Of a DNA stretch of 64,000 nt, positions 1-64,000 are shown piece by piece (within the stretch, counting starts at the first letter, position 1; each line of letters begins with the position of its first letter). A program made the translations under genes and the position numbers. Source of the DNA: Microthyrium microscopicum. Lineage: Eukaryota > Ascomycota > Dothideomycetes > Microthyriales > Microthyriaceae. The notes below the pieces were generated by a model. The model searched no databases, had not been told where the DNA came from, and saw only the letters and a list, made by a program, of their open reading frames with translations. The stretch is from the NCBI GenBank assembly GCA_010405405.1, contig MU004234.1, positions 1,879,563 to 1,943,562 of the forward strand, in the 5' to 3' direction.

Positions 1-2869
1 CCACTTGAACACCTCTCGACCCCTATACAAGTTGACCAACCGTAACCGCTCATTGTCCAGATGGGCATTGTCGCTAGCCTGTCCGCAGGGAAAATGGGCA
101 GCGGGTGCATCAAACTCTTTTTCGAGAAAGCGGATTGCAGGAATGGATCCACCTTCGCGAATATAGAGGGGTTTGATGATAGCTGAGCTTCGCGGGCCTT
201 TGGGACCTGAGCCATTTCGTGAGTACTGAGAGAACTTTTCGGGCCACGCGTTGATGATTCCGTCCTCGAGGGTCTTGTATATTTCATTCTTATAGTCGCC
301 TAGCCATGGATCTGCTTTGTGATCGATCGTGACATTGAGGCTGTTGGAAGTCTGAAGATCTTCGAATCTTGTTTGCAGAAACTCTTCAAGATTTTCGGCT
401 ACTTTGCTGGCTTCTTGATGCGGCACAAGGCGGAGTGAGATGCTGGCTTTCACTAATCGTGGGATGATTGTTGCATTATAAGGACCGGATGTTTCTATAC
501 CATGAACAGTAAGCGATGGTTCCCGCCATTTCTGCTGAAGTTGCTTCGTAAGCAATTGCGGATCTCCAAGCGCTGGATTTCGAGAAACAAGTGTCTCTGT
601 AATGCGTTTGTAATGAGCTATTTCGTCATCTGCAAGTTCTGGTATCGGGTCATAAAATCCAGGGAGGTTGACCTTTCCGTGCAAGCCGGTAATTGAGCTT
701 AGGAGGTTGATCATATCCTTCATGGCTTCATCTCCCTGAGATCTTCCATCCACGCCAGAATGCAAATCTGGATTCTTGCTTGCAATCTCTAGAGTGGCAT
801 GTATAACACCTCGAAGACCGTAGGTCAGACATGGAACCTCGTCATCAAGCCAGTAACTATTAGAAAGCAGGATCCAGTCAATGTTACCAATCTTCTCTTT
901 GTGCTTCTGTACTACTGGTGCGAAACCACGAGAGCCGCATTCTTCTTCGCCCTCAATGAGAAAGACAATGTCTGCATCCAAGGCCTTTTCCGCGAGCAGG
1001 TCGGCGACAGCGTAGATAGCGGCAAGAATGGGGCCTTTGTTATCAGAGGTTCCGCGCCCGTAGAAGAACTCATCGATACCTTCCATTCGAAATGGGTCAA
1101 TGATCCAGCCATGTTCATTCTCAGCTTGAATGACGTCGTAGTGTCCATAGAATAGAATTCGTTTCCGTGCCTTGGTCTCGGACTGCGTTGCATTACCCTT
1201 GAACGTTGCGAAAACTACTGGATTGCGATCTGGGTTTTCTAATGGCAGAAGCTCTGCGACTGCGCCTAGCTCATGAAAAAGTGATCGCAAAAATGACGCT
1301 CCACGACGGCAATCTGTTCGGCATCGCTCCAATGATGAGACTGTTCTATAGCCAACAAAGGATCGAAACTTATCGACTAGCTTTTCTGATAGATGGTTAG
1401 TACCGTAAGCAAATGTGGGGTACTTCTTGATGCGTACCGTTACTCGTTGCAGAAAGAGGTGGCGGCTGGCTAGATATGCAATCATGAACATCCCATATGT
1501 TGATAGAGTTGTCATTAGCCCCTGTGATGTAGATCGGTTTGTTACCGATGCTTGAAAACCCCGATGCTAGAATTCGGCCATGATGATGTGCTGTATATGA
1601 ATTCGTGCGTTCATATTGCCGGTTAAACGTCTTCCTTTGATTAGCCTCAAACACGTCTTTCTGTAGGTTTGCCTACCTCGACTTTGCCACTCGATCCCGC
1701 TGCAAACAGACAGCCTTCTCCAACCGAAAGTGCAAGGACATCGCCGATGTTTGCGCGCAAGTTCTTAACAAGCTGACGAGTTTCCAAATCCCAAACTTTT
1801 ATTTTGCCTTCAGCTGTTCCACTAATCAAAAAGGTACCGTCTAAAGCCAGAGAAGAGATCGAGTCGCCAGTGGAATCGCCAAGTTGAAAGAGCTCCTTGA
1901 TGGCTCCACCTTTTCGAGCATCGAGGCGCCATAGTTTGATTGATCCATCACCACCACCACTGACTAATATTTCTTCGTCGGGGTCATCCACTACAATTCC
2001 TCGTAAGCTAAGCATGCAATAGACATATCCAAAATGAGCAAAAGGATGGATATATCTCTTGTCAATTTGAAGATTTTGGACTTCGGTCTCGTCAAGTGGG
2101 TTCTTGTGATACTCTGGTCGCGGAGTTCGAACACCTCCAGGGCCAGCTGAGTCGAAGAAGCGATCCTCTCGTTGATAAGGATGAGAAGTCGGCAATGGAG
2201 TAGGTCTTGTATCCTTTTCGTTTAGATTGTACCACTGAAGACCTGTTAGCTAGTCAAACTCGCGTCCTGGGCATCCGAGAAGAATAGTACCAAGATAGAC
2301 GCATTTTGTGTCCCGAGGTAGAATGTATTGAGTTTAGAAGCAAAAGAGACACAGTAAATGTCCCCAATATCATGCTCTTTATCGGGATAAATGGAGTAGA
2401 TTTTGGCTAATGTTGTTGCATCCCAAACCTGCCATAGTGGTTAGAATTATTTCAGTCTTTAGGTAGGTTTCATACTCACATTGACGAACCGATCTGACGC
2501 GCAGGAAACAAGAAATCGGCCATCTTGAGAAAGACATAGACCGAGCACGCTTCCTTTATGTGCTTCTATCGTTTTTGTCTTTTGATATGTCCGGAGACCA
2601 AATATCTGCCTCGAGTTAGCCGCATCGCCCAAGACTGACGTCACGCTGGTCTGGCTTACCAGAATTTCCCCGCCCTGAGTTCCAGCATAGACTGTCGTCA
2701 AAGAGACTACCAGCGAGAGGATAGATTTATCATGCTTCAAGCTGTGCGAAAGTAACGGGGCAGGAGTGACATGGCTGGCATCAATGGATCCTGTCTCGCT
2801 GATGGGAATGCTAACTGGAAGGCTTGTCAGCAAGTTGATGCCCTCAACGCCATCTCCGATAGATGCCAT
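1..2869 (-). CDS. DUG2: DUG2-type glutathione-degrading peptidase (WD40 + M20), 3' end cut by window edge
   Basis: Dug2 is the large subunit of the cytosolic Dug2-Dug3 complex, which starts gamma-glutamyl peptide (glutathione) breakdown. The protein reads as N-terminal WD40 blades followed by an M20 metallopeptidase domain, the diagnostic Dug2 architecture. Likely exons are 2869-2480, 2428-2291, 2234-1677, 1630-1438 and 1385 to the edge, with introns of 46-57 nt. Blades include VWDATTLAKIYSIY, DGSIKLWRL, GKIKVWDLETRQLV and DNSINIWDV. The M20 part shows GHYDV (near 1150), a metal-site Asp in GRGTSDNKGP, LIEGEEECGS and the late AAHFPCGQASDNAH segment. About 888 residues are visible; the last, EVFKW, lies near the usual C-terminus, so only about ten residues are missing. 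The start MASIGDGV is chosen because the frame is closed by a stop 14 codons upstream. Family call is firm; exon edges are by eye. Confidence 0.9.
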
Positions 2870-4534
2870 CTCCGCATAATTCCCAAGCTCTTTCAGTATA
2901 GATATTGTTCATAATAGAAGAATTCTGATTCCAGGAGAAAGAGTACGGAGATACTTCGGTCTCACAGGGCTGGCAGTCACTAAGAGCTTCCCTGCAAGCA
3001 CCAAGTCTAGCGTGCGAGCGGCTCTTGAGCAAAGTCTAAAGAAATTCTCCTTCTCACCTTGGAGGTCCCTACGGATTCCATTCCCATTCATCTTTCCGCG
3101 ACACTTTTCATCAATTGCCATGTTGGTTGGAGAGCGTGTAAGAAGGCGAAGTTCAGGCGCGCAACCTGGAATGTAATATGGGCAGTCCATGCTCACCGAC
3201 TTGTCGTGCTGCCTTTGTACCGTGACGTGCTCCATCACACGCCTCACACCGATATCTGACTGCCTTGGATTTCTGGGACGGGCTGAGCGATTATGTTGCT
3301 GCTATTTTCAACAATTGGATCCCTCGCGGTCTTCGCTCAAATATTGATGTATCCAATACGCTTCATCACCCAAGCTCAGCACTGTGAATTTGATTCAAAA
3401 GCACCTCAATAGCAATCACAAGAGCATAGCAAAGCGGCAGGATCATACCAAACACGTCAGTGTGAAGCACGCTCTATTGATATTTATCAGGAGAGTCTCA
3501 ATGTGTGATCGACACTTTCTATGGCTTGCTGAACTTCTGCTGGTCTTTTGCTGTCATTATCTTGATGCTATGCACGCGGTCCGAGACACTCCCGCCATGT
3601 ACACGTCTGCTCATGCAACACAAATTTCACGGGAAAGCAGACACAATTCGCTAATTCATTGATAGTCTATCGGAATCTTTCTATTCAGCTCTTCTCGGTG
3701 CATATCATCTAGTCCCGATTCTCTACATCTATAGCTGGGCCTGAAGAATATCGCTTCGAATGGCTACATTTTGCTGTACCTAGCTGCAGGATCCATGTTC
3801 GCAGAACGATCACTTCAACCTTTACTACCTATCAAATCACTCTTGTTCCTGAAATCGGGACGTGGCGCATCTAACATACCTTAATGCAGCGTACGACGGC
3901 CGGGGCTTTACTGACCCGAACAACTTCGCGATTACACTCCATACCTAGGACAGTCTTGAAGTTAATGGAATTTCAGATGATAGCTCACGTTGTGACCCTT
4001 GATCAAACTTATATTTTCACGTCACGATGTAGACAAATTGACATCTGGGTTCCAACTATCACGCCTATGTTAGTCATAGAGGCCAAGTGTTTTGACTACA
4101 GCTCTGTTCATCTGCAGAGGACAGAAGATGGAGAAAAAAGATGCAGTGGCTGCTTTGCGTAAGATGTATTTGTCCAGATACGTACAAGCACGACGCAATT
4201 CTTTGTTATTAGGTGCAGCTTCTGGTCTAGTCCAGTTCACACTTTGTTCAAAGAGGTAGCTATAGCCGGGACATTTCCGTCAGCACTGGTAGCTCAGACG
4301 AGACCAGGTCCTTGGGTTTGGTTATAGGTCGGTAAACGAAACGACTGGAACTGAATGCGAGCCTTCCAACCGAGCAATGGAGGTTTCCACCAGTCGTTTT
4401 CGAAATCACTGTTGCGCAAGTCTTCAGGATCTAATCACGATCACAGACATCGCAACGTCTTTAAATCATGCCAGGCGACATAAAACACCCGTATGGACGC
4501 GAGCAATTCAATTCTCAATGTAATCTTTTTCGAT
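2870..4534. other. intergenic stretch, no convincing gene
   Basis: Upstream region of the DUG2-like gene. Open frames up to about 110 codons exist on both strands, but none shows a recognisable domain, a plausible spliced continuation or a signal peptide. It presumably holds the DUG2 promoter and 5' leader and the terminator side of the neighbouring reductase. Confidence 0.5.
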
Positions 4535-5467
4535 TCAAGCACCTTGCAAAAGCTCCTTGCCTCTCTGCACAAGTCCCTGGTTCAGCATCACCGAGTCTTC
4601 ATCACCCACGCATCCATTGATGGCTAGATCAACCATGACAGCGCCGAGCTCGTCATCTTGGATCACCCATCCACGGCCCAGAATTGTAGACATCAAGCCA
4701 GCAGTAACTGAGCCTTTGGGGAACACTCCGCCAGGCTTTACAACAATACTATGCCAGGTATCACCATGCTCGGAATTCCGCTGGAGTGTTCGTGTGTCAC
4801 ATCTTCCCTGGAAGGCTTGATTAGCGGGCAGCAAGAACTGATTGTTGGACGAGGACTCACCTTTGTTTTTCTGGGTGTCTCTAGAAACCAGAGAGGAGCA
4901 GATTGATCTTGAACGACAAACTATGAATGCGTCAGTAAATGTCCTTTCAACGTCTTTTACATTGGTGAGCATGGTAATGAAGCATCAATCTGGCAAGACT
5001 ATTTCGTGCGGTACTTTGCGATATCGTACAAGCTACATTGAAAGACGAGTAATGGAGCGGCTTACCTTTCCAGAAAGTTGTATCCACCTGAACGGCGCCT
5101 TGCCATTTCGAGGCTCGAGAACCTGGACGAACGCGTCTTGAAATGCCACAGGATACTCCAGATTTGGTCCCTGGTTGTTGTCAGAAGTACCAAGAGCCCT
5201 GATGTACTAATTAGCAATGTGCCTGCTGAGGGTGAGAGACAAGTACCATATCATGGCATCTGCGTTTTTTATTTCTTCCAAGATACCTGACTCCCACTTG
5301 CTGAAATCTTTGATGATGAAGGTTTTGACCTTGTGGTGACTAGAAATATTCGCGGGCAGATCTTTTCGACTCAAGGCTATAATTGAGTTTATCTCTGGGC
5401 GTAGGAGGGCTTGGTTCAATGCTCCTCCACCTATGAGACCAGTTGCGCCAGTAATGAGAACCTTCAT
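4535..5467 (-). CDS. NAD(P)-binding Rossmann protein, atypical short-chain dehydrogenase
   Basis: Spliced from 5467-5247, 5198-5066, 4920-4861 and 4807-4535, giving about 228 residues. The start codon opens MKVLITGATGLIGGGAL, a textbook TGxxGxxG dinucleotide-binding loop at residues 6-13. Later pieces (ALGTSDNNQGP, FVVQDQSAPLWFLETPRK, HSIVVKPGGVF, ending in an LAINGC helix) fit fungal single-domain atypical SDRs annotated as NAD(P)-binding or semialdehyde-dehydrogenase-like. The classical YxxxK pair is not evident, so the substrate, and even catalysis, cannot be inferred. Introns are 48, 145 and 53 nt; the second is long for this locus and its edges are the least certain. No metabolic neighbour suggests a pathway. 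Confidence 0.75.
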
Positions 5468-6079
5468 GATTATTGAGCTACAATGAACTGAACGCGAACT
5501 GGCCGTCTGGTTCAGAGACAAAGTCGCCCTCCGATCAGGGAGTGGAAAAGGTACGAGATCAGTGATGAGCTCAGCACGCTAAAACCGTCAACTCAACTTA
5601 TATCTCCACCAAACGCCCAGCCGAGATGACCTCAGAAACTAAAATTGAACCACTAAACCCATCGAATTGACAAGCTTTTATGTCTAATAATCAAGCGAGC
5701 AGTAATAGCAGTACCCAAGTGCTTTTCAAGTCTTCCGGCACACATGCTGCGCCGAAAGAGACATCGCATGGCACAATTTGGAATAAATAAGTTCATTCTG
5801 CATACATGAACTATAAAGTTGCCGTCGAATGCCAATCAAGCCAAAGCCAATTTTCAAACACCTCAACGATCTTCATTGCAAAACAAAGTAAAACAAATAG
5901 CCAGCTTTGCTTTGATGCCCACTCTCCGCCAGCCTCACTCGCTTCGATGAGCAGAATAATAACGATCTTGTAGTGTCATCACGCTTTTTGAGTCCTCATC
6001 AACAATGTCAATCATCCAAGCGCCGTGAACACTCAAAACCGCTGCTTTCGTACCTGCTCCTGCTTTCTACTCTTCTTCG
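5468..6079. other. intergenic, no gene seen
   Basis: Region between the reductase start and the end of the next minus-strand gene. It contains only short frames without domain signal. It should carry the reductase promoter and the terminator of the acidic 2EXR-like gene. Confidence 0.5.
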
Positions 6080-7508
6080 CTAAGCGGCCATGGTGCACTG
6101 AAGCTTGTTTGATGGTGGCAGTGTTGCCCATTTGGTGTTGGGAAACTCCCGGCGGACTTCGCCCTTATCAGTGGCTACGAGCACAGTTATGTTTCCAGCG
6201 GTATTTGCTTCAAACGAGAAAGACAACCACTTGGAGGACGCTGTAAGCAGCTGGTCCAATAGATCTTGAGGAAATGCCAAGTACAATCTCGGTGATTGCT
6301 GCAAAGAGCAAATTACTGAATCCCAGGCCAGCAGAATATTGAATGGTACACCGAATGCTAGATCACCTTCTGTTGCCCGTTAGCTGTGTGATCTTCTAAT
6401 GCGGAAGTCGAATTCCTGCAGCAGAAGAGCACTTACCTGGTTCCCAATGTACAAGCGAAAACTTTTGAACATTGTGCAGCTTTTGCACCAGTGCACTTAT
6501 TGGCCATTGACGTCTCAGAGTGGAAGTCATTACGGAATCTATCACAGAAACGTTCGTCATCAGATGACCATATCGAGCCACAGTTTCGCTCTCAGAGTAA
6601 TCAAGGGTTTCCAAGTTGAACTCGTTTTGGCTGTACAGCACATGGGAAGCTTCTTCATGAATCTGCTTGCTCATACGAAGAAATGGGAGGGCCGGCCTGA
6701 CCTTTGAAGTTCTTTGAAGACATGGCGGGAGAGCTTCGCATATGTAAAGGGGTCTTTTGGCAACAAATAGCTCCCTGTAGATCATGTTGCGGATCTCACC
6801 TGGAAGCTTCATGAATGGAAACGGTTCTCCTGGCAGGCGCAGCGGGAAAGGCTTTGGTAGGCGCTTCACTTTTGGAAGATAGCCATCACTGTCAGAGCTC
6901 GCGTCGCTGTCGTTCGTCATGTCATCGTCACTATCAAAGTGCACATCGCTCTCGCTCAGTCCATCGTCCTCGTCATCTTGACAAGCGCTTGTCGGAAGTT
7001 CTCCATCGCCACTGCTAATAATGCTTTCATCTTTGTCTTCATTGACATCACTTTTGCCATCACCTTCTTCACTTCCTGCCTCAAAGTGACTAGGATTCTC
7101 GGGTGTTCCATTTTCGATGTCGCCCTCAGTGCCGTCTTCAGTGTCGTCACCATTGTCTGACTCGTCATCGCTTTGGTCGGCCATGTTGGTGTCATCGTTG
7201 ATATTGGCGCTTATATCTGTATCTTCTTGAACGTCCCCCAAAGTAAGACTAGGAGCTCCACCACATGATTGGCCTGCTGGTCGTTGACAGCCTGCCATTG
7301 CCGCTTTGATTATACGTTCATGTGTCTCAGTAGGCTGACCAAAAGAGTTCTGTAAGGGTTCTTCGGTATTGCTCATGGCGGTGCCTGCAGCAAAGTCTGT
7401 ACAGATGTTATCGCTGTCTGAGGATGAAGAAACGCCACTGTCACGGCGTTCCAGCTCGTTAATGGACGAAGAAGACTTCATCTTTGCTGATATTGACTGG
7501 GTACGCAT
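6080..7508 (-). CDS. acidic F-box/2EXR-like protein
   Basis: Two exons, 7508-6437 and 6369-6080, joined through a 67-nt phase-1 intron, give about 453 residues. Residues ~90-220 are a low-complexity Asp/Glu/Ser tract with runs such as DSDDDMTNDSDASSDSD. It is followed by PFPFMKLPGEIRNMIYREL, the fungal F-box/2EXR-type helix, then RMSKQIHEEASHVLYSQNEFNLE, the recurring second motif of these proteins. The family is expanded in ascomycetes and its molecular role is mostly unknown; a ubiquitin-ligase adaptor role is a guess from F-box resemblance. The second exon is supported because its frame reads GDLAFGVPFNILLAWDS straight into the C-terminal part. An alternative start MKSSSS lies ten codons downstream. 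Confidence 0.75.
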
Positions 7509-9042
7509 CTTGGCTACTCAAGACTAGAGTAAGTTGCAGCCCAGATATGAAGTTCAGGTGCCAGTAAATTTTCAGGCTGGTTTGATAAACGCAAAGTGAG
7601 GATTGATGTTTAGCAGATTGAGATGGTGGCGAGTTGAAGACGTTGGGACATATCTTGGTGGATGAATTCATTCTTGAAGCAAAAGATATGAGCAGAGACC
7701 TACCTACTACAGTAAATAAAGGTCGACCTAGGCCAAGACCGAACCTTGAGTAGCACGGATTTGATAATCAGGCGGTGAGCAAGTCAAGAGTGGTTGAACC
7801 GAATGATGTCTTCAGTAACAGCAATGGCCTGTGGTCTTCACCAAATGAGGTTTCGCGAGGTTTTCTGCTACTTCTGTTCGTAGCAAAAGGATTATCCTTC
7901 TAGTTGTGGTGGGTACAAGTCTGGCAATTCATTTCTTTAGCTTCCTACTCAAGAAAGAGGTAGCTTCAACTTACTGCATGGCTTGGGACAGCCTAAAGCA
8001 GACCGTAAGTATTTGAATTTAATTTATGTTCATCCTTCCATTATTCTTGACTGCGCATGAAAAGCGCTTCCCATGTCTTATCTGTCTGATAATGGGCTGA
8101 TATACCTGGTTCCTTTTGGGAAAAGAAACCCCCTGCATCGCCCATGGATTTGTACCATTAGTAAAGCTCCGGTCATTTCGAGATTTTGGATCATTTCGAA
8201 CTGGTAAAACAGTTTAATTACCCAATCCGATCAAATTTTCTGAATTTTTTTATCAGACGCTCTGGCGTGCGGTGTTCCCAGCAGGAGGTGGCGCAGTGAC
8301 GTGCCGCAGCCACTTTCAAAATATTCGTTTCTCGAAACAACTGTACTTTGTGGGGACTGCTCCATCAATAAACAGGTCTGATTTGAGATGTACAAGATGT
8401 AATAAACCGAAACCTACGGGCAGAGCTGGTAGCGACCCCGAAGTAGAAGCTAGGAGCGACAAATGTTTACATAAGGTACTTGATCATCACTGCTGCGATT
8501 ATGCTCTCCGTGCTGAAGTCAGCAAAGTTGATTGACCTAGCTTGCACCCATAGACATTACACATGGTGATAATGAAGGACAACCCTTTGTTGTTGAGCTT
8601 GTAGTAAATAAGTTATGCAAAGGCCGAAAAATATGTTGCTCTTAAAGCCAAGTTGAAAGCACATTAAAGGATGGACTACGAAATTTCTATATAGCTGTCA
8701 TGCAAATATCGATGTAGCTCCCATTACCACAGCCTATTGAGAGCACAAAATTGACCACTAGAGATATTAGCGAGATATACTTACATTTATCTGATTGATA
8801 CTTCACCACTAGTATGCTTATGCGCTTATGGCTCGCGTGGTGTGGCTGTTCCAATCTCGAGATGGTTTTTCATGATGATAGAGGTCACGGCTTTCCGATT
8901 CTGGCCATTAGGAAATGACTGCCAATCCTACATCCTGCGCTCGTCGCCCTCTACAAAAAGGGCTACTTACATATCTGATCAATCTGACCTCTGCTACCAC
9001 ATATATATCATTCTCTTGTATGGGTCAACAGTCTTCAAAGCA
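7509..9042. other. 1.5-kb intergenic region, no supported gene
   Basis: Lies between two divergent F-box/2EXR-like genes and should contain both promoters. A frame at 8272-8535 (87 codons, several Cys) has no start context or partner exon I trust. A long frame leading into the next gene (from 8842) probably reflects leader sequence. No repeat structure is evident. Confidence 0.45.
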
Positions 9043-10070
9043 ATGGCTAAAGGTAGAGAACCAAGCAAGACGGCTGAAGTTGGTAATGATGGTGAACGGC
9101 CAAGAAAGCGAACACGAATGACGGTTGATTCTTTTCCATTCATGCGACTGCCAGATGAGCTAAAAATTGAAATTCTCCGCCAAGCACTTACTCATCCTAC
9201 CCCGGTTCATTTATCTTATGACGAAGAGAGATATTGGGATGAGAAGAAAATCCTGGATGCTCGTATCGCCGAAGGCTATATCGGAGCTTTCGATTCATCA
9301 GATAGACCAAATTCCGGTGAACCAAAAAAGCGGTTTGTACATACTTTCACGGGATTTCCATTAAATAGCTCCAGCTTGATATCAAAAAGGGTCTTGACTG
9401 ACTAACCTCTCCTAGACTACATATCAACACCTCCCTTCTACGGGCGAACAAGCACGTTGCTAAAGTGGCTCTTCCGGTGCTGTACGGCGACAATAGATTT
9501 TCCTTGCGACTACGAACAGCATATATAGTCATAGAGGTACTCAAGCCAAACAAGAAACATGTCAAACACTTGATCTTCGAGGCACACCGCGAAAGGGATA
9601 TAACAGACTATAATCCAAGGGGGCTAGTTGAGATGGGTCGACGACTTCGTTACTACTTCTTTCTCCAAGACGTTGAGCTTCCGTTGTGGCCGGATTGGAA
9701 CCCAATTACTGGAGCGTGGTGGCAACTAGACGCCGACCGTCTGCATATTGGCCAACCTGCCCCAACGAACCAACCCCGTATTAGTTCAGACCCAAGACAA
9801 TTCAATGATCTAAATGCTGCAGTCTCAAAGTTCAGAGAGGCTTGTCCTTTCAAAGCAAAGGTGGTTATTTCATTGAATGGCGAGCCTGAGAGGTGGTACA
9901 TTGCGAACGTCGACGAGATGGTATCTGATCGAACGAAGGAAGAAAATAAGATAAGAGTACTTCTTGTACCGGCGCAACCTAGGCCAGAGCCTCCTGCTGA
10001 AACAATTGCAGAGATCCTGGACTATATGGCGGCTAAGAAGGACTTACCACTATATGCAGCGGGCGGCTAA
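9043..10070 (+). CDS. F-box/2EXR-like protein
   Basis: Exons 9043-9332 and 9416-10070 with an 83-nt intron give about 314 residues. After a basic leader (RPRKRTR) comes DSFPFMRLPDELKIEILRQAL, the same F-box-like helix as in the neighbour at 6080-7508. The second exon begins LHINTSLLRANKHVAKVALPVLYGDNRFSL (described here by its key LRANKH...ALPVLYG pattern), typical of this fungal group. The upstream in-frame ATG at 8842 would add a poorly conserved 67-residue leader, so the internal ATG is preferred. The intron donor was placed at AAGCG/gtttgt because this preserves phase into the second motif. Function is unknown. Confidence 0.75.
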
Positions 10071-10505
10071 GCAGCATTGCTGATACACTCTGGTATGAAA
10101 TACTTGAAAAATACGAAGCCTTTAGACGCTTGCATCAATGAAAGTAGACAATAGTACTTGTAGTGGACGTTTTGAAGGAGCATGAAATACTGGTCATACT
10201 CATAGTTTTGTCCTCGTATATAAGTAAGATAGTCTCCGAAAGTCGTAGATATCCCTAGCCTGAAGTGTAACGTCTGTCTGGAATGTCCAACTACATGACT
10301 GCCAACGAATGCATCAAACGATCATTATATTTCTATTGACTACAATATCCACCGCCGTACTGAGAGACAAAGAGAACTTGCGTGCCCCGAGCAATCGGAT
10401 TCGAATCCTCTATTTGCTATTCAAAAATGGTGCATGGTAGCAATTGCATTTAAGAAGATAACACTCTTCACGGTGGTCTGTTCATCCACTCACTGAACAG
10501 CACGC
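10071..10505. other. convergent intergenic region
   Basis: 3' ends of the plus-strand 2EXR-like gene and the minus-strand F-box gene face each other here. Nothing else is supported. Confidence 0.5.
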
Positions 10506-11810
10506 TCAACGCCTAGCAGCATTCGCTTCCACAATTCTCATCAATTCGTCGTAAGTTCTCTGATCTTCTCCATCATCAAATCGCTCCTTGTTCATTTCCT
10601 CGCTTTGGAACGTCATGCCATACTTGTCGTCAAGTGAAACATAGCTGAATAGTCTTCGATTCGAGGATGGATCTGTCAGAATTGCGCGGATTCGTTGAGT
10701 ACCTGCTGATTCTACACCGCGCCCAAATTGCTCACCCTTTGCCAATGGAATAAGGTCGTTTTCAATCTCTAATGTCGAAAGTATGGGCCCACTTTTCACG
10801 ACTTCATTGAAGAACTTTTGCCAACCTCGTGGTTCGTGCGTCGTCTCCTGCCACCCATACTCATATTCCGCAAAGCAGTCTTTCAGCCTGATGTTTTGTA
10901 AGGATTTTGCATGAGACGTGACAAAGTCTCGGACCTCCTCGGCTACAAAACAGCGAACTAGCTCTAGAGTCTGACACATCGGTGCGTGGTGAGGTTTAAG
11001 AGGGAGACGTATATCGTGCATCTCTCCGTCACCTAGTGGGCCTGACTCGGATGATTCCAGATGGATAAAGGTGACGGAATTAAGATGCTTGAAGAAAAAC
11101 TCTGACAATTCTTGGCAAAAATTTCTGTAGTATTCCGAAGTATTTGCTTCCCAGCCTGCGCCGTTACCAGCACCCCAGAGACTGAGGGTAAACGAGTCGA
11201 TGTTTCCAAGAAATTTATGAAAGTCCTTCTCACGCCAGATAGGTGCACGATATGGAATGAGTTCGAGAAGAGTCAAAGACTTCAATTGCTGATTGGAGCT
11301 TACTGCCTGGAAGGTTTCTTCTAAGAGGTTGCGGAGTGGATCATAATCGATGTTATTCGCATCAGGTTCGTACGTCAGTTGCCAGAAGGCATTTTCCATA
11401 TCTTCATCAGGTCCGGGGACAAATTGGATAGATATGTCGTCAATACTCGGAAGCAGTGGGTCTGAACCAGCAAGCATTTTCAAGATAGCGTCGGGAACTT
11501 GCTTCTGATGGGCTTCTTTGTCACCATCTTCTCCGTCCTCGCTGTCCGAACTAATGGGGTCTTCTGGCAAGTCGAAAAGTCCGGAGAAAGAGATTTTGCG
11601 AACATATTTGCCAAATTTTAATACCACATTTGATATCATTTCAATATCGTCCACATCATTTGTGAGCCGAATGTTTCTGAATATAGTTGGTGTAAGCAAA
11701 TCTCGAAATAGCGAGTTGGTGGTACTAAGATTGACCCGGTCCGAGTAATTCGAGTAGTTACCAACTAAAAAGATAAGTTCTGGAGGCAAGATGTTGATGC
11801 TTTGTGGCAT
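10506..11810 (-). CDS. F-box protein
   Basis: Single-exon frame of 434 residues. The N-terminus MPQSINILPPELIFLVGNY, followed by DRVNLSTTNSLFRDLLTPTIFRNIRL, is a clear F-box (LPxEl...l.l...sr.fr.l..p.lfr). The remainder has Leu-rich stretches such as LKSLTLLELIPYRAP and CQTLELVRCF, consistent with irregular leucine-rich repeats that present substrate. Such proteins usually act as substrate receptors of SCF (Skp1-cullin-F-box) ubiquitin ligases; the substrate cannot be inferred. A Glu/Asp/Ser insert lies near residues 85-100. It is the third F-box-type gene within 6 kb. Confidence 0.85.
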   Translation of the reverse strand: MPQSINILPPELIFLVGNYSNYSDRVNLSTTNSLFRDLLTPTIFRNIRLTNDVDDIEMISNVVLKFGKYVRKISFSGLFDLPEDPISSDSEDGEDGDKEAHQKQVPDAILKMLAGSDPLLPSIDDISIQFVPGPDEDMENAFWQLTYEPDANNIDYDPLRNLLEETFQAVSSNQQLKSLTLLELIPYRAPIWREKDFHKFLGNIDSFTLSLWGAGNGAGWEANTSEYYRNFCQELSEFFFKHLNSVTFIHLESSESGPLGDGEMHDIRLPLKPHHAPMCQTLELVRCFVAEEVRDFVTSHAKSLQNIRLKDCFAEYEYGWQETTHEPRGWQKFFNEVVKSGPILSTLEIENDLIPLAKGEQFGRGVESAGTQRIRAILTDPSSNRRLFSYVSLDDKYGMTFQSEEMNKERFDDGEDQRTYDELMRIVEANAARR

Positions 11811-13158
11811 GGTGGGATTGGAAGTTGTCGTGAAGCATAAGAGTCCCGGCTGTTCCGTGAATTAGGTACCGTAAGGATGTGGCCAGTGGAGCCGACTGCT
11901 GGGAAATATTTGGTTTTGAGTGTTCGTGGGTTTGTAAGAGAAGGAGAAGACCTATTTATCTCTTTTTGAAGTTGAGGATGATCGTTGAACAGACAAGGCA
12001 GAGTAGAGTACGGGCTAAGACGTTTTTTTGGTGATTCTGGGCGATCTTTGATCCATCTCAAAACCTGGGAGCTGTGGGAGCCTGCTAGGTTGCCATCTCC
12101 AACTTCATCACCACCTCCCGACTATCGCACACCAAACGCAAAGATACTTCTCTTACTGCTCGTAATCGCCGGCTTTACTCATAATGGCCACCTTTACTTA
12201 TCAGCGCCGCCGTGGTTAACTTTAATATTTGATCCTCGTCATGTCACCACAAGCTTTCAGCTTTTCGCCACTCAACCTCATACCATGCGCACATCAAGGC
12301 GTGGATACTACCGTTTTTACCCTTTGAGTTCGAACACGGTAGCGCGGTTTTTTTGGCGAGGTTTGTCCGTGAGCTATAGCGAGTCACTGCCTAAGTTCGA
12401 TGCGCCACCAGCAAGAAAAACCGCGCTACCGTGTTCGAACTCAAAGGGTAAAAACGGTAGTAGAGAGAGAATTCCTCTCTTTTCCTGCGTTTGGAAGACC
12501 CTTTTCTCAAGTAGCACAAGTGATACAGGACGATTAGAGTGGTAGCCAATAACACTTTTTGAACAGACCACAACTCGGTTTAACGATGAATTTCCCCAAC
12601 GCCTCACATTGCCCAGAACATCCCCAGGACGAAATAAAGTACTTCGATGTACAAGTTGGCAGATATTATGATGGTGTAGTCGCATCAGATATAACTTCTA
12701 CTCAACTCTAAGTCTATCCAGACACGACTCTGCAGCTTAAACCCTGGCCCCCTTTTTGCATTTGTGTAAACCTCCATTGATATTGCGGCACACTTGTCAA
12801 ATGGCAAACACAACGCGATGGCTAGGAACAAGCAGAATTGAACAAGCAGAATTCTTTTGACTTTTCATTAACTGCTTTGAGCTTTTCTAGATCCCATTCC
12901 CTGACATGGCCCTTGACTCGACCTCAATATGAACAGAAAGAATGATTCACTTCAGCTCATTTGCCTGCTTCTGAAGCAGCACTATGCCTCAAACGCAGGT
13001 ACCACAAGCTGCCAACACTTTCTTCTAATCATAATAATAAGGTCTAACATGGCGGTTGTTTTTCAAGCCATAGACCTTATCGCCTAAGAGGCGGCGGCTG
13101 AGACGAAAAGTTAGCCCCCCTAGAACAAGACGATTGTGCATTAAAGCGAGGTCAAGAC
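11811..13158. other. intergenic region containing a long hairpin
   Basis: Upstream of the F-box gene and downstream of the small secreted-protein gene. A 186-codon plus-strand frame (11985-12545) and a minus frame (12685-12374) both run through the perfect inverted repeat at 12306-12462. They look like by-products of that palindrome rather than genes. Nothing else is supported. Confidence 0.5.
12306..12462. repeat. perfect 47-bp inverted repeat with 63-bp loop (MITE or foldback)
   Basis: Arms 12306-12352 and 12416-12462 are exact reverse complements over 47 bp. The loop starts GGCG and ends near CGCC, extending the fold. The outer dinucleotide of each arm is TA, so a 153-bp element (12308-12460) flanked by TA is possible, as for Tc1/mariner-type MITEs. 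TA is self-complementary, so this cannot be proved from one copy. The arms show no RIP-like transitions. Confidence 0.85.
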
Positions 13159-13673
13159 TCACTGAGGAATGCCAGCCCAATCCATACGCTTCCTGATAGC
13201 TTTTGCATTGCATCCGTAAGGTGTTTGAATAGTCGCGCTCCAGAAGAATCCAGCCGGTGCGATCTCCTCATGCTCCGGGTTGTTATAGCCACTGTGGAAA
13301 GTGAAATTTGTGCCCAAGCACCACGAGTCAGATAAGCTGTCCTTGAGTTTTGAGCCATCTTTGCCTAGTTGCTCTCTCCAGTCCCAGCAAGTGGCATTGG
13401 CACTATTAGGGGGAGGACAATATCTCTCAACTCCAATCATGTAGTGCCTCCACATCATGATATACCATCTAGGGAACACCAGTGTCAGAGAGGTTTCTAC
13501 AGTACATACTAGCAAGTGATCTACCTTCTGCGGGTGCATGACGCAACTTGCCTGGCATTGCAATCGTCGTTGTAATTTACAGCGTGGGGAAAATCCTCCC
13601 CTTCCTCCATCTCGGTGGTGGCAAAAATTTGCCCAACGGCGAGAAGTCCTACAACAGTGGAGAGAAGCCTCAT
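13159..13673 (-). CDS. small secreted cysteine-containing protein (effector-like)
   Basis: Two exons, 13673-13525 and 13468-13159, with a 56-nt intron give 152 residues. The N-terminus MRLLSTVVGLLAVGQIFA is a good signal peptide, with probable cleavage after residue 18. The mature part has six cysteines in segments NDDCNA, VASCTRR, ERYCPPP, NATCWDW, DSWCLGT and PYGCNAK, possibly three disulfides, plus a potential N-glycosylation site (NFT). No known domain is recognised. Size, secretion and cysteine content match the loose class of fungal secreted or effector candidates, but that is only a class. A gtgagt at the very end could shift the C-terminus by a few residues. Confidence 0.65.
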
Positions 13674-14817
13674 TTTCGAAAGTTATGGCGATAGTTGATA
13701 TTCTCGATGGCGGGTACTGAATGGGCTTGAGCCAAATGTCAGAAACAGTCAGTAGGAGTACATATGGAGTACATATACCTCTTTATTTTTGCATCTATGG
13801 TCTACCAGACCCAAGTCATTCCAAGGCGCTCTGCACTACTGGCTAAACTTACCTTGATTTGCGGTACATCGTCCAAATAGTTCGTCGCACGGCAAGCACT
13901 TAGATCTTTCAATCGACCTGCTTCACTAAACGACTGCAGATGTCCCACACATGCTCGAATGCAATACATGGTCATAACAAGCAGAGATAATGGGCCACCG
14001 TTGTTCAGAGCATAAAGCCGACCTCCATCGAGACATATTGACTATTTCTTGACGCCCATTGTCAACATCATCGAGGCTCCAGAGAAGCTGCAGCGACAAA
14101 GGATCGAATCGGTGTAGTGGTAGATAATTTGGACTATGTACTTACTAAAAGCTTAATTCCTACCAAATAGTTAGGTACTTTGGAGACACCTGACAACTTA
14201 TACAACCTCTACCACCCTTGTTGATAGAAAGATACCTTACCATTCTTGAGCAAATAGTACTAAACTCGTGATATAAATTGAATCTCGAAATAGCGGCCTT
14301 ATCTCAGATTGAGCGGCAACAACGAAAAATCAGTACGTACAATTCTTGAGTTTTCGAATACATCAGGTACGGGCCCGGAGAATCAAATTTGACGCTGCTA
14401 GGCCCCAGAGTAAAAAATGTCGATAGTGGAAAAAGATTTGACGACCTCAATGTTTTCTTAGCAAAGTGTTCCGCGCTACCCACCGTTTGCTTCTCTATTC
14501 CAGCTGGCACAGAACATAGTAGTATATTGATAGCAATTTCATCTCTTGAACAGCAATCTAACTACCATAAGGTGCATGGACTCATCACAATGCATTGAAT
14601 TACGATTCAGCTAGACTTTTATCTCTCATCCCATGGCGGTTACCCATTCCCTTAACGATATCGCGTCTCACAAGTGCTGGAGGGCTGTCAGAAATCAAAC
14701 TACAGTGAGGACAAATCAAAGCTCTTTTTCAACGCTGACATTCTTTAATTAGTCTCAGAACGTTTTGATGACTTTGAGGATGACAAAAATCCGTCGAATG
14801 TAAGATTAACAAAATGT
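13674..14817. other. 1.1-kb intergenic region, nothing supported
   Basis: Promoter side of the small secreted-protein gene and terminator side of the dehydrogenase. The only frames are about 70 codons without domain signal. No RNA gene or repeat was recognised. Confidence 0.5.
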
Positions 14818-15863
14818 TCAAGACAGTGTAGTCACACCAGGTCTAGTAGCTTCCAACTTGTGCCTCAACTCCGTCCATACTCGATTCTGTAGCTTCTCTC
14901 CAGCCTCACCCTTGGCCAGTCCTACCAATGGAGCAATCTTGCAGTCTGGTAAATACTGCCCATGAGTCTCCGGTCCAGCGCTGGCACCATACACCAAGGT
15001 GCGCGCGCCGACTTCTGGCTTACGGGCAAGCAATCTTACTATAAACTTGACCCACGCCTTCTCGAATAATTCGTTGTCGTTTCCTAGGCGAGTAACGCAG
15101 AATCTGTTTGCGAATTAACAGTCGACTCATAACTTTGGATGGTCAGGACTTACCCAGGAGCAACGACATTGACAATCACATCGCTGGAGCCCAGAGGAGA
15201 GAGCAAAGCGATCTGCCGAACTATGAGATTGACCAAGAGCTTCGACACGTTGTATCGATCCGACAGACTGTCCTTCCTCGTCTCATCAGCCAGTGCGTTG
15301 AAGATCTGTCCATCCGGCACATTGGCCTCCTTGAACTTGGCCATTTCGTACAGCTCTGAGCCCGTCACGGTGATATGCGTCTGCGTGCTAAACGTCTTTG
15401 CCGTCTCGCGCAGTTTTGGATGCATTAGCAGCGCAAGCAAAAACAGCGAAATAACATTCGTCGTAATTGTGCTCTCATTGTCCTCTGCCAGCTGAAACGT
15501 GCTCATCATCACGCCAGCATTCAGCATGAGCGCATCAACTCTTTCCAACTCAGAGGAAGCGCGCTGGGCAAAGGCTTGAACGGATGAGTAGGAGCTCATG
15601 TCAAGTTGCCATACTTGCAGGGTTTCTGGTGAACATTTTGTGGATTGTTGGATCTCTGTTGCGGCGGTCTTGCCCTTTTCAATGTTACGGCATGCTATGA
15701 TGACTTGTTTGGCGCCGAGTTGGACTATGGAGCGACAGGCTTCTAGTCCCAGGCCAGTGTTACTGCCTGTGACAATGACAGTTTTGCCAGCGAAGGACGT
15801 CGTAGGTTTGGGTGGTTCAGTGAAGAATTGTCGTTTGATGAAGGCGGCTAAGAAGGCGGCCAT
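14818..15863 (-). CDS. short-chain dehydrogenase/reductase (classical SDR fold)
   Basis: Exons 15863-15154 and 15103-14818 with a 50-nt intron give about 331 residues. A short hydrophobic N-terminus (MAAFLAAFIK) precedes GKTVIVTGSNTGLGLEA, the TGxxxGxG cofactor loop. NAGV follows, and the catalytic pair is YNVSK (Tyr-x-x-x-Lys); the IIACRN segment suggests NADP(H) preference. Overall it resembles retinol-dehydrogenase/WWOX-like SDRs common in fungal secondary or xenobiotic metabolism; the substrate is unknown. It is divergent from a Zn2Cys6 regulator gene across a 427-bp shared promoter, which suggests but does not prove co-regulation. Confidence 0.85.
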
Positions 15864-16290
15864 GGTGATTATGTTGGCGTACGAATGGTTCGATGTATGA
15901 TCGTACTATAGTATATTGAAATGACTTTGGAAGCCGCGGCAGGTGAGATCGGACAATGAGAATAAGATGTGTGAGTATGAAATTGTTGAAAACCAAAGAT
16001 TTACTGCCATTGGAGATCGTCTCTTATATACCTGTGAATTTATTATCACCAAGAGCAATAAGAATCGTTCCACATCCTTTGTGTCGAGTCTGATAATGGA
16101 GCTGGTTCTATACACGCTAAGCCTAAAAGGGTAAACGAGCTGCAAAGGAACTCTGAGAAGTCTTCCCAATCGCTCCGTCCGAGCCCACAAGTCCCATCCA
16201 GACTCTTTATCAGAGGCATTCCGCCGCCATGATTATGCAAGCAATCTCCAGTCCTCGTTTACTCGATTTGGTCGACTGGCCCGGTTGATT
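15864..16290. promoter_or_regulatory. shared divergent promoter of the SDR and Zn2Cys6 genes
   Basis: 427 bp separate the two start codons, so both promoters must overlap here. I see no confident CGG-N-CCG-type inverted triplet. No gene is supported within it. Confidence 0.5.
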
Positions 16291-17695
16291 ATGGCTAGCA
16301 AGGCACCAGCTTTCCAGGTCATCTCGCTCGTGGAAGGTGGTGGCGTACGCGATTACAAGAGGCGTAAAGCACACAAGAAGACTAGAGCTGGATGTTTGAC
16401 CTGCAAAGTAAAGAAAGTCAAGGTATGTCAAATGATTTCAGGGGCTAGCTGTGATGGTGCTGATCTGCTGAGAAGTGTGATGAAAAGAGGCCTGTTTGTC
16501 AAAGATGTGGACGAAACGGTCGTGTATGTAATTACGATGACTTTGATGGCCGAGAGCAAGAACATGCTCTTGTGAGAAGGTGAGATCTAGCAGGGGATTA
16601 TTCCCAGAGCTTCAAGCCATGAGTACTGTTAGCCTATGGCGACAAAAGTTCATGCAGTATCCGTTGATATTTATACTGACACATTTTAGGAATTCGGGTG
16701 CTACAATTGGACTCTCTTTGCCGTTTTCCGACAGCGAGGCTTCCAGTATTAATATCACGAATCATCTTCAAAACCACTGTACCGAAATAGTACAAATTCC
16801 CGGGAGCCTGAAACTGCTTTCCCTGGCCAGATCCTATCCTGTTCTCCAACAGTCTTTACTCGCTGTAGCCGCCTGCCATCTACGGCAAATGGCGCCAACC
16901 GTTAGACAGCACCAAATCGACGAGAAATTGCATCTCGACTTGGCCCTACAAAGCTACCAGAGCATTTTGTATACGCCAAAGGAGAAGCTCTGCCAATCAG
17001 ATGTGGATTGTGTGATGCTCTGCACGACTCTCTTCAACGTGATTGCATTCACCCTGTCCCAATCTGAGGACGAAGATCTTCGCGACCTTGACCCAGAGAA
17101 CTCATGGGTCTTCAGCCCACGCAAAGACAGGTTGAGCTGGATGGCACTTCAGGCTGGTATTCATCCTTTACTGAGGTACCTATCACCATTCATGAGCAAG
17201 ACTATGGAAGCAATTAGCCCATTGTTCCTAAGCCCTGGCGAGCTGTTCATGGGTGTTCCACTATGGCTTTATGAACCCCCAAAGACGTGGATCGGGGCAT
17301 TTGGCATTGATTCCTCAGATTCCACGACTCAGCTGAACAGCACGTCCGATCTCTATAGAGCACCAGTCAGTGTTATAGCGTGGCTGCGAACTCTTCCGCC
17401 AGTAGGTGGGAGCCTGTTCCAACATTTATCTTTTCTTGGCAAGATACAGCCAAGGTTTCGATACTTGTTGTATGATAGGGATGAGCGGGCGTTATGGCTG
17501 TTTGGATATTGGCTAGGACTGATGTCTCGTTTTGCCACCTTTTGGTGGTGCCATAAACATGCGAAGAGAGATCATAAAGCTATTGGTATGTGGCTCGGGA
17601 GGCTGCAATTAACTGAACGGGTTGGTACTGAAGGCGAGACGTGGAAGGAGTTGATGTCGGACTACAATATGGCACCGCATGTGCTTTGCGCATAA
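16291..17695 (+). CDS. Zn2Cys6 binuclear-cluster transcription factor
   Basis: Three exons, 16291-16422, 16473-16579 and 16690-17695, give about 414 residues. Across the first 50-nt intron the protein reads RAGCLTCKVKKVK then CDEKRPVCQRCGRNGRVC, the full C-x2-C-x6-C-x5-C-x2-C-x6-C cluster that binds two zinc ions and contacts CGG half-sites. The rest (HCTEIVQIPGSL..., LLAVAACHLRQMAP, DVDCVMLCTTLFNVIAF) matches the fungal-specific regulatory domain that follows such fingers. The second intron (110 nt) is inferred from phase: AG/G restores the frame into NSGATIGLSLPF. It likely regulates the divergent dehydrogenase. A MITE begins only 9 bp after the stop codon. Confidence 0.88.
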
Positions 17696-17704
17696 AGTTC
17701 CATA

Positions 17705-18197
17705 ACGTAGGCCACCTACTTCTGATCCAACCTACTTCTGCGCCACCCTTTTACACCAAAAATGCCAATATTTAACACTACTTAAAGCCTCCGCTAGAAG
17801 TTAAATAATGAAGTTAAATTAGCCAATCTGTAGCTTCGATTTTTCTTATCTAAACTATATAAGTAAGAGTAGTAGACTAATAGTAAAGAAGTAGTAAAGT
17901 TGAATTCTGTAAAGTTGAAAAGTCTTGGCTAACAAATTTGGACTTAGAAATTTGGAACTTAAGAATTTGTTAGCTAAGACTTTCTAGATTTCTAATATCT
18001 TATTTCTAAGCCTATTCTACGGAATAAACTATAGTCCTAAAGTAGCTTTATGGTTAGAAAAAATTAGCAAACAATCTCTATTATTTACTTATTTTATTTC
18101 TATTCTGGTTGTTATGGTAGAGGACGTTGAAAACCACTGATTTTGGTGTAAAAGGGTGGCGCAGAAGTAGGTTGGATCAGAAGTGGGTGGCCGACGT
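17705..18197. mobile_element. 493-bp MITE with 57-bp TIRs and TA target site
   Basis: Arms 17705-17761 and 18141-18197 are inverted copies with two mismatches, beginning ACGT(A/C)GGCCACC. TA flanks both ends (17703-17704 and 18198-18199), as for Tc1/mariner/Fot-type elements. Within each arm the decamer CCTACTTCTG (or a close variant) occurs twice, a possible transposase-binding repeat. The interior is AT-rich and RIP-like and has no coding capacity, so the element is non-autonomous. Confidence 0.85.
17920..17982. repeat. internal 19-bp inverted repeat inside the MITE
   Basis: Arms 17920-17938 and 17964-17982 pair over 19 bp with one transition mismatch, leaving a 25-base loop. It forms a second hairpin near the middle of the MITE. 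Confidence 0.7.
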
Positions 18198-18199
18198 TA

Positions 18200-18725
18200 G
18201 GATATCTATCAGTAGCGACTGCCATTGCCATCAGGCTGATCTGCACTTGGCTAGACCATACAACGTATGGAGAAAATTTATTTTTCAATCAAGAGAGCTA
18301 GAGAGTTGGTCGCTTGACAAAAGAATTCCAATGATAAAACTCCTAGCATCTGATGATTGCTTGGTACAGAATCTACCACGTTACTCTGGAGTTTGATACA
18401 GCTCATCAGTGCATGGTATCATATGCACGACGTGGGCGTCATCTAAAGCTTCGCTCCTGCTCGGTCAGTCCAGCATCCCGATTTTCTCCTACCTCAGAGA
18501 TCACGTCCGGTATCGGTAATTCCTGCATTGAAGCTTTATCAACTGTTTCTACCCCAAACTTCAAAGTAAAGCAGTGAACTTGTACATCTTAAAGTATCAC
18601 TTGTGAGCGTCAAGCAAACAGCTACCCCTGAAGATCGACCATTAGACGCACATCAAGATCTCTTTTTCAAAGCAATTTATTCGCCATTCCCATATCAAAA
18701 GAACTCCAACCCGGCTTCATCAAGC
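18200..18725. other. promoter region of the SurE-type gene
   Basis: 526 bp between the MITE and the next start codon. Only short frames without domains are seen. It should contain the promoter and leader of the SurE-type gene. Confidence 0.45.
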
Positions 18726-19846
18726 ATGCATATCCTCGTAAGTCCAACATATCTAGACCAAAGTTCATTGAATGCCAATATATCCACAGGTAGTGAACGA
18801 TGACGGTCCACCAACAACCTCATCCAGCCCATACGTGCTAGACTTAGTCCGCGCCCTCCAACGCGCCGGCCACACAATCTCAGTCGTCCTCCCACACCAA
18901 CAACGCTCCTGGATAGGCAAAGCACATATTCTCGGCCAAAACATCAAGCCATACTACTACCAACCGCCCCCAGCACCAGACAGCAACCAGCCACTACCAG
19001 CCGACATCTCCTACGTAGACACCGGCAAAGTATCACCACGTCCACTACCATCCGATAGCACGCAGGAAGAATGGGTCCTCATCGACTCAACGCCGGCCAG
19101 CTGTGTCCAAATCGGCCTCCACCACTACTTCAAATCGCGCGGTCCCATTGACCTCGTAATATCCGGACCTAACTACGGCCGCAACACGACCGCCGTATTT
19201 GCGCTCTCATCCGGCACGCTTGGCGCGGCTCTCGAAGCTGCGATATGTGGTGTTCGTGCCATCGCACTGTCTTATGCTTTCTTTGACCGCAACCACGATC
19301 CTAAGATTATCAAGGGTGCAACAAACGCTAGTATCCGCGTAATCAACGCCCTAGTCGAAAACTGGGATACGCGAGATCAAGAACGTGGCGATAAAGTGCA
19401 GATCTACAGCGTCAATGTACCGCTGCTAGCTGGCGTGGAGAAGGCGAAGGCGCTGTGGACTCAGATGCTGCAAAATACGTGGCGGACGGGTAGTTGTTTT
19501 ACGGAGATGGATGTTTCGGAGGAGGAGGATTGGGCGCCTGGTGAGGAGGAGGAGAAGATTCGAGAGGCGGAGGGCACGGAGAAGGAGGAGGATGGGAAGA
19601 AGGTAGGGGATCATATGAGGTATACGCATAAGCAGTTCAAGTGGAGTCCAAAGTTTACGGATGTGTATAAGAGCGTGGAGGAGGCGCCGCCTGGGAACGA
19701 TGGATGGGCTGTGCAGCATGGCCATATTAGGTTTGTTTTATGATGATGACTTTTGCTTGAAGGTTGCTAATGGTTTTGGTAGTGTAACTCCGTTGAAGGC
19801 GAACTTTATGCATGTGCGAGGTTTTGAAGGAGAGATTGAGATCTAG
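18726..19846 (+). CDS. SurE-like survival-protein phosphatase/nucleotidase
   Basis: SurE proteins are metal-dependent acid phosphatases acting on nucleoside monophosphates and related substrates. Exons 18726-18737 (only four codons, MHIL), 18790-19730 and 19783-19846 give about 338 residues. Splicing yields MHILVVNDDGPP; the Asp pair in NDDG is the family's metal site, and SGPNYGRNTT carries the second metal-binding segment. GTLGAALEAAICGVRAIALS is the usual SurE helix after it. Residues ~245-280 are a Glu-rich insert absent from bacterial SurE. The C-terminus VTPLKANFMHVRGF after the 52-nt last intron supports the splice. The tyrosine-ligase-like half of yeast Pby1 is absent. Confidence 0.85.
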
Positions 19847-20042
19847 ATATCAGTCCGGTTGACGATATGTTAGCAAATGGCCAAGAACTGCACACGGTTA
19901 GAGCCAGGACACAGCAGAGCAGAATCAGGTGGAGATAGATCTTTCAAACGGGACATATCCCGTTGAGTAATTGTACATTATCAACTAGTAGTTATGCTCA
20001 TTATTTTAGGTATTTTCTCACAGTGAAGCGACAATGACAAAT

Positions 20043-21790
20043 CTACAACGTATCGATCTGTCCCAACACCCACTGCAAGTGTCGATATGCCACTCTAGGT
20101 TGGAACTGTGGTTGCATGTGGCCTGATTGGCGAGTGGTAGCCCACATTAGTCCTATAATTAAGTTAGCATTGGAAGTCGAAGGATGAATATGCTGCTTTT
20201 CTTACCTCGCTCGTAATGTTGAGTGCCCATCACACCTTGTCCAGGGCCATCGAGACCTCCAAAACCGTTCTCGTCAAAGACAGCCTCCCATTGAAGATCA
20301 GGCAGCTGAATGACAACATCTTTGTTGGGCGCTTCGTCGAAGCCTAGCTTTCCATTCCATGTCATGTTCTGGATACTGAGTAACGTTCCGTTGCTAATAA
20401 TCTCGTAGTCCCAGTCACCATTGGCAATCAACACTCGGTTAGTAGCCTCAATGACCTGTGGTAGAACAGACTGGATAGGATCCAACGACAGATCATAGTT
20501 GCCATATGGACCTGGATCAGTGCCATTGAAGACTGGTCCGCTGCACTCTGCCCAGTTGACTTCCTGAGGGGCGTGGATGGCATCCTTGACTTCTGAGCGG
20601 TTGAAATAAGGGCCGTCGAAATCGGGGTAGTTGTATATGAGATCGGTAGGGAAGGACAGTGGGTCGAAGAGAAGTGGGCACGTAAGCGAGATCTGATAGA
20701 CGTTGAAGCATGGGTTCCCTTGGAACACGGCGTCATGCGCAATGTCCCATACATCGCACTCTTTGCTCATTTGGTTGTATGATCCGTTCAGCACTGGCTG
20801 TACGCCGGATGCAGGGAAGGTGAGGTATTTTGAAATATAGTCTTCGTATCCGCAGTCCTTGTGCGCCTTTTGAAGGGACTCCATGACGGTGGCGTTGAGG
20901 TTGAATAGTTCAGTGTACTTCTCCACGTATGGCACAGCTGTCATGGTATCTCCGATGTAATCGTATTTTCCAATGACTGGATCGTACATAAGCGCACCAC
21001 CGAGATCAAAGTTCTTGGTGTCGTTCTGCTTGAGAATGGCATCGGATACGTAGGGTACATAGCGTCCGGCATATGACTCTCCTGTCACATAGACTTTATA
21101 ATCTTCGATGCCGAAGATATCTTGGAAGTTCTTGAAGAAGCCTACAAAGTCTTGCGCAACTTCTTCCTCGCTTGTGGCAGTGACTGCGCCAGTACTGAAA
21201 CCAGTACCTAGAAACTATTAGTGTCTGTTCATATTTCCGGACAAGACTTTGAGCTTACCGACTGGGAATTCCACCCACAGCATGTTGGTGAGATTTTGCC
21301 AGCTATATGGGTTTGGTAATCCATTGTATTGGCCCCAAGTCCATATAAAGGGACCATTTTCTTGAAGAAAGCCTTCCAAGGAACTGCAGCCAGGCCCACC
21401 GTTCAACCAGATTGTTATATCTTTTGAAGGCTCTCCTAGCTTTGGAGCAAAGAAGAAGAACAGACTCCGCGAAGTGTCGTTGCTGTCGATTGGAATTGTA
21501 CCCGAATACAACTCTCCGAAATCAAAATCGATACCGGGTAATGAGTCTACTTCATATGCTAAGAAATAATTAGTAGAGCGTCTTCAACAATGGAGCAAAA
21601 ACCTACGATCTGTATCGCTCGAACCAAATACTGAAGGTGTAGAGCTATTTTTCGTTCCATCTCTAGGAAAAATCGCACCCCGATGTTCTCTCTTCCGATT
21701 CAACTTTGGACTTCTCATCGACTCACTTCTCATTGACTCCACACCAACCGCCAACAAGAGAAATACCTTTGAAATCCGTGAAAACAACAT
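20043..21790 (-). CDS. secreted serine carboxypeptidase, peptidase family S10
   Basis: Four exons, 21790-21607, 21558-21259, 21207-20206 and 20152-20043, give about 531 residues. The N-terminus [19 protein letters not shown] is a signal peptide. The substrate-pocket motif [14 protein letters not shown] and the nucleophile motif [10 protein letters not shown] are both present. The catalytic Asp is likely within the ANGDWDYEI segment and the catalytic His in [10 protein letters not shown], encoded by the small last exon. Many NxS/T sites suggest heavy N-glycosylation. Such enzymes trim C-terminal residues from peptides in the vacuole or outside the cell; signal peptide and glycosylation favour secretion. 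Length fits the family and the triad appears intact. Confidence 0.9.
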
Positions 21791-22688
21791 TTTATCAGAT
21801 CAAATCGCCAAGTTTTCACACAAAACCAAAAAGCTTAGCCACGGCATTATGCACGCTTTAAAGCAAGTAACAACATTTCCCACAATGTAATTATTTTAGG
21901 CATTACACAAGTGATCGACGTTAAAGATAACAAGCATTCATTGGAAGGTCGCATGGCATATGCGCGATCTTGTCCCATGCAGTTGACCAGAATCCCGGTT
22001 GCTACCTTGCTTTGATCCGTCCTGCCATGTTGAGTTAGACTGGGTGGATGCCTCAACAACAAAAGTGACTATCGCAGCAGGTGGAAGTACGCGGATGGAG
22101 GCGAGGGACAAGGATCGACACTAGGTGACGAGATGCGGAATAGACTGATAACAGTAACTGTCAGCAATTCGACTCGATTGGTATCGCTAAGGGCATTCTC
22201 GTCTCCATCATCCCCCATGCATGCGCTCATAAACGTGGAATGAGGCAAGGGTGGAGCTTTTGGGACAATGAGTCGTGGGAGTTGGAGTTTACTGGAGAAG
22301 GCAAGTCAAGTTTCTGGACGGAGAGGCCGTGAGATGATGGAATTCGGCTCAATCCAATCATGACCGCTTGAAGTGTTCTCGGGTCATGTTTGAGTGAAGG
22401 AGTTCGCATCGAAACTGAGGTTGGTCAATTCTAGTAGATCTTGAATATCTCCGTCAAGCCAATCACAATCAAGGACACCATAGAGTGAGATGGCGCTACT
22501 GCTCTTAGCATCCGGAAATAACTCCATGTCCAGCCAGTACAGTATTCGAGGATTCTTGGTGTTTCCACGAAGAAAGCAACAGACTGACAGTACTAGAATT
22601 AAGCTCAACTCGTTAATTATTGGGCTTCATTCCATCAGTCAATGATGACAACATATTCATGATAAGTCTGGTGTAGTAAATACGATAT
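21791..22688. other. 0.9-kb intergenic region, doubtful small ORF
   Basis: Promoter of the carboxypeptidase and terminator of the transporter, which is on the same strand. A 74-codon minus-strand frame (22608-22384) has a hydrophobic start and an acidic tail, but no clean signal peptide or family resemblance, so I do not call it a gene. Confidence 0.4.
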
Positions 22689-24373
22689 TTAGCGACCTTC
22701 CAGCCGCTTTTTTTCCACTAGTCTTCCCTCTTCCCGCCTAACAAGCGCATACCATCCGGACCCCGCCCAGCACAATGCTACACCGACCCAGCTATGTACT
22801 GGTAGCCGGAAGTTATTGAAAATCACAATCTGTACTGCTGCCCGCGGCACGCCAACAAAGCAACTCGTTAGTGGGCTTGTTGCTCTTACCATGGCCAACG
22901 AGCTGCTATACACAACAAACGCACAAAAGCCACCACATGCGCAGATAAACCAGAACCAAAACACGTCTAGGAAGTAGCAATTCCTGAAAATACGTGGTAG
23001 TTCGCCTGATATGAGGACCATGGGTGAGAGTATGATGAGGGAGAGGATGGAGTTGTAGTGAAGGAGCTGGTAATAGGCGCGAGTAGACTGCTTGCTGCCG
23101 CTCTCGATGCGTCCACGACTATCGTCATGATATGGGGTAGTAGGTGAGAAGGAGGTGAGGACGTCGCCGGCCCGCACTTGGGAGGCGATGAGGAGTTTGT
23201 GAGTGCGCTCTAGCAAGATAGGGTACAGGGAGACGAAGAGGATGCTGAAGACGCCGGCTACAATAGCTTCCCAGGTGGCAATGGAGCGCGTGCGGATGCT
23301 GGCGATGAGCAGGTTGAGCCAGGCGGTAAGACAGGAAGAGAGAGTGGCCACAGAGTGAGTAGTGCGACCAAAGGTGGATGTGAGGATTAGCGTGAGCGGT
23401 ATTATGCCGATGCGGCAGAGGGTATAGAGTGGGAGCGCTGAGTAGGCGAAGGAAATGTTGCTGAGTAGTATTTTGCCAATGAAGATCACGGATAGTGGCA
23501 GGACTGTTTTGGCAGTTGATAGATGAAATTCCAGGAGTCCACCGCCGGCAATGCCGCCGTTGCCTTTTGATATGGCGGATATGAGTCTAAGAGGATTGAG
23601 AGACGAGAAACCGAGGACTCTTGCGCCGCCTGACTGTGAGTTTTGCGGATGGCTCGGAGCAATGAGAGCTGTAAGACCAATTTTGCGTAACGGCCCAGCG
23701 AACCATCTTGACATAGCGGCCCATATCAGCAGAAATACATGGCAAAACAACAGTTGTATCCAGGTGGCCGTCAATGGATAAGGGAATTTGTATACTCCAT
23801 CTATTCCTCTATTAGCAATTGGTAACGCCCAATCCAGTCAGAATTCTCACATAACAATATCACCCGGTTGAGGAACACCAGCAATATAGAAAACGTAACG
23901 TTCACGGCCGTAATAATCCCCACATACACCTGCCAACCAGCCCAAGAACCGAACAGAAATGCTCCCAATCCTCCATCCCGCCAACGGACCTTCCACAACG
24001 ATGGTCCGCCCGCCGAGTCTGCTACCAGCGGCCGTAGACTTGATGAGAAAATATTATCATCCTCATCCTCTGATTGTGTAGCACTCGTCGCGCGGTACGG
24101 CGTTGGACTGGGAGTCCGGGAAAAGTCTATGAGGGGAACACCAGTCGTCGAGTCGACTTCCGCGGATGAGGTTCGCGAGTGTATGCTTCGGCCGGTCGAA
24201 GACTTGGGCGTGTCGAGATTGGAGAAGGACATGTCCGCGAATGCCTCATCGTCAAGGTAGGCGCGGGAGGCTTTGCTGGCTGTTTGGCGAGCGGCGGAGA
24301 AGCGGTCGGAGAGGATTTCAATGGCGGGTCTGAAGGGATTGGAGTTAGGGAGGAAGGGTCGCGGGAAGTTCAT
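22689..24373 (-). CDS. nucleotide-sugar / triose-phosphate-type membrane transporter
   Basis: Exons 24373-23851 and 23800-22689 with a 50-nt intron give about 544 residues. A Ser/Thr-rich cytosolic leader of ~150 residues precedes about ten hydrophobic segments, e.g. QVYVGIITAVNVTFSILLVF, SIATWEAIVAGVFSILFVSL and VFWFWFICACGGFCAFVVYS. The layout (YKFPYPLTATWIQ early, SFAYSALPLYTLCRIGIIPL mid, AMVRATSPLTSCFVGVPR late) fits the DMT-superfamily TPT/nucleotide-sugar transporter group that moves substrates into the Golgi or ER; the specific sugar is not readable. A hAT transposon end lies 92 bp upstream of the start codon, so native promoter sequence is displaced by more than 33 kb. Confidence 0.8.
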
Positions 24374-24457
24374 GTCTGAGGCAAGCCATTCAGGGTGATA
24401 GCTCTTGCTTGCATCAGGATTCGTTCAAGTTGAGGAACGGCACCAGTGTAATAATGG

Positions 24458-24488
24458 ATGGAGATCAAGGTTGCTAAACTAATTAGTA
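24458..24488. repeat. left hAT terminus: 8-bp TSD plus 23-bp TIR
   Basis: ATGGAGAT at 24458-24465 is followed by the terminal inverted repeat beginning CAAGGTTGCTAAACTAAT (24466-24488). The same 23 bp appear inverted at 57782-57804 and the same octamer follows at 57805-57812. Confidence 0.93.
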
Positions 24489-24690
24489 GCAAAACTAGTC
24501 TAGTCTAGTAAACTAGTTACGTGACTAGTATAGTATTATACTATACTAGTTACGTAACTAGTATAGTATAGTACTAGTTTAGAAAAATTTAATAACTAGT
24601 TAGTACTAGTATAAAATATTAAACTAGTTAACTAGTATAATATAATAGTAGTATACTAGTTCTATTAGTTTAATACTAGCTAAGCCTTTT
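24489..24690. repeat. left subterminal CTAGT-rich zone
   Basis: Dense overlapping ACTAGT/CTAGT/TACTAGTATA units in both orientations directly inside the left TIR. It mirrors a similar zone at 57600-57781. Subterminal short repeats of this kind are transposase-binding sites in characterised hAT elements; that role here is inference. Confidence 0.7.
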
Positions 24691-24849
24691 ATATTTAAAC
24701 TAAAATATATATTATTTAATAGCTTTATATCTCTAGAATCTAAATCTAGTCTTATAATTTTAATAATATTAATAGTTATAGAGTTATAGATAATATAAAA
24801 TAGATTTTAATAAAATATATAAGTATATATATTTACTTTTATTATTAAT

Positions 24850-25745
24850 AAATAGTATAATAATATACTTCTTTAGTTCTAAGTTATAGTATTATAATAT
24901 AGTTTAGTAGCTCTATAACGTAATATAGATTTAATATCTTATTTCTATTTAGTTATTATAATATAAAATAGCTTATAAAGTTAGTACTTTTTAAAATATA
25001 AATAAATATAAAAGAAGATAAGATATATACTAGATATTACTATTATACTAACTACTATAGAATACTCTATATACTTTTATTAAATAGATATATTAATAAT
25101 ATATAATTTATTAATAAGATTAAAATAAAAATATAAGAAAATAAATATATAAAGATTAAATTTAATATATATTATAATATCTAGTATTTAATAGTACGTT
25201 TAAAAGATTTATATAAATATTGTATAGTATTATAATACTATTAAGTAGGTTTATAATATTATATGGGTTTTAACTCTTATTTATGTTTAGTTTCTATAAT
25301 ATAAAATAATATATAGAAAACTACTTTATAAAATATAATATTATCTAGTAGAAGATAAGATATATAATAGGTATTACTATAATACTACTTACTAGGAAAT
25401 ACTCTAGAGATTCTTATTATATAAATATATTAATATTATATAATCTACTAATAATATTTTAATAAAAATATAAAGAAATAAATATATAATAAATAAATTT
25501 AATATCTTTTATTATAACTATAATAGAAAAGTAGTCTTTATAGTTTTTTATAAGATTTATATATTATTATAACGCTTAAGAGTAGCTCTATAATTTTATA
25601 TAGGTTTTAAGTCTTATTTATATTTAATTTCTATATAATAAAATAATATATAAAAAAGTTACTTTTATAAATATATTAAGATCTAGAAGGAGATAAGATA
25701 TATATTATATATTATTATAATAAGAAAAAATTACTCTATTTTAAA
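24850..25745. repeat. degenerate ~338-bp tandem repeat, about 2.5 copies
   Basis: The marker AGATAAGATATA recurs at 25016, 25353 and 25691 (spacing 337 and 338). The surrounding sequence aligns unit to unit, including GGTTTTAA(C/G)TCTTATTTAT blocks before the second and third markers. The third unit is truncated. It forms part of the hAT left arm. Confidence 0.65.
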
Positions 25746-27145
25746 AGCAAAAGAATAATTAATTATATAAGTATTAGAATTCTAAAAATAAACTACGAAA
25801 AGAAAATAACTAAATTTTTAACTAAGACATAAACTAATTATCTTCTAAAGCTATATTTAGCTCTTTATCCTTAATATAAGTTAAATTAGAGGAATTACTA
25901 AGAGTAGGGCTAGAAATAGCTAAATCTAGTGCTTTAAGCTCTTTTATTTTCTATATTAAATTAGTATATAAAAGTAATATTATTAATAAAAACTAACCTT
26001 CTAAAAGCCTTATTTAAGCTCTTTCTCTACTCGTTATTCTTCTTTAATCTTTTTATAAGTTTCTAGTAGCTATTAGTGTCTAATTTGACGTAACTTAGTA
26101 GAAGCTTCTTATAATTTAATAGGGTGTTTTAGATTAGATTTATAGATTTTTTAAACTTAATCTTTACTACTATAAAAGGTTAGTATAAGTTAGAAATAAA
26201 AGAATAAATATAACTTACCTAGAAGCTATTTTGCTAGTTTTAAAAGTAGTTTTAGTCTAATCTACTTATAATCCTTTCTAATTAATTACTAGATTTAATA
26301 AAGTTAATAATTTAGTTTTATATCTATATAATGACTAAATAGTAATAAGCCTATATATAATAAGAATAGTAATTTCCTTACTATTATATAAAAATATAGC
26401 TTTATAGTTTACTTTCTTAATTTCTAAGACGAAGTAAACTATAAAAGATTTAACGTTTCTACCTTCTAAAAGAAGTAAGAAATTAAGATATATACGTTAA
26501 AAATTATATTCTTAATGAATATAAACTAAATACCTAAATTCTTATCTTCTAGCCTATTCTTACTCTAAAATAAAAAAGTTATATTATAATTTATTATTTA
26601 AAAGAAGAGCGTTTCTATAGCTAAGAAATTTATTTATAAAACGTTATAGTTTAACTTATAAATTATATTAAGGATAAGAATTAGTTTAAGACACTATATA
26701 TTATATTAATATAATATAATAAAAATAGGATTATAACTTACTTTTAGCTAAAAGAATAAGGAAAGTATAACTAAAATGAAAAGTTAGAAAAAAAAATAAA
26801 GTTTAAAAATAAAAGATAACTTACCTAAAAAGGCTAAATAAGACTAGGCAAAGAGACTATTAAATAGAGAAAAATTTAGTAAGTTAAATAATATAGAATA
26901 CTAGTACTAACTAGTAGTAGCCTAATATTAAAGACTAGAAAAAAGAAAGTTAAAAAAAAAAAAAAAAAAAAAAAGATAATAATACTTACTATAGAAAGTA
27001 AAGAAGTATTAAATAAAAAAACAAAAGAGGCTAAGTCTAGAAAGTATAAAGAGTACTAGTATATCATAGTACTAAAATATAAAATAATAGTAATAGGTAA
27101 AAAATATAGTAATTATTTAAAATTTAAAGATTATTAAGGAAAACT
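25746..27145. other. hAT left-arm sequence, no readable gene
   Basis: AT-rich, stop-saturated sequence with faint coding texture on both strands but no motif I recognise. A 23-base homopolymer of A lies at 26952-26974, possibly the tail of a small retroposed fragment. Confidence 0.4.
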
Positions 27146-27447
27146 TAATATACTTATATTCTTTTAATATAGGATTTACGTGCTAAAAATACTATTATAA
27201 CTACTATAATTTAGGCTTTAAAACGTATATCATTTTAATTAGTTTAGGTACGTAATATAAAAGTTATTAATAAAAATAGATAAGACGCGTAAATATTTTA
27301 CTAAGCGCCCTATTTAGTTTTATTAATAACTTTTATATTACGCGTCTAAACTAGTTAAAATAATATGCGTTTTAAAGTCTAAACTATAGTAATTATAATA
27401 GTATCTTTAGTACGTAGATTCTATATTAAAAGAATATAAGTATATTA
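27146..27447. mobile_element. 302-bp foldback element with 130-bp arms
   Basis: Arms 27146-27275 and 27318-27447 are inverted copies of 130 bp separated by a 42-bp spacer containing ACGCGT. The few mismatches between arms look like transitions, as RIP would leave. No coding capacity. It begins TAATATACTT and ends with the reverse complement. Confidence 0.75.
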
Positions 27448-28857
27448 GGTAAACCTATTAAAATTCTTACTTATCTTAGATCTTAATTAATTACTTTACT
27501 TATACTACTTTAAATTATACTATTACCTACTTATAGCTTACCTATATCTCTCCTTATTATTAAAATTTACTATATATATTTTGATCTATTACTAAAAATT
27601 ACTTTTCTTTTTTTACTTTTTTAAATATTTTATTATATATAGACCTTTATTATATAATATAATACTATATTCTTCTCTTTAGAGAATTAGCTTTTATAGT
27701 CTATAGCTTTTATTACTTTTACTCTAGTTAGTATTAGTTTATTTAGCTTTTAGAAATAATTAGACTTTAAGTTTAGATTTTATACTTTTAAATTTCTAAG
27801 CTTTTAAACTAGTTACTATAATATTAGTTATTATTCTAGGCTCTTCTTATTAGATATAGAATAGCTTAGTTATTTTACTTTTATTATTATATCCTTCCTT
27901 AGCTTTATAGTTTATAAATTATTTAAAAAAATAGAAAAATCTTTATTTATTAAAAAATATTAAGACTTTTTAGTAGATTTTTATAAGACCTTCTTTGGCT
28001 CCTACACGGCTTAATTTGCACCACTTCATTAATTTAATTTAAATAAACCTTTAGAATCCCTTTGCTAACGCTTAGGGATTACTTTTATAAATTTTTAGCT
28101 AGACGCCTATACGCGTTATAGTGTTGTTACGGCTAGAAGAATGGCTAAATTAAATAACTAAAATATAGAAGAATAAGACTCTAATTTTAAGAGCTATAAG
28201 AGCTTACTTAACGATAGCCCTTTAGAACTACTTAGTATAGTTAACGTAGTAGGGATATCCCTATCTAGAATATAAAAAGGCATATAAAAAGGATTAGAAA
28301 TAATTATCTTAAAATAAGTCTTCTATAATACTATAGAGGAGCTTATTAAGCTAAAGGACTACGTCCTCTACTAAGAGGAAGAGCCTCTAGTAGCTAAATA
28401 CCCTACCCCTAAACCTACCTTTCTTAAAACTATCCTTAATTAGCTTAATAAGATTAAAGTAGTAGTTTAACGTTATTCTACTATACTAGCTCTAAAGCTA
28501 TATTCCTAAGTAGTAATTACCTCCTATACTAAACTACATATAAGTAAACTAAAAAGTTATTCTATTATCCTATAACCTAAGGCAGAATAATATATAGGGA
28601 CCCCTTTAGAGGTTCTTAAGGAACTTAAAAAGACATTTATAGGTACTATAAGCGTACGCCCTTTATAGAGTAGTAATCTTTGAGTTATCTTTAAAAATAC
28701 TAAATAGAAGGATTAGGCTTAGTACTTAACCATTAAAGGTACGTAAGTACTTTAGTAGGATTATCTTATTAAAGTAACTAGTATACTCTTAAAAAGCATT
28801 AGTAATAGGGTTCGTTATAGTAAGGTAGTTATTTAATTATAACTTAGGGTTTATTAA

Positions 28858-29081
28858 TATAAGGAGCTAACGGGCGCAATTAGGCAAGTAGAAAGTAGCT
28901 AGTATTGTAGAATCTAAGTATAAAGAAAAGAGATCTAGAGATATAGCTACAAATGTAAAGAAGTAAGAGCCTAGGATATCCTTAGATATACTAACCCTAA
29001 ACGGAATAAAGAGATCTTATCTAGAAGATTAGATCTTAGTATCTAAATACTATAATACTAAACCTATAAGGATTCTTTATA
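28858..29081 (-). repeat. left LTR of Gypsy-2 (224 bp)
   Basis: Direct copy of 52394-52617, equal in length (224 bp), with mostly transition differences. It begins TATAAGGA and ends CTTTATA. ATTAA precedes it (28853-28857). A purine tract on the minus strand (just right of 29081) marks this as the 3' LTR of a minus-strand element. Confidence 0.85.
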
Positions 29082-29120
29082 TAACTCTTCCCTTCTAAAA
29101 TAGACCTTATAGGCTATATC

Positions 29121-29178
29121 CTAATCTAATCTATTCTAGTCTAGTCTAGGCTAGTCTAGGCTAAGCTAGGCTAGTCTA
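29121..29178. repeat. CTAGT-type pentanucleotide array in Gypsy-2 3' UTR
   Basis: About ten imperfect TCTAG/GCTAG pentamers immediately before the polypurine tract on the element's strand. The same type of array occupies the same position in Gypsy-1 (46924-46985). Confidence 0.7.
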
Positions 29179-30797
29179 TATAAATATAAAACTCCTTTAT
29201 ATATATTACTACTAAGGAATATAATAATATACTATCTACTTACCTTAGTACTATTTAAATTTATTTAATAAAGAAAAAGATATCTATTTAAGCTAGTTTA
29301 TAGTATCCTATAATCTCTTTAATAGCATAAATTAAAAAACTAAACTAAAGGTATAATACTATTAGTAAAAATAAATAAATATAACGCTTTTTATACTATA
29401 TAATTCTAATCTATAAGTAGTTTATTAGTATTATAATCTTCTTTTTTAATTTAATTTACTAGTAGAGACTAAGAAGGGTATAAACTAAGCTTCTAAGAAT
29501 AAAGCCTATAGAATTCTAATATAGTATTAGATATATTAATAGCATTTTTCTAAGGCTACTAAGTTTTATTATAAAATCTTATTTATTTAATCTTATATTT
29601 AAGCACCTTATTCTTACCCTTACTATCCTATTTACTATTAATAATAGTATTAACTAGCTATTCTTTTTTACTTTCCTTTTTATTAATAACTACTAGAGGA
29701 GGATTTAACTTCTATAATAGATATACATTATTATTAATTAAATATAGTAGCTAAGTATAGAATACTAGGTATATCTTTATTAATTTAGAAAGATCTAATT
29801 TATAAGTTACTCTATTAGTTTTATATAATATCTTAAAGAGACTAGTACTCTTACTATTAAGTATCTTAGAAAAGTAAGTAGTATTATAATTATATACGTT
29901 AAGTCTTACCTAGTCTTTAAGATAGAGATCTAGTACTAGATAGTAATATTTATTAGCATAGAGCTTTTATTAAGCTTAAGCTTAAACTAATTACTTCTTT
30001 AAAAACTTATAAAGCTTCTTATAATTATCTTAAACTTAATCTATAGTAATTACTTTCTTACGCGCTATAATAAAAGCATAAGACGCTTTTAGTAGTAGGT
30101 AATAAGTAAATTTAAGCCCTAATTTTAGTAGAAAATTATTTTATACCTTAAAAGGTATAAAACTAGTAGTAGCATTTATAGCAAAATTTACTATAAACTT
30201 AGTAAATAATAATAGAGTTACCTAATTATTCTAATTCTAATTAATAAAGGATCTAAGATATTACTTTAAAGTAGTAATAGTTATTTTAGTAATACTATTA
30301 AATTCTAGATACTATATAATACTTAATCTTAGCATAATACCTATTTATTCGTATAGATAACCCTAAAAAGTAGATATAAATTAGATTCCTTAATCTAAAA
30401 GGATAAAGTTAGGCTATCTATATAGCTTCTATACTTAATTAATAAAAGCTATAATTATTATTTTTACTAAAAGACTTAGGAGGATAATAAATTGCTATAA
30501 CTATATTAAATAATTAATAATAACTATAATATACTAATAAACTATACCCTAATAAGTATAATATAGTAGTAAGATAACAAAATCTATTAAAATATTAGAC
30601 TATACTTAGTCTAGTAAAGAGAATAATTAAAAAAGGCTTTACTTCTTTTAGCGTACTAGTTTTATAAAGATATAATAGTAGCCTTTAATATATTTCTTAA
30701 CGTATTCTAATATTCTTAGCTATTAATAATCTTATTAAAAGTAGTAATATATTATTATAGTTCCTTTATAGCTTATAACTTTATATTAATATACTTA

Positions 30798-30891
30798 GGG
30801 GGAGTAGTACAGTAGTAGTACTTACAATCTTACAGATAGGCCTTACCTATTCGAGTATCCATAGGGCACAGGTTCGATTCCTGTCTCTCCC
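30798..30891 (+). other. tRNA-like (pol III promoter-like) head of a SINE-like insert
   Basis: 94 nt with a 7-bp acceptor-like pairing (GGGGGAG at 30798-30804 with CTCTCCC at 30885-30891). There is a D-arm-like GTAC-AGTAGTA-GTAC and a perfect T arm ACAGG-TTCGATT-CCTGT containing the B box GGTTCGATTCC. The middle does not fold into a clear anticodon arm, so I do not call a functional tRNA or assign an isotype. Confidence 0.65.
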
Positions 30892-32001
30892 ACTACCCCA
30901 AAAATAATAATCGTTACTTACTTTTAAAGCTATGATTACTCCTTCTTAGAGAAGGTTATCCTTTCCTTTTTAATAGGTGTAGAGAACGAGCTATAGCTCT
31001 TTTTAATATGTTGCAGAAGGTGCAAATTTTTGTATTACATAATTACTATATATAGCTATAAGATTATCCTTATTAAAGCTCTATTAATAATAATGGACTA
31101 GCGTTAAAAATTATATAATTAGAAACTAGCTACTTAATACATAAAGCTATATATAAACAAAGCTATAATATTACTAAAGCGTAGTAAATTCAGTATGCTA
31201 AAGCTAATTCTTTTACAACTTTTAGTAATTAGATTAGACGATCGGCCCTAGCTTAGTAAGCCTAAAATCTAGCTATAATTAGTTAAGGCAAAGATTAGAC
31301 TAAATAATATAGTAGAAACTTATAGAATCTAGGAATACTATAGCTTAGTAAGTATAGTGTCTACGAGTTAGCATAAATAGCGCTATAGGATAAGTTAGTA
31401 GACTTAGGGGAGGTAACCTAGAACACGCCAAGCTAAAGGACCCTAGATAATAGCTTAAAAGTAAAGCATAGCGTAGACGAATAGCTTTTAGCAGACTATT
31501 AGTACTACCTTAGACTTAATATTACGACAAGAATAGAGGGATCTAATATAATAATAAGGAGGGAATTAGCCCTACAAGGCGATAATATTAGTAACTTTAG
31601 GAACTTAAAGCAGTAGACTAATTAAAAGAATATACCGCTATTACGAAAAATACGCCTAGAGAAGTACTAATAGGCTAAATACTTCCTAGAATTTAGCTCC
31701 CTAATCTACTAAAGCTTTCATAGCTTAGGAGGCTAATAGGGCTTAGTAAGATATAATATTAGCCTTAGCACGAATTAGTATATAGAATATAATAGTAGGA
31801 TTTTCCCTTATATAGTTAGCGCCTTAGTTTACTAAATATATAGAAGTTAGCTAAAGCTAAACTAGGCCTTAGGCCTAGAGTAAGCTAGCTTAGCTAGATT
31901 TAGGTAGATTAGCTAATTAGATAAAGGTTTTTACCTACTTATTAAGAGTAGTGTCTATATAGCCTATTAGCATAGCTAAAAGATAATAAACAAGATTTAT
32001 A
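30798..32001 (+). mobile_element. 1.2-kb SINE-like retroposon with tRNA-like head
   Basis: The 16-bp direct repeat TATATTAATATACTTA occurs at 30782-30797 and 32002-32017. The first copy directly abuts the first base of the tRNA-like head. The body (30892-32001) is visibly richer in G+C than its surroundings and has no recognised domain. The 3' end, around AGATAATAAACAAGATTTATA, resembles the tail of the gag-like retroposon at about 53630-53650. It is inserted in Gypsy-2. It is unusually long for a SINE, so a composite or unnamed retroposon class is possible. Confidence 0.65.
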
Positions 32002-35000
32002 TATATTAATATACTTATTTTATTACTTTGTTTTATAAATATATTATTAATATAAATAACTTTTATTAATAAAGGATAGTATTATTTAGTAAAGCCTTAT
32101 AATCTATTAATTTAATCTAATCCTAATTTAGTACTTTAAAGAGCAAGAAGTAGTCTTTCTATATCTTTATTAGTTAAATCGTAATTAGTAACTTATCTTT
32201 CTTACTTACCTTTATTACTTTTTATATAAACTACTCTAAATTAAAGTTTAGAGATTTAGTATTAATTAGTAGCAAATTATCTAAGCTAGCTAGAGCTTTA
32301 TTCTAAGAGCTTCCTACAATAGGTTCTAAATTAGACTCTTTTACTATAGTAATATTTAACTTATCTAACGTAAGTATAGCTATCTATATAAAGAATAAGG
32401 TAATTAGGTTAATAAGAATTATAGCTAGCTTAATAGCTTATTTAATACTAAATTAATATAAGAATAAGAGTAGTTAATACTATTACTTAACCTATAGATT
32501 TTTATTACTTTAAAGTATATTCTATAATCTTTAGATTAAAGTATTAGCTTTGCTATTATCTTTACTAAGGTAGTATTTAATTAAAAAGTAGAATTATAAT
32601 AAGAATTTAGCTTAATATATTTAATAGCATATAAGCTTCTTAGTCTTTATAAAGGTTTAAAGATTCTAATAATCTAAAAATACTTTTATAATATCTTTAG
32701 TACTAAATAGCTTAGGTTTCTACTCCTTAAAAGTATAAATAATAGTAAGTAGTTCTTTATTATAAATATTATAATTATGTTCTACTAGTAATATCTTTTT
32801 AGAAAGAAAAGTAACTAGTCTTAGATTATTATTTATATCTTTTTATAATAATATAGTAGCGTAAGCTTAATTAAATATATCTATCTCTATCTAAGTTTCC
32901 TTAGTATAGTTAAAATACTAAAGTATTAGTATATTAGTAAAGTCTATTTTTAGTTTCTTAAAAGCTTATTTCTTAGGCTTATTAGAGTTCTAAGGAAATA
33001 TAGCTAGAGTATTCTTCTAAGTAAGATTTATTAATAGTACTATTATAGTAAAGTAATTAAAGATAAACTATTAGTAGAAGTTTATAAATCTAAGAAACGC
33101 TTATATATCTTTAAAATAGCTTAGTTATTTCTAATTAGTTATAGTATTAACCTTAAAAGGGTTTATCTTAATACCTTTTATAGTAATAATTAAACTAAGG
33201 TATTTTACCTCTTAAATAGTAAACTCTAACTTCTTAATATTAAGAAATAAGCCTATACGTTCTAATATATTTAGTACTAAATATATATAGGCGTTATATT
33301 CTTTTAGTATTTTACTAAATACTAGAATATTATCTAAATAGATAGTTATAAAATTATTTAAAAACTATATTAGTATATAATTAATATATACTTAGAATAT
33401 TCTTAGTCCTTCTATAAGGCTAAAAGGTAGTATTTTAAACTTAAATAGGCTATAGTATATTAAGAATACTATTTTATATTTATCTTTAGATTTAATATAA
33501 ATATATTTAAAGATAGTAATAACGTTAAACTTAAAGTAATATTTTGCCTTTATAAGGTATATAAGCATCTTACTAATAAGTAGTAGAATATTACTATTTT
33601 TAATAGTAATATTATTTAACTTATAGTAGTTAATATAGATATAGATACCTCTTCTTAGTTTACTTACGTAAAGTATAAGTATAGTATATTAAGATTTAGA
33701 ACCTATAGCAAAACTATACTAGAGTAAACTTTTAATATATTACTTAATAACTAATACCTACTTTAGTAATATTAATATAGATTAGCGTTTTAGAATTTTA
33801 GTATTAAAAATAAGATTAATAGTATAGTTATATTTACTACGATACAATATAAGAATATTTAAATACTTTAGATTAAAGACTTTAAAATATTAGTAGAAAT
33901 ATTCTAGAATAAGCTTTAAAATCTCTTTCTTTAATAGATAAGAGTAATCTTATTTATCTTACTATTTAAGATAATCCTCTTCTAATATAGCGTATACTAT
34001 AAGATTTATAATAAACCTATTATTATTATTCTTATTATTAGGAGGTTTCTTCTTTTTCTTATTATTAAAATCTTTAGGCTAAAATATATTAACTATAATA
34101 TCTTTACGCTTTATTAGTTTTTTAAACGCTATTATAAATATAAAAGTAATATCTAATTTCTTAAGTAATTTTAAATTTATAAATTATTCTTTTAGGTCTA
34201 TAGTAATTAGGCGTTATAATATAATATATATATATAAATCTTATTTATTATCTTTTAGCTACGCTAATGGGCTATGTAGATACTATTCTTACTTTTAGAA
34301 AAACCTCTATAGGGAAACCTATAGTGTTCCTTTAGTTGCCTTCTAGTAGCCTTATTCTATTATTATTATAATACTTTCTTAGTTTACTACTTCTAAATAG
34401 AAGGACTTATATTATCTCTTTATAAACTATAAGCTTACTAAAGGAATTCTAGTTAGTAGGTTAATATAGTAAGTAATTAGTAGTTACTAGCTATTAGGAG
34501 CTCTATATAGCTTAAGTATACTATATATTATATAAATTCTATACTACGTACTAAGATCTTAATCCTTAATACTATCTTTATTACTAGTTTCTCTTTTAGG
34601 ACTTATTTATTACTTAATTACTTAAGGCTATAGTATTCCTTAGGATTAGTTAAATCTAGCTTCTTAGCGCCTATTTCTATTTAGTATTGCCTTATTATTA
34701 AGTTTTACTATTATAGTTTAATAAGTTCCTATTAATCTTCTCTTTCCTAGAGGCCTATAGCTATTATCTTTATATAGTTAACTTTTTATATAGTTTTATA
34801 ATAGGTATATATAATACGTATTTCTAAGTTTTTATAATTAATTTCTACCCTTAATAGGCTCTAGTATTGCTATAGCCTTTAGCTATATTAAGCCCTCTCT
34901 TTTAATATCTATTAAGTAGAGTATTTATAATACTTCTTAGCTAAGTTTTTCTTATTAATCTATACTCTTTAATACTATATAATAGGCTACTAAATAGCTA

Positions 35001-38000
35001 CTTCTAAGTTTCTAGTAGTCTATATAGTCTACCTCTAGAGTATAAAGTATTTTAAATCTATATAGTTTTAGTTACTTCTTTCTCTCTAAGTTTTTATTAT
35101 ACCTCTTATTCTTTCTAATTTTTTTTCTAAGGGTAAGTTCTCTATAGGCTTCTTTTCTTCTTCTTCCTCTTATTTTTAAGTACTTAGTAAATATCTTATA
35201 CTTATAGGTACTTTCCTTCTATTATTTCTAAAGAAGGTAAAAACTACTTTATTTATAAATATTAAAAATACTACTTTATCCTTAAATATAAAATTAGCTA
35301 GTTTTATTTTAGCTTTTATTATAAGTTTTTTAGTATTTTTTTATATATAGTATTAACTATTATAATATAGACTATATATACTCTTAATATAAGAATCTAT
35401 TTATACTATCTCTAAGTATTATGCTATTATATAGAGTTACTTAATAGTAAGTACCTAGTTAGTTCTAGCGCGTCTATTATAGTAATTATCTATATTTATA
35501 GTTAAGCTAGCCCTAGCTAGTATCTTTACTCTTATTATAAAAAGTAATATTCTAAGTATAAGACTATAAGTATATTTTTATTCTTAATCTTTTATCTTTT
35601 CTAATATTATAATAAAGTACTAGTAGAGTTAAAGAAGTAAGGTAAACACTTCTAATATACTTTTAATAAAGTAATAGCTAACCTAGTTAACCCTTATTAA
35701 AGTATTAAAGAGTACGTATTATTAAGTATAAATAAGGAGGCTACTAAGTAGGTAGAGGTTATAAAGGATTTAGTAAGTAAGTTTATTAGCTATAGGGCCT
35801 AGTTTACTTCTACTATAGCTTTATTAGCGTAGTAAAAGAAGAAGAAGCTAAAGGTTAATATAGCTATGCTAGTTACTAATTTAGCTTACTTATAAGCTAT
35901 TTTATTAGAGTTTTATACTTAAAGTATAAAGATAGATTTATTAGTAGAGATATCTTAGTTATTAAGTAGAGTAGTAGTATTATTTAATAAAGAGTAGTAA
36001 ATAGATATAGAATAAAATTAATTATATTTTTAGACTTAGCTATTTCTTTTATAATTATATATTACTAGCCTATTAGTATTATAGTATTATAGTTAATTAT
36101 TTATAAGATTCTTAAGTCTTAGTAGTTCTTTATACGCTTTAAGGTTTATTTTTATAATCTTTTTAGTTAGCCTAAATTGCTAAAGAGCTTTACTCTTTAG
36201 TAGCTATTTAGTTGCTACCTAGGTATCCTTTAGATTAGAGAGTATATAGGTCTTATTTAGTATTATTACTTATTCTAGTAATCTTTCTTTATAATATTAT
36301 AGATAGTTTAGTAGTATATAGTAAACTATTTATTACTAGTAATTATATAGGTACTATAGTAAGAGAACTATTAGTACCTATATATTATATAGCTAGTTAT
36401 TAAGTCTAATAACTTTTAATTATATAAGGAAGAGCACTATTACTTATACTTTATTAAGACTATTATAAAGCTTAATTAGTTAGTTACTTTATAATATTTT
36501 CTACGCTATAGTAATATACTACTATGTCCTTATAAGCTATACTTAAGTATTTATTTAGAGCTTATAGTAATATGCCCTAATTAGGGATATCTTTAGCTTT
36601 AGTTTAGTTTTTATTTTTTTCTCTTTTTATAGCATATTATTTATTAGTTACGTTACTTATTTATAGTTAGTATCTTATTTTTACTTTATCTCTAATTTCT
36701 TTTTTTATTACTTTAGTATATTAATTCCTTAAGTTATAACCTTAGTTACGCATATTTATATTAGTTTAAGCGTTACTAGACTTCTTAGTTATTACTACTA
36801 GGAAGGTATCCTCTAGTTTCTTAAGAGGTTTACCTAGTATACTTTAGTAATAATTTTACTTATTTTTTATATTATTATTAAGTCTTTATTCTTATTAATA
36901 TATTCTTCTACTAAAATTATAGTATTTATTTAGAGTAGTTTAATTCCTATTTCCTTATTTAATAAAGTAATAAGAGTTTTTTAGTATTTTTCTATTATCT
37001 TATAGAGTATATTATTCTAAACTATTACTAGTAGTTTATAATAATCCTTTAGTACTTTAGAAGATAGTAATCCTAAATCCTATATTTATACTCTATATAT
37101 AAGAATTAGCCTAATAACTATTATATAAAGGAGCTTTATTTTTCTAAAGACTAGTCTTTATTTTAACTATGCTATTCTTAAAAGTATTATTACTTACTTA
37201 AATCCTTTAGTTTTAGTCTTTTTAATATAGTCTTTTTAGTTTATCTTTCTATTTATTTATATACTTAGTATCCTAATACTTTTTAGTATAAGCTTAGTAA
37301 ATATACTATTTATTATTATTATAGATTATAAGTCTACTTCTAGGTAGTAGATATTTTAAGTAAAGTATATTACTTAGTACTTATTAAGAATAAACTTTAT
37401 ACTATATTTATTTACTTAGTTAGTATACTTTTAGTAGGTTTTTTCTAGTCTTATATAGTTTTCTTAGGTAGTATTACTTTATATAACTAATATAGTATTA
37501 TTTATAAACCTAAATCTAAAAATGTTATTATTAATATCTTAGAAGTATTTTAGTAGTTCTAATATAAAGAAAAGGAAGAGGATAGGTAAGAGGGAGAATT
37601 TTTAGGGGATCTCTATATTAGTTATTATTACTAGGCTTTAATGCTTAGTAAATATAATTTAGGTTATATAATTAGTAGTAAAGCTTACTACTATGTTAAT
37701 TAGCTACTAAGGAACTTCTTTTATCTCTAAAATATATAGAAGTCTCCTTAGATTAATATTATTATATGCTCCTTAAAAGTTAAGGCTAAGTACTAATACT
37801 ATAGCTCTTACGTTTTTCTTCTATACTACCTTAATAGTACTCCTTAGGAGCTATACTATTATTAGCGTTAACTACCTTACCCTAGCCCTTATCTAGTTCT
37901 AGAGTAGTAGGTTATTATCTTTTATAAGTTAGGTAAGTCTATTAGTAATAATCTTTTTAACTAACTTTGCTATAATATTCTTAAGGATAATTAGCTAGTA

Positions 38001-39617
38001 GGCTAATAGTAGTAAGTAGTCTTTCTTACCTAGCTTTTTTAGTACTAGCGTATAGAATTACTTTAAGTATTCTAAAATTATACTACTTATTAATATTTTG
38101 CTAATTATAGGTACTAGTCTTTTACTAAATTCTATTAGTTTTAGATTATTACCCTTCTTTTTAGGCTATACCTTAAGCCTAAGAGCCTTTAGGACCTTAT
38201 TTAGTATATTAATAGGTCTTATTACCTTATAATTTAGAAGGCTACTAATTACGTAATCTATTTTTTTTACTATTATTTTATAGTTTATCTCTAGTTCTAG
38301 AAGTAGGATAGTATTTTCTATATTACTTAGGTCTATTACTCTAGTTTAAGGAAAGAACTTTATAGATAGTATATTTACTTTACTTTAGTTATTATAAGTA
38401 TAGTTATTACTAGTTATCTATCTAAGTACTAGTAGGTATAGGTCTTCTTTTAGTTTACTAGCTTTAATTTTTATTTACTTACTTATTCTTTATAGGCCTT
38501 AGTTCTTATAGCGCTTATAATTTTCTATAATCTCTTCTATAAAGGTTTACTAAAATATTACTTTATCCTAGCGTAGAGATTTCCTTAGCTAAGCTATAAC
38601 TAATTTATATATATACTTATCTTAGTTATTTCTTATTTAAAAGTATCTTTTCTTTATATAATACTTTCTTTATATTAGTAAGGTAGTTATAGGTAACTAC
38701 CTATATAAAGCTTACTTTAAGGGTTTTACTTTTAAGTAGTAAATCTCTAATACTTCTATTATTACTCTATATAGGGCCTTTATTAGTATATCTTTAGTAT
38801 TCTATAAGCTATTATTTATATATTTAATAAATTATTCTATATCTAGTTTTTATATATTATACTATACTTTTAGTATATACTTCTCTTATCCTAGGGTAAG
38901 CTAGATTAATACTAGGATATAATCTTCTATTAGTACCTAGGTATTAACTAGGCTATAGAACTCTAGTCTTTCTTAAAGGAATTAAGATATAAATATAAAG
39001 TTAATTACTATCTTTATTACTCTTACTTTTCTTTCCTTATATAATCTATAGGTTAGCTCTCTTTTTAGTATACCTAGATAGAGTCTCTACTAGATTATAT
39101 TATAGAGTAAGGTATTTACTTAGAGTTTAGTAGCTAATACTATGCTTTTCTATTAATAGTAGTAGTAATTAAAGTCTTCTACTAATAAGATCTTTTCTTT
39201 TACTTTATTAATTATCTTTATTAGTATTAGGTATTTAGTAATATAGTTATAGTTACTTACTACTAAGCCTTTACTATATATATTAATAATTATTAGTATT
39301 ATATACTTATACTAGAGGCGTAGTATTAAGATAAATTAGTTATAATATTTTACTTACTAGTTCTCTATATTAAGTACTTTACTTATTATAAAGTATACTT
39401 TTAATTAATTATTCTAATTATATACTAAAGCATAGCTAGGAGGGTAGTACGTTTTTTTTAGCTTTATAATTCCTTTAGGGTCTTAGACTACTATAATTAG
39501 TTACTTAGTATTATTTAGTAAATTAAAGAATAGTTTTACTTCTTTTTTATTTAACCTTCTATAGTTATATTAAATAATATTAATACTATTTATTTAAGTC
39601 TATTATTTAGATTTTAC

Positions 39618-39844
39618 TGTAATGATTCCTCTTTATAGGCTTTATAGCGGTATTGTGAGAGAGATCTTATTATAAGATCACGTGCTAGACCTAAGGGAGT
39701 TAACACGCCTAAGGATCTACTAAGTAGACTTACTTCCCTCGTAGATCTATAGCTCTTCTAGATCTTCTTCTCTCTCTTTCTTATTTATAGATTCTAGAAT
39801 ATAATCTAATTATTTGCTTACTCTAAGTTCCATAGCTCGTTATA
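39618..39844 (+). repeat. 5' LTR of Gypsy-1 (227 bp)
   Basis: Direct copy of 47056-47282, same length, starting TGTAATGATTCC. Differences between copies are essentially all transitions, so their divergence reflects RIP and cannot be used as a clock. Confidence 0.9.
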
Positions 39845-42800
39845 TAATCTATGAACTATTTAACTACTTATACGCTTATACTACGCATCCTAGAATTTAC
39901 TTTTAAAGAAGCGCTTATATAGATTAACATCCTATACGCGTAGTCTTAGACCCTATTAAAGATTCTTTATAGATTTACTAAATTTATTAGCCCTACTAAC
40001 CCCTTATCTAATTAGAGCGTTAGAATTCTCTAATACTCTTTAACCTATTAATAGTCTTAGCGTTAATTACCCCTTATCCTTAGTTCTATAGAATACTAAA
40101 GTTTGTCTTCTATACTACTACTAAATATCTATAATTATACTTAATATACTTACTATTAAGACGCGCTAAATAAATAAGTGTTCTTTCCTAGTATCCTTCT
40201 TTATTATTTATAACTATAGCTAATAAGGCTCCTAACTAATGAACCTAAGTTAATAGCTATATAGCCTGCTTGCTATCTTTAATTACTTATACTTAGCCTA
40301 ATAATTAGTGCTTATCTCTATCTCTTATATACTTACGTTACTTATCTTCGTTACGTTACCCCTTTATTATGCGTGCTAAGTATTAAAGTAGACTTAATAC
40401 TTAGGATATAGTATAATTAGATACTACCTAGAAAGTAGTAGATTTAGTAGAGAGCGTCTTAGGACTATTAAAACTACTAGAACCTAACTTAAGAGCATTA
40501 TTAGAAAATAAAGACGAGTTAGAAGATAATTATCTATTAGAATAAGGCTATAAAGGTAAAGAGACTAAAGCGTTAAAAGACGCTCCTTAAAATACTAGTT
40601 AAATAACTTTACTAAACTAAATAAATATAAGAGATAACTAGTTGCTAGCTTTTTTCTAACCTAATAATAATACTAGACTTTCTTTTAAAATATATAAATA
40701 GCTAATAGAACTATATTAGTAAGCTAAAGGCCCTAGAGTACTACTTATATTAATATCTTACTACTTTATAGTAGTAGACCTTAATTAACTAGTTACTCTA
40801 ACTATTAATAAGAACCTTTTAATCTTCTAAGCTACTTAAGTACGAAAGATGCCTAGTAAAGAAGGTAATAAGCTAAAAGACGTAGGAGTATACTTCTATT
40901 ATAAAGAAAAGTAATTAGACCTCTATTACTACTCTTACTACCTAATTAAATTAGGTATAGACCTAGAATGTCTATTAAAAAAAGAGATTATGTTAGATAA
41001 CCTAGTTATATAGCTCTACGCCTTATTATTAGCTTCTTAAACTATAGCCTACCTCTTTAAAATTAAGTAGAATATAAATGCTTATAATATAGACTTAATC
41101 TATACTCTCTAAGAAGAAGCTTTAGAAGCTTAGGAAGAGATATAAGACTTAGCTAAAACTAATAATAAACGCGCAAAGTAGATTACTTACCTTAAAGCGT
41201 AGATTTAAGATAATACTATTGCCCTTAAGGAAGTAGTAACTACTTACTAAAAAGTATAGGAGCTATAATATAATAATAACTTACTTAAGGAAGTACTTAC
41301 TACTTATATTAATAAGATTAGTAAATACCATAAGGCTTTATAGGAGAAAGTAGATAAAGCTACTATCCTTTAAGCCTAGGTTAACGCCCTTTAAAAGAAA
41401 CTTTTAGCTACTAAGGCGACTAATCCCTATCTTAATTATAATAAGTTAGTAGACGATAATCTATTCTGCTAGACCTCTCTAGCTTAGGATATAGACTAAT
41501 CTAACTTAAATATATCTTTAAGGGTACTAGATTTATATTAAATTACTTTCTTCTCTAACCTTAACTTAATTAGTAGCGTCTCTCTTCTTAAAGTATAGAG
41601 TAATAAGCCTTTACTCTTCTTAAGAAAGAATAAGTAGAAGTACTACGCTTAGAAAGGCAAAGTACTAGACTATCTTAATAATAACGCATAAGTCTATCTT
41701 ATAGAAGCCTTTAAGATCTAAGTCATCTAAGGAGTAATAGAGGATTAGGCGTTTAGTACTATTAATAAGTAGAGTAACTATAAGTTAACTAACCTATATT
41801 TATCTATAGTAGAGATATAGTCTAATCTAGACTATAAGTATAGTATTAAAGATAGCTACATTATTACTAAGACCTAGCTTAAAAGTTAAGAAGCTATAAT
41901 AAAGCCTACTAAGAAGCTTAAATAATTCCTAGCTTACTTCTTAGAGAACTTATAAGAGGCTAAGCTTAGTAATTAAGATAAGATTATTAAAATACGTTCC
42001 CTTTTACTCCTAAAATTCGTAGAGAGAGTACTCTTCGTAAAATTAAAAATATTTATAGATTTCCTTAAGAGCTTATATACTATTACTTATTATATTAAAT
42101 ACGTCCCCTCTACTAATTCATAAAGCTATAATAATAATAATCGTTTAGTAGCTAAGGGTAGCAAACAAAAACCTAAGTTTAATTACCTTTTAGATATTTA
42201 TAATGCCTTAAAGGCTAACAACTATTATATAAAGTATAGAGAGAAAGGCTATAGCTATTAGCATAACTTAGCACTATATAAGGATAGAGATACCTTATTA
42301 GATGCCAAAATTTGACTAAAAGTTATAGCTATTATTATAGAGTTTACTACTATCTATAATTAAATTACTACTTAATCTCCTTAGTCTCTAACTATAGAGG
42401 ATAATTATAATAAGTACAATTATAGCAACGATATAGAAAACTAAAAGCTCCTTTATAGAGACGCGCGAAGAAGCTAAATAAGTAAGAAGTATATAATTAG
42501 TAACGAAAGAAGAATAAACCTAACCCTAAGCTAGTTCTTATAAAAGAACAAATCTAATATAAGGTTAATAAGACTATCTAGTGCCTAGAAGTTAACCTCT
42601 AATAAGCATTGTCCCTAGAGCCTATTATATTTAATAATACTAAGTTAGCTATTATTAAGATATTCCTTATCTTTATAGTATATAATTTTCGCCCTTAAGA
42701 AGTAGCTACTATACTTATAGTAAGTAATTAGTAGACTACTTACAGTACTATATTCTCTCTAAAGTAAGGCTACTACTTAAAAATTAATATTCTTATAGAT

Positions 42801-45800
42801 ATAGGAAGTAGAGTAATAAGAATTATTTACCCTAACTTTATTAAATAATATAGGATCTCTACTATTAATCTCTTCGCCCCCTAAATTATATAATTAGCTA
42901 ATAGTAAGGCTATTATAAAGGTTAATAAAGCTACTATAGTTAACGTCTATTTAGAAGGGTATATTAAATAAATCTACTACTTTATTATAAACGTAGCTAG
43001 CTACGATATTATTCTTAGTAATCTATAGATTAACCTCTATAAAGTTACTCTTAAAAGAGGAAAGAAGTAAATCCTCTTTAATTTAGACTATTACTTAGTA
43101 TATTACTTACTAGCTAATTGCCTAATCTCTATAGATTATAAAGGCTATTTAGTTAACCTAACTAATCCTTACTTTAAGAATATTACTATAGTTAGTATTA
43201 CCGCCTTTATTAAACTACTAGAATAAGGCTAGTAATTTAGTAAAATCTAGCCTAATAATTTTAAAGATGAAAAAGATAAGAAACCTCTAGATCTAGATCC
43301 TATGCTAAAAGAAGATATCGCTATTAATTTAGGCAAGATCTTACCTAAGGATTTTAAAAAGTAGCGAGAGAAGTATAATAAATCTCCCCTCTTATAAGAA
43401 GAGATTCTTAAATACTTACTAAAAGAATATTACTATTATATAGACATCTTTAACCTAAAATTAAGCAATAAACTTATACTATACTATAGCGAATAAGATT
43501 ACTCTATTAATATTATCCTAGATGCTATAATTCCTAAATACTACTATAATAGCCTAAGTCACTAGGAATCCTTTATTATTAAATAATACGTTAATTAGAT
43601 ACTTAGTTAAGATTAAGTTTAGGCTAGCAAATTATATTACGCCATACTAATGCTATATGTATATAAACTAAGAGAAGGAATTTAAGTTTATATTAATTAC
43701 TACAGACTTAATAAGATTATATAAAAGAATCATAACGTTTCTTTATAGCTATTAGAAACTTTAACCTATATCTATTACGTAAAATACTTCTCTAAGTTTA
43801 ACGTTATTGCTACCTTTATATATATCTATATTAAACCTAGCAATAAATATAAAACTATATTCCTAACTTACTATAGGTTATATAAATTTAAAGTTATGCC
43901 CTTTAGCCTTACTAAAGCCTTAGGGACCTTTTAAGCTTATCTTAACTATATTCTAATTAATTACCTTAACGACTTTATTATAAGCTATATAGACGATCTA
44001 TTAGTCTTTAGTAATACTAAAGCTAGCTATACTACCTATACCTACTTAGTCTTAAAAGTAATAAATAAAGTAGGATTATACTTAAATATCTAGAAGTGTA
44101 AATTTAATACTTAATAAGTTAAATACCTTAGCCTAATTATTACTACTAAAGGCATTAAAATAAACCTAAAGAAGATTTAAAGTATAGTTAACTAGTAACG
44201 TTCCTCTTTAGTTAAAAACGTTTAAGCTTTCCTTAGCTTTACTAACTTCTATTACTAATTTATTCTTAAATACTTAAAGACTATAGTACTACTAATAGTA
44301 CTTATAAAGAAGGACGCTATAGCAATCTTCTCTTAAGACCCTAATAGGCTAGAAGAACGCGCGTTTAAGAAGCTAAAGATAGACTTTACGTTTACTAAGA
44401 TATTATGCTACTTTAACTATATTAAAGAAACATAGCTAGAAATAGATGCCTTAGATTAAGTTTATGCCGTAGTTCTCTCTTAAAAAGGTAATAATAGGAA
44501 GCTTTACCTAGTTATATACCTCTTAAAGAAGATAACTCTAATAGAATATAATTATAATATTTATAATAAAGAGCTTCTAGCTATTATCTATATATTTAAG
44601 GAATAAGAACTAGAGCTATTTAGCTCTATCAACCCTATTTAAGTATTCTTTAATTACTATAACCTTTAGACGTTTATAATAACAAAACGTCTCTTTTAAC
44701 AATAAGCTAGATAGGCTAAGTTCTTCTCCTAGTTTTACTTTAAGATAAAGTACTAACTAGGTATAGCTAACGAAAAGGTAGATGCCCTTACCTATTAGTT
44801 ATAAGATATCTTACAAAGTAATAACGATCCTTATATCTTTTAATAAGTCTAACCTTTACTATTCCTATATTAATTTAATATAGACTATATAGTAAAGCTA
44901 GCTATATTGCTTATTAAACCCGCCCACCTCTTAATACTATACCTAGCTACTATTACTTAGGATAAGTTAGATATTTCTAATCCTATAGGTAAGCTACTTA
45001 ATCCTATAGAAGAGTCTCTTAGTAATAATAAGACGCCTAAGAATAAGCTACTTAATTTCTTAGAAGATAACTTATTCCTAAATTTTAATAGCGACTAGTT
45101 TTTATAGGATATTGTAAATATAATAGAATATAACAAAACGATAATTACTATTTACTACGCTAAAACTAACTACTAGCTCTTCTTACCCTTTAGTACTCTA
45201 GAATAAGAGCAAATTAAGCTTAGAGACTATATAGTAGCTACTAACAAAATAATCCTTTACTATAATTAAATCTTTATCCCTTAAGGAAAGCTTTAGCGCC
45301 ACGCTATATAGAGCGCATATAGCTATAAAGCTATAGGCTACAATAGAGCAGTAACAACTTACTACTACCTATAAGAAAATTACTAGTAGCCTAAGATATC
45401 ATAGGACGTTAAGAGCTTTGTTAAGGGCTATAAGTATATATTTACTAAACTAGTTTGCTAAAAGAAGTAAAGCTTTCTACGATAATTCCCTCTTCCTAAG
45501 TACGTATAGTTTAATATCTCTATTAATTTCGCCATCTTATTACCTTATTATTTATACTAAGGCGTAATCTACTAGCACGTTATAATAGTTATTAACTAAT
45601 ACATACAGACCTAATGCTTTATTTTGCTACTAGACCTTTCTATAGATTTAATAGTACTAGCCTTTATTAACTACGTATAAAAGCTTATTAGCTAGCTATT
45701 AATAATTCTTTTAGATTATAGTAGCTAATTTACCTTTATATTCTAGAAGCGTTTATACAAATACGTAGGTATAATACTTCGCCTTAGTATAGCATTTTAC

Positions 45801-46923
45801 CCTAAAACTAATAGTATAATAGAAATCTTAGTTATTATACTTAAGTAGTTCTTACGCGTATTTATTAACTAGGATTAAGATAACTAGGTAGCCCTTTTGC
45901 CCTTTACTAAATTTATAGTTAATTTCACTATAAACGCTACTATAGGAGTTATACCTTTTAAAGCTTAAAATAGATTTAACCCTTAATTAGGCCTTAAGTC
46001 CTTATATTACCTCTTAAAACCTATAAATGCCTCTATAGTAGCTAATAAGGAAGCTATTAATGTAGACATAATATAGAAGGGTCGTACTAAGATATATAAT
46101 TATCTAATAGAGTAATTAATCTAGGCATAAGCTTAGTAGGTAGAGTATGCTAACTACTACTACTATATAGCTCTAGACCTATTATTAAGTAACTAGGTTT
46201 ACTTAGATATACAGAACTACCCTACGTTATATCCCTTAAAAACTCTAGACGATAAGAATATAGGCTCCTTCTATATAATTAAAAAGATTAATACTATTAC
46301 CTATAAACTTAATCTCTTCGCTTCTATAAAGATATATAATATCTTCTACGCCTAGGTCCTCTACTATATTATAGACGACACTAAGCTACTTAAGTACGCT
46401 AACCTACTACTAGTAGTTATTAGAGAGACTATAAACGACGACAAATAGTTTATTAACGCTATTATTAATAGCTGCTTTACTAGTCAATATAAGAAGCTAT
46501 AATATAAGATTAAGTATACTAGTTATAATAAAGCTAAATAGTATAATTAGATAGCTGCTAAGAATGCGTTAGAGCTTATTACTAAGTTTTACGCTTAGTA
46601 CCTTAGTAAGCTAGGCCTATATCCTACTTAGATACTACTAATACTAAAGCCTACTAGTAATAGTATTAATTACGACTCTAATAGTATTCTTACTAATTAA
46701 AAGGAGTAAAATAATTATACTACTAATTCCTTTATATTAATAGGATTACTAACTACTAGACTACTAGGACTTAAGAACTAGAGTATTCTAAGGATATCTT
46801 AGGGTTTATTAATACTTCTTAATAGTTACCTTAGTAGGCTAGAGGTTAAGATACTCTAAATAACTAGTAAGGTTAGTATTATACTATAGAAGGATCAAAA
46901 TATCGTTTATTATTAAAAGTTTG

Positions 46924-46985
46924 TTAGACTAGACTAGACTAGACTAGACTAAACTAGACTAGACTAGATTAGACTAGATTAGGAT
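46924..46985. repeat. TAGAC pentanucleotide array in Gypsy-1 3' UTR
   Basis: Around twelve imperfect TAGAC/TAGAT units about 70 bp before the 3' LTR, in the same structural position as the array in Gypsy-2. Confidence 0.75.
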
Positions 46986-47055
46986 AAAATAGATTAGGAA
47001 AGTAGATATAATTAGTAGTTTATAGCTTAGAGAGCTATACTAAAGGAAGGGGTCG

Positions 47056-47282
47056 TGTAATGATTCCTCTTTATAGGCTTCATAGTAGTGTTGTAAGAGA
47101 AATCTTATTGTAAGATTACGCGCTAGACCTAAGGGGGTTAGCGCGCCCAAGGATCTACTAAGCGGACTTACTTCCCTCGTAGATCTATAGCTCTTCTAGA
47201 TCTTCTTCTCTCTCTCTCCTGTTCGTAGATTCTAAAATACAATCTAATTATCTACTTGCTCTAAGTTCCGCAGCTCGTTACA
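47056..47282 (+). repeat. 3' LTR of Gypsy-1 (227 bp)
   Basis: Direct copy of 39618-39844. It starts TGTAATGATTCC and ends GCTCGTTACA, with canonical TG...CA termini. Confidence 0.9.
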
Positions 47283-50200
47283 TATACTTATTTTATTACT
47301 AGAGGTTAGCCTAGGGTTATCTATAGCCTATTCTATTTTCTTATAATTATTTCCTTATTAGTCTTTTAGGGCGCTATCTCTTATAGTTTATAAGCTATTA
47401 TTACCTTTATTAAAGTTAAATATGCTTATAATTAATTTCTAAGTACCCTAGACTAGGTTATTATATATTTTATTTTCTACTTTTTATAATGCTAATAGTC
47501 TTCTAGGGTTCTTAGTCTCTACTTTTTTTTTCTTTATACTATTTACTATAGTATATTTATTATTATTTATAAGCTAAATTAATATAATTTAGATAAATAT
47601 TATAGCTCTTATCTATTTTATATATTTTTTATTTATTACTTAGAATCTTTTTATACTTTTAAAGTAAATTTAGTATACTTTATATATATTCTTCTACTAT
47701 ATATAGTATTCCTAGCCTTACTTTTTTTCTCTTTTTCTTTTTTTCTTATTATCTTTATAGTTAAAGTACTAGACTAGGCTTATTCTAATATAGTTTTTAG
47801 TATTATAATTATTTATATATTTACTATAGTTTAGTTTATATTAGGTATAAACTATTTATATATAGCCCTAGACTTAGTAGTAGAAGTATTATTTAGTAGT
47901 ATATTTTAGGTTATATAATCTAGTAAAAAGCTTCTTTACCTTAATAATAAACTTCTTTTAGATAACCTTATCTCTTATTACTATTATTAGGTAGTATAGT
48001 ATAAATAATTCCTTAGTATATACCTTTTTATACTTTTTTAGTTCTTCTTTTACCTATTTATATTCTACGCCTCTATAAAGTTACTAAACTATTCTTATTT
48101 TTAGGTATTTAAACCTTATCTTATTTTTATTAACTAGTTTTTTAATTAGTTTATTATTATCTATATTCTTATTATAGGCTACGTCTAGTTTAAGTAAAGT
48201 CCTTAGGATCTCTACTAGATAGTCTTATTATAGAATTTAGACCTTATCTAAGCTTACCTAGCGTAGCCTATTTTAGATATAGTCCTTATCTAATTATATA
48301 TTAACTATAACGTTAATATTTTTACTAAGTAGTAGCTTAATAGTTATTATTTATAGAATAGTTTCCTTAATCTTTTTAAATAGCTTTACTTTATTTTACT
48401 TATTTTCTTTTAATATATTTTTAACTACTTTTATAATATTAATTTAGACTATTAGGCTTACGTAGAGAGCCCTTTAGTTAAGGATTAGTAGGTTAGGTCC
48501 TTTTATAACCTTTACTTAGGAGTTAGGGATTATTTTAATCTTAGTAATCTACTTTATAATTATATTAAGTTTTTAGTTAAGATATATCTTAAGGCATATT
48601 AGCAAAGGGACCTTATTTATAGTTAGAGCTAGGTAGAATACTAGTTATTTAATATAGTCTTATACTATAATAAAGAATATATAGTATTATATAAAATTAG
48701 CTATTAGCTAGTTAAGGAATAGTTATATTAGATTCTTCTTTTTAGATATAAGTTTTCTTAATAGTACTTTAATTCCTCTTTATATTTCTATAAGTAGTAG
48801 TTTTAGGTTATCTTTTTATTTCTATATTGCCTTATTTTTAATATGAGTAGCCTCTATAGTAATAATAGCTATCTACTATAAATCTTTATTTATCTCTATA
48901 GCGTTAGCTATTGCTTATATCTAGTTAAAAGTTATATTATTATAATAGTCTTAATAAGATGAATCTAATAATAATAGTTTTATAGAATAATTCTAAGAAA
49001 TTAATCTTTTAGTACAATGATGCTCCTTCCTTTTCTATAATATAATATAATTTATAATATATCTTATACTATAAAAGGTTAATATTCTTAATCCTCTATA
49101 TAGGTTAACTTTATATTAATTTAGCTAGGGTACTTCTAGAATTAAATTATAAGAGGCTACTTCTATAATAAAATAGCTAATTTACTTAACGTAGTATCTA
49201 ATATATAGATTAAGGATAGTAGCTTTATTAACTATAAATACTAACTTACTATTAGTAAGTATTACTAAGCGTAAATAAGCTAATTAAAACGTTAAAATAC
49301 TATATTACTAAAGATAATAAGAGTTAATAATTCTTATTATACTACTACTAATATTAATTAAAATACTAGCGTTAAAGTAAGTTAACTACTATAGTATAAA
49401 TACTAAGCTAATAGTAATTTATTATAATCTAATAATAAGATCTTTCTTTTTAATATCTTAAAGCTATACTACTAATATAATAGAAGCTAGTAAGATATAG
49501 ATAGTATATAAGTATACTAAGAAGATATATCTCTTATAAATAGTATCTTTATACTTAAGATGCTAAATATACTAATAAAGGTAACTAAGTATCTTCTTAG
49601 TTTTCTTTTAAGCTTTTTCTTTAATATTCTTATAGTTTTCTTTTACTTAATAAAATATCTTCTTAGCTTTCTTAGTATTTTAGCGTTATTCTTTATTATA
49701 TTAATAAAATATTTTTTTTACGTACTTAATTATAGTATTAAAAGTACGTTTCTTTTTTTTATTATATGCTTTAGTTTTATTTAGCTCTTTCTTATAGCTT
49801 AATAAAGAAGTATCTAGTTTAAAGATTAATAGTTATTATCCTTAGTAGTATCCTTTATAAAGAGTTACTATTCTTTTTAAACTTTTATAAATATTACTAC
49901 TAAAGGTATAACTAAGGCTTTAATCTTATTATTAGATAAAGGTTCCTAATTTTTATATAGCGTAGTCTTATTAAAGTAGTAATAACCTTTTTATTTATAA
50001 TAGACGTAACGTTTATCTATTTTTAAGGCGTTAAAAATATCTATAAGATAGTTAATATTATTATTTTTATTATTTTAGGCTCCTTTATTAGTAGACTAAT
50101 TATTATTATAGCTATAGAAGTTATTATTTATAGTAGTAGGCTTATAATTAATTTAGTGCGCAATAAAGTAAAGTTAAGTATAAAATATAGTAAAACTATT

Positions 50201-52393
50201 AAAATATTAGCCTACTAATAAGTTTATAAACTTATAATTAATAAGATTTTATAACTTAATAATCTTTTTACGCTCTAATAGTTTAATATCTACTAAATTT
50301 ATTAAGAAGTAGCTAATAAAAGCCTAGAAACTTTCTATATCTTTTATCTTAGTATTTAAGGACTTTAATTATACTTTAGTATCTTTAAAAGCGTTTTTAA
50401 AGTAATAGTATTTATCTAAATTTACCTATATCTTTTCTATAGTATAATAAGAGTCCTTTAATTTATAACCTTCTTATATAACTATAATATTATAAGCTAG
50501 GCTAGTATAATAGATATAAATAAACTTAATTTTCTTCTTTTTAGTAGGAACGTAAAAGTATATATTCTTATTAAGAAACATATCTAATATTTTCTCCTTT
50601 TACTATTTATAGTACGTAGGTTTACCTTTAAAATTATTAGGTTCTTTAAACTTTATAAGTATTACTAAGAAGCTACTATTAGTTACTAATAATAGTAAGA
50701 TATAATATATTCCTTAGGCTTAAAGCTAAAGGTATAAAACTACTAAATATATTACTTATAGTATAGAGCAACCTAATAAAAAGTTATCTTCTAAATCTTC
50801 TAAGTTAATTTAGGCTTAATTTATATTTACTTAAAGTTTATTCTTAAGCTCTTAGATTTAGTAATAAAAGTTAATAACTAACTTATAATATTATAAATTA
50901 GTATTACGCTTCTTTATTAATTTAGTAAAAGCTACTTATTTATTTAAATAAGTAGTAGCTAATATTAACTTATAGTTATAGTAAATTTAGCTAGTAAGTA
51001 CTTTAAGATCTATTATTATCTACTAATAGGTAGTTACTTCTTTTTATAGTATATCTACTAATTTACTTAGTTAACCTACTTTTATATTAGTATCTATAAA
51101 TTCTTCTACTAGCTAATCTTAAAGTTTTTAAGTAGACTAGTAATATAATACTATAGTTTAATTAATTACTAATACAATATATAATTATTTAAAGAATTAA
51201 TCTTCTTCTATAAACTTAATATATTAGTCTAAATATTTACTATTAGATATTAATATATAATATTTTTAGAGAGTAGTAGAATTATTAAGATTATTCTAAA
51301 AAACTACTAATATTTACTTCTCTACCTCTAGTTCTACTTTATATAATACCTATATAAATAAAGGCTTTAAGCTAGTAAGTAATATAACTTTACTATTAAG
51401 GTTTACTAGTTTTAAGAATAAATAAGGTAGGAATAATATAAGAACGTTATAAGGTTCTTTTTTACGTACTAGTAATTCTAGCTAATAGTAAATATTAATA
51501 AGTAATCTTACTTCTAATGCGTCTTTGTCTAGTAGCTTACTAATAATAGTATTAAAGATTATTACTTCTTTACTTTTTAATCCTAGCTCTTTTATTATAC
51601 TTACTAGCGTAATAAGTACTATAGTTAATAGTTTAATAATAATCTTATAAGGTTATTAAATATTAATACTAACTTAAGTATTTTAATAAAGAAATTCCTT
51701 ATCTTTATTATTTAAAGCTACTTTAGGTAGTAGAAGTAACTTTTTAATAGATTTAACTACTAGGATATTCTCTTACTATAGCGTTAATATAATAGTAAGC
51801 TATTAATTAGTTCCTATATCTAGGACGACTAGCTTCTTAGTAAAGTAGCTATCTTTACTATAGTAGAGTAAAGCTAAGTAGCTTTAAATACTAATATTGC
51901 TATGCTTATAAGCAATATAAGAGTTACTTAAGGATACTAGTTTAAGACTAGGAATATATAGCGCCTTACTTATAGTAATACGTAGCTAAGTAATATAGTA
52001 TTTCTTAATAAATTAAAACTAATTTAATAAATTTAATAGATATAAATTAATAAGGAATAAAGTAAGTATGTTTTATAGTTAGTAGAGAGGAAATAGTATA
52101 AATGCCTTTATAGATCTAAAAAGAATACTATAGGGCAAAGCTTAAGCCTTTAAGTAGTCTTTATTCTAGTAAATAATACTAAATTTATATTGCTCTAGTT
52201 AGTATTTATAAATTTGCTAGTACCTTTAGTAAGCGCTAAACTTAATTAAGGGTAGTATTACTAAATACTAATTAGCTAAATCTATAGCATAACTATAGTA
52301 ATTACGACGAGAATTACTAAACGCCTCTACGTATTTATTAATAATACGTAAGTATATATAGAGCGTAAAATTAGTATAGAGGTACTTAGATTA

Positions 52394-52617
52394 TATAAGG
52401 AGCTAATAGGCGTAATTAGGTAAGTAGAAAGTAGCTAGTATTATAGAATCTAAGTATAAAGAGAAGAGATCTAGAGATGTAGCTATAGATATAAAGAAGT
52501 AGGAGCCTAGGATATCCTTAGATACACTAACCCTAAATGGGATAAAGAGATCTTATCTAGAGGATTAGATCTTAGTATCTAAACACTACAACACTAAACC
52601 TATAAGGATTCCTTATA
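52394..52617 (-). repeat. right (5') LTR of Gypsy-2 (224 bp)
   Basis: Direct copy of 28858-29081. It is followed by the target duplication ATTAA at 52618-52622. Its ends are TATAAGGA...TCCTTATA. Confidence 0.85.
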
Positions 52618-53601
52618 ATTAAGGCCCTAAATAAAGATAATTAGTACCTTCCTACTATTACTAAGGTAAGCTAGATCTATAGTAATAAAACGTTAATCTT
52701 AGGAAAGAAGAGATTATCCTTTATTATATATCTTCCTATAAAGAGTCTCTAGGAAACTACTATAGCTTAAGGGCTAACAATTAAAGGCATATAGTATAGT
52801 TGTAAACTCTAGGCTATAACGCTAGTAAGTACTTATTACTATTAGTATAGTACTTAGGGATATATATAGTCTTTCTATTTAGTAGAAGCTTACTATAAAT
52901 ACTATATAAGTAAGTATAATATATAGGACTATAAAATAAAAGATAAAAGTAAATAGTGCTTAAATTATAGTTATAAACATAACTATTAAGACAAATCCTA
53001 TAGTATTTATAAAAGTATTACTTTAGTAGCAGACGTCCTTTAGGTAACCCTATTTAAATATATTATCAACTTATAGAATAACGTAGCTTAATAAGATTAT
53101 AGTAATATAAACCTACTACTAAAGAATAAATATATACTTATTACTATACTAAAAGCTAGCCCTATAAAAGGCCTTAGAAAGCCTCTAGCCTTAGCTATAA
53201 TAGAATCTACTCTAGGATAGCAATCCCTTAGCTTTATGCCTACTTATTTAGAACCTTTAGGCGTAGCTACGCCTATAGTTACATTAAAAGGGAAGATTAT
53301 TATAGCTATCTTAGTAAGTATTTATAAGGCTACTAAAGTAGCTCTAGCAAACCTAGTAGAGTTTAAGGAAGTAGATAAAGAGGTTTAGATAAAGTTAAAT
53401 AAGTAGGAAGGAGATTAAATGAAGTAGAAGCGTTTTATAGAATAGCTTATTAATAGCTATAAGGTTAACGTTCTATAATAGATAAATAGACGCTAGAGCG
53501 CCTATAGTGCCCTACTAGGGCAAATAGTGTAGTTTTATTCCCCTAAGGGTTTCTACTATAAATAGTTAGTATAGTCTATATACGTCTATTAGAGTAGCGT
53601 A

Positions 53602-53644
53602 TTTAGACCCCTTACGAGGTCTAAACAAACTAGACAATAAAGAG

Positions 53645-53675
<31 letters not shown>
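53602..53675 (+). repeat. 3'-terminal stem-loop and (TA)n tail of the gag-like retroposon
   Basis: TTTAGACC (53602-53609) pairs with GGTCTAAA (53618-53625) around an 8-nt loop. About 20 bases later a (TA)n run (about 53648-53675) ends the element. A stem-loop plus simple-repeat tail is typical of LINE/SINE 3' ends recognised by reverse transcriptase. Confidence 0.6.
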
Positions 53676-53681
<6 letters not shown>

Positions 53682-53859
53682 TAATTATTTATTATATCTC
53701 TATTCTTTATTTTATTTAAGACTTAAAAATTAAGTTCTAGAATTTAGATAGTATACTCTATATAACTCTTAAGTTAGTTTTATTTATTCTAGTTTATTTT
53801 CTATTATATTAAAGACTTTATATTTATTTAAATAGTTTATATAATAGCTAACTATAATA

Positions 53860-56182
53860 TACTAAATTCTAGCTTTAATAATAGCTAGATATCTAATACT
53901 AAGTCTATTAAGCCTTAGGATAGTATATCTAATATTTCTACTACTACTTCTCTTAGTTAGTAAAAATATAATAAACTATACTTTAAGCTAGATAATAACA
54001 ATTCTAATACTTATTTAATTATAAAGAGGCTTATTAAAAGAGAACTACTTCCTATTAATATTACTAAGCCTAAATAAGTTAAAATTATATATACTCTTTA
54101 TTCTTATAGTTAAATAAAGAATTTAAAAGGTTTCTAAACTTCTAATTTTATAGTATATTATAGAGCTAAACATAAAACTATTACTATTAAAGAAGAGTAA
54201 AAAATTAATAAAGAAACTATAAAAGAATACTAAGCTAGAATTAAAGCTAATAGTAATAATCCTAGTAATCCTTTTACTATATCTATAATTAGTAATAAAT
54301 AAGCTAAAGCTAATACTAGATTAGATTTTAATTTAGATACTACTTTATATTTAATAGTTAAATTTATAGTTAAAAATAACTTATCTTTTAACTTATATAG
54401 CTCTAATTCTTTTAAAGAACTTCTAAAGTATTATAATTATTATAGTCCTTAAATTAATTATAATAAGCTTTAAAATCTTCTTTATTCTAGTTACGATAAA
54501 GCAAAAGATAAGCTAAAACGTAAATTAAAAGTAGTAGTTTCTAAAAATAATTATTTTACTATAGCTTTAGACGTATAGATATCTAATAGTAATTAGTATA
54601 CCTTTTTAAGTATAATAATTATCTATACTAATAATAACGTTAAGTTATAGTATAGATTACTAGGATTTAAAAGATTAACTACTAATTATACTAGAAGATA
54701 TCTTTATAGTATATTTAAAAGTATTATTAAGTCTTTTAACTTAGATATTAGTTATTTTATTAGTTTTTTATAAGATAATGCTAGTAATAATAATATGTTA
54801 ATTACTTAACTAAGAACTAAAAAGAATCTAATAGGTTCTACTAAAGATTTCTATAATATTTGTTATACTATATATATTATTAATTTAGTTGCTAAAGCTA
54901 TTATTAGATACTTTATAGCTAATTATAATAAGGAAATTAAGACTACTAGAACTAGAGCTAGTCTTATTAGTTAATATACTACTTCTACTTAACTAGATGC
55001 TATTTTAGATACTATAGCTTCTAAGAGTCTAATAGGTAGACTTAAAAAGATAGTTTACACTATTAAATTTAAGTAAGAATATTAAAAGAACTTTAAATTA
55101 TCTAGAAAGTTATATCTTAAAAGAAGAATACTAGACAAAGATATTAAAATAACTAAAATACTTATAAATAATAATACTAGATAGAATTCTATATATTATA
55201 CTCTAAATTATTTTTTTAAACTTAAACCTTATATTAAATATATCTTTACTAATACTAAAGATAAAAAGTTTAAGAAGTTTATATTTAATAAAGCTAATTA
55301 GCTAGTATTAAAGTATTTAAAGAATATTCTAGGCTATTTTAAAATACCTACTATTATTTTATAAGAGTAGATTTATATTATAATTAATTAAACGCTTTTA
55401 TATATTTATTAATTATTTAGAAATTTAGAAGATTAAATGCTTAAATTTTCTATATCTCTTAATTCTATTATATTAAAAGATTATCCTAAGCGTAAATACT
55501 TTATTAATACTATTAAGGAAAGCCTTAATAAGCTAGAAAAATACTATCCTTATAAGATTATAAATTAAGAAGTAGTAGAAAATCTAAAGCCTTTTATTAT
55601 AGCTTTAATTTTAGATCCTAAATATAAAATAATATATTTTATAAATAATCCTTATAGCTTATTACTTTACTATCCTTAAATTTTAATAAACGTTACTAAT
55701 TTATTTAAAGAAAAATATAATTTAGCTAAAATAAAACTAAATCCTACTTCTTTAAATTAAGAAAGTAGTAATTTAGATCCTATTTTAGATAATAATAAAA
55801 ACACGTTTTTTATTCCTATTACTAACGATAATACTACTACTACTAAAGAAGAGTATATTTATTATTTAAAATAAGAACGTACACATCCTAAAAAATATTC
55901 TTTAGATTACTAAGTTAAAAACTAAAATTAATTTTCTATTCTATTTTATTTAGCTAAAAAATACTTAATAATACCTAGTACTTCTACTAGTACTAAAAGT
56001 ATATTTAGTATTAAAGCAGATATTATTTTAAATAATAGAAATAAACTACTAGCAAAGACTAATAAAAGAATTATTTAGCTTAAAAACTAGAAATTAGTAG
56101 ATATTAATAAGTTTAAAAAATTATTATTATATAAATCTAGAGATAAGGATAGTAGTAAAAGTAAAGTAAAGAGTAATTATTA
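53860..56182 (+). pseudogene. hAT transposase, RIP-degraded
   Basis: hAT transposases cut and paste DNA through an RNase-H-like DDE domain. One plus-strand frame stays recognisable for about 2.3 kb. The catalytic-domain start reads NNYFTIALDV near 54550-54575, followed by TFLSIIIIYTN. Downstream comes a helical insertion region. Near 55930-56075 the C-terminal dimerisation signature appears: FYLAKKYLIIPSTSTSTKS, then FSIKADIILNNRNKLLA. Numerous TAA/TAG codons interrupt it, mostly where CAA/CAG or TGG would be expected, as RIP produces. No intact frame remains, so it is a pseudogene. Its strand and place next to the right TIR fit it being the founder element's own gene. Confidence 0.82.
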
Positions 56183-57599
56183 ATATAGTAGAGTTAGTTA
56201 GGTTTATCTTTTAGGCATTAAGGAGTTATAGGTATTAGTTTAAATAGAAAATATAAAAAGATTAGTTAAAACTAAAGTATTATTATTAAAAGTAAAAATA
56301 AGGATAAGTTTATTAAGTATTAGAGTATAGAGTAGTAGTATAGATTTAAGTTTTATAATATATAGATTATTTAATATAATATAGTAAAAGTAGTTAAAAC
56401 CCTAATATAAAGAACTTATAAATTTATATATTAATTTAAAGATTTACGTTTAACTTTTAATAGATATTAATACTTATAGCTAATTATATTATATTAAAAT
56501 TTAAGAATCTACTACCTATATTTATTCTTTATAAATTATATATTAAATCATAGCTTATCTTATTCTAATAAGTAAGTTAATTATAAAAGTTTAAAAGACG
56601 TATTTAAAATATAACTAGTAATAAGTATATATTTAAAAAAAATAAGTTAGATTATTAGATAGAGTAGGCTTAAAGATATATAATAATATATAGTATAGTT
56701 TATAAATATTTAGTTTTAGTAGTTATATAAATAGTTTTAAAATAATAATAAAAGATAGTTTAAAGTTTTATTATATAAAGTAGTATTTTATATTTTAAAT
56801 TTAGATTTTAATTAGATAGTAAATATATAGAAAATTCTATATTATTATATAGCTCTAAAATAACTTTATATAATAATATAGGTTTTATATCTTAAGTATT
56901 ATAACTCTTAGTAGTATTTAAAATACTTTTAAATAATAAAATATTTTTTTAAATAGTAAATAAGCTTAGATAAGACAAAATAAATATATAGTTTTATATA
57001 GAATATATATATATTTATTATATAACTAAAATTTATCTAAAAAACTATAATTAAAAGACTTATTTCTACTATTTACTTACTTTATTATTATAAATATTAA
57101 TCTTTAGTACTAATATATTTAATATCTTTTTACTATATAAGTATTATATAAAACTAATACTCTAAGTATACTTATTATATTATAATAAATCAAAATATAT
57201 ATAGATTTACTTAAAAATAGCTATTTCTAATATAACTAAGTTAAATATAATATTTTAGTTAACTTTATTCTTTTTATCTATTATATTTATATTCTTAATT
57301 CCTAATTATTTATATTAAAACCTAAAATAATTATATTTAGTCCTAATTCTTTTTATATTCTATTAGGCATAATTCTAGGAAGCTATACTTAAAAAATAAG
57401 TACTTAAAATTAAAAATGAACTACTCTAGTAATTATTTAAGCTTTATTTTTTAATAAAAAAAAAAAGCTCTAACTTTAAAGTTAAATAACTCTAGAATTA
57501 GTTAATACCTATTAAAATAAAATATACTATTATATTCTATGTAAAATACTAAATTAAATAATATATTTTTTAGCCTATAATATTACTTAATCTATTTAT
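56183..57599. other. hAT right-arm sequence, no readable gene
   Basis: AT-rich RIP-affected sequence between the transposase relic and the right subterminal repeats. A segment near 56840-56890 resembles part of the 338-bp repeat of the left arm. No other motif was recognised. Confidence 0.45.
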
Positions 57600-57781
57600 A
57601 AAACTAGTATAGAACTAATACTAGTATACTAGTAGTATACTATAGTACTAGTCTAATTAGTATTATAAAATACTAGACTAGTATAATACTAGTACTAGTA
57701 TTAAAGTATCCCTAGACTAACTAGTACTAGTAGCTACTTTTAATACTAGATACTAGTCCTACTAGTACTAGTACTAGACTA
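57600..57781. repeat. right subterminal CTAGT-rich zone
   Basis: Dense ACTAGT/TAGTACTAGT units directly inside the right TIR, matching in kind the left zone at 24489-24690. Confidence 0.7.
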
Positions 57782-57812
57782 TACTAATTAGTTTAGCAAC
57801 CTTGATGGAGAT
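57782..57812. repeat. right hAT terminus: 23-bp TIR plus 8-bp TSD
   Basis: 57782-57804 is the exact reverse complement of 24466-24488, and ATGGAGAT follows at 57805-57812. Confidence 0.93.
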
Positions 57813-58378
57813 AGGATGGGATGCGGATGAGGCCGCCGTGGTGTTCAAGTTGACCCCTGTTTGCGAGCTAAACGCGCGGCTTTCAGGTAACCTTCGAAGT
57901 ACAAGCAGCTTGTTTGATGGCTGACGAAACCTCCTTCTACCATGAACATGACCGAACATGGACTTCAATTTCCATCGAGTGCCATCGATTTTTGCGGGAC
58001 GATCAAATACAATCAGAATCTTTGACAAGTATCTTGGTCGCGTTGTAGGTTATGGGAGCATCGCCTGCTTAGACGCCAGGGAGACATGCAGACTATGAGC
58101 TGTCAAGGCTGTCAAGCTGTCTCTCCATCCCAGCCAGCCTGATCTGCCACTCTTCATGTTCATATATCTTGCTGTTGCCATTATTCTCAGAAGAAATCTT
58201 ATTAGAACAACACTGACGACCAACATATCCGCAGCCCTAGGATCGCAACTCGCGAGCCTGTTTCTTTGCGACAGTCGCGTCAAGTTTCCCTCACACAGCC
58301 TGATCATCCCACTCTCACAACAAGTCTGGGCACCTCGGCCAGACTTTCCCAACGCCCTCTTGTAGTTTCGAGCCAACA
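57813..58378. promoter_or_regulatory. promoter side of the HET gene, cut off from the transporter by the hAT
   Basis: 566 bp of normal composition between the hAT and the HET start codon. Before the insertion it would have formed, with 24374-24457, a divergent promoter of about 0.65 kb. Frames crossing the TIR (e.g. 58028-57774) are not credible genes. Confidence 0.5.
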
Positions 58379-60648
58379 ATGGAGAACTTTGCCCACAGCG
58401 CTGAAGGTTTGGTACCTCGCTCTACAGGTCAGCCTGACGACGAGGAAGACACGCGGGAACCCGATGGAGAGGTATCGTCCGATGTAATCGAACAATTCAC
58501 TGAAGACGACGGATCTGAACAATCACCTATAGACAACAGACTCAAGCCAAACTTTGTCATAACAAGCACAGAAAATGGACATGTGCTGTGTGAAGTGTGT
58601 ACGGCCATGCTCACGAGAGCTCTCGCTGAGACGCCGGAATTTACTGGGGTCGAAGACTGGAACTGGGTCGCAGACTGGGTCGAGGGTCAGCATCACCAGA
58701 CTTTGGAATCATTTACCCGTGCTGTAGGCATGTCATGCTACTTTTGCCTGAGATGGAACCCAGAAACTTCATTCAGCGAAGAAGACTCGGTCCAGTGGGC
58801 AATAAATGTCCAGAACTACCCCAAATTCCACTTTACTGTTTGTATGAGTATGAAGAGCTCGGACCAATTTTTCTTCGAAACAAAATTCGGACATGCCCCT
58901 AAACATTTAGAAGCCAGCCAAGCAGGCAACAGTAAGTCACAAATCGTAAGTAGTGTCTTAGGGATCCGAACTCAAACTTCTTAGACTCAGCGTCACATCA
59001 GCCAGTTCTTGTCAATGAGAGCTATGAGATACGGAATCATAGCTCATATCGAACAGTGAAACAAGACTTAAGCGATGGGAGTGAGCACAGTCACAGCATA
59101 TTGGCAGGCCCAACAAACAACACCGGGCACCCTTTACTGCTGAAGCTGGCTCACCAGTGGCTAGAGATATGCTGCCGAGATCATTCTTGCGGCAATTCCC
59201 AAGACCATTCGTGGCGTCCAAAACGTCTTATCGATGTGAATGAACGACGGCTCATTTTGACGAACCGAAGTATGTTTCCAGAGGCATACGCGACACTATC
59301 TTATTGCTGGGGCCCGAATCCAAACTTCTATACTCTGACGGCGGCTAATATTGATTCCGTGTGCTCTGCTTTGCCTACGTGGGCTTTACCTCAGGCATTC
59401 TTAGATGCCATGGAGGTTACACGTGCTTTGGATATCAGATATCTCTGGATCGATGCCCTTTGCATCGTACAAAACTCGAATACCGATTGGCAAGAGCAAA
59501 GCTCCGTAATGGGCAAGATCTACGCGAATTGTGTGGTCAATATTTCACTTTCTGTTCCGACTACACCAGAGCAGAGTGCTTTTTCTTCCAGAGATAAAGT
59601 TGTGCGCGACAACTTCAATGCACTGCTCCCACTCAGGTTAAGAGCTATCTCTAGCGGCGTGGAGTTTACCTTCCAAGAACATTCCACTATGGAGGAATTC
59701 AAAGTGTCTCCGCTCACCAAGAGAGCCTGGATTTTGCAAGAGAGGCTCCTATCTCCTCGAATCTTAACTTTGGGACGAGAAACCTTGTTCTGGGAATGTT
59801 CAAGCTCACATTTTAGCTCAGAAACATGGCCTCGCTCTCTTCCGGGATACGACCATATGCTAGAGCGGTATCCATTCGCACATCGCCTAGATTTACAGGA
59901 GGAAAATTCAGACGTAGGTCTACTGTTTGAAAGTTGGCGCACCATCATCTACGACTATAGTCAACGAAGCTTGACCAAGTCATCTGACAAGCTCGTGGCT
60001 ATCGCTGCTATTGCTGAACAATATAGTACTCTCATTCAAGACCAAGAGTATCTTGCGGGCCATTTCAGGACTACCCTATTGCTACATCTCTGCTGGGAGG
60101 CAATGTATGGTTCAAAACGCATTGAACCTGCATCAGCACCGACCTGGAGCTGGGCTTCCAGGACTGGAGGTATCTTCATAAGACCTAAACCTCGGCAGGA
60201 GGAGAAGGAGCACTATCTCCAGGACGGGCGGTCAGTCAACGCGCAGCTCATACATGCTAAAGTGGACTTGGTGGATCCATCTAATCGTTTTGGACAAGTA
60301 TCTGGCGGTCGAATAGTTTTAAAAGGATATGTCGGCGAGATTGAAGATCTTATGAGGTGTACAGAAGGCTACTATATCAACTGGGATTCAAAAAGCGATG
60401 GAGAGATGTGCGAAAAAAATGATGAGAACTATGCCTATATTCTGGTGTATGCGACATTTTCAGAAATTTCAGCAGGAATGTGGTCACTTCTTCTCAAGGA
60501 GGTTACGGGGACAATCCGTGGAAATAGCAAAGAAAGAGTCTTTGAAAGAGTTGGCGTCGTTCACCCAGTTTCAATCTACAACGGCAAAGACAAGAACATA
60601 CAAAACGTCTTGAAACATAGTCGCATCGAAACTATAACCATAATCTGA
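58379..60648 (+). CDS. HET-domain protein (heterokaryon-incompatibility family)
   Basis: Exons 58379-58931 and 58985-60648 with a 53-nt intron give about 738 residues. The HET core is evident: YATLSYCWG, then LDIRYLWIDALCIVQ, NISLSV in place of the usual NISATS-like strand, and the later AWILQERLLSPRIL and PTWSWAS motifs. The N-terminal ~200 residues include paired cysteines (CEVC...CYFC) common in this fungal subgroup. HET proteins mediate non-self recognition and regulated cell death on hyphal fusion; most genomic copies have no assigned partner, and neither does this one. The acceptor cttag/ACTC was chosen because the alternative downstream acceptor gives a stop at once. It lies beside the hAT insertion. 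Confidence 0.88.
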
Positions 60649-60913
60649 GTCGGGATTCGTATGGCGCTACATTGACTCTCAAAACGCTTGATTCTTAGAA
60701 GTGGCTGTTCATGTGTAGTCAGTAAATTTCAGACCCGCCAAGGGTATCAATATAATCTATTCTATCGATGTTTTTGATACCGCAGCTAAGAATGTTTACA
60801 ATTGCGTCCTCCTCTACCATGCCCACGGCCGTTCGTCATGATATCAAACGATGGACGGCGTACTCTCATAACAAGTACACAAGCATGCCAATTCAGATCG
60901 ATCATCTCCGTCC

Positions 60914-62259
60914 CTACGTAGAGCTCTCTACCTGATCAGCCCACGATGTCTTCTCGCCCACCGTCGATGACAACGACAACGGGTCCGCAACCTTCGTATC
61001 TTCCTTCGTCTCATGCGCCGGCGTAGCCTTCTTATTCGGAAACTCCAGCGTGACGGGTCCTTTACTCGCGCCCTCCGTCGACGCTGGAGCAGCAGCGGGC
61101 AGCTCAGGAAACTCATCAGGCTTAGGCGGCGCTTGCGCTTTCTCTTCCTTTTTCGGTGCCGCATGCCTACTAACATCACCACCAAAGCCACCTCTACCCC
61201 GTCCGCGACCTCTACCTCTGCCTCTACCCCCTCTCTCACCATTTCCCTCCTCTCTTATATCGCCAACCGCCTCACGTTCCCTCTCATGAACCGACCCAGT
61301 AACACCCCCATACGCCCCCCTCCTCGCCCGTCTCCCATCCCCATCATCCCGTTCCTCATCCTTCTGCATATCCCACTCGCGTCCGCCCTGCGCCTGCAAC
61401 TTGCGCATACGATTCTTCTCCCGCTCGCCCATCATCTGCTGTCTATTCGCACGCTCCTCTTTCCGTTTCACAGCCGCTTCAGCTTCTCGCTGATGGAATG
61501 ATTCCTCATCTGCTTGGGAGCGTGCGTGCTTGGCCATTAGGGATGCGTTTTTGATTTTCATTTCTTCGAGTTTGGTGGCGAGGGCTTCGGGGGTGAGTTT
61601 GTCGCGTTTGAGACCGCCGGTGCCGGAGCGGTCGCCGCGGACTGCTGCGACGCGGGCTTCGGCGTTGTCTTCTGTGGGGGCGGCGGTGGTGGTGTTGTCG
61701 GGTTGGGTTGGTGGTGGTGCGGTGGTTGGTGTGGGTTCTTTGGGTTCTTTGGGTTCGCGGATGTCTTTGGTGAAGAGCTCTTTGCCGGCGTTGTTGTTGC
61801 GTGGAGGACCGGGTGCGCGGTTTCCTCGTGGGCCATTGTTGGCGCCGCGACGTGGACCGCGGGGGATTTGTTGATGTGTGCCACGAGAAGAAGGATGGTC
61901 ATGTTGTGGAGGGATGTCGGGGAGAAGGGGTTCTTCGTGGTCTGCATGGAAGACTGGTTCGGCAGGAGCGGGTTCGTCGAGAGGTGTGAAATCGTCGTCG
62001 AAGAGATCGTCTGGTGGTCGTGTTTGCGCAAATTCGTCGATGGGGTCTTCAGCGGGATAGGATGTATCAGCTGGCGCTTCTATTGGCGCGTGTGTCTAGT
62101 GAGGAGTAAGTAGTGTGTCAAAAGTGCTTAAGTGCGGGCTGCGTATACCTGTGGTACGGGCTCTGACGTGATTGTGGGTGGTTGTGTTGGCGCATTTTCG
62201 GTTGGAGGTGCGGTTGGTTGTACTGGTGGAGTCGCAGTTGCCCAGCGAGAGGATTGCAT
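60914..62259 (-). CDS. RGG/proline-rich putative RNA-associated protein
   Basis: Exons 62259-62149 and 62095-60914 with a 53-nt intron give about 430 residues. The first ~180 residues are Pro/Gln/Asn-rich and mostly disordered (TPPVQPTAPPTENAPTQPP, RGPRRGANNGPRGNR). A charged helical stretch follows (EALATKLEEMKIKNASLMAKHARSQ, REAEAAVKRKEERANRQQ). Then comes a GRGRGRGRGRGG box near residues 330-345 and a C-terminal DEFPELPAA motif. RGG boxes bind RNA and are arginine-methylation targets; together with the FPELP element this suggests an mRNP or translation-linked role, by inference only. I cannot place it in a named family. It has higher G+C than its neighbours. Confidence 0.7.
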
Positions 62260-62764
62260 TGTGAGAGTTTTTTGTGGCTGTCGTACTGTAAGACTGGATG
62301 AAGCAATAGTATTATATAACGTCTGATGAGCGATAGAGGTTCAGGTTTGCGACAGAATCAAAGTTGTAAAGCTGGAGATGTAGTGGTGGAGGTTAGGATG
62401 GTGGATCTTCAACGCGACGCCTCTTACTGCATAAAATGCCACCTCGCATGAAACCACGGTCACCAGGCGCTCATGGCTCTAAACTCGAGATCTTGAAAAT
62501 GACATAGTTTCAGTCTAGCCATAAAGCTCACAGTAAGGATAGCAGTGATGAGGAAATTGATACGAATATGGTTGATATAATTTAACGAGGCTCTTGAGAT
62601 CTTATAACGTTATAAATCATGCAACCAAGTACTCCCACAAGTCATGCCATCGAATATGAGAGATCACTGATTCTCTCTTTACAGAGCAGGGTAATGCAAA
62701 TAAATCAGATACCATCAGCCGGTTCTGTCAGTCCAGGTCAAACGCCCACAGGGCCCACAAGTAT
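62260..62764. other. intergenic, no gene seen
   Basis: Promoter of the RGG-rich gene and terminator of the BSD gene, both on the minus strand. A plus-strand frame starting at 62619 is the shadow of the BSD gene. Confidence 0.5.
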
Positions 62765-64000
62765 CTATTCCCAATCCTCCTCTTCATCACTCTCCTCAAT
62801 CCGCTTGATCTCGCGTGGGCTGCCACCTGCTCGACTCGCTGCTCCACTGACTAGATCATATGATGCATCGCTATCAGGCTGTGAAAGAACGTCTGATGGT
62901 TTGAGATTTGATGAAATAGGTAGTGGTTTGTCTCCTTTGGGCAGTGTGGGCGTTGACCTTGAAGCATTGGGAGTTGATGTGTCTTCTTCGTCCGAGTCTT
63001 CATCCCAGGCGACTCCTTCTTCGTTTGCATTCGATACAGCGCCTGTACACGGGTCAAAATTGGAAATCGTACGATATACACCAGACCTACCTTGTAGAAG
63101 CTCTTTTCTCCGCTGTTCCTCAAGCTCAGCCACTCGTTTGAGAAAGTAATATCGGCACCAAAACGTAGCATAGTCCACTCGTTCAGGCACAAGAGCCTCC
63201 ATTGCCTTTCTTAGCTCTTCATGTTTCTCGAGGTCTGCACTAATCGTCTCCGTCCGGCTGTTGACATTGAATTCTTTTGTCCACGCATCATATTCTGGGC
63301 CTGCGGGGTCTTTAAGGAAGCTGTCTAGACTGGAATGAATGACGTGAAGCTGTGCATCTAGACGATTGGTATGAATGATTCTCTTTCCATCCGAGTCTTT
63401 ACTCTCAAAAAGAATCTTGTTTGGCTGTGACTCGTCAACAAACTCCACTGGTGGAGCAATGCTAACAGCATCTTTGAGGAACGATTTGATATTGCTACCC
63501 AGCTTCAAGAGAGCTTCATCGGCCGCATCTTCAGCTTTCTCGATGTCTTTTAGGCGCTTTGCAGCCTCTTCGCGGAATCTGGAGACTATAGATTGTGCCT
63601 CTTTGACAATATCCTTGGGAAGCGATTCTGGTCTATCTGGGTGTTCCTCCTTTGGGGCTTCTGCTCCAGCTTCGGTAGCAGCAGAATCCTCGGTCTCTGT
63701 AGCTTGATCAGGTTGAAGTAGGGATAAGGATCTTGTACGGCTGACTAGGTCGGTCCAGCCTTTGGAAGCGGTGGTAGTCGCAGTGGTGTTTAGCTTTTGC
63801 GCCTCTTCGAGGTATGGCTCGCTCTGGTCACAGTTAGCATGATAGGTTGTATGAGCCAGTCAATCCAACTCACAGCTTTCTTGACTGTACCCCACAAGCC
63901 ACCAAGAGTAGCTCCCCATGGGCTATTTGCAACAGCCTGGTATGCTTCCTGAAACTCGGTATTGAGGGATGCTTGGGTGGGTGTATCGGGGTCCTTGGGG
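62765..64000 (-). CDS. BSD-domain protein (Dos2/SYAP1-like), 5' end cut by window edge
   Basis: Visible exons are 64000-63874, 63823-63091 and 63042-62765. The 5' part reads PWGATLGGLWGTVKKA, followed after a 50-nt intron by SEPYLEEAQKLN. The middle holds a BSD domain: WTKEFNVNSRTETISADLEK then VPERVDYATFWCRYYFLK, with the conserved Phe-Trp pair. The C-terminus is acidic (EESDEEEDWE). BSD proteins of this kind include yeast Dos2 and animal synapse-associated SYAP1; Dos2 has been linked to chromatin silencing and ubiquitin pathways, but mechanism is unclear. The 48-nt interval 63043-63090 has canonical splice ends, keeps frame and has no stop, so it could be spliced or retained. Confidence 0.8.

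Follow-up and report, generated by a model that had tools for sequence, protein, structure and literature searches.

The AT-rich block of the window (the whole 64,000-nucleotide stretch of Microthyrium microscopicum DNA analysed here, C5:1879563-1943562; the genome comprises 20 contigs totalling 36,878,185 bases) very probably began as a hAT transposon that landed between two fungal genes, was filled by nested guests and became AT-rich up to its termini through RIP. In this view, cut-and-paste transposition brought a ~7.6-kb hAT into a gene-rich region, with a transporter-like gene on one side and a HET-like gene on the other, and generated an 8-bp duplication. Retroelements would then have entered the hAT and, afterwards, one another. 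Since the hAT and its guests are multi-copy, RIP would have mutated them, either before or after guest entry, leaving AT-rich DNA up to the termini and a broken transposase, and the dead insertion may have acted as a neutral target. The ends, the duplication and the relatives of the element all indicate a founder insertion of this type.

Edges of the block

The element measures 33,339 bp from terminus to terminus. Its two ends carry the inverted repeat CAAGGTTGCTAAACTAATTAGTA, which is perfect (23/23 bp) and diverges from the 24th position, and the octamer ATGGAGAT flanks it on both sides, as established by direct reading and octamer comparison (Table 1). The left flank ends in ...GTGTAATAATGG and the right flank starts with AGGATGGGATGCGG.... 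The composition changes at the same points: in successive 100-bp bins, G+C goes from 0.46 just outside to 0.30 and then 0.19 inside at the left terminus, and from 0.54 to 0.33 and then 0.22 at the right one, while 1-kb bins gave 0.15-0.30 wholly inside the block and 0.43-0.60 wholly outside. None of the stop-to-stop frames of at least 100 codons was found within the block, and the four listed were all in the flanks. The SurE-like protein encoded in the left flank (Table 1) matches one assigned to Microthyrium microscopicum at 100% identity over 97% of the query. An earlier, sequence-only reading had claimed the 23-bp repeat with identical octamers, the composition edge and a hAT transposase relic inside. 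The repeat and octamers are exact, the G+C drop occurs at both termini, and the relic contains a PF05699 match (E = 1.2e-8, 4 stops).

Table 1. Features of the window in the order of the sequence (TSD, target site duplication).
Feature	Position	Strand	TSD	Remarks
SurE-like protein	18772-19743
Left neighbour gene, transporter-like	frame to 24424	-		Named by eye; ~40 bp from the element
Left TSD of hAT	24458-24465		ATGGAGAT
Left terminal inverted repeat of hAT	24466-24488	+		23 bp
hAT left part	24466-27963	+		Versus the 7,593-bp C12 copy: 97% identity over the first 184 bp, 92% from position 795 of that copy on; the 605 bases between left out
Tandem ~337-bp repeats in hAT left part	24885-25722
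Palindrome in hAT left part	27143-27450
X, 1.9-kb retroposon with (TA)n tail	27964-53674	+	10 bp, AAAATATTAA, 27954-27963 and 53675-53684	Own DNA 27964-28857 and 52618-53674
LTR-A, Ty3-type retrotransposon within X	28858-52617	-	ATTAA, 28853-28857 and 52618-52622	225-bp LTRs; coding on minus
Z, tRNA-headed SINE-like retroposon within LTR-A	30798-32004	+	13 bp, ATTAATATACTTA, 30785-30797 and 32005-32017
Y, LINE-like (inferred), within LTR-A	34229-49035	-	TATAATATAATATA, 34215-34228 and 49036-49049	Antisense
LTR-B, Ty3-type retrotransposon within Y	39618-47282	+	4/5, TTTAC at 39613-39617 and TATAC at 47283-47287	229-bp LTRs
hAT right part	53685-57804	+		~94% identity to the 7,593-bp C12 copy
hAT transposase relic	53811-56060	+		Many stops; PF05699 at 55896-56087 (+)
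Right terminal inverted repeat of hAT	57782-57804	-		23 bp
Right TSD of hAT	57805-57812		ATGGAGAT
Right neighbour gene, HET-domain-like	58304-60648			Named by eye

The hAT family in the genome

The sequence-only reading had proposed a search for further copies of the repeat in inverted pairs with 8-bp duplications, and held that unpaired copies would speak against a single insertion. A first genome search with a 21-bp terminal core, allowing 3 mismatches, found 15 sites (2 in the control). A broader pattern of this core, at the same threshold, gave 23 matches, against 5 for the reversed-pattern control. Eighteen of the 23 formed nine inverted pairs, including that of the window, with ends 7.6 to 75.5 kb apart: 33,339 bp on C5 (the window), 7,593 and 75,523 bp on C12, 16,511 bp on C1, 7,820 bp on C3, 30,660 and 8,140 bp on C7, 17,335 bp on C8, and 24,347 bp on C10. 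The remaining five, each with 3 mismatches, showed no fall in G+C and no partner among the matches, and they look like chance. With 3 mismatches allowed, the genome thus shows no convincing unpaired copy, and the terminal repeat itself is not a product of chance, because 18 of the 23 matches are paired and the reversed control also yields five. Relaxing the terminal pattern did not yield further pairs: of 29 matches, 18 belonged to the known nine pairs and 11 carried 2 mismatches each, and the corresponding reversed control produced 30 matches. The flanking octamers were identical (8/8) in eight pairs and agreed at 7/8 positions in the C8 pair, whereas mismatched left-right combinations (n = 72) reached 6/8 at best, with a mean of 2.5.

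The shortest copy on C12 (C12s, C12:191929-199521) is collinear with positions 1-3498 and 29186-33339 of the window element (605 bases of C12s left out). Collinearity in the two outer parts implies that all the DNA between them in the window occupies one insertion point of a ~7.6-kb hAT. The matching duplication, the paired termini and this copy without the insert bear out the proposal that a single hAT insertion set both edges of the block with its ends, and the position of the whole insert at one point of the hAT bears out the proposal that the other elements arrived later, inside it.

Nested guests

The guest layers of the window copy were resolved from their junctions, which, together with the target site duplications, show the order hAT <- X <- LTR-A <- {Z, Y}, with LTR-B in Y. 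The insert is made up of at least five later insertions, acquired stepwise. For three of the five junctions (X, LTR-A and LTR-B) an empty site is present in another copy: the target of X is empty in C12s and in the C1 and C8 copies, that of LTR-A in the X copy of C8, and that of LTR-B in the Y of C10. The ends of Y are the weakest, its duplication being of low complexity and spotted by eye. Pfam matched pieces of LTR-A and LTR-B to the RVT_1 and RT_RNaseH families and gave no match for one piece of X. A tRNA was predicted in Z by ARAGORN (no type assigned) in the less mutated C1 copy only. Y is probably LINE-like, because inspection by eye shows a stretch resembling reverse transcriptase and because its 3' tail is shared with Z; three pieces of Y had no match in Pfam, where it is not recognisable as a LINE. 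When Y and the DNA around it were compared with C1 by BLAST at loose settings, the matches listed were mostly AT-composition noise.

By length, ~7.6 kb (23%) of the 33.3-kb block is hAT and 25.7 kb (77%) is later DNA. The sequence-only reading had described the block as a single event, not gradual accretion. This holds for the edges only; 25.7 of the 33.3 kb is stepwise nested accretion by at least five insertions.

Other hAT copies also carry guests, at other positions of the hAT (C1, C8, C10 and the 75.5-kb C12 copy). In the C1 copy there is an LTR-A-related LTR element that houses Z, in the C8 copy an LTR element and X, and in the C10 copy X and Y (9,859 bases of C10 lie outside the reading). 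The 30.7-kb C7 and 75.5-kb C12 copies were read as samples, and 6,312 bases on C3 and 1,740 on C7 were also left out. G+C was 0.14-0.31 in all 10 readable samples (of 11) of the 30.7-kb copy, and 0.15-0.27 in 17 of the 18 samples of the 75.5-kb copy; the exception fell within a 1.1-kb GC-rich element with LTR-like ends (classed by eye) and the duplication AAACG. The 75.5-kb copy probably also contains Y without LTR-B, since two of its samples, 4.0 kb apart, match points of the window Y that are 4.0 kb apart once LTR-B is excluded.

These copies bear on whether the nest was built elsewhere and moved into the window as one unit, a giant cargo-carrying hAT of 33 kb. The ends and the duplication do span all 33 kb, and copies of up to 75.5 kb have matching duplications. 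Nevertheless, we consider such a transfer improbable: the copies hold different guests at different points, some measure 7.6-8.1 kb (the C3 one being mostly outside the reading), the transposase is ridden with stops, and the nest of the window was not seen in C12s, C1, C8 or what could be read of C10 (the 30.7-kb C7 and 75.5-kb C12 copies being covered by samples). Even less probable is an old AT-rich isochore with hAT ends at its margins by chance or through separate insertions. G+C falls at the terminus on 17 of the 18 edges, and the exception, the right flank of C1, is AT-rich outside the terminus, so that a hAT can adjoin another AT-rich stretch; in the window, however, one matching duplication lies on both sides, the G+C edge occurs at both termini, and the 18 convincing ends of the family are all paired.

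Transposase and class of the founder

hAT elements have short terminal inverted repeats starting with CA(A/G)NG. In this family, 17 of the 18 ends start with CAAGG or CAGGG, and one C8 end with TAAGG. The transposase of C12s, with stops read as X, matched PF05699 (E 6.4e-15) as the sole family at E <= 0.1, with no family match for the DDE/RNase H-like catalytic core or the zinc finger of hAT transposases. The genome has 17 matches to PF05699, of which 7 fall within seven of the nine pairs, including the window copy. A DNA search with the C12s transposase gene (21 rows) located it in every pair except C3 (eight of nine), where 6,312 of the 7,820 bases lay outside the comparison, and also recovered hAT relatives at 66-84% identity outside the nine pairs. 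At the protein level, a transposase search scored 7,999 candidates, none of which reached E <= 0.001. The family thus combines an 8-bp duplication, CA(A/G)NG-type termini, the PF05699 dimerisation domain, and several copies with common termini and interior. The size of the larger copies would also suit a Starship-type giant element with a tyrosine-recombinase captain, which is extremely unlikely given ends, duplication and transposase all of hAT type and a genome without above-cut-off matches to DUF3435, the captain domain (one sub-threshold match on C2, E 0.0018; none in 14 control genomes either, and a heavily mutated captain could escape this search).

AT-richness and timing

Copies of the same subfamily are separated almost wholly by transitions. 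Over 6,985 sites, the window copy differs from C12s by 458 transitions and 15 transversions; for C1 against C8 the figures are 405 and 8 over 7,616 sites; between these two subfamilies there are 61-67 transversions. The LTR pairs differ by 19 transitions in 225 sites (LTR-A) and 28 in 229 sites (LTR-B), with no transversions, and three X copies by 9-17 transversions per ~1,895 sites. C-to-T/G-to-A transitions and loss of CpA/TpG, the signature of RIP, were found. The transition bias and the stops are direct observations, and established fungal biology points to RIP as the mutating agent. Of the sequence-only reading, which saw the isochore as one insertion, the founder and the edges stand; the AT-richness is of RIP type, as G+C and transition bias indicate, and does not come from the insertion itself. 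The event that it called dated can be placed in an order but given no absolute date. The low transversion counts suggest a recent spread. Those between LTRs (0 in 225 and 0 in 229 sites) are too few to separate the layers, and the RIP state of the X target site is weak evidence of order: T is present in both duplication copies of the window and C in C12s and C1, but T also in C8.

Contribution to the AT-rich genome

The AT-rich share of the genome was estimated from random samples of 101 bases on 9 of the 20 contigs (60 drawn, 58 readable). G+C was below 0.33 in 8 of the 58 samples (14%; 95% interval, 6-25%). The nine hAT blocks cover 221,268 bases, or 0.60% of the genome; set against ~14% of AT-rich genome, they account for ~4% (2-10%) of AT-rich DNA. 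Founders of the hAT type thus explain some AT-rich blocks of this genome but are not their general source. X has about 12 genome copies as a lower bound (14 of 17 DNA-search rows, the other 3 being hAT sequence in the query). Three of these about 12 lie inside this hAT family, against ~0.16 expected under even landing in AT-rich DNA (P ~ 0.0005, range 0.0001-0.005 with the upper value at the least favourable AT share, in a post hoc test that assumes 7.7 kb of hAT in nine copies and an AT share taken from 58 points). Single hAT insertions might seed AT-rich isochores, with a dead founder preferred by later elements, growth from inside and edges frozen at the termini; we regard this as a tentative and rather doubtful extension.

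Comparison with known systems

A close parallel is Pseudocercospora fijiensis, where the accessible part of one report describes a RIP-mutated hAT of about 9.5 kb with a 20-bp terminal inverted repeat and an 8-bp duplication, located within AT-rich blocks (PMC6710886). That family comprises 471 elements with captured histone H3 sequence, and has DUF659 without the dimerisation domain (PMC6710886). The two systems share a large RIP-mutated hAT in the AT-rich blocks of a Dothideomycete, but the family studied here has nine pairs, six of them at 7.6-8.1 kb without guests, and PF05699, in contrast to the 471 H3 carriers; in its accessible part, that report does not describe hAT ends as edges of AT blocks (PMC6710886). 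The average RIP index of the P. fijiensis AT-rich blocks is given as 0.2 in the portion available of another study (PMC4981457).

The literature that could be searched, mostly without subscription papers, yielded no description of hAT termini as the edges of AT-rich blocks. In Pyrenophora teres, the available text presents fissures as AT-rich isochores between gene-rich regions, variable in length and presence, and mentions nested insertions and RIP; it gives no founder or exact edge for a single fissure (PMC5915480), both of which are given for the window locus. The AT-isochores of Leptosphaeria maculans are mosaics of RIP-mutated transposable elements. They are large and rich in such elements, and no single founder with a target site duplication is described in the part available (PMC3493481), whereas the window block has one.

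It is less usual for a founder, its two edges and the succession of later layers all to be readable in one block. The locus offers a clear example of a fungal AT-rich block whose origin and growth can be followed in order from sequence, through its founder, its edges and at least five later layers. In genomes of this kind, a count of founders and layers for every AT-rich block would put to the test the idea that single insertions start isochores, which then grow from within.

The 1.1-kb GC-rich element inside the RIP-mutated hAT transposon of the 75.5-kb block, the longest terminal pair, carries few mutations. Judged by eye, its ends are LTR-like (about 240 bp); it is flanked by the target site duplication AAACG, the hAT copy on C10 provides the empty site, and it looks like a miniature LTR element. 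X, Z, and Y, three of the retroelements nested in the window hAT, have 3' tails that appear alike by eye, and this similarity suggests that one LINE machinery mobilizes all three.

The tandem repeats and the palindrome within the hAT are both present in the copies on C1 and C8. More hAT relatives, 66 to 84% identical, are located outside the nine terminal pairs. AT-rich sequence outside a terminus was found at only 1 of the 18 edges of these pairs, where another AT-rich stretch adjoins the C1 copy on its right. In the window, a gene that appears HET-like by eye lies about 500 bp beyond the right edge of the AT-rich block.

Coordinates of features in the window and genome (G000; L012 and L075, sequence pieces from the C1 and C12 copies)
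Feature	Size	Position	Location
Tandem repeats	~337 bp	window 24885-25722	near left end of hAT
Palindrome	~300 bp	window 27143-27450	within hAT
X		window 27964-53674	
Z		window 30798-32004	
Y		window 34229-49035	
HET-like gene		window 58304-60648	
GC-rich element		L075 about 1259-2395 = G000:C12:569858-570994	
C1 hAT copy, right flank		G000:C1:2792707 (L012)	
hAT relatives		G000:C10:1312551, C2:1993592, C18:114218, C4:1949695, and others
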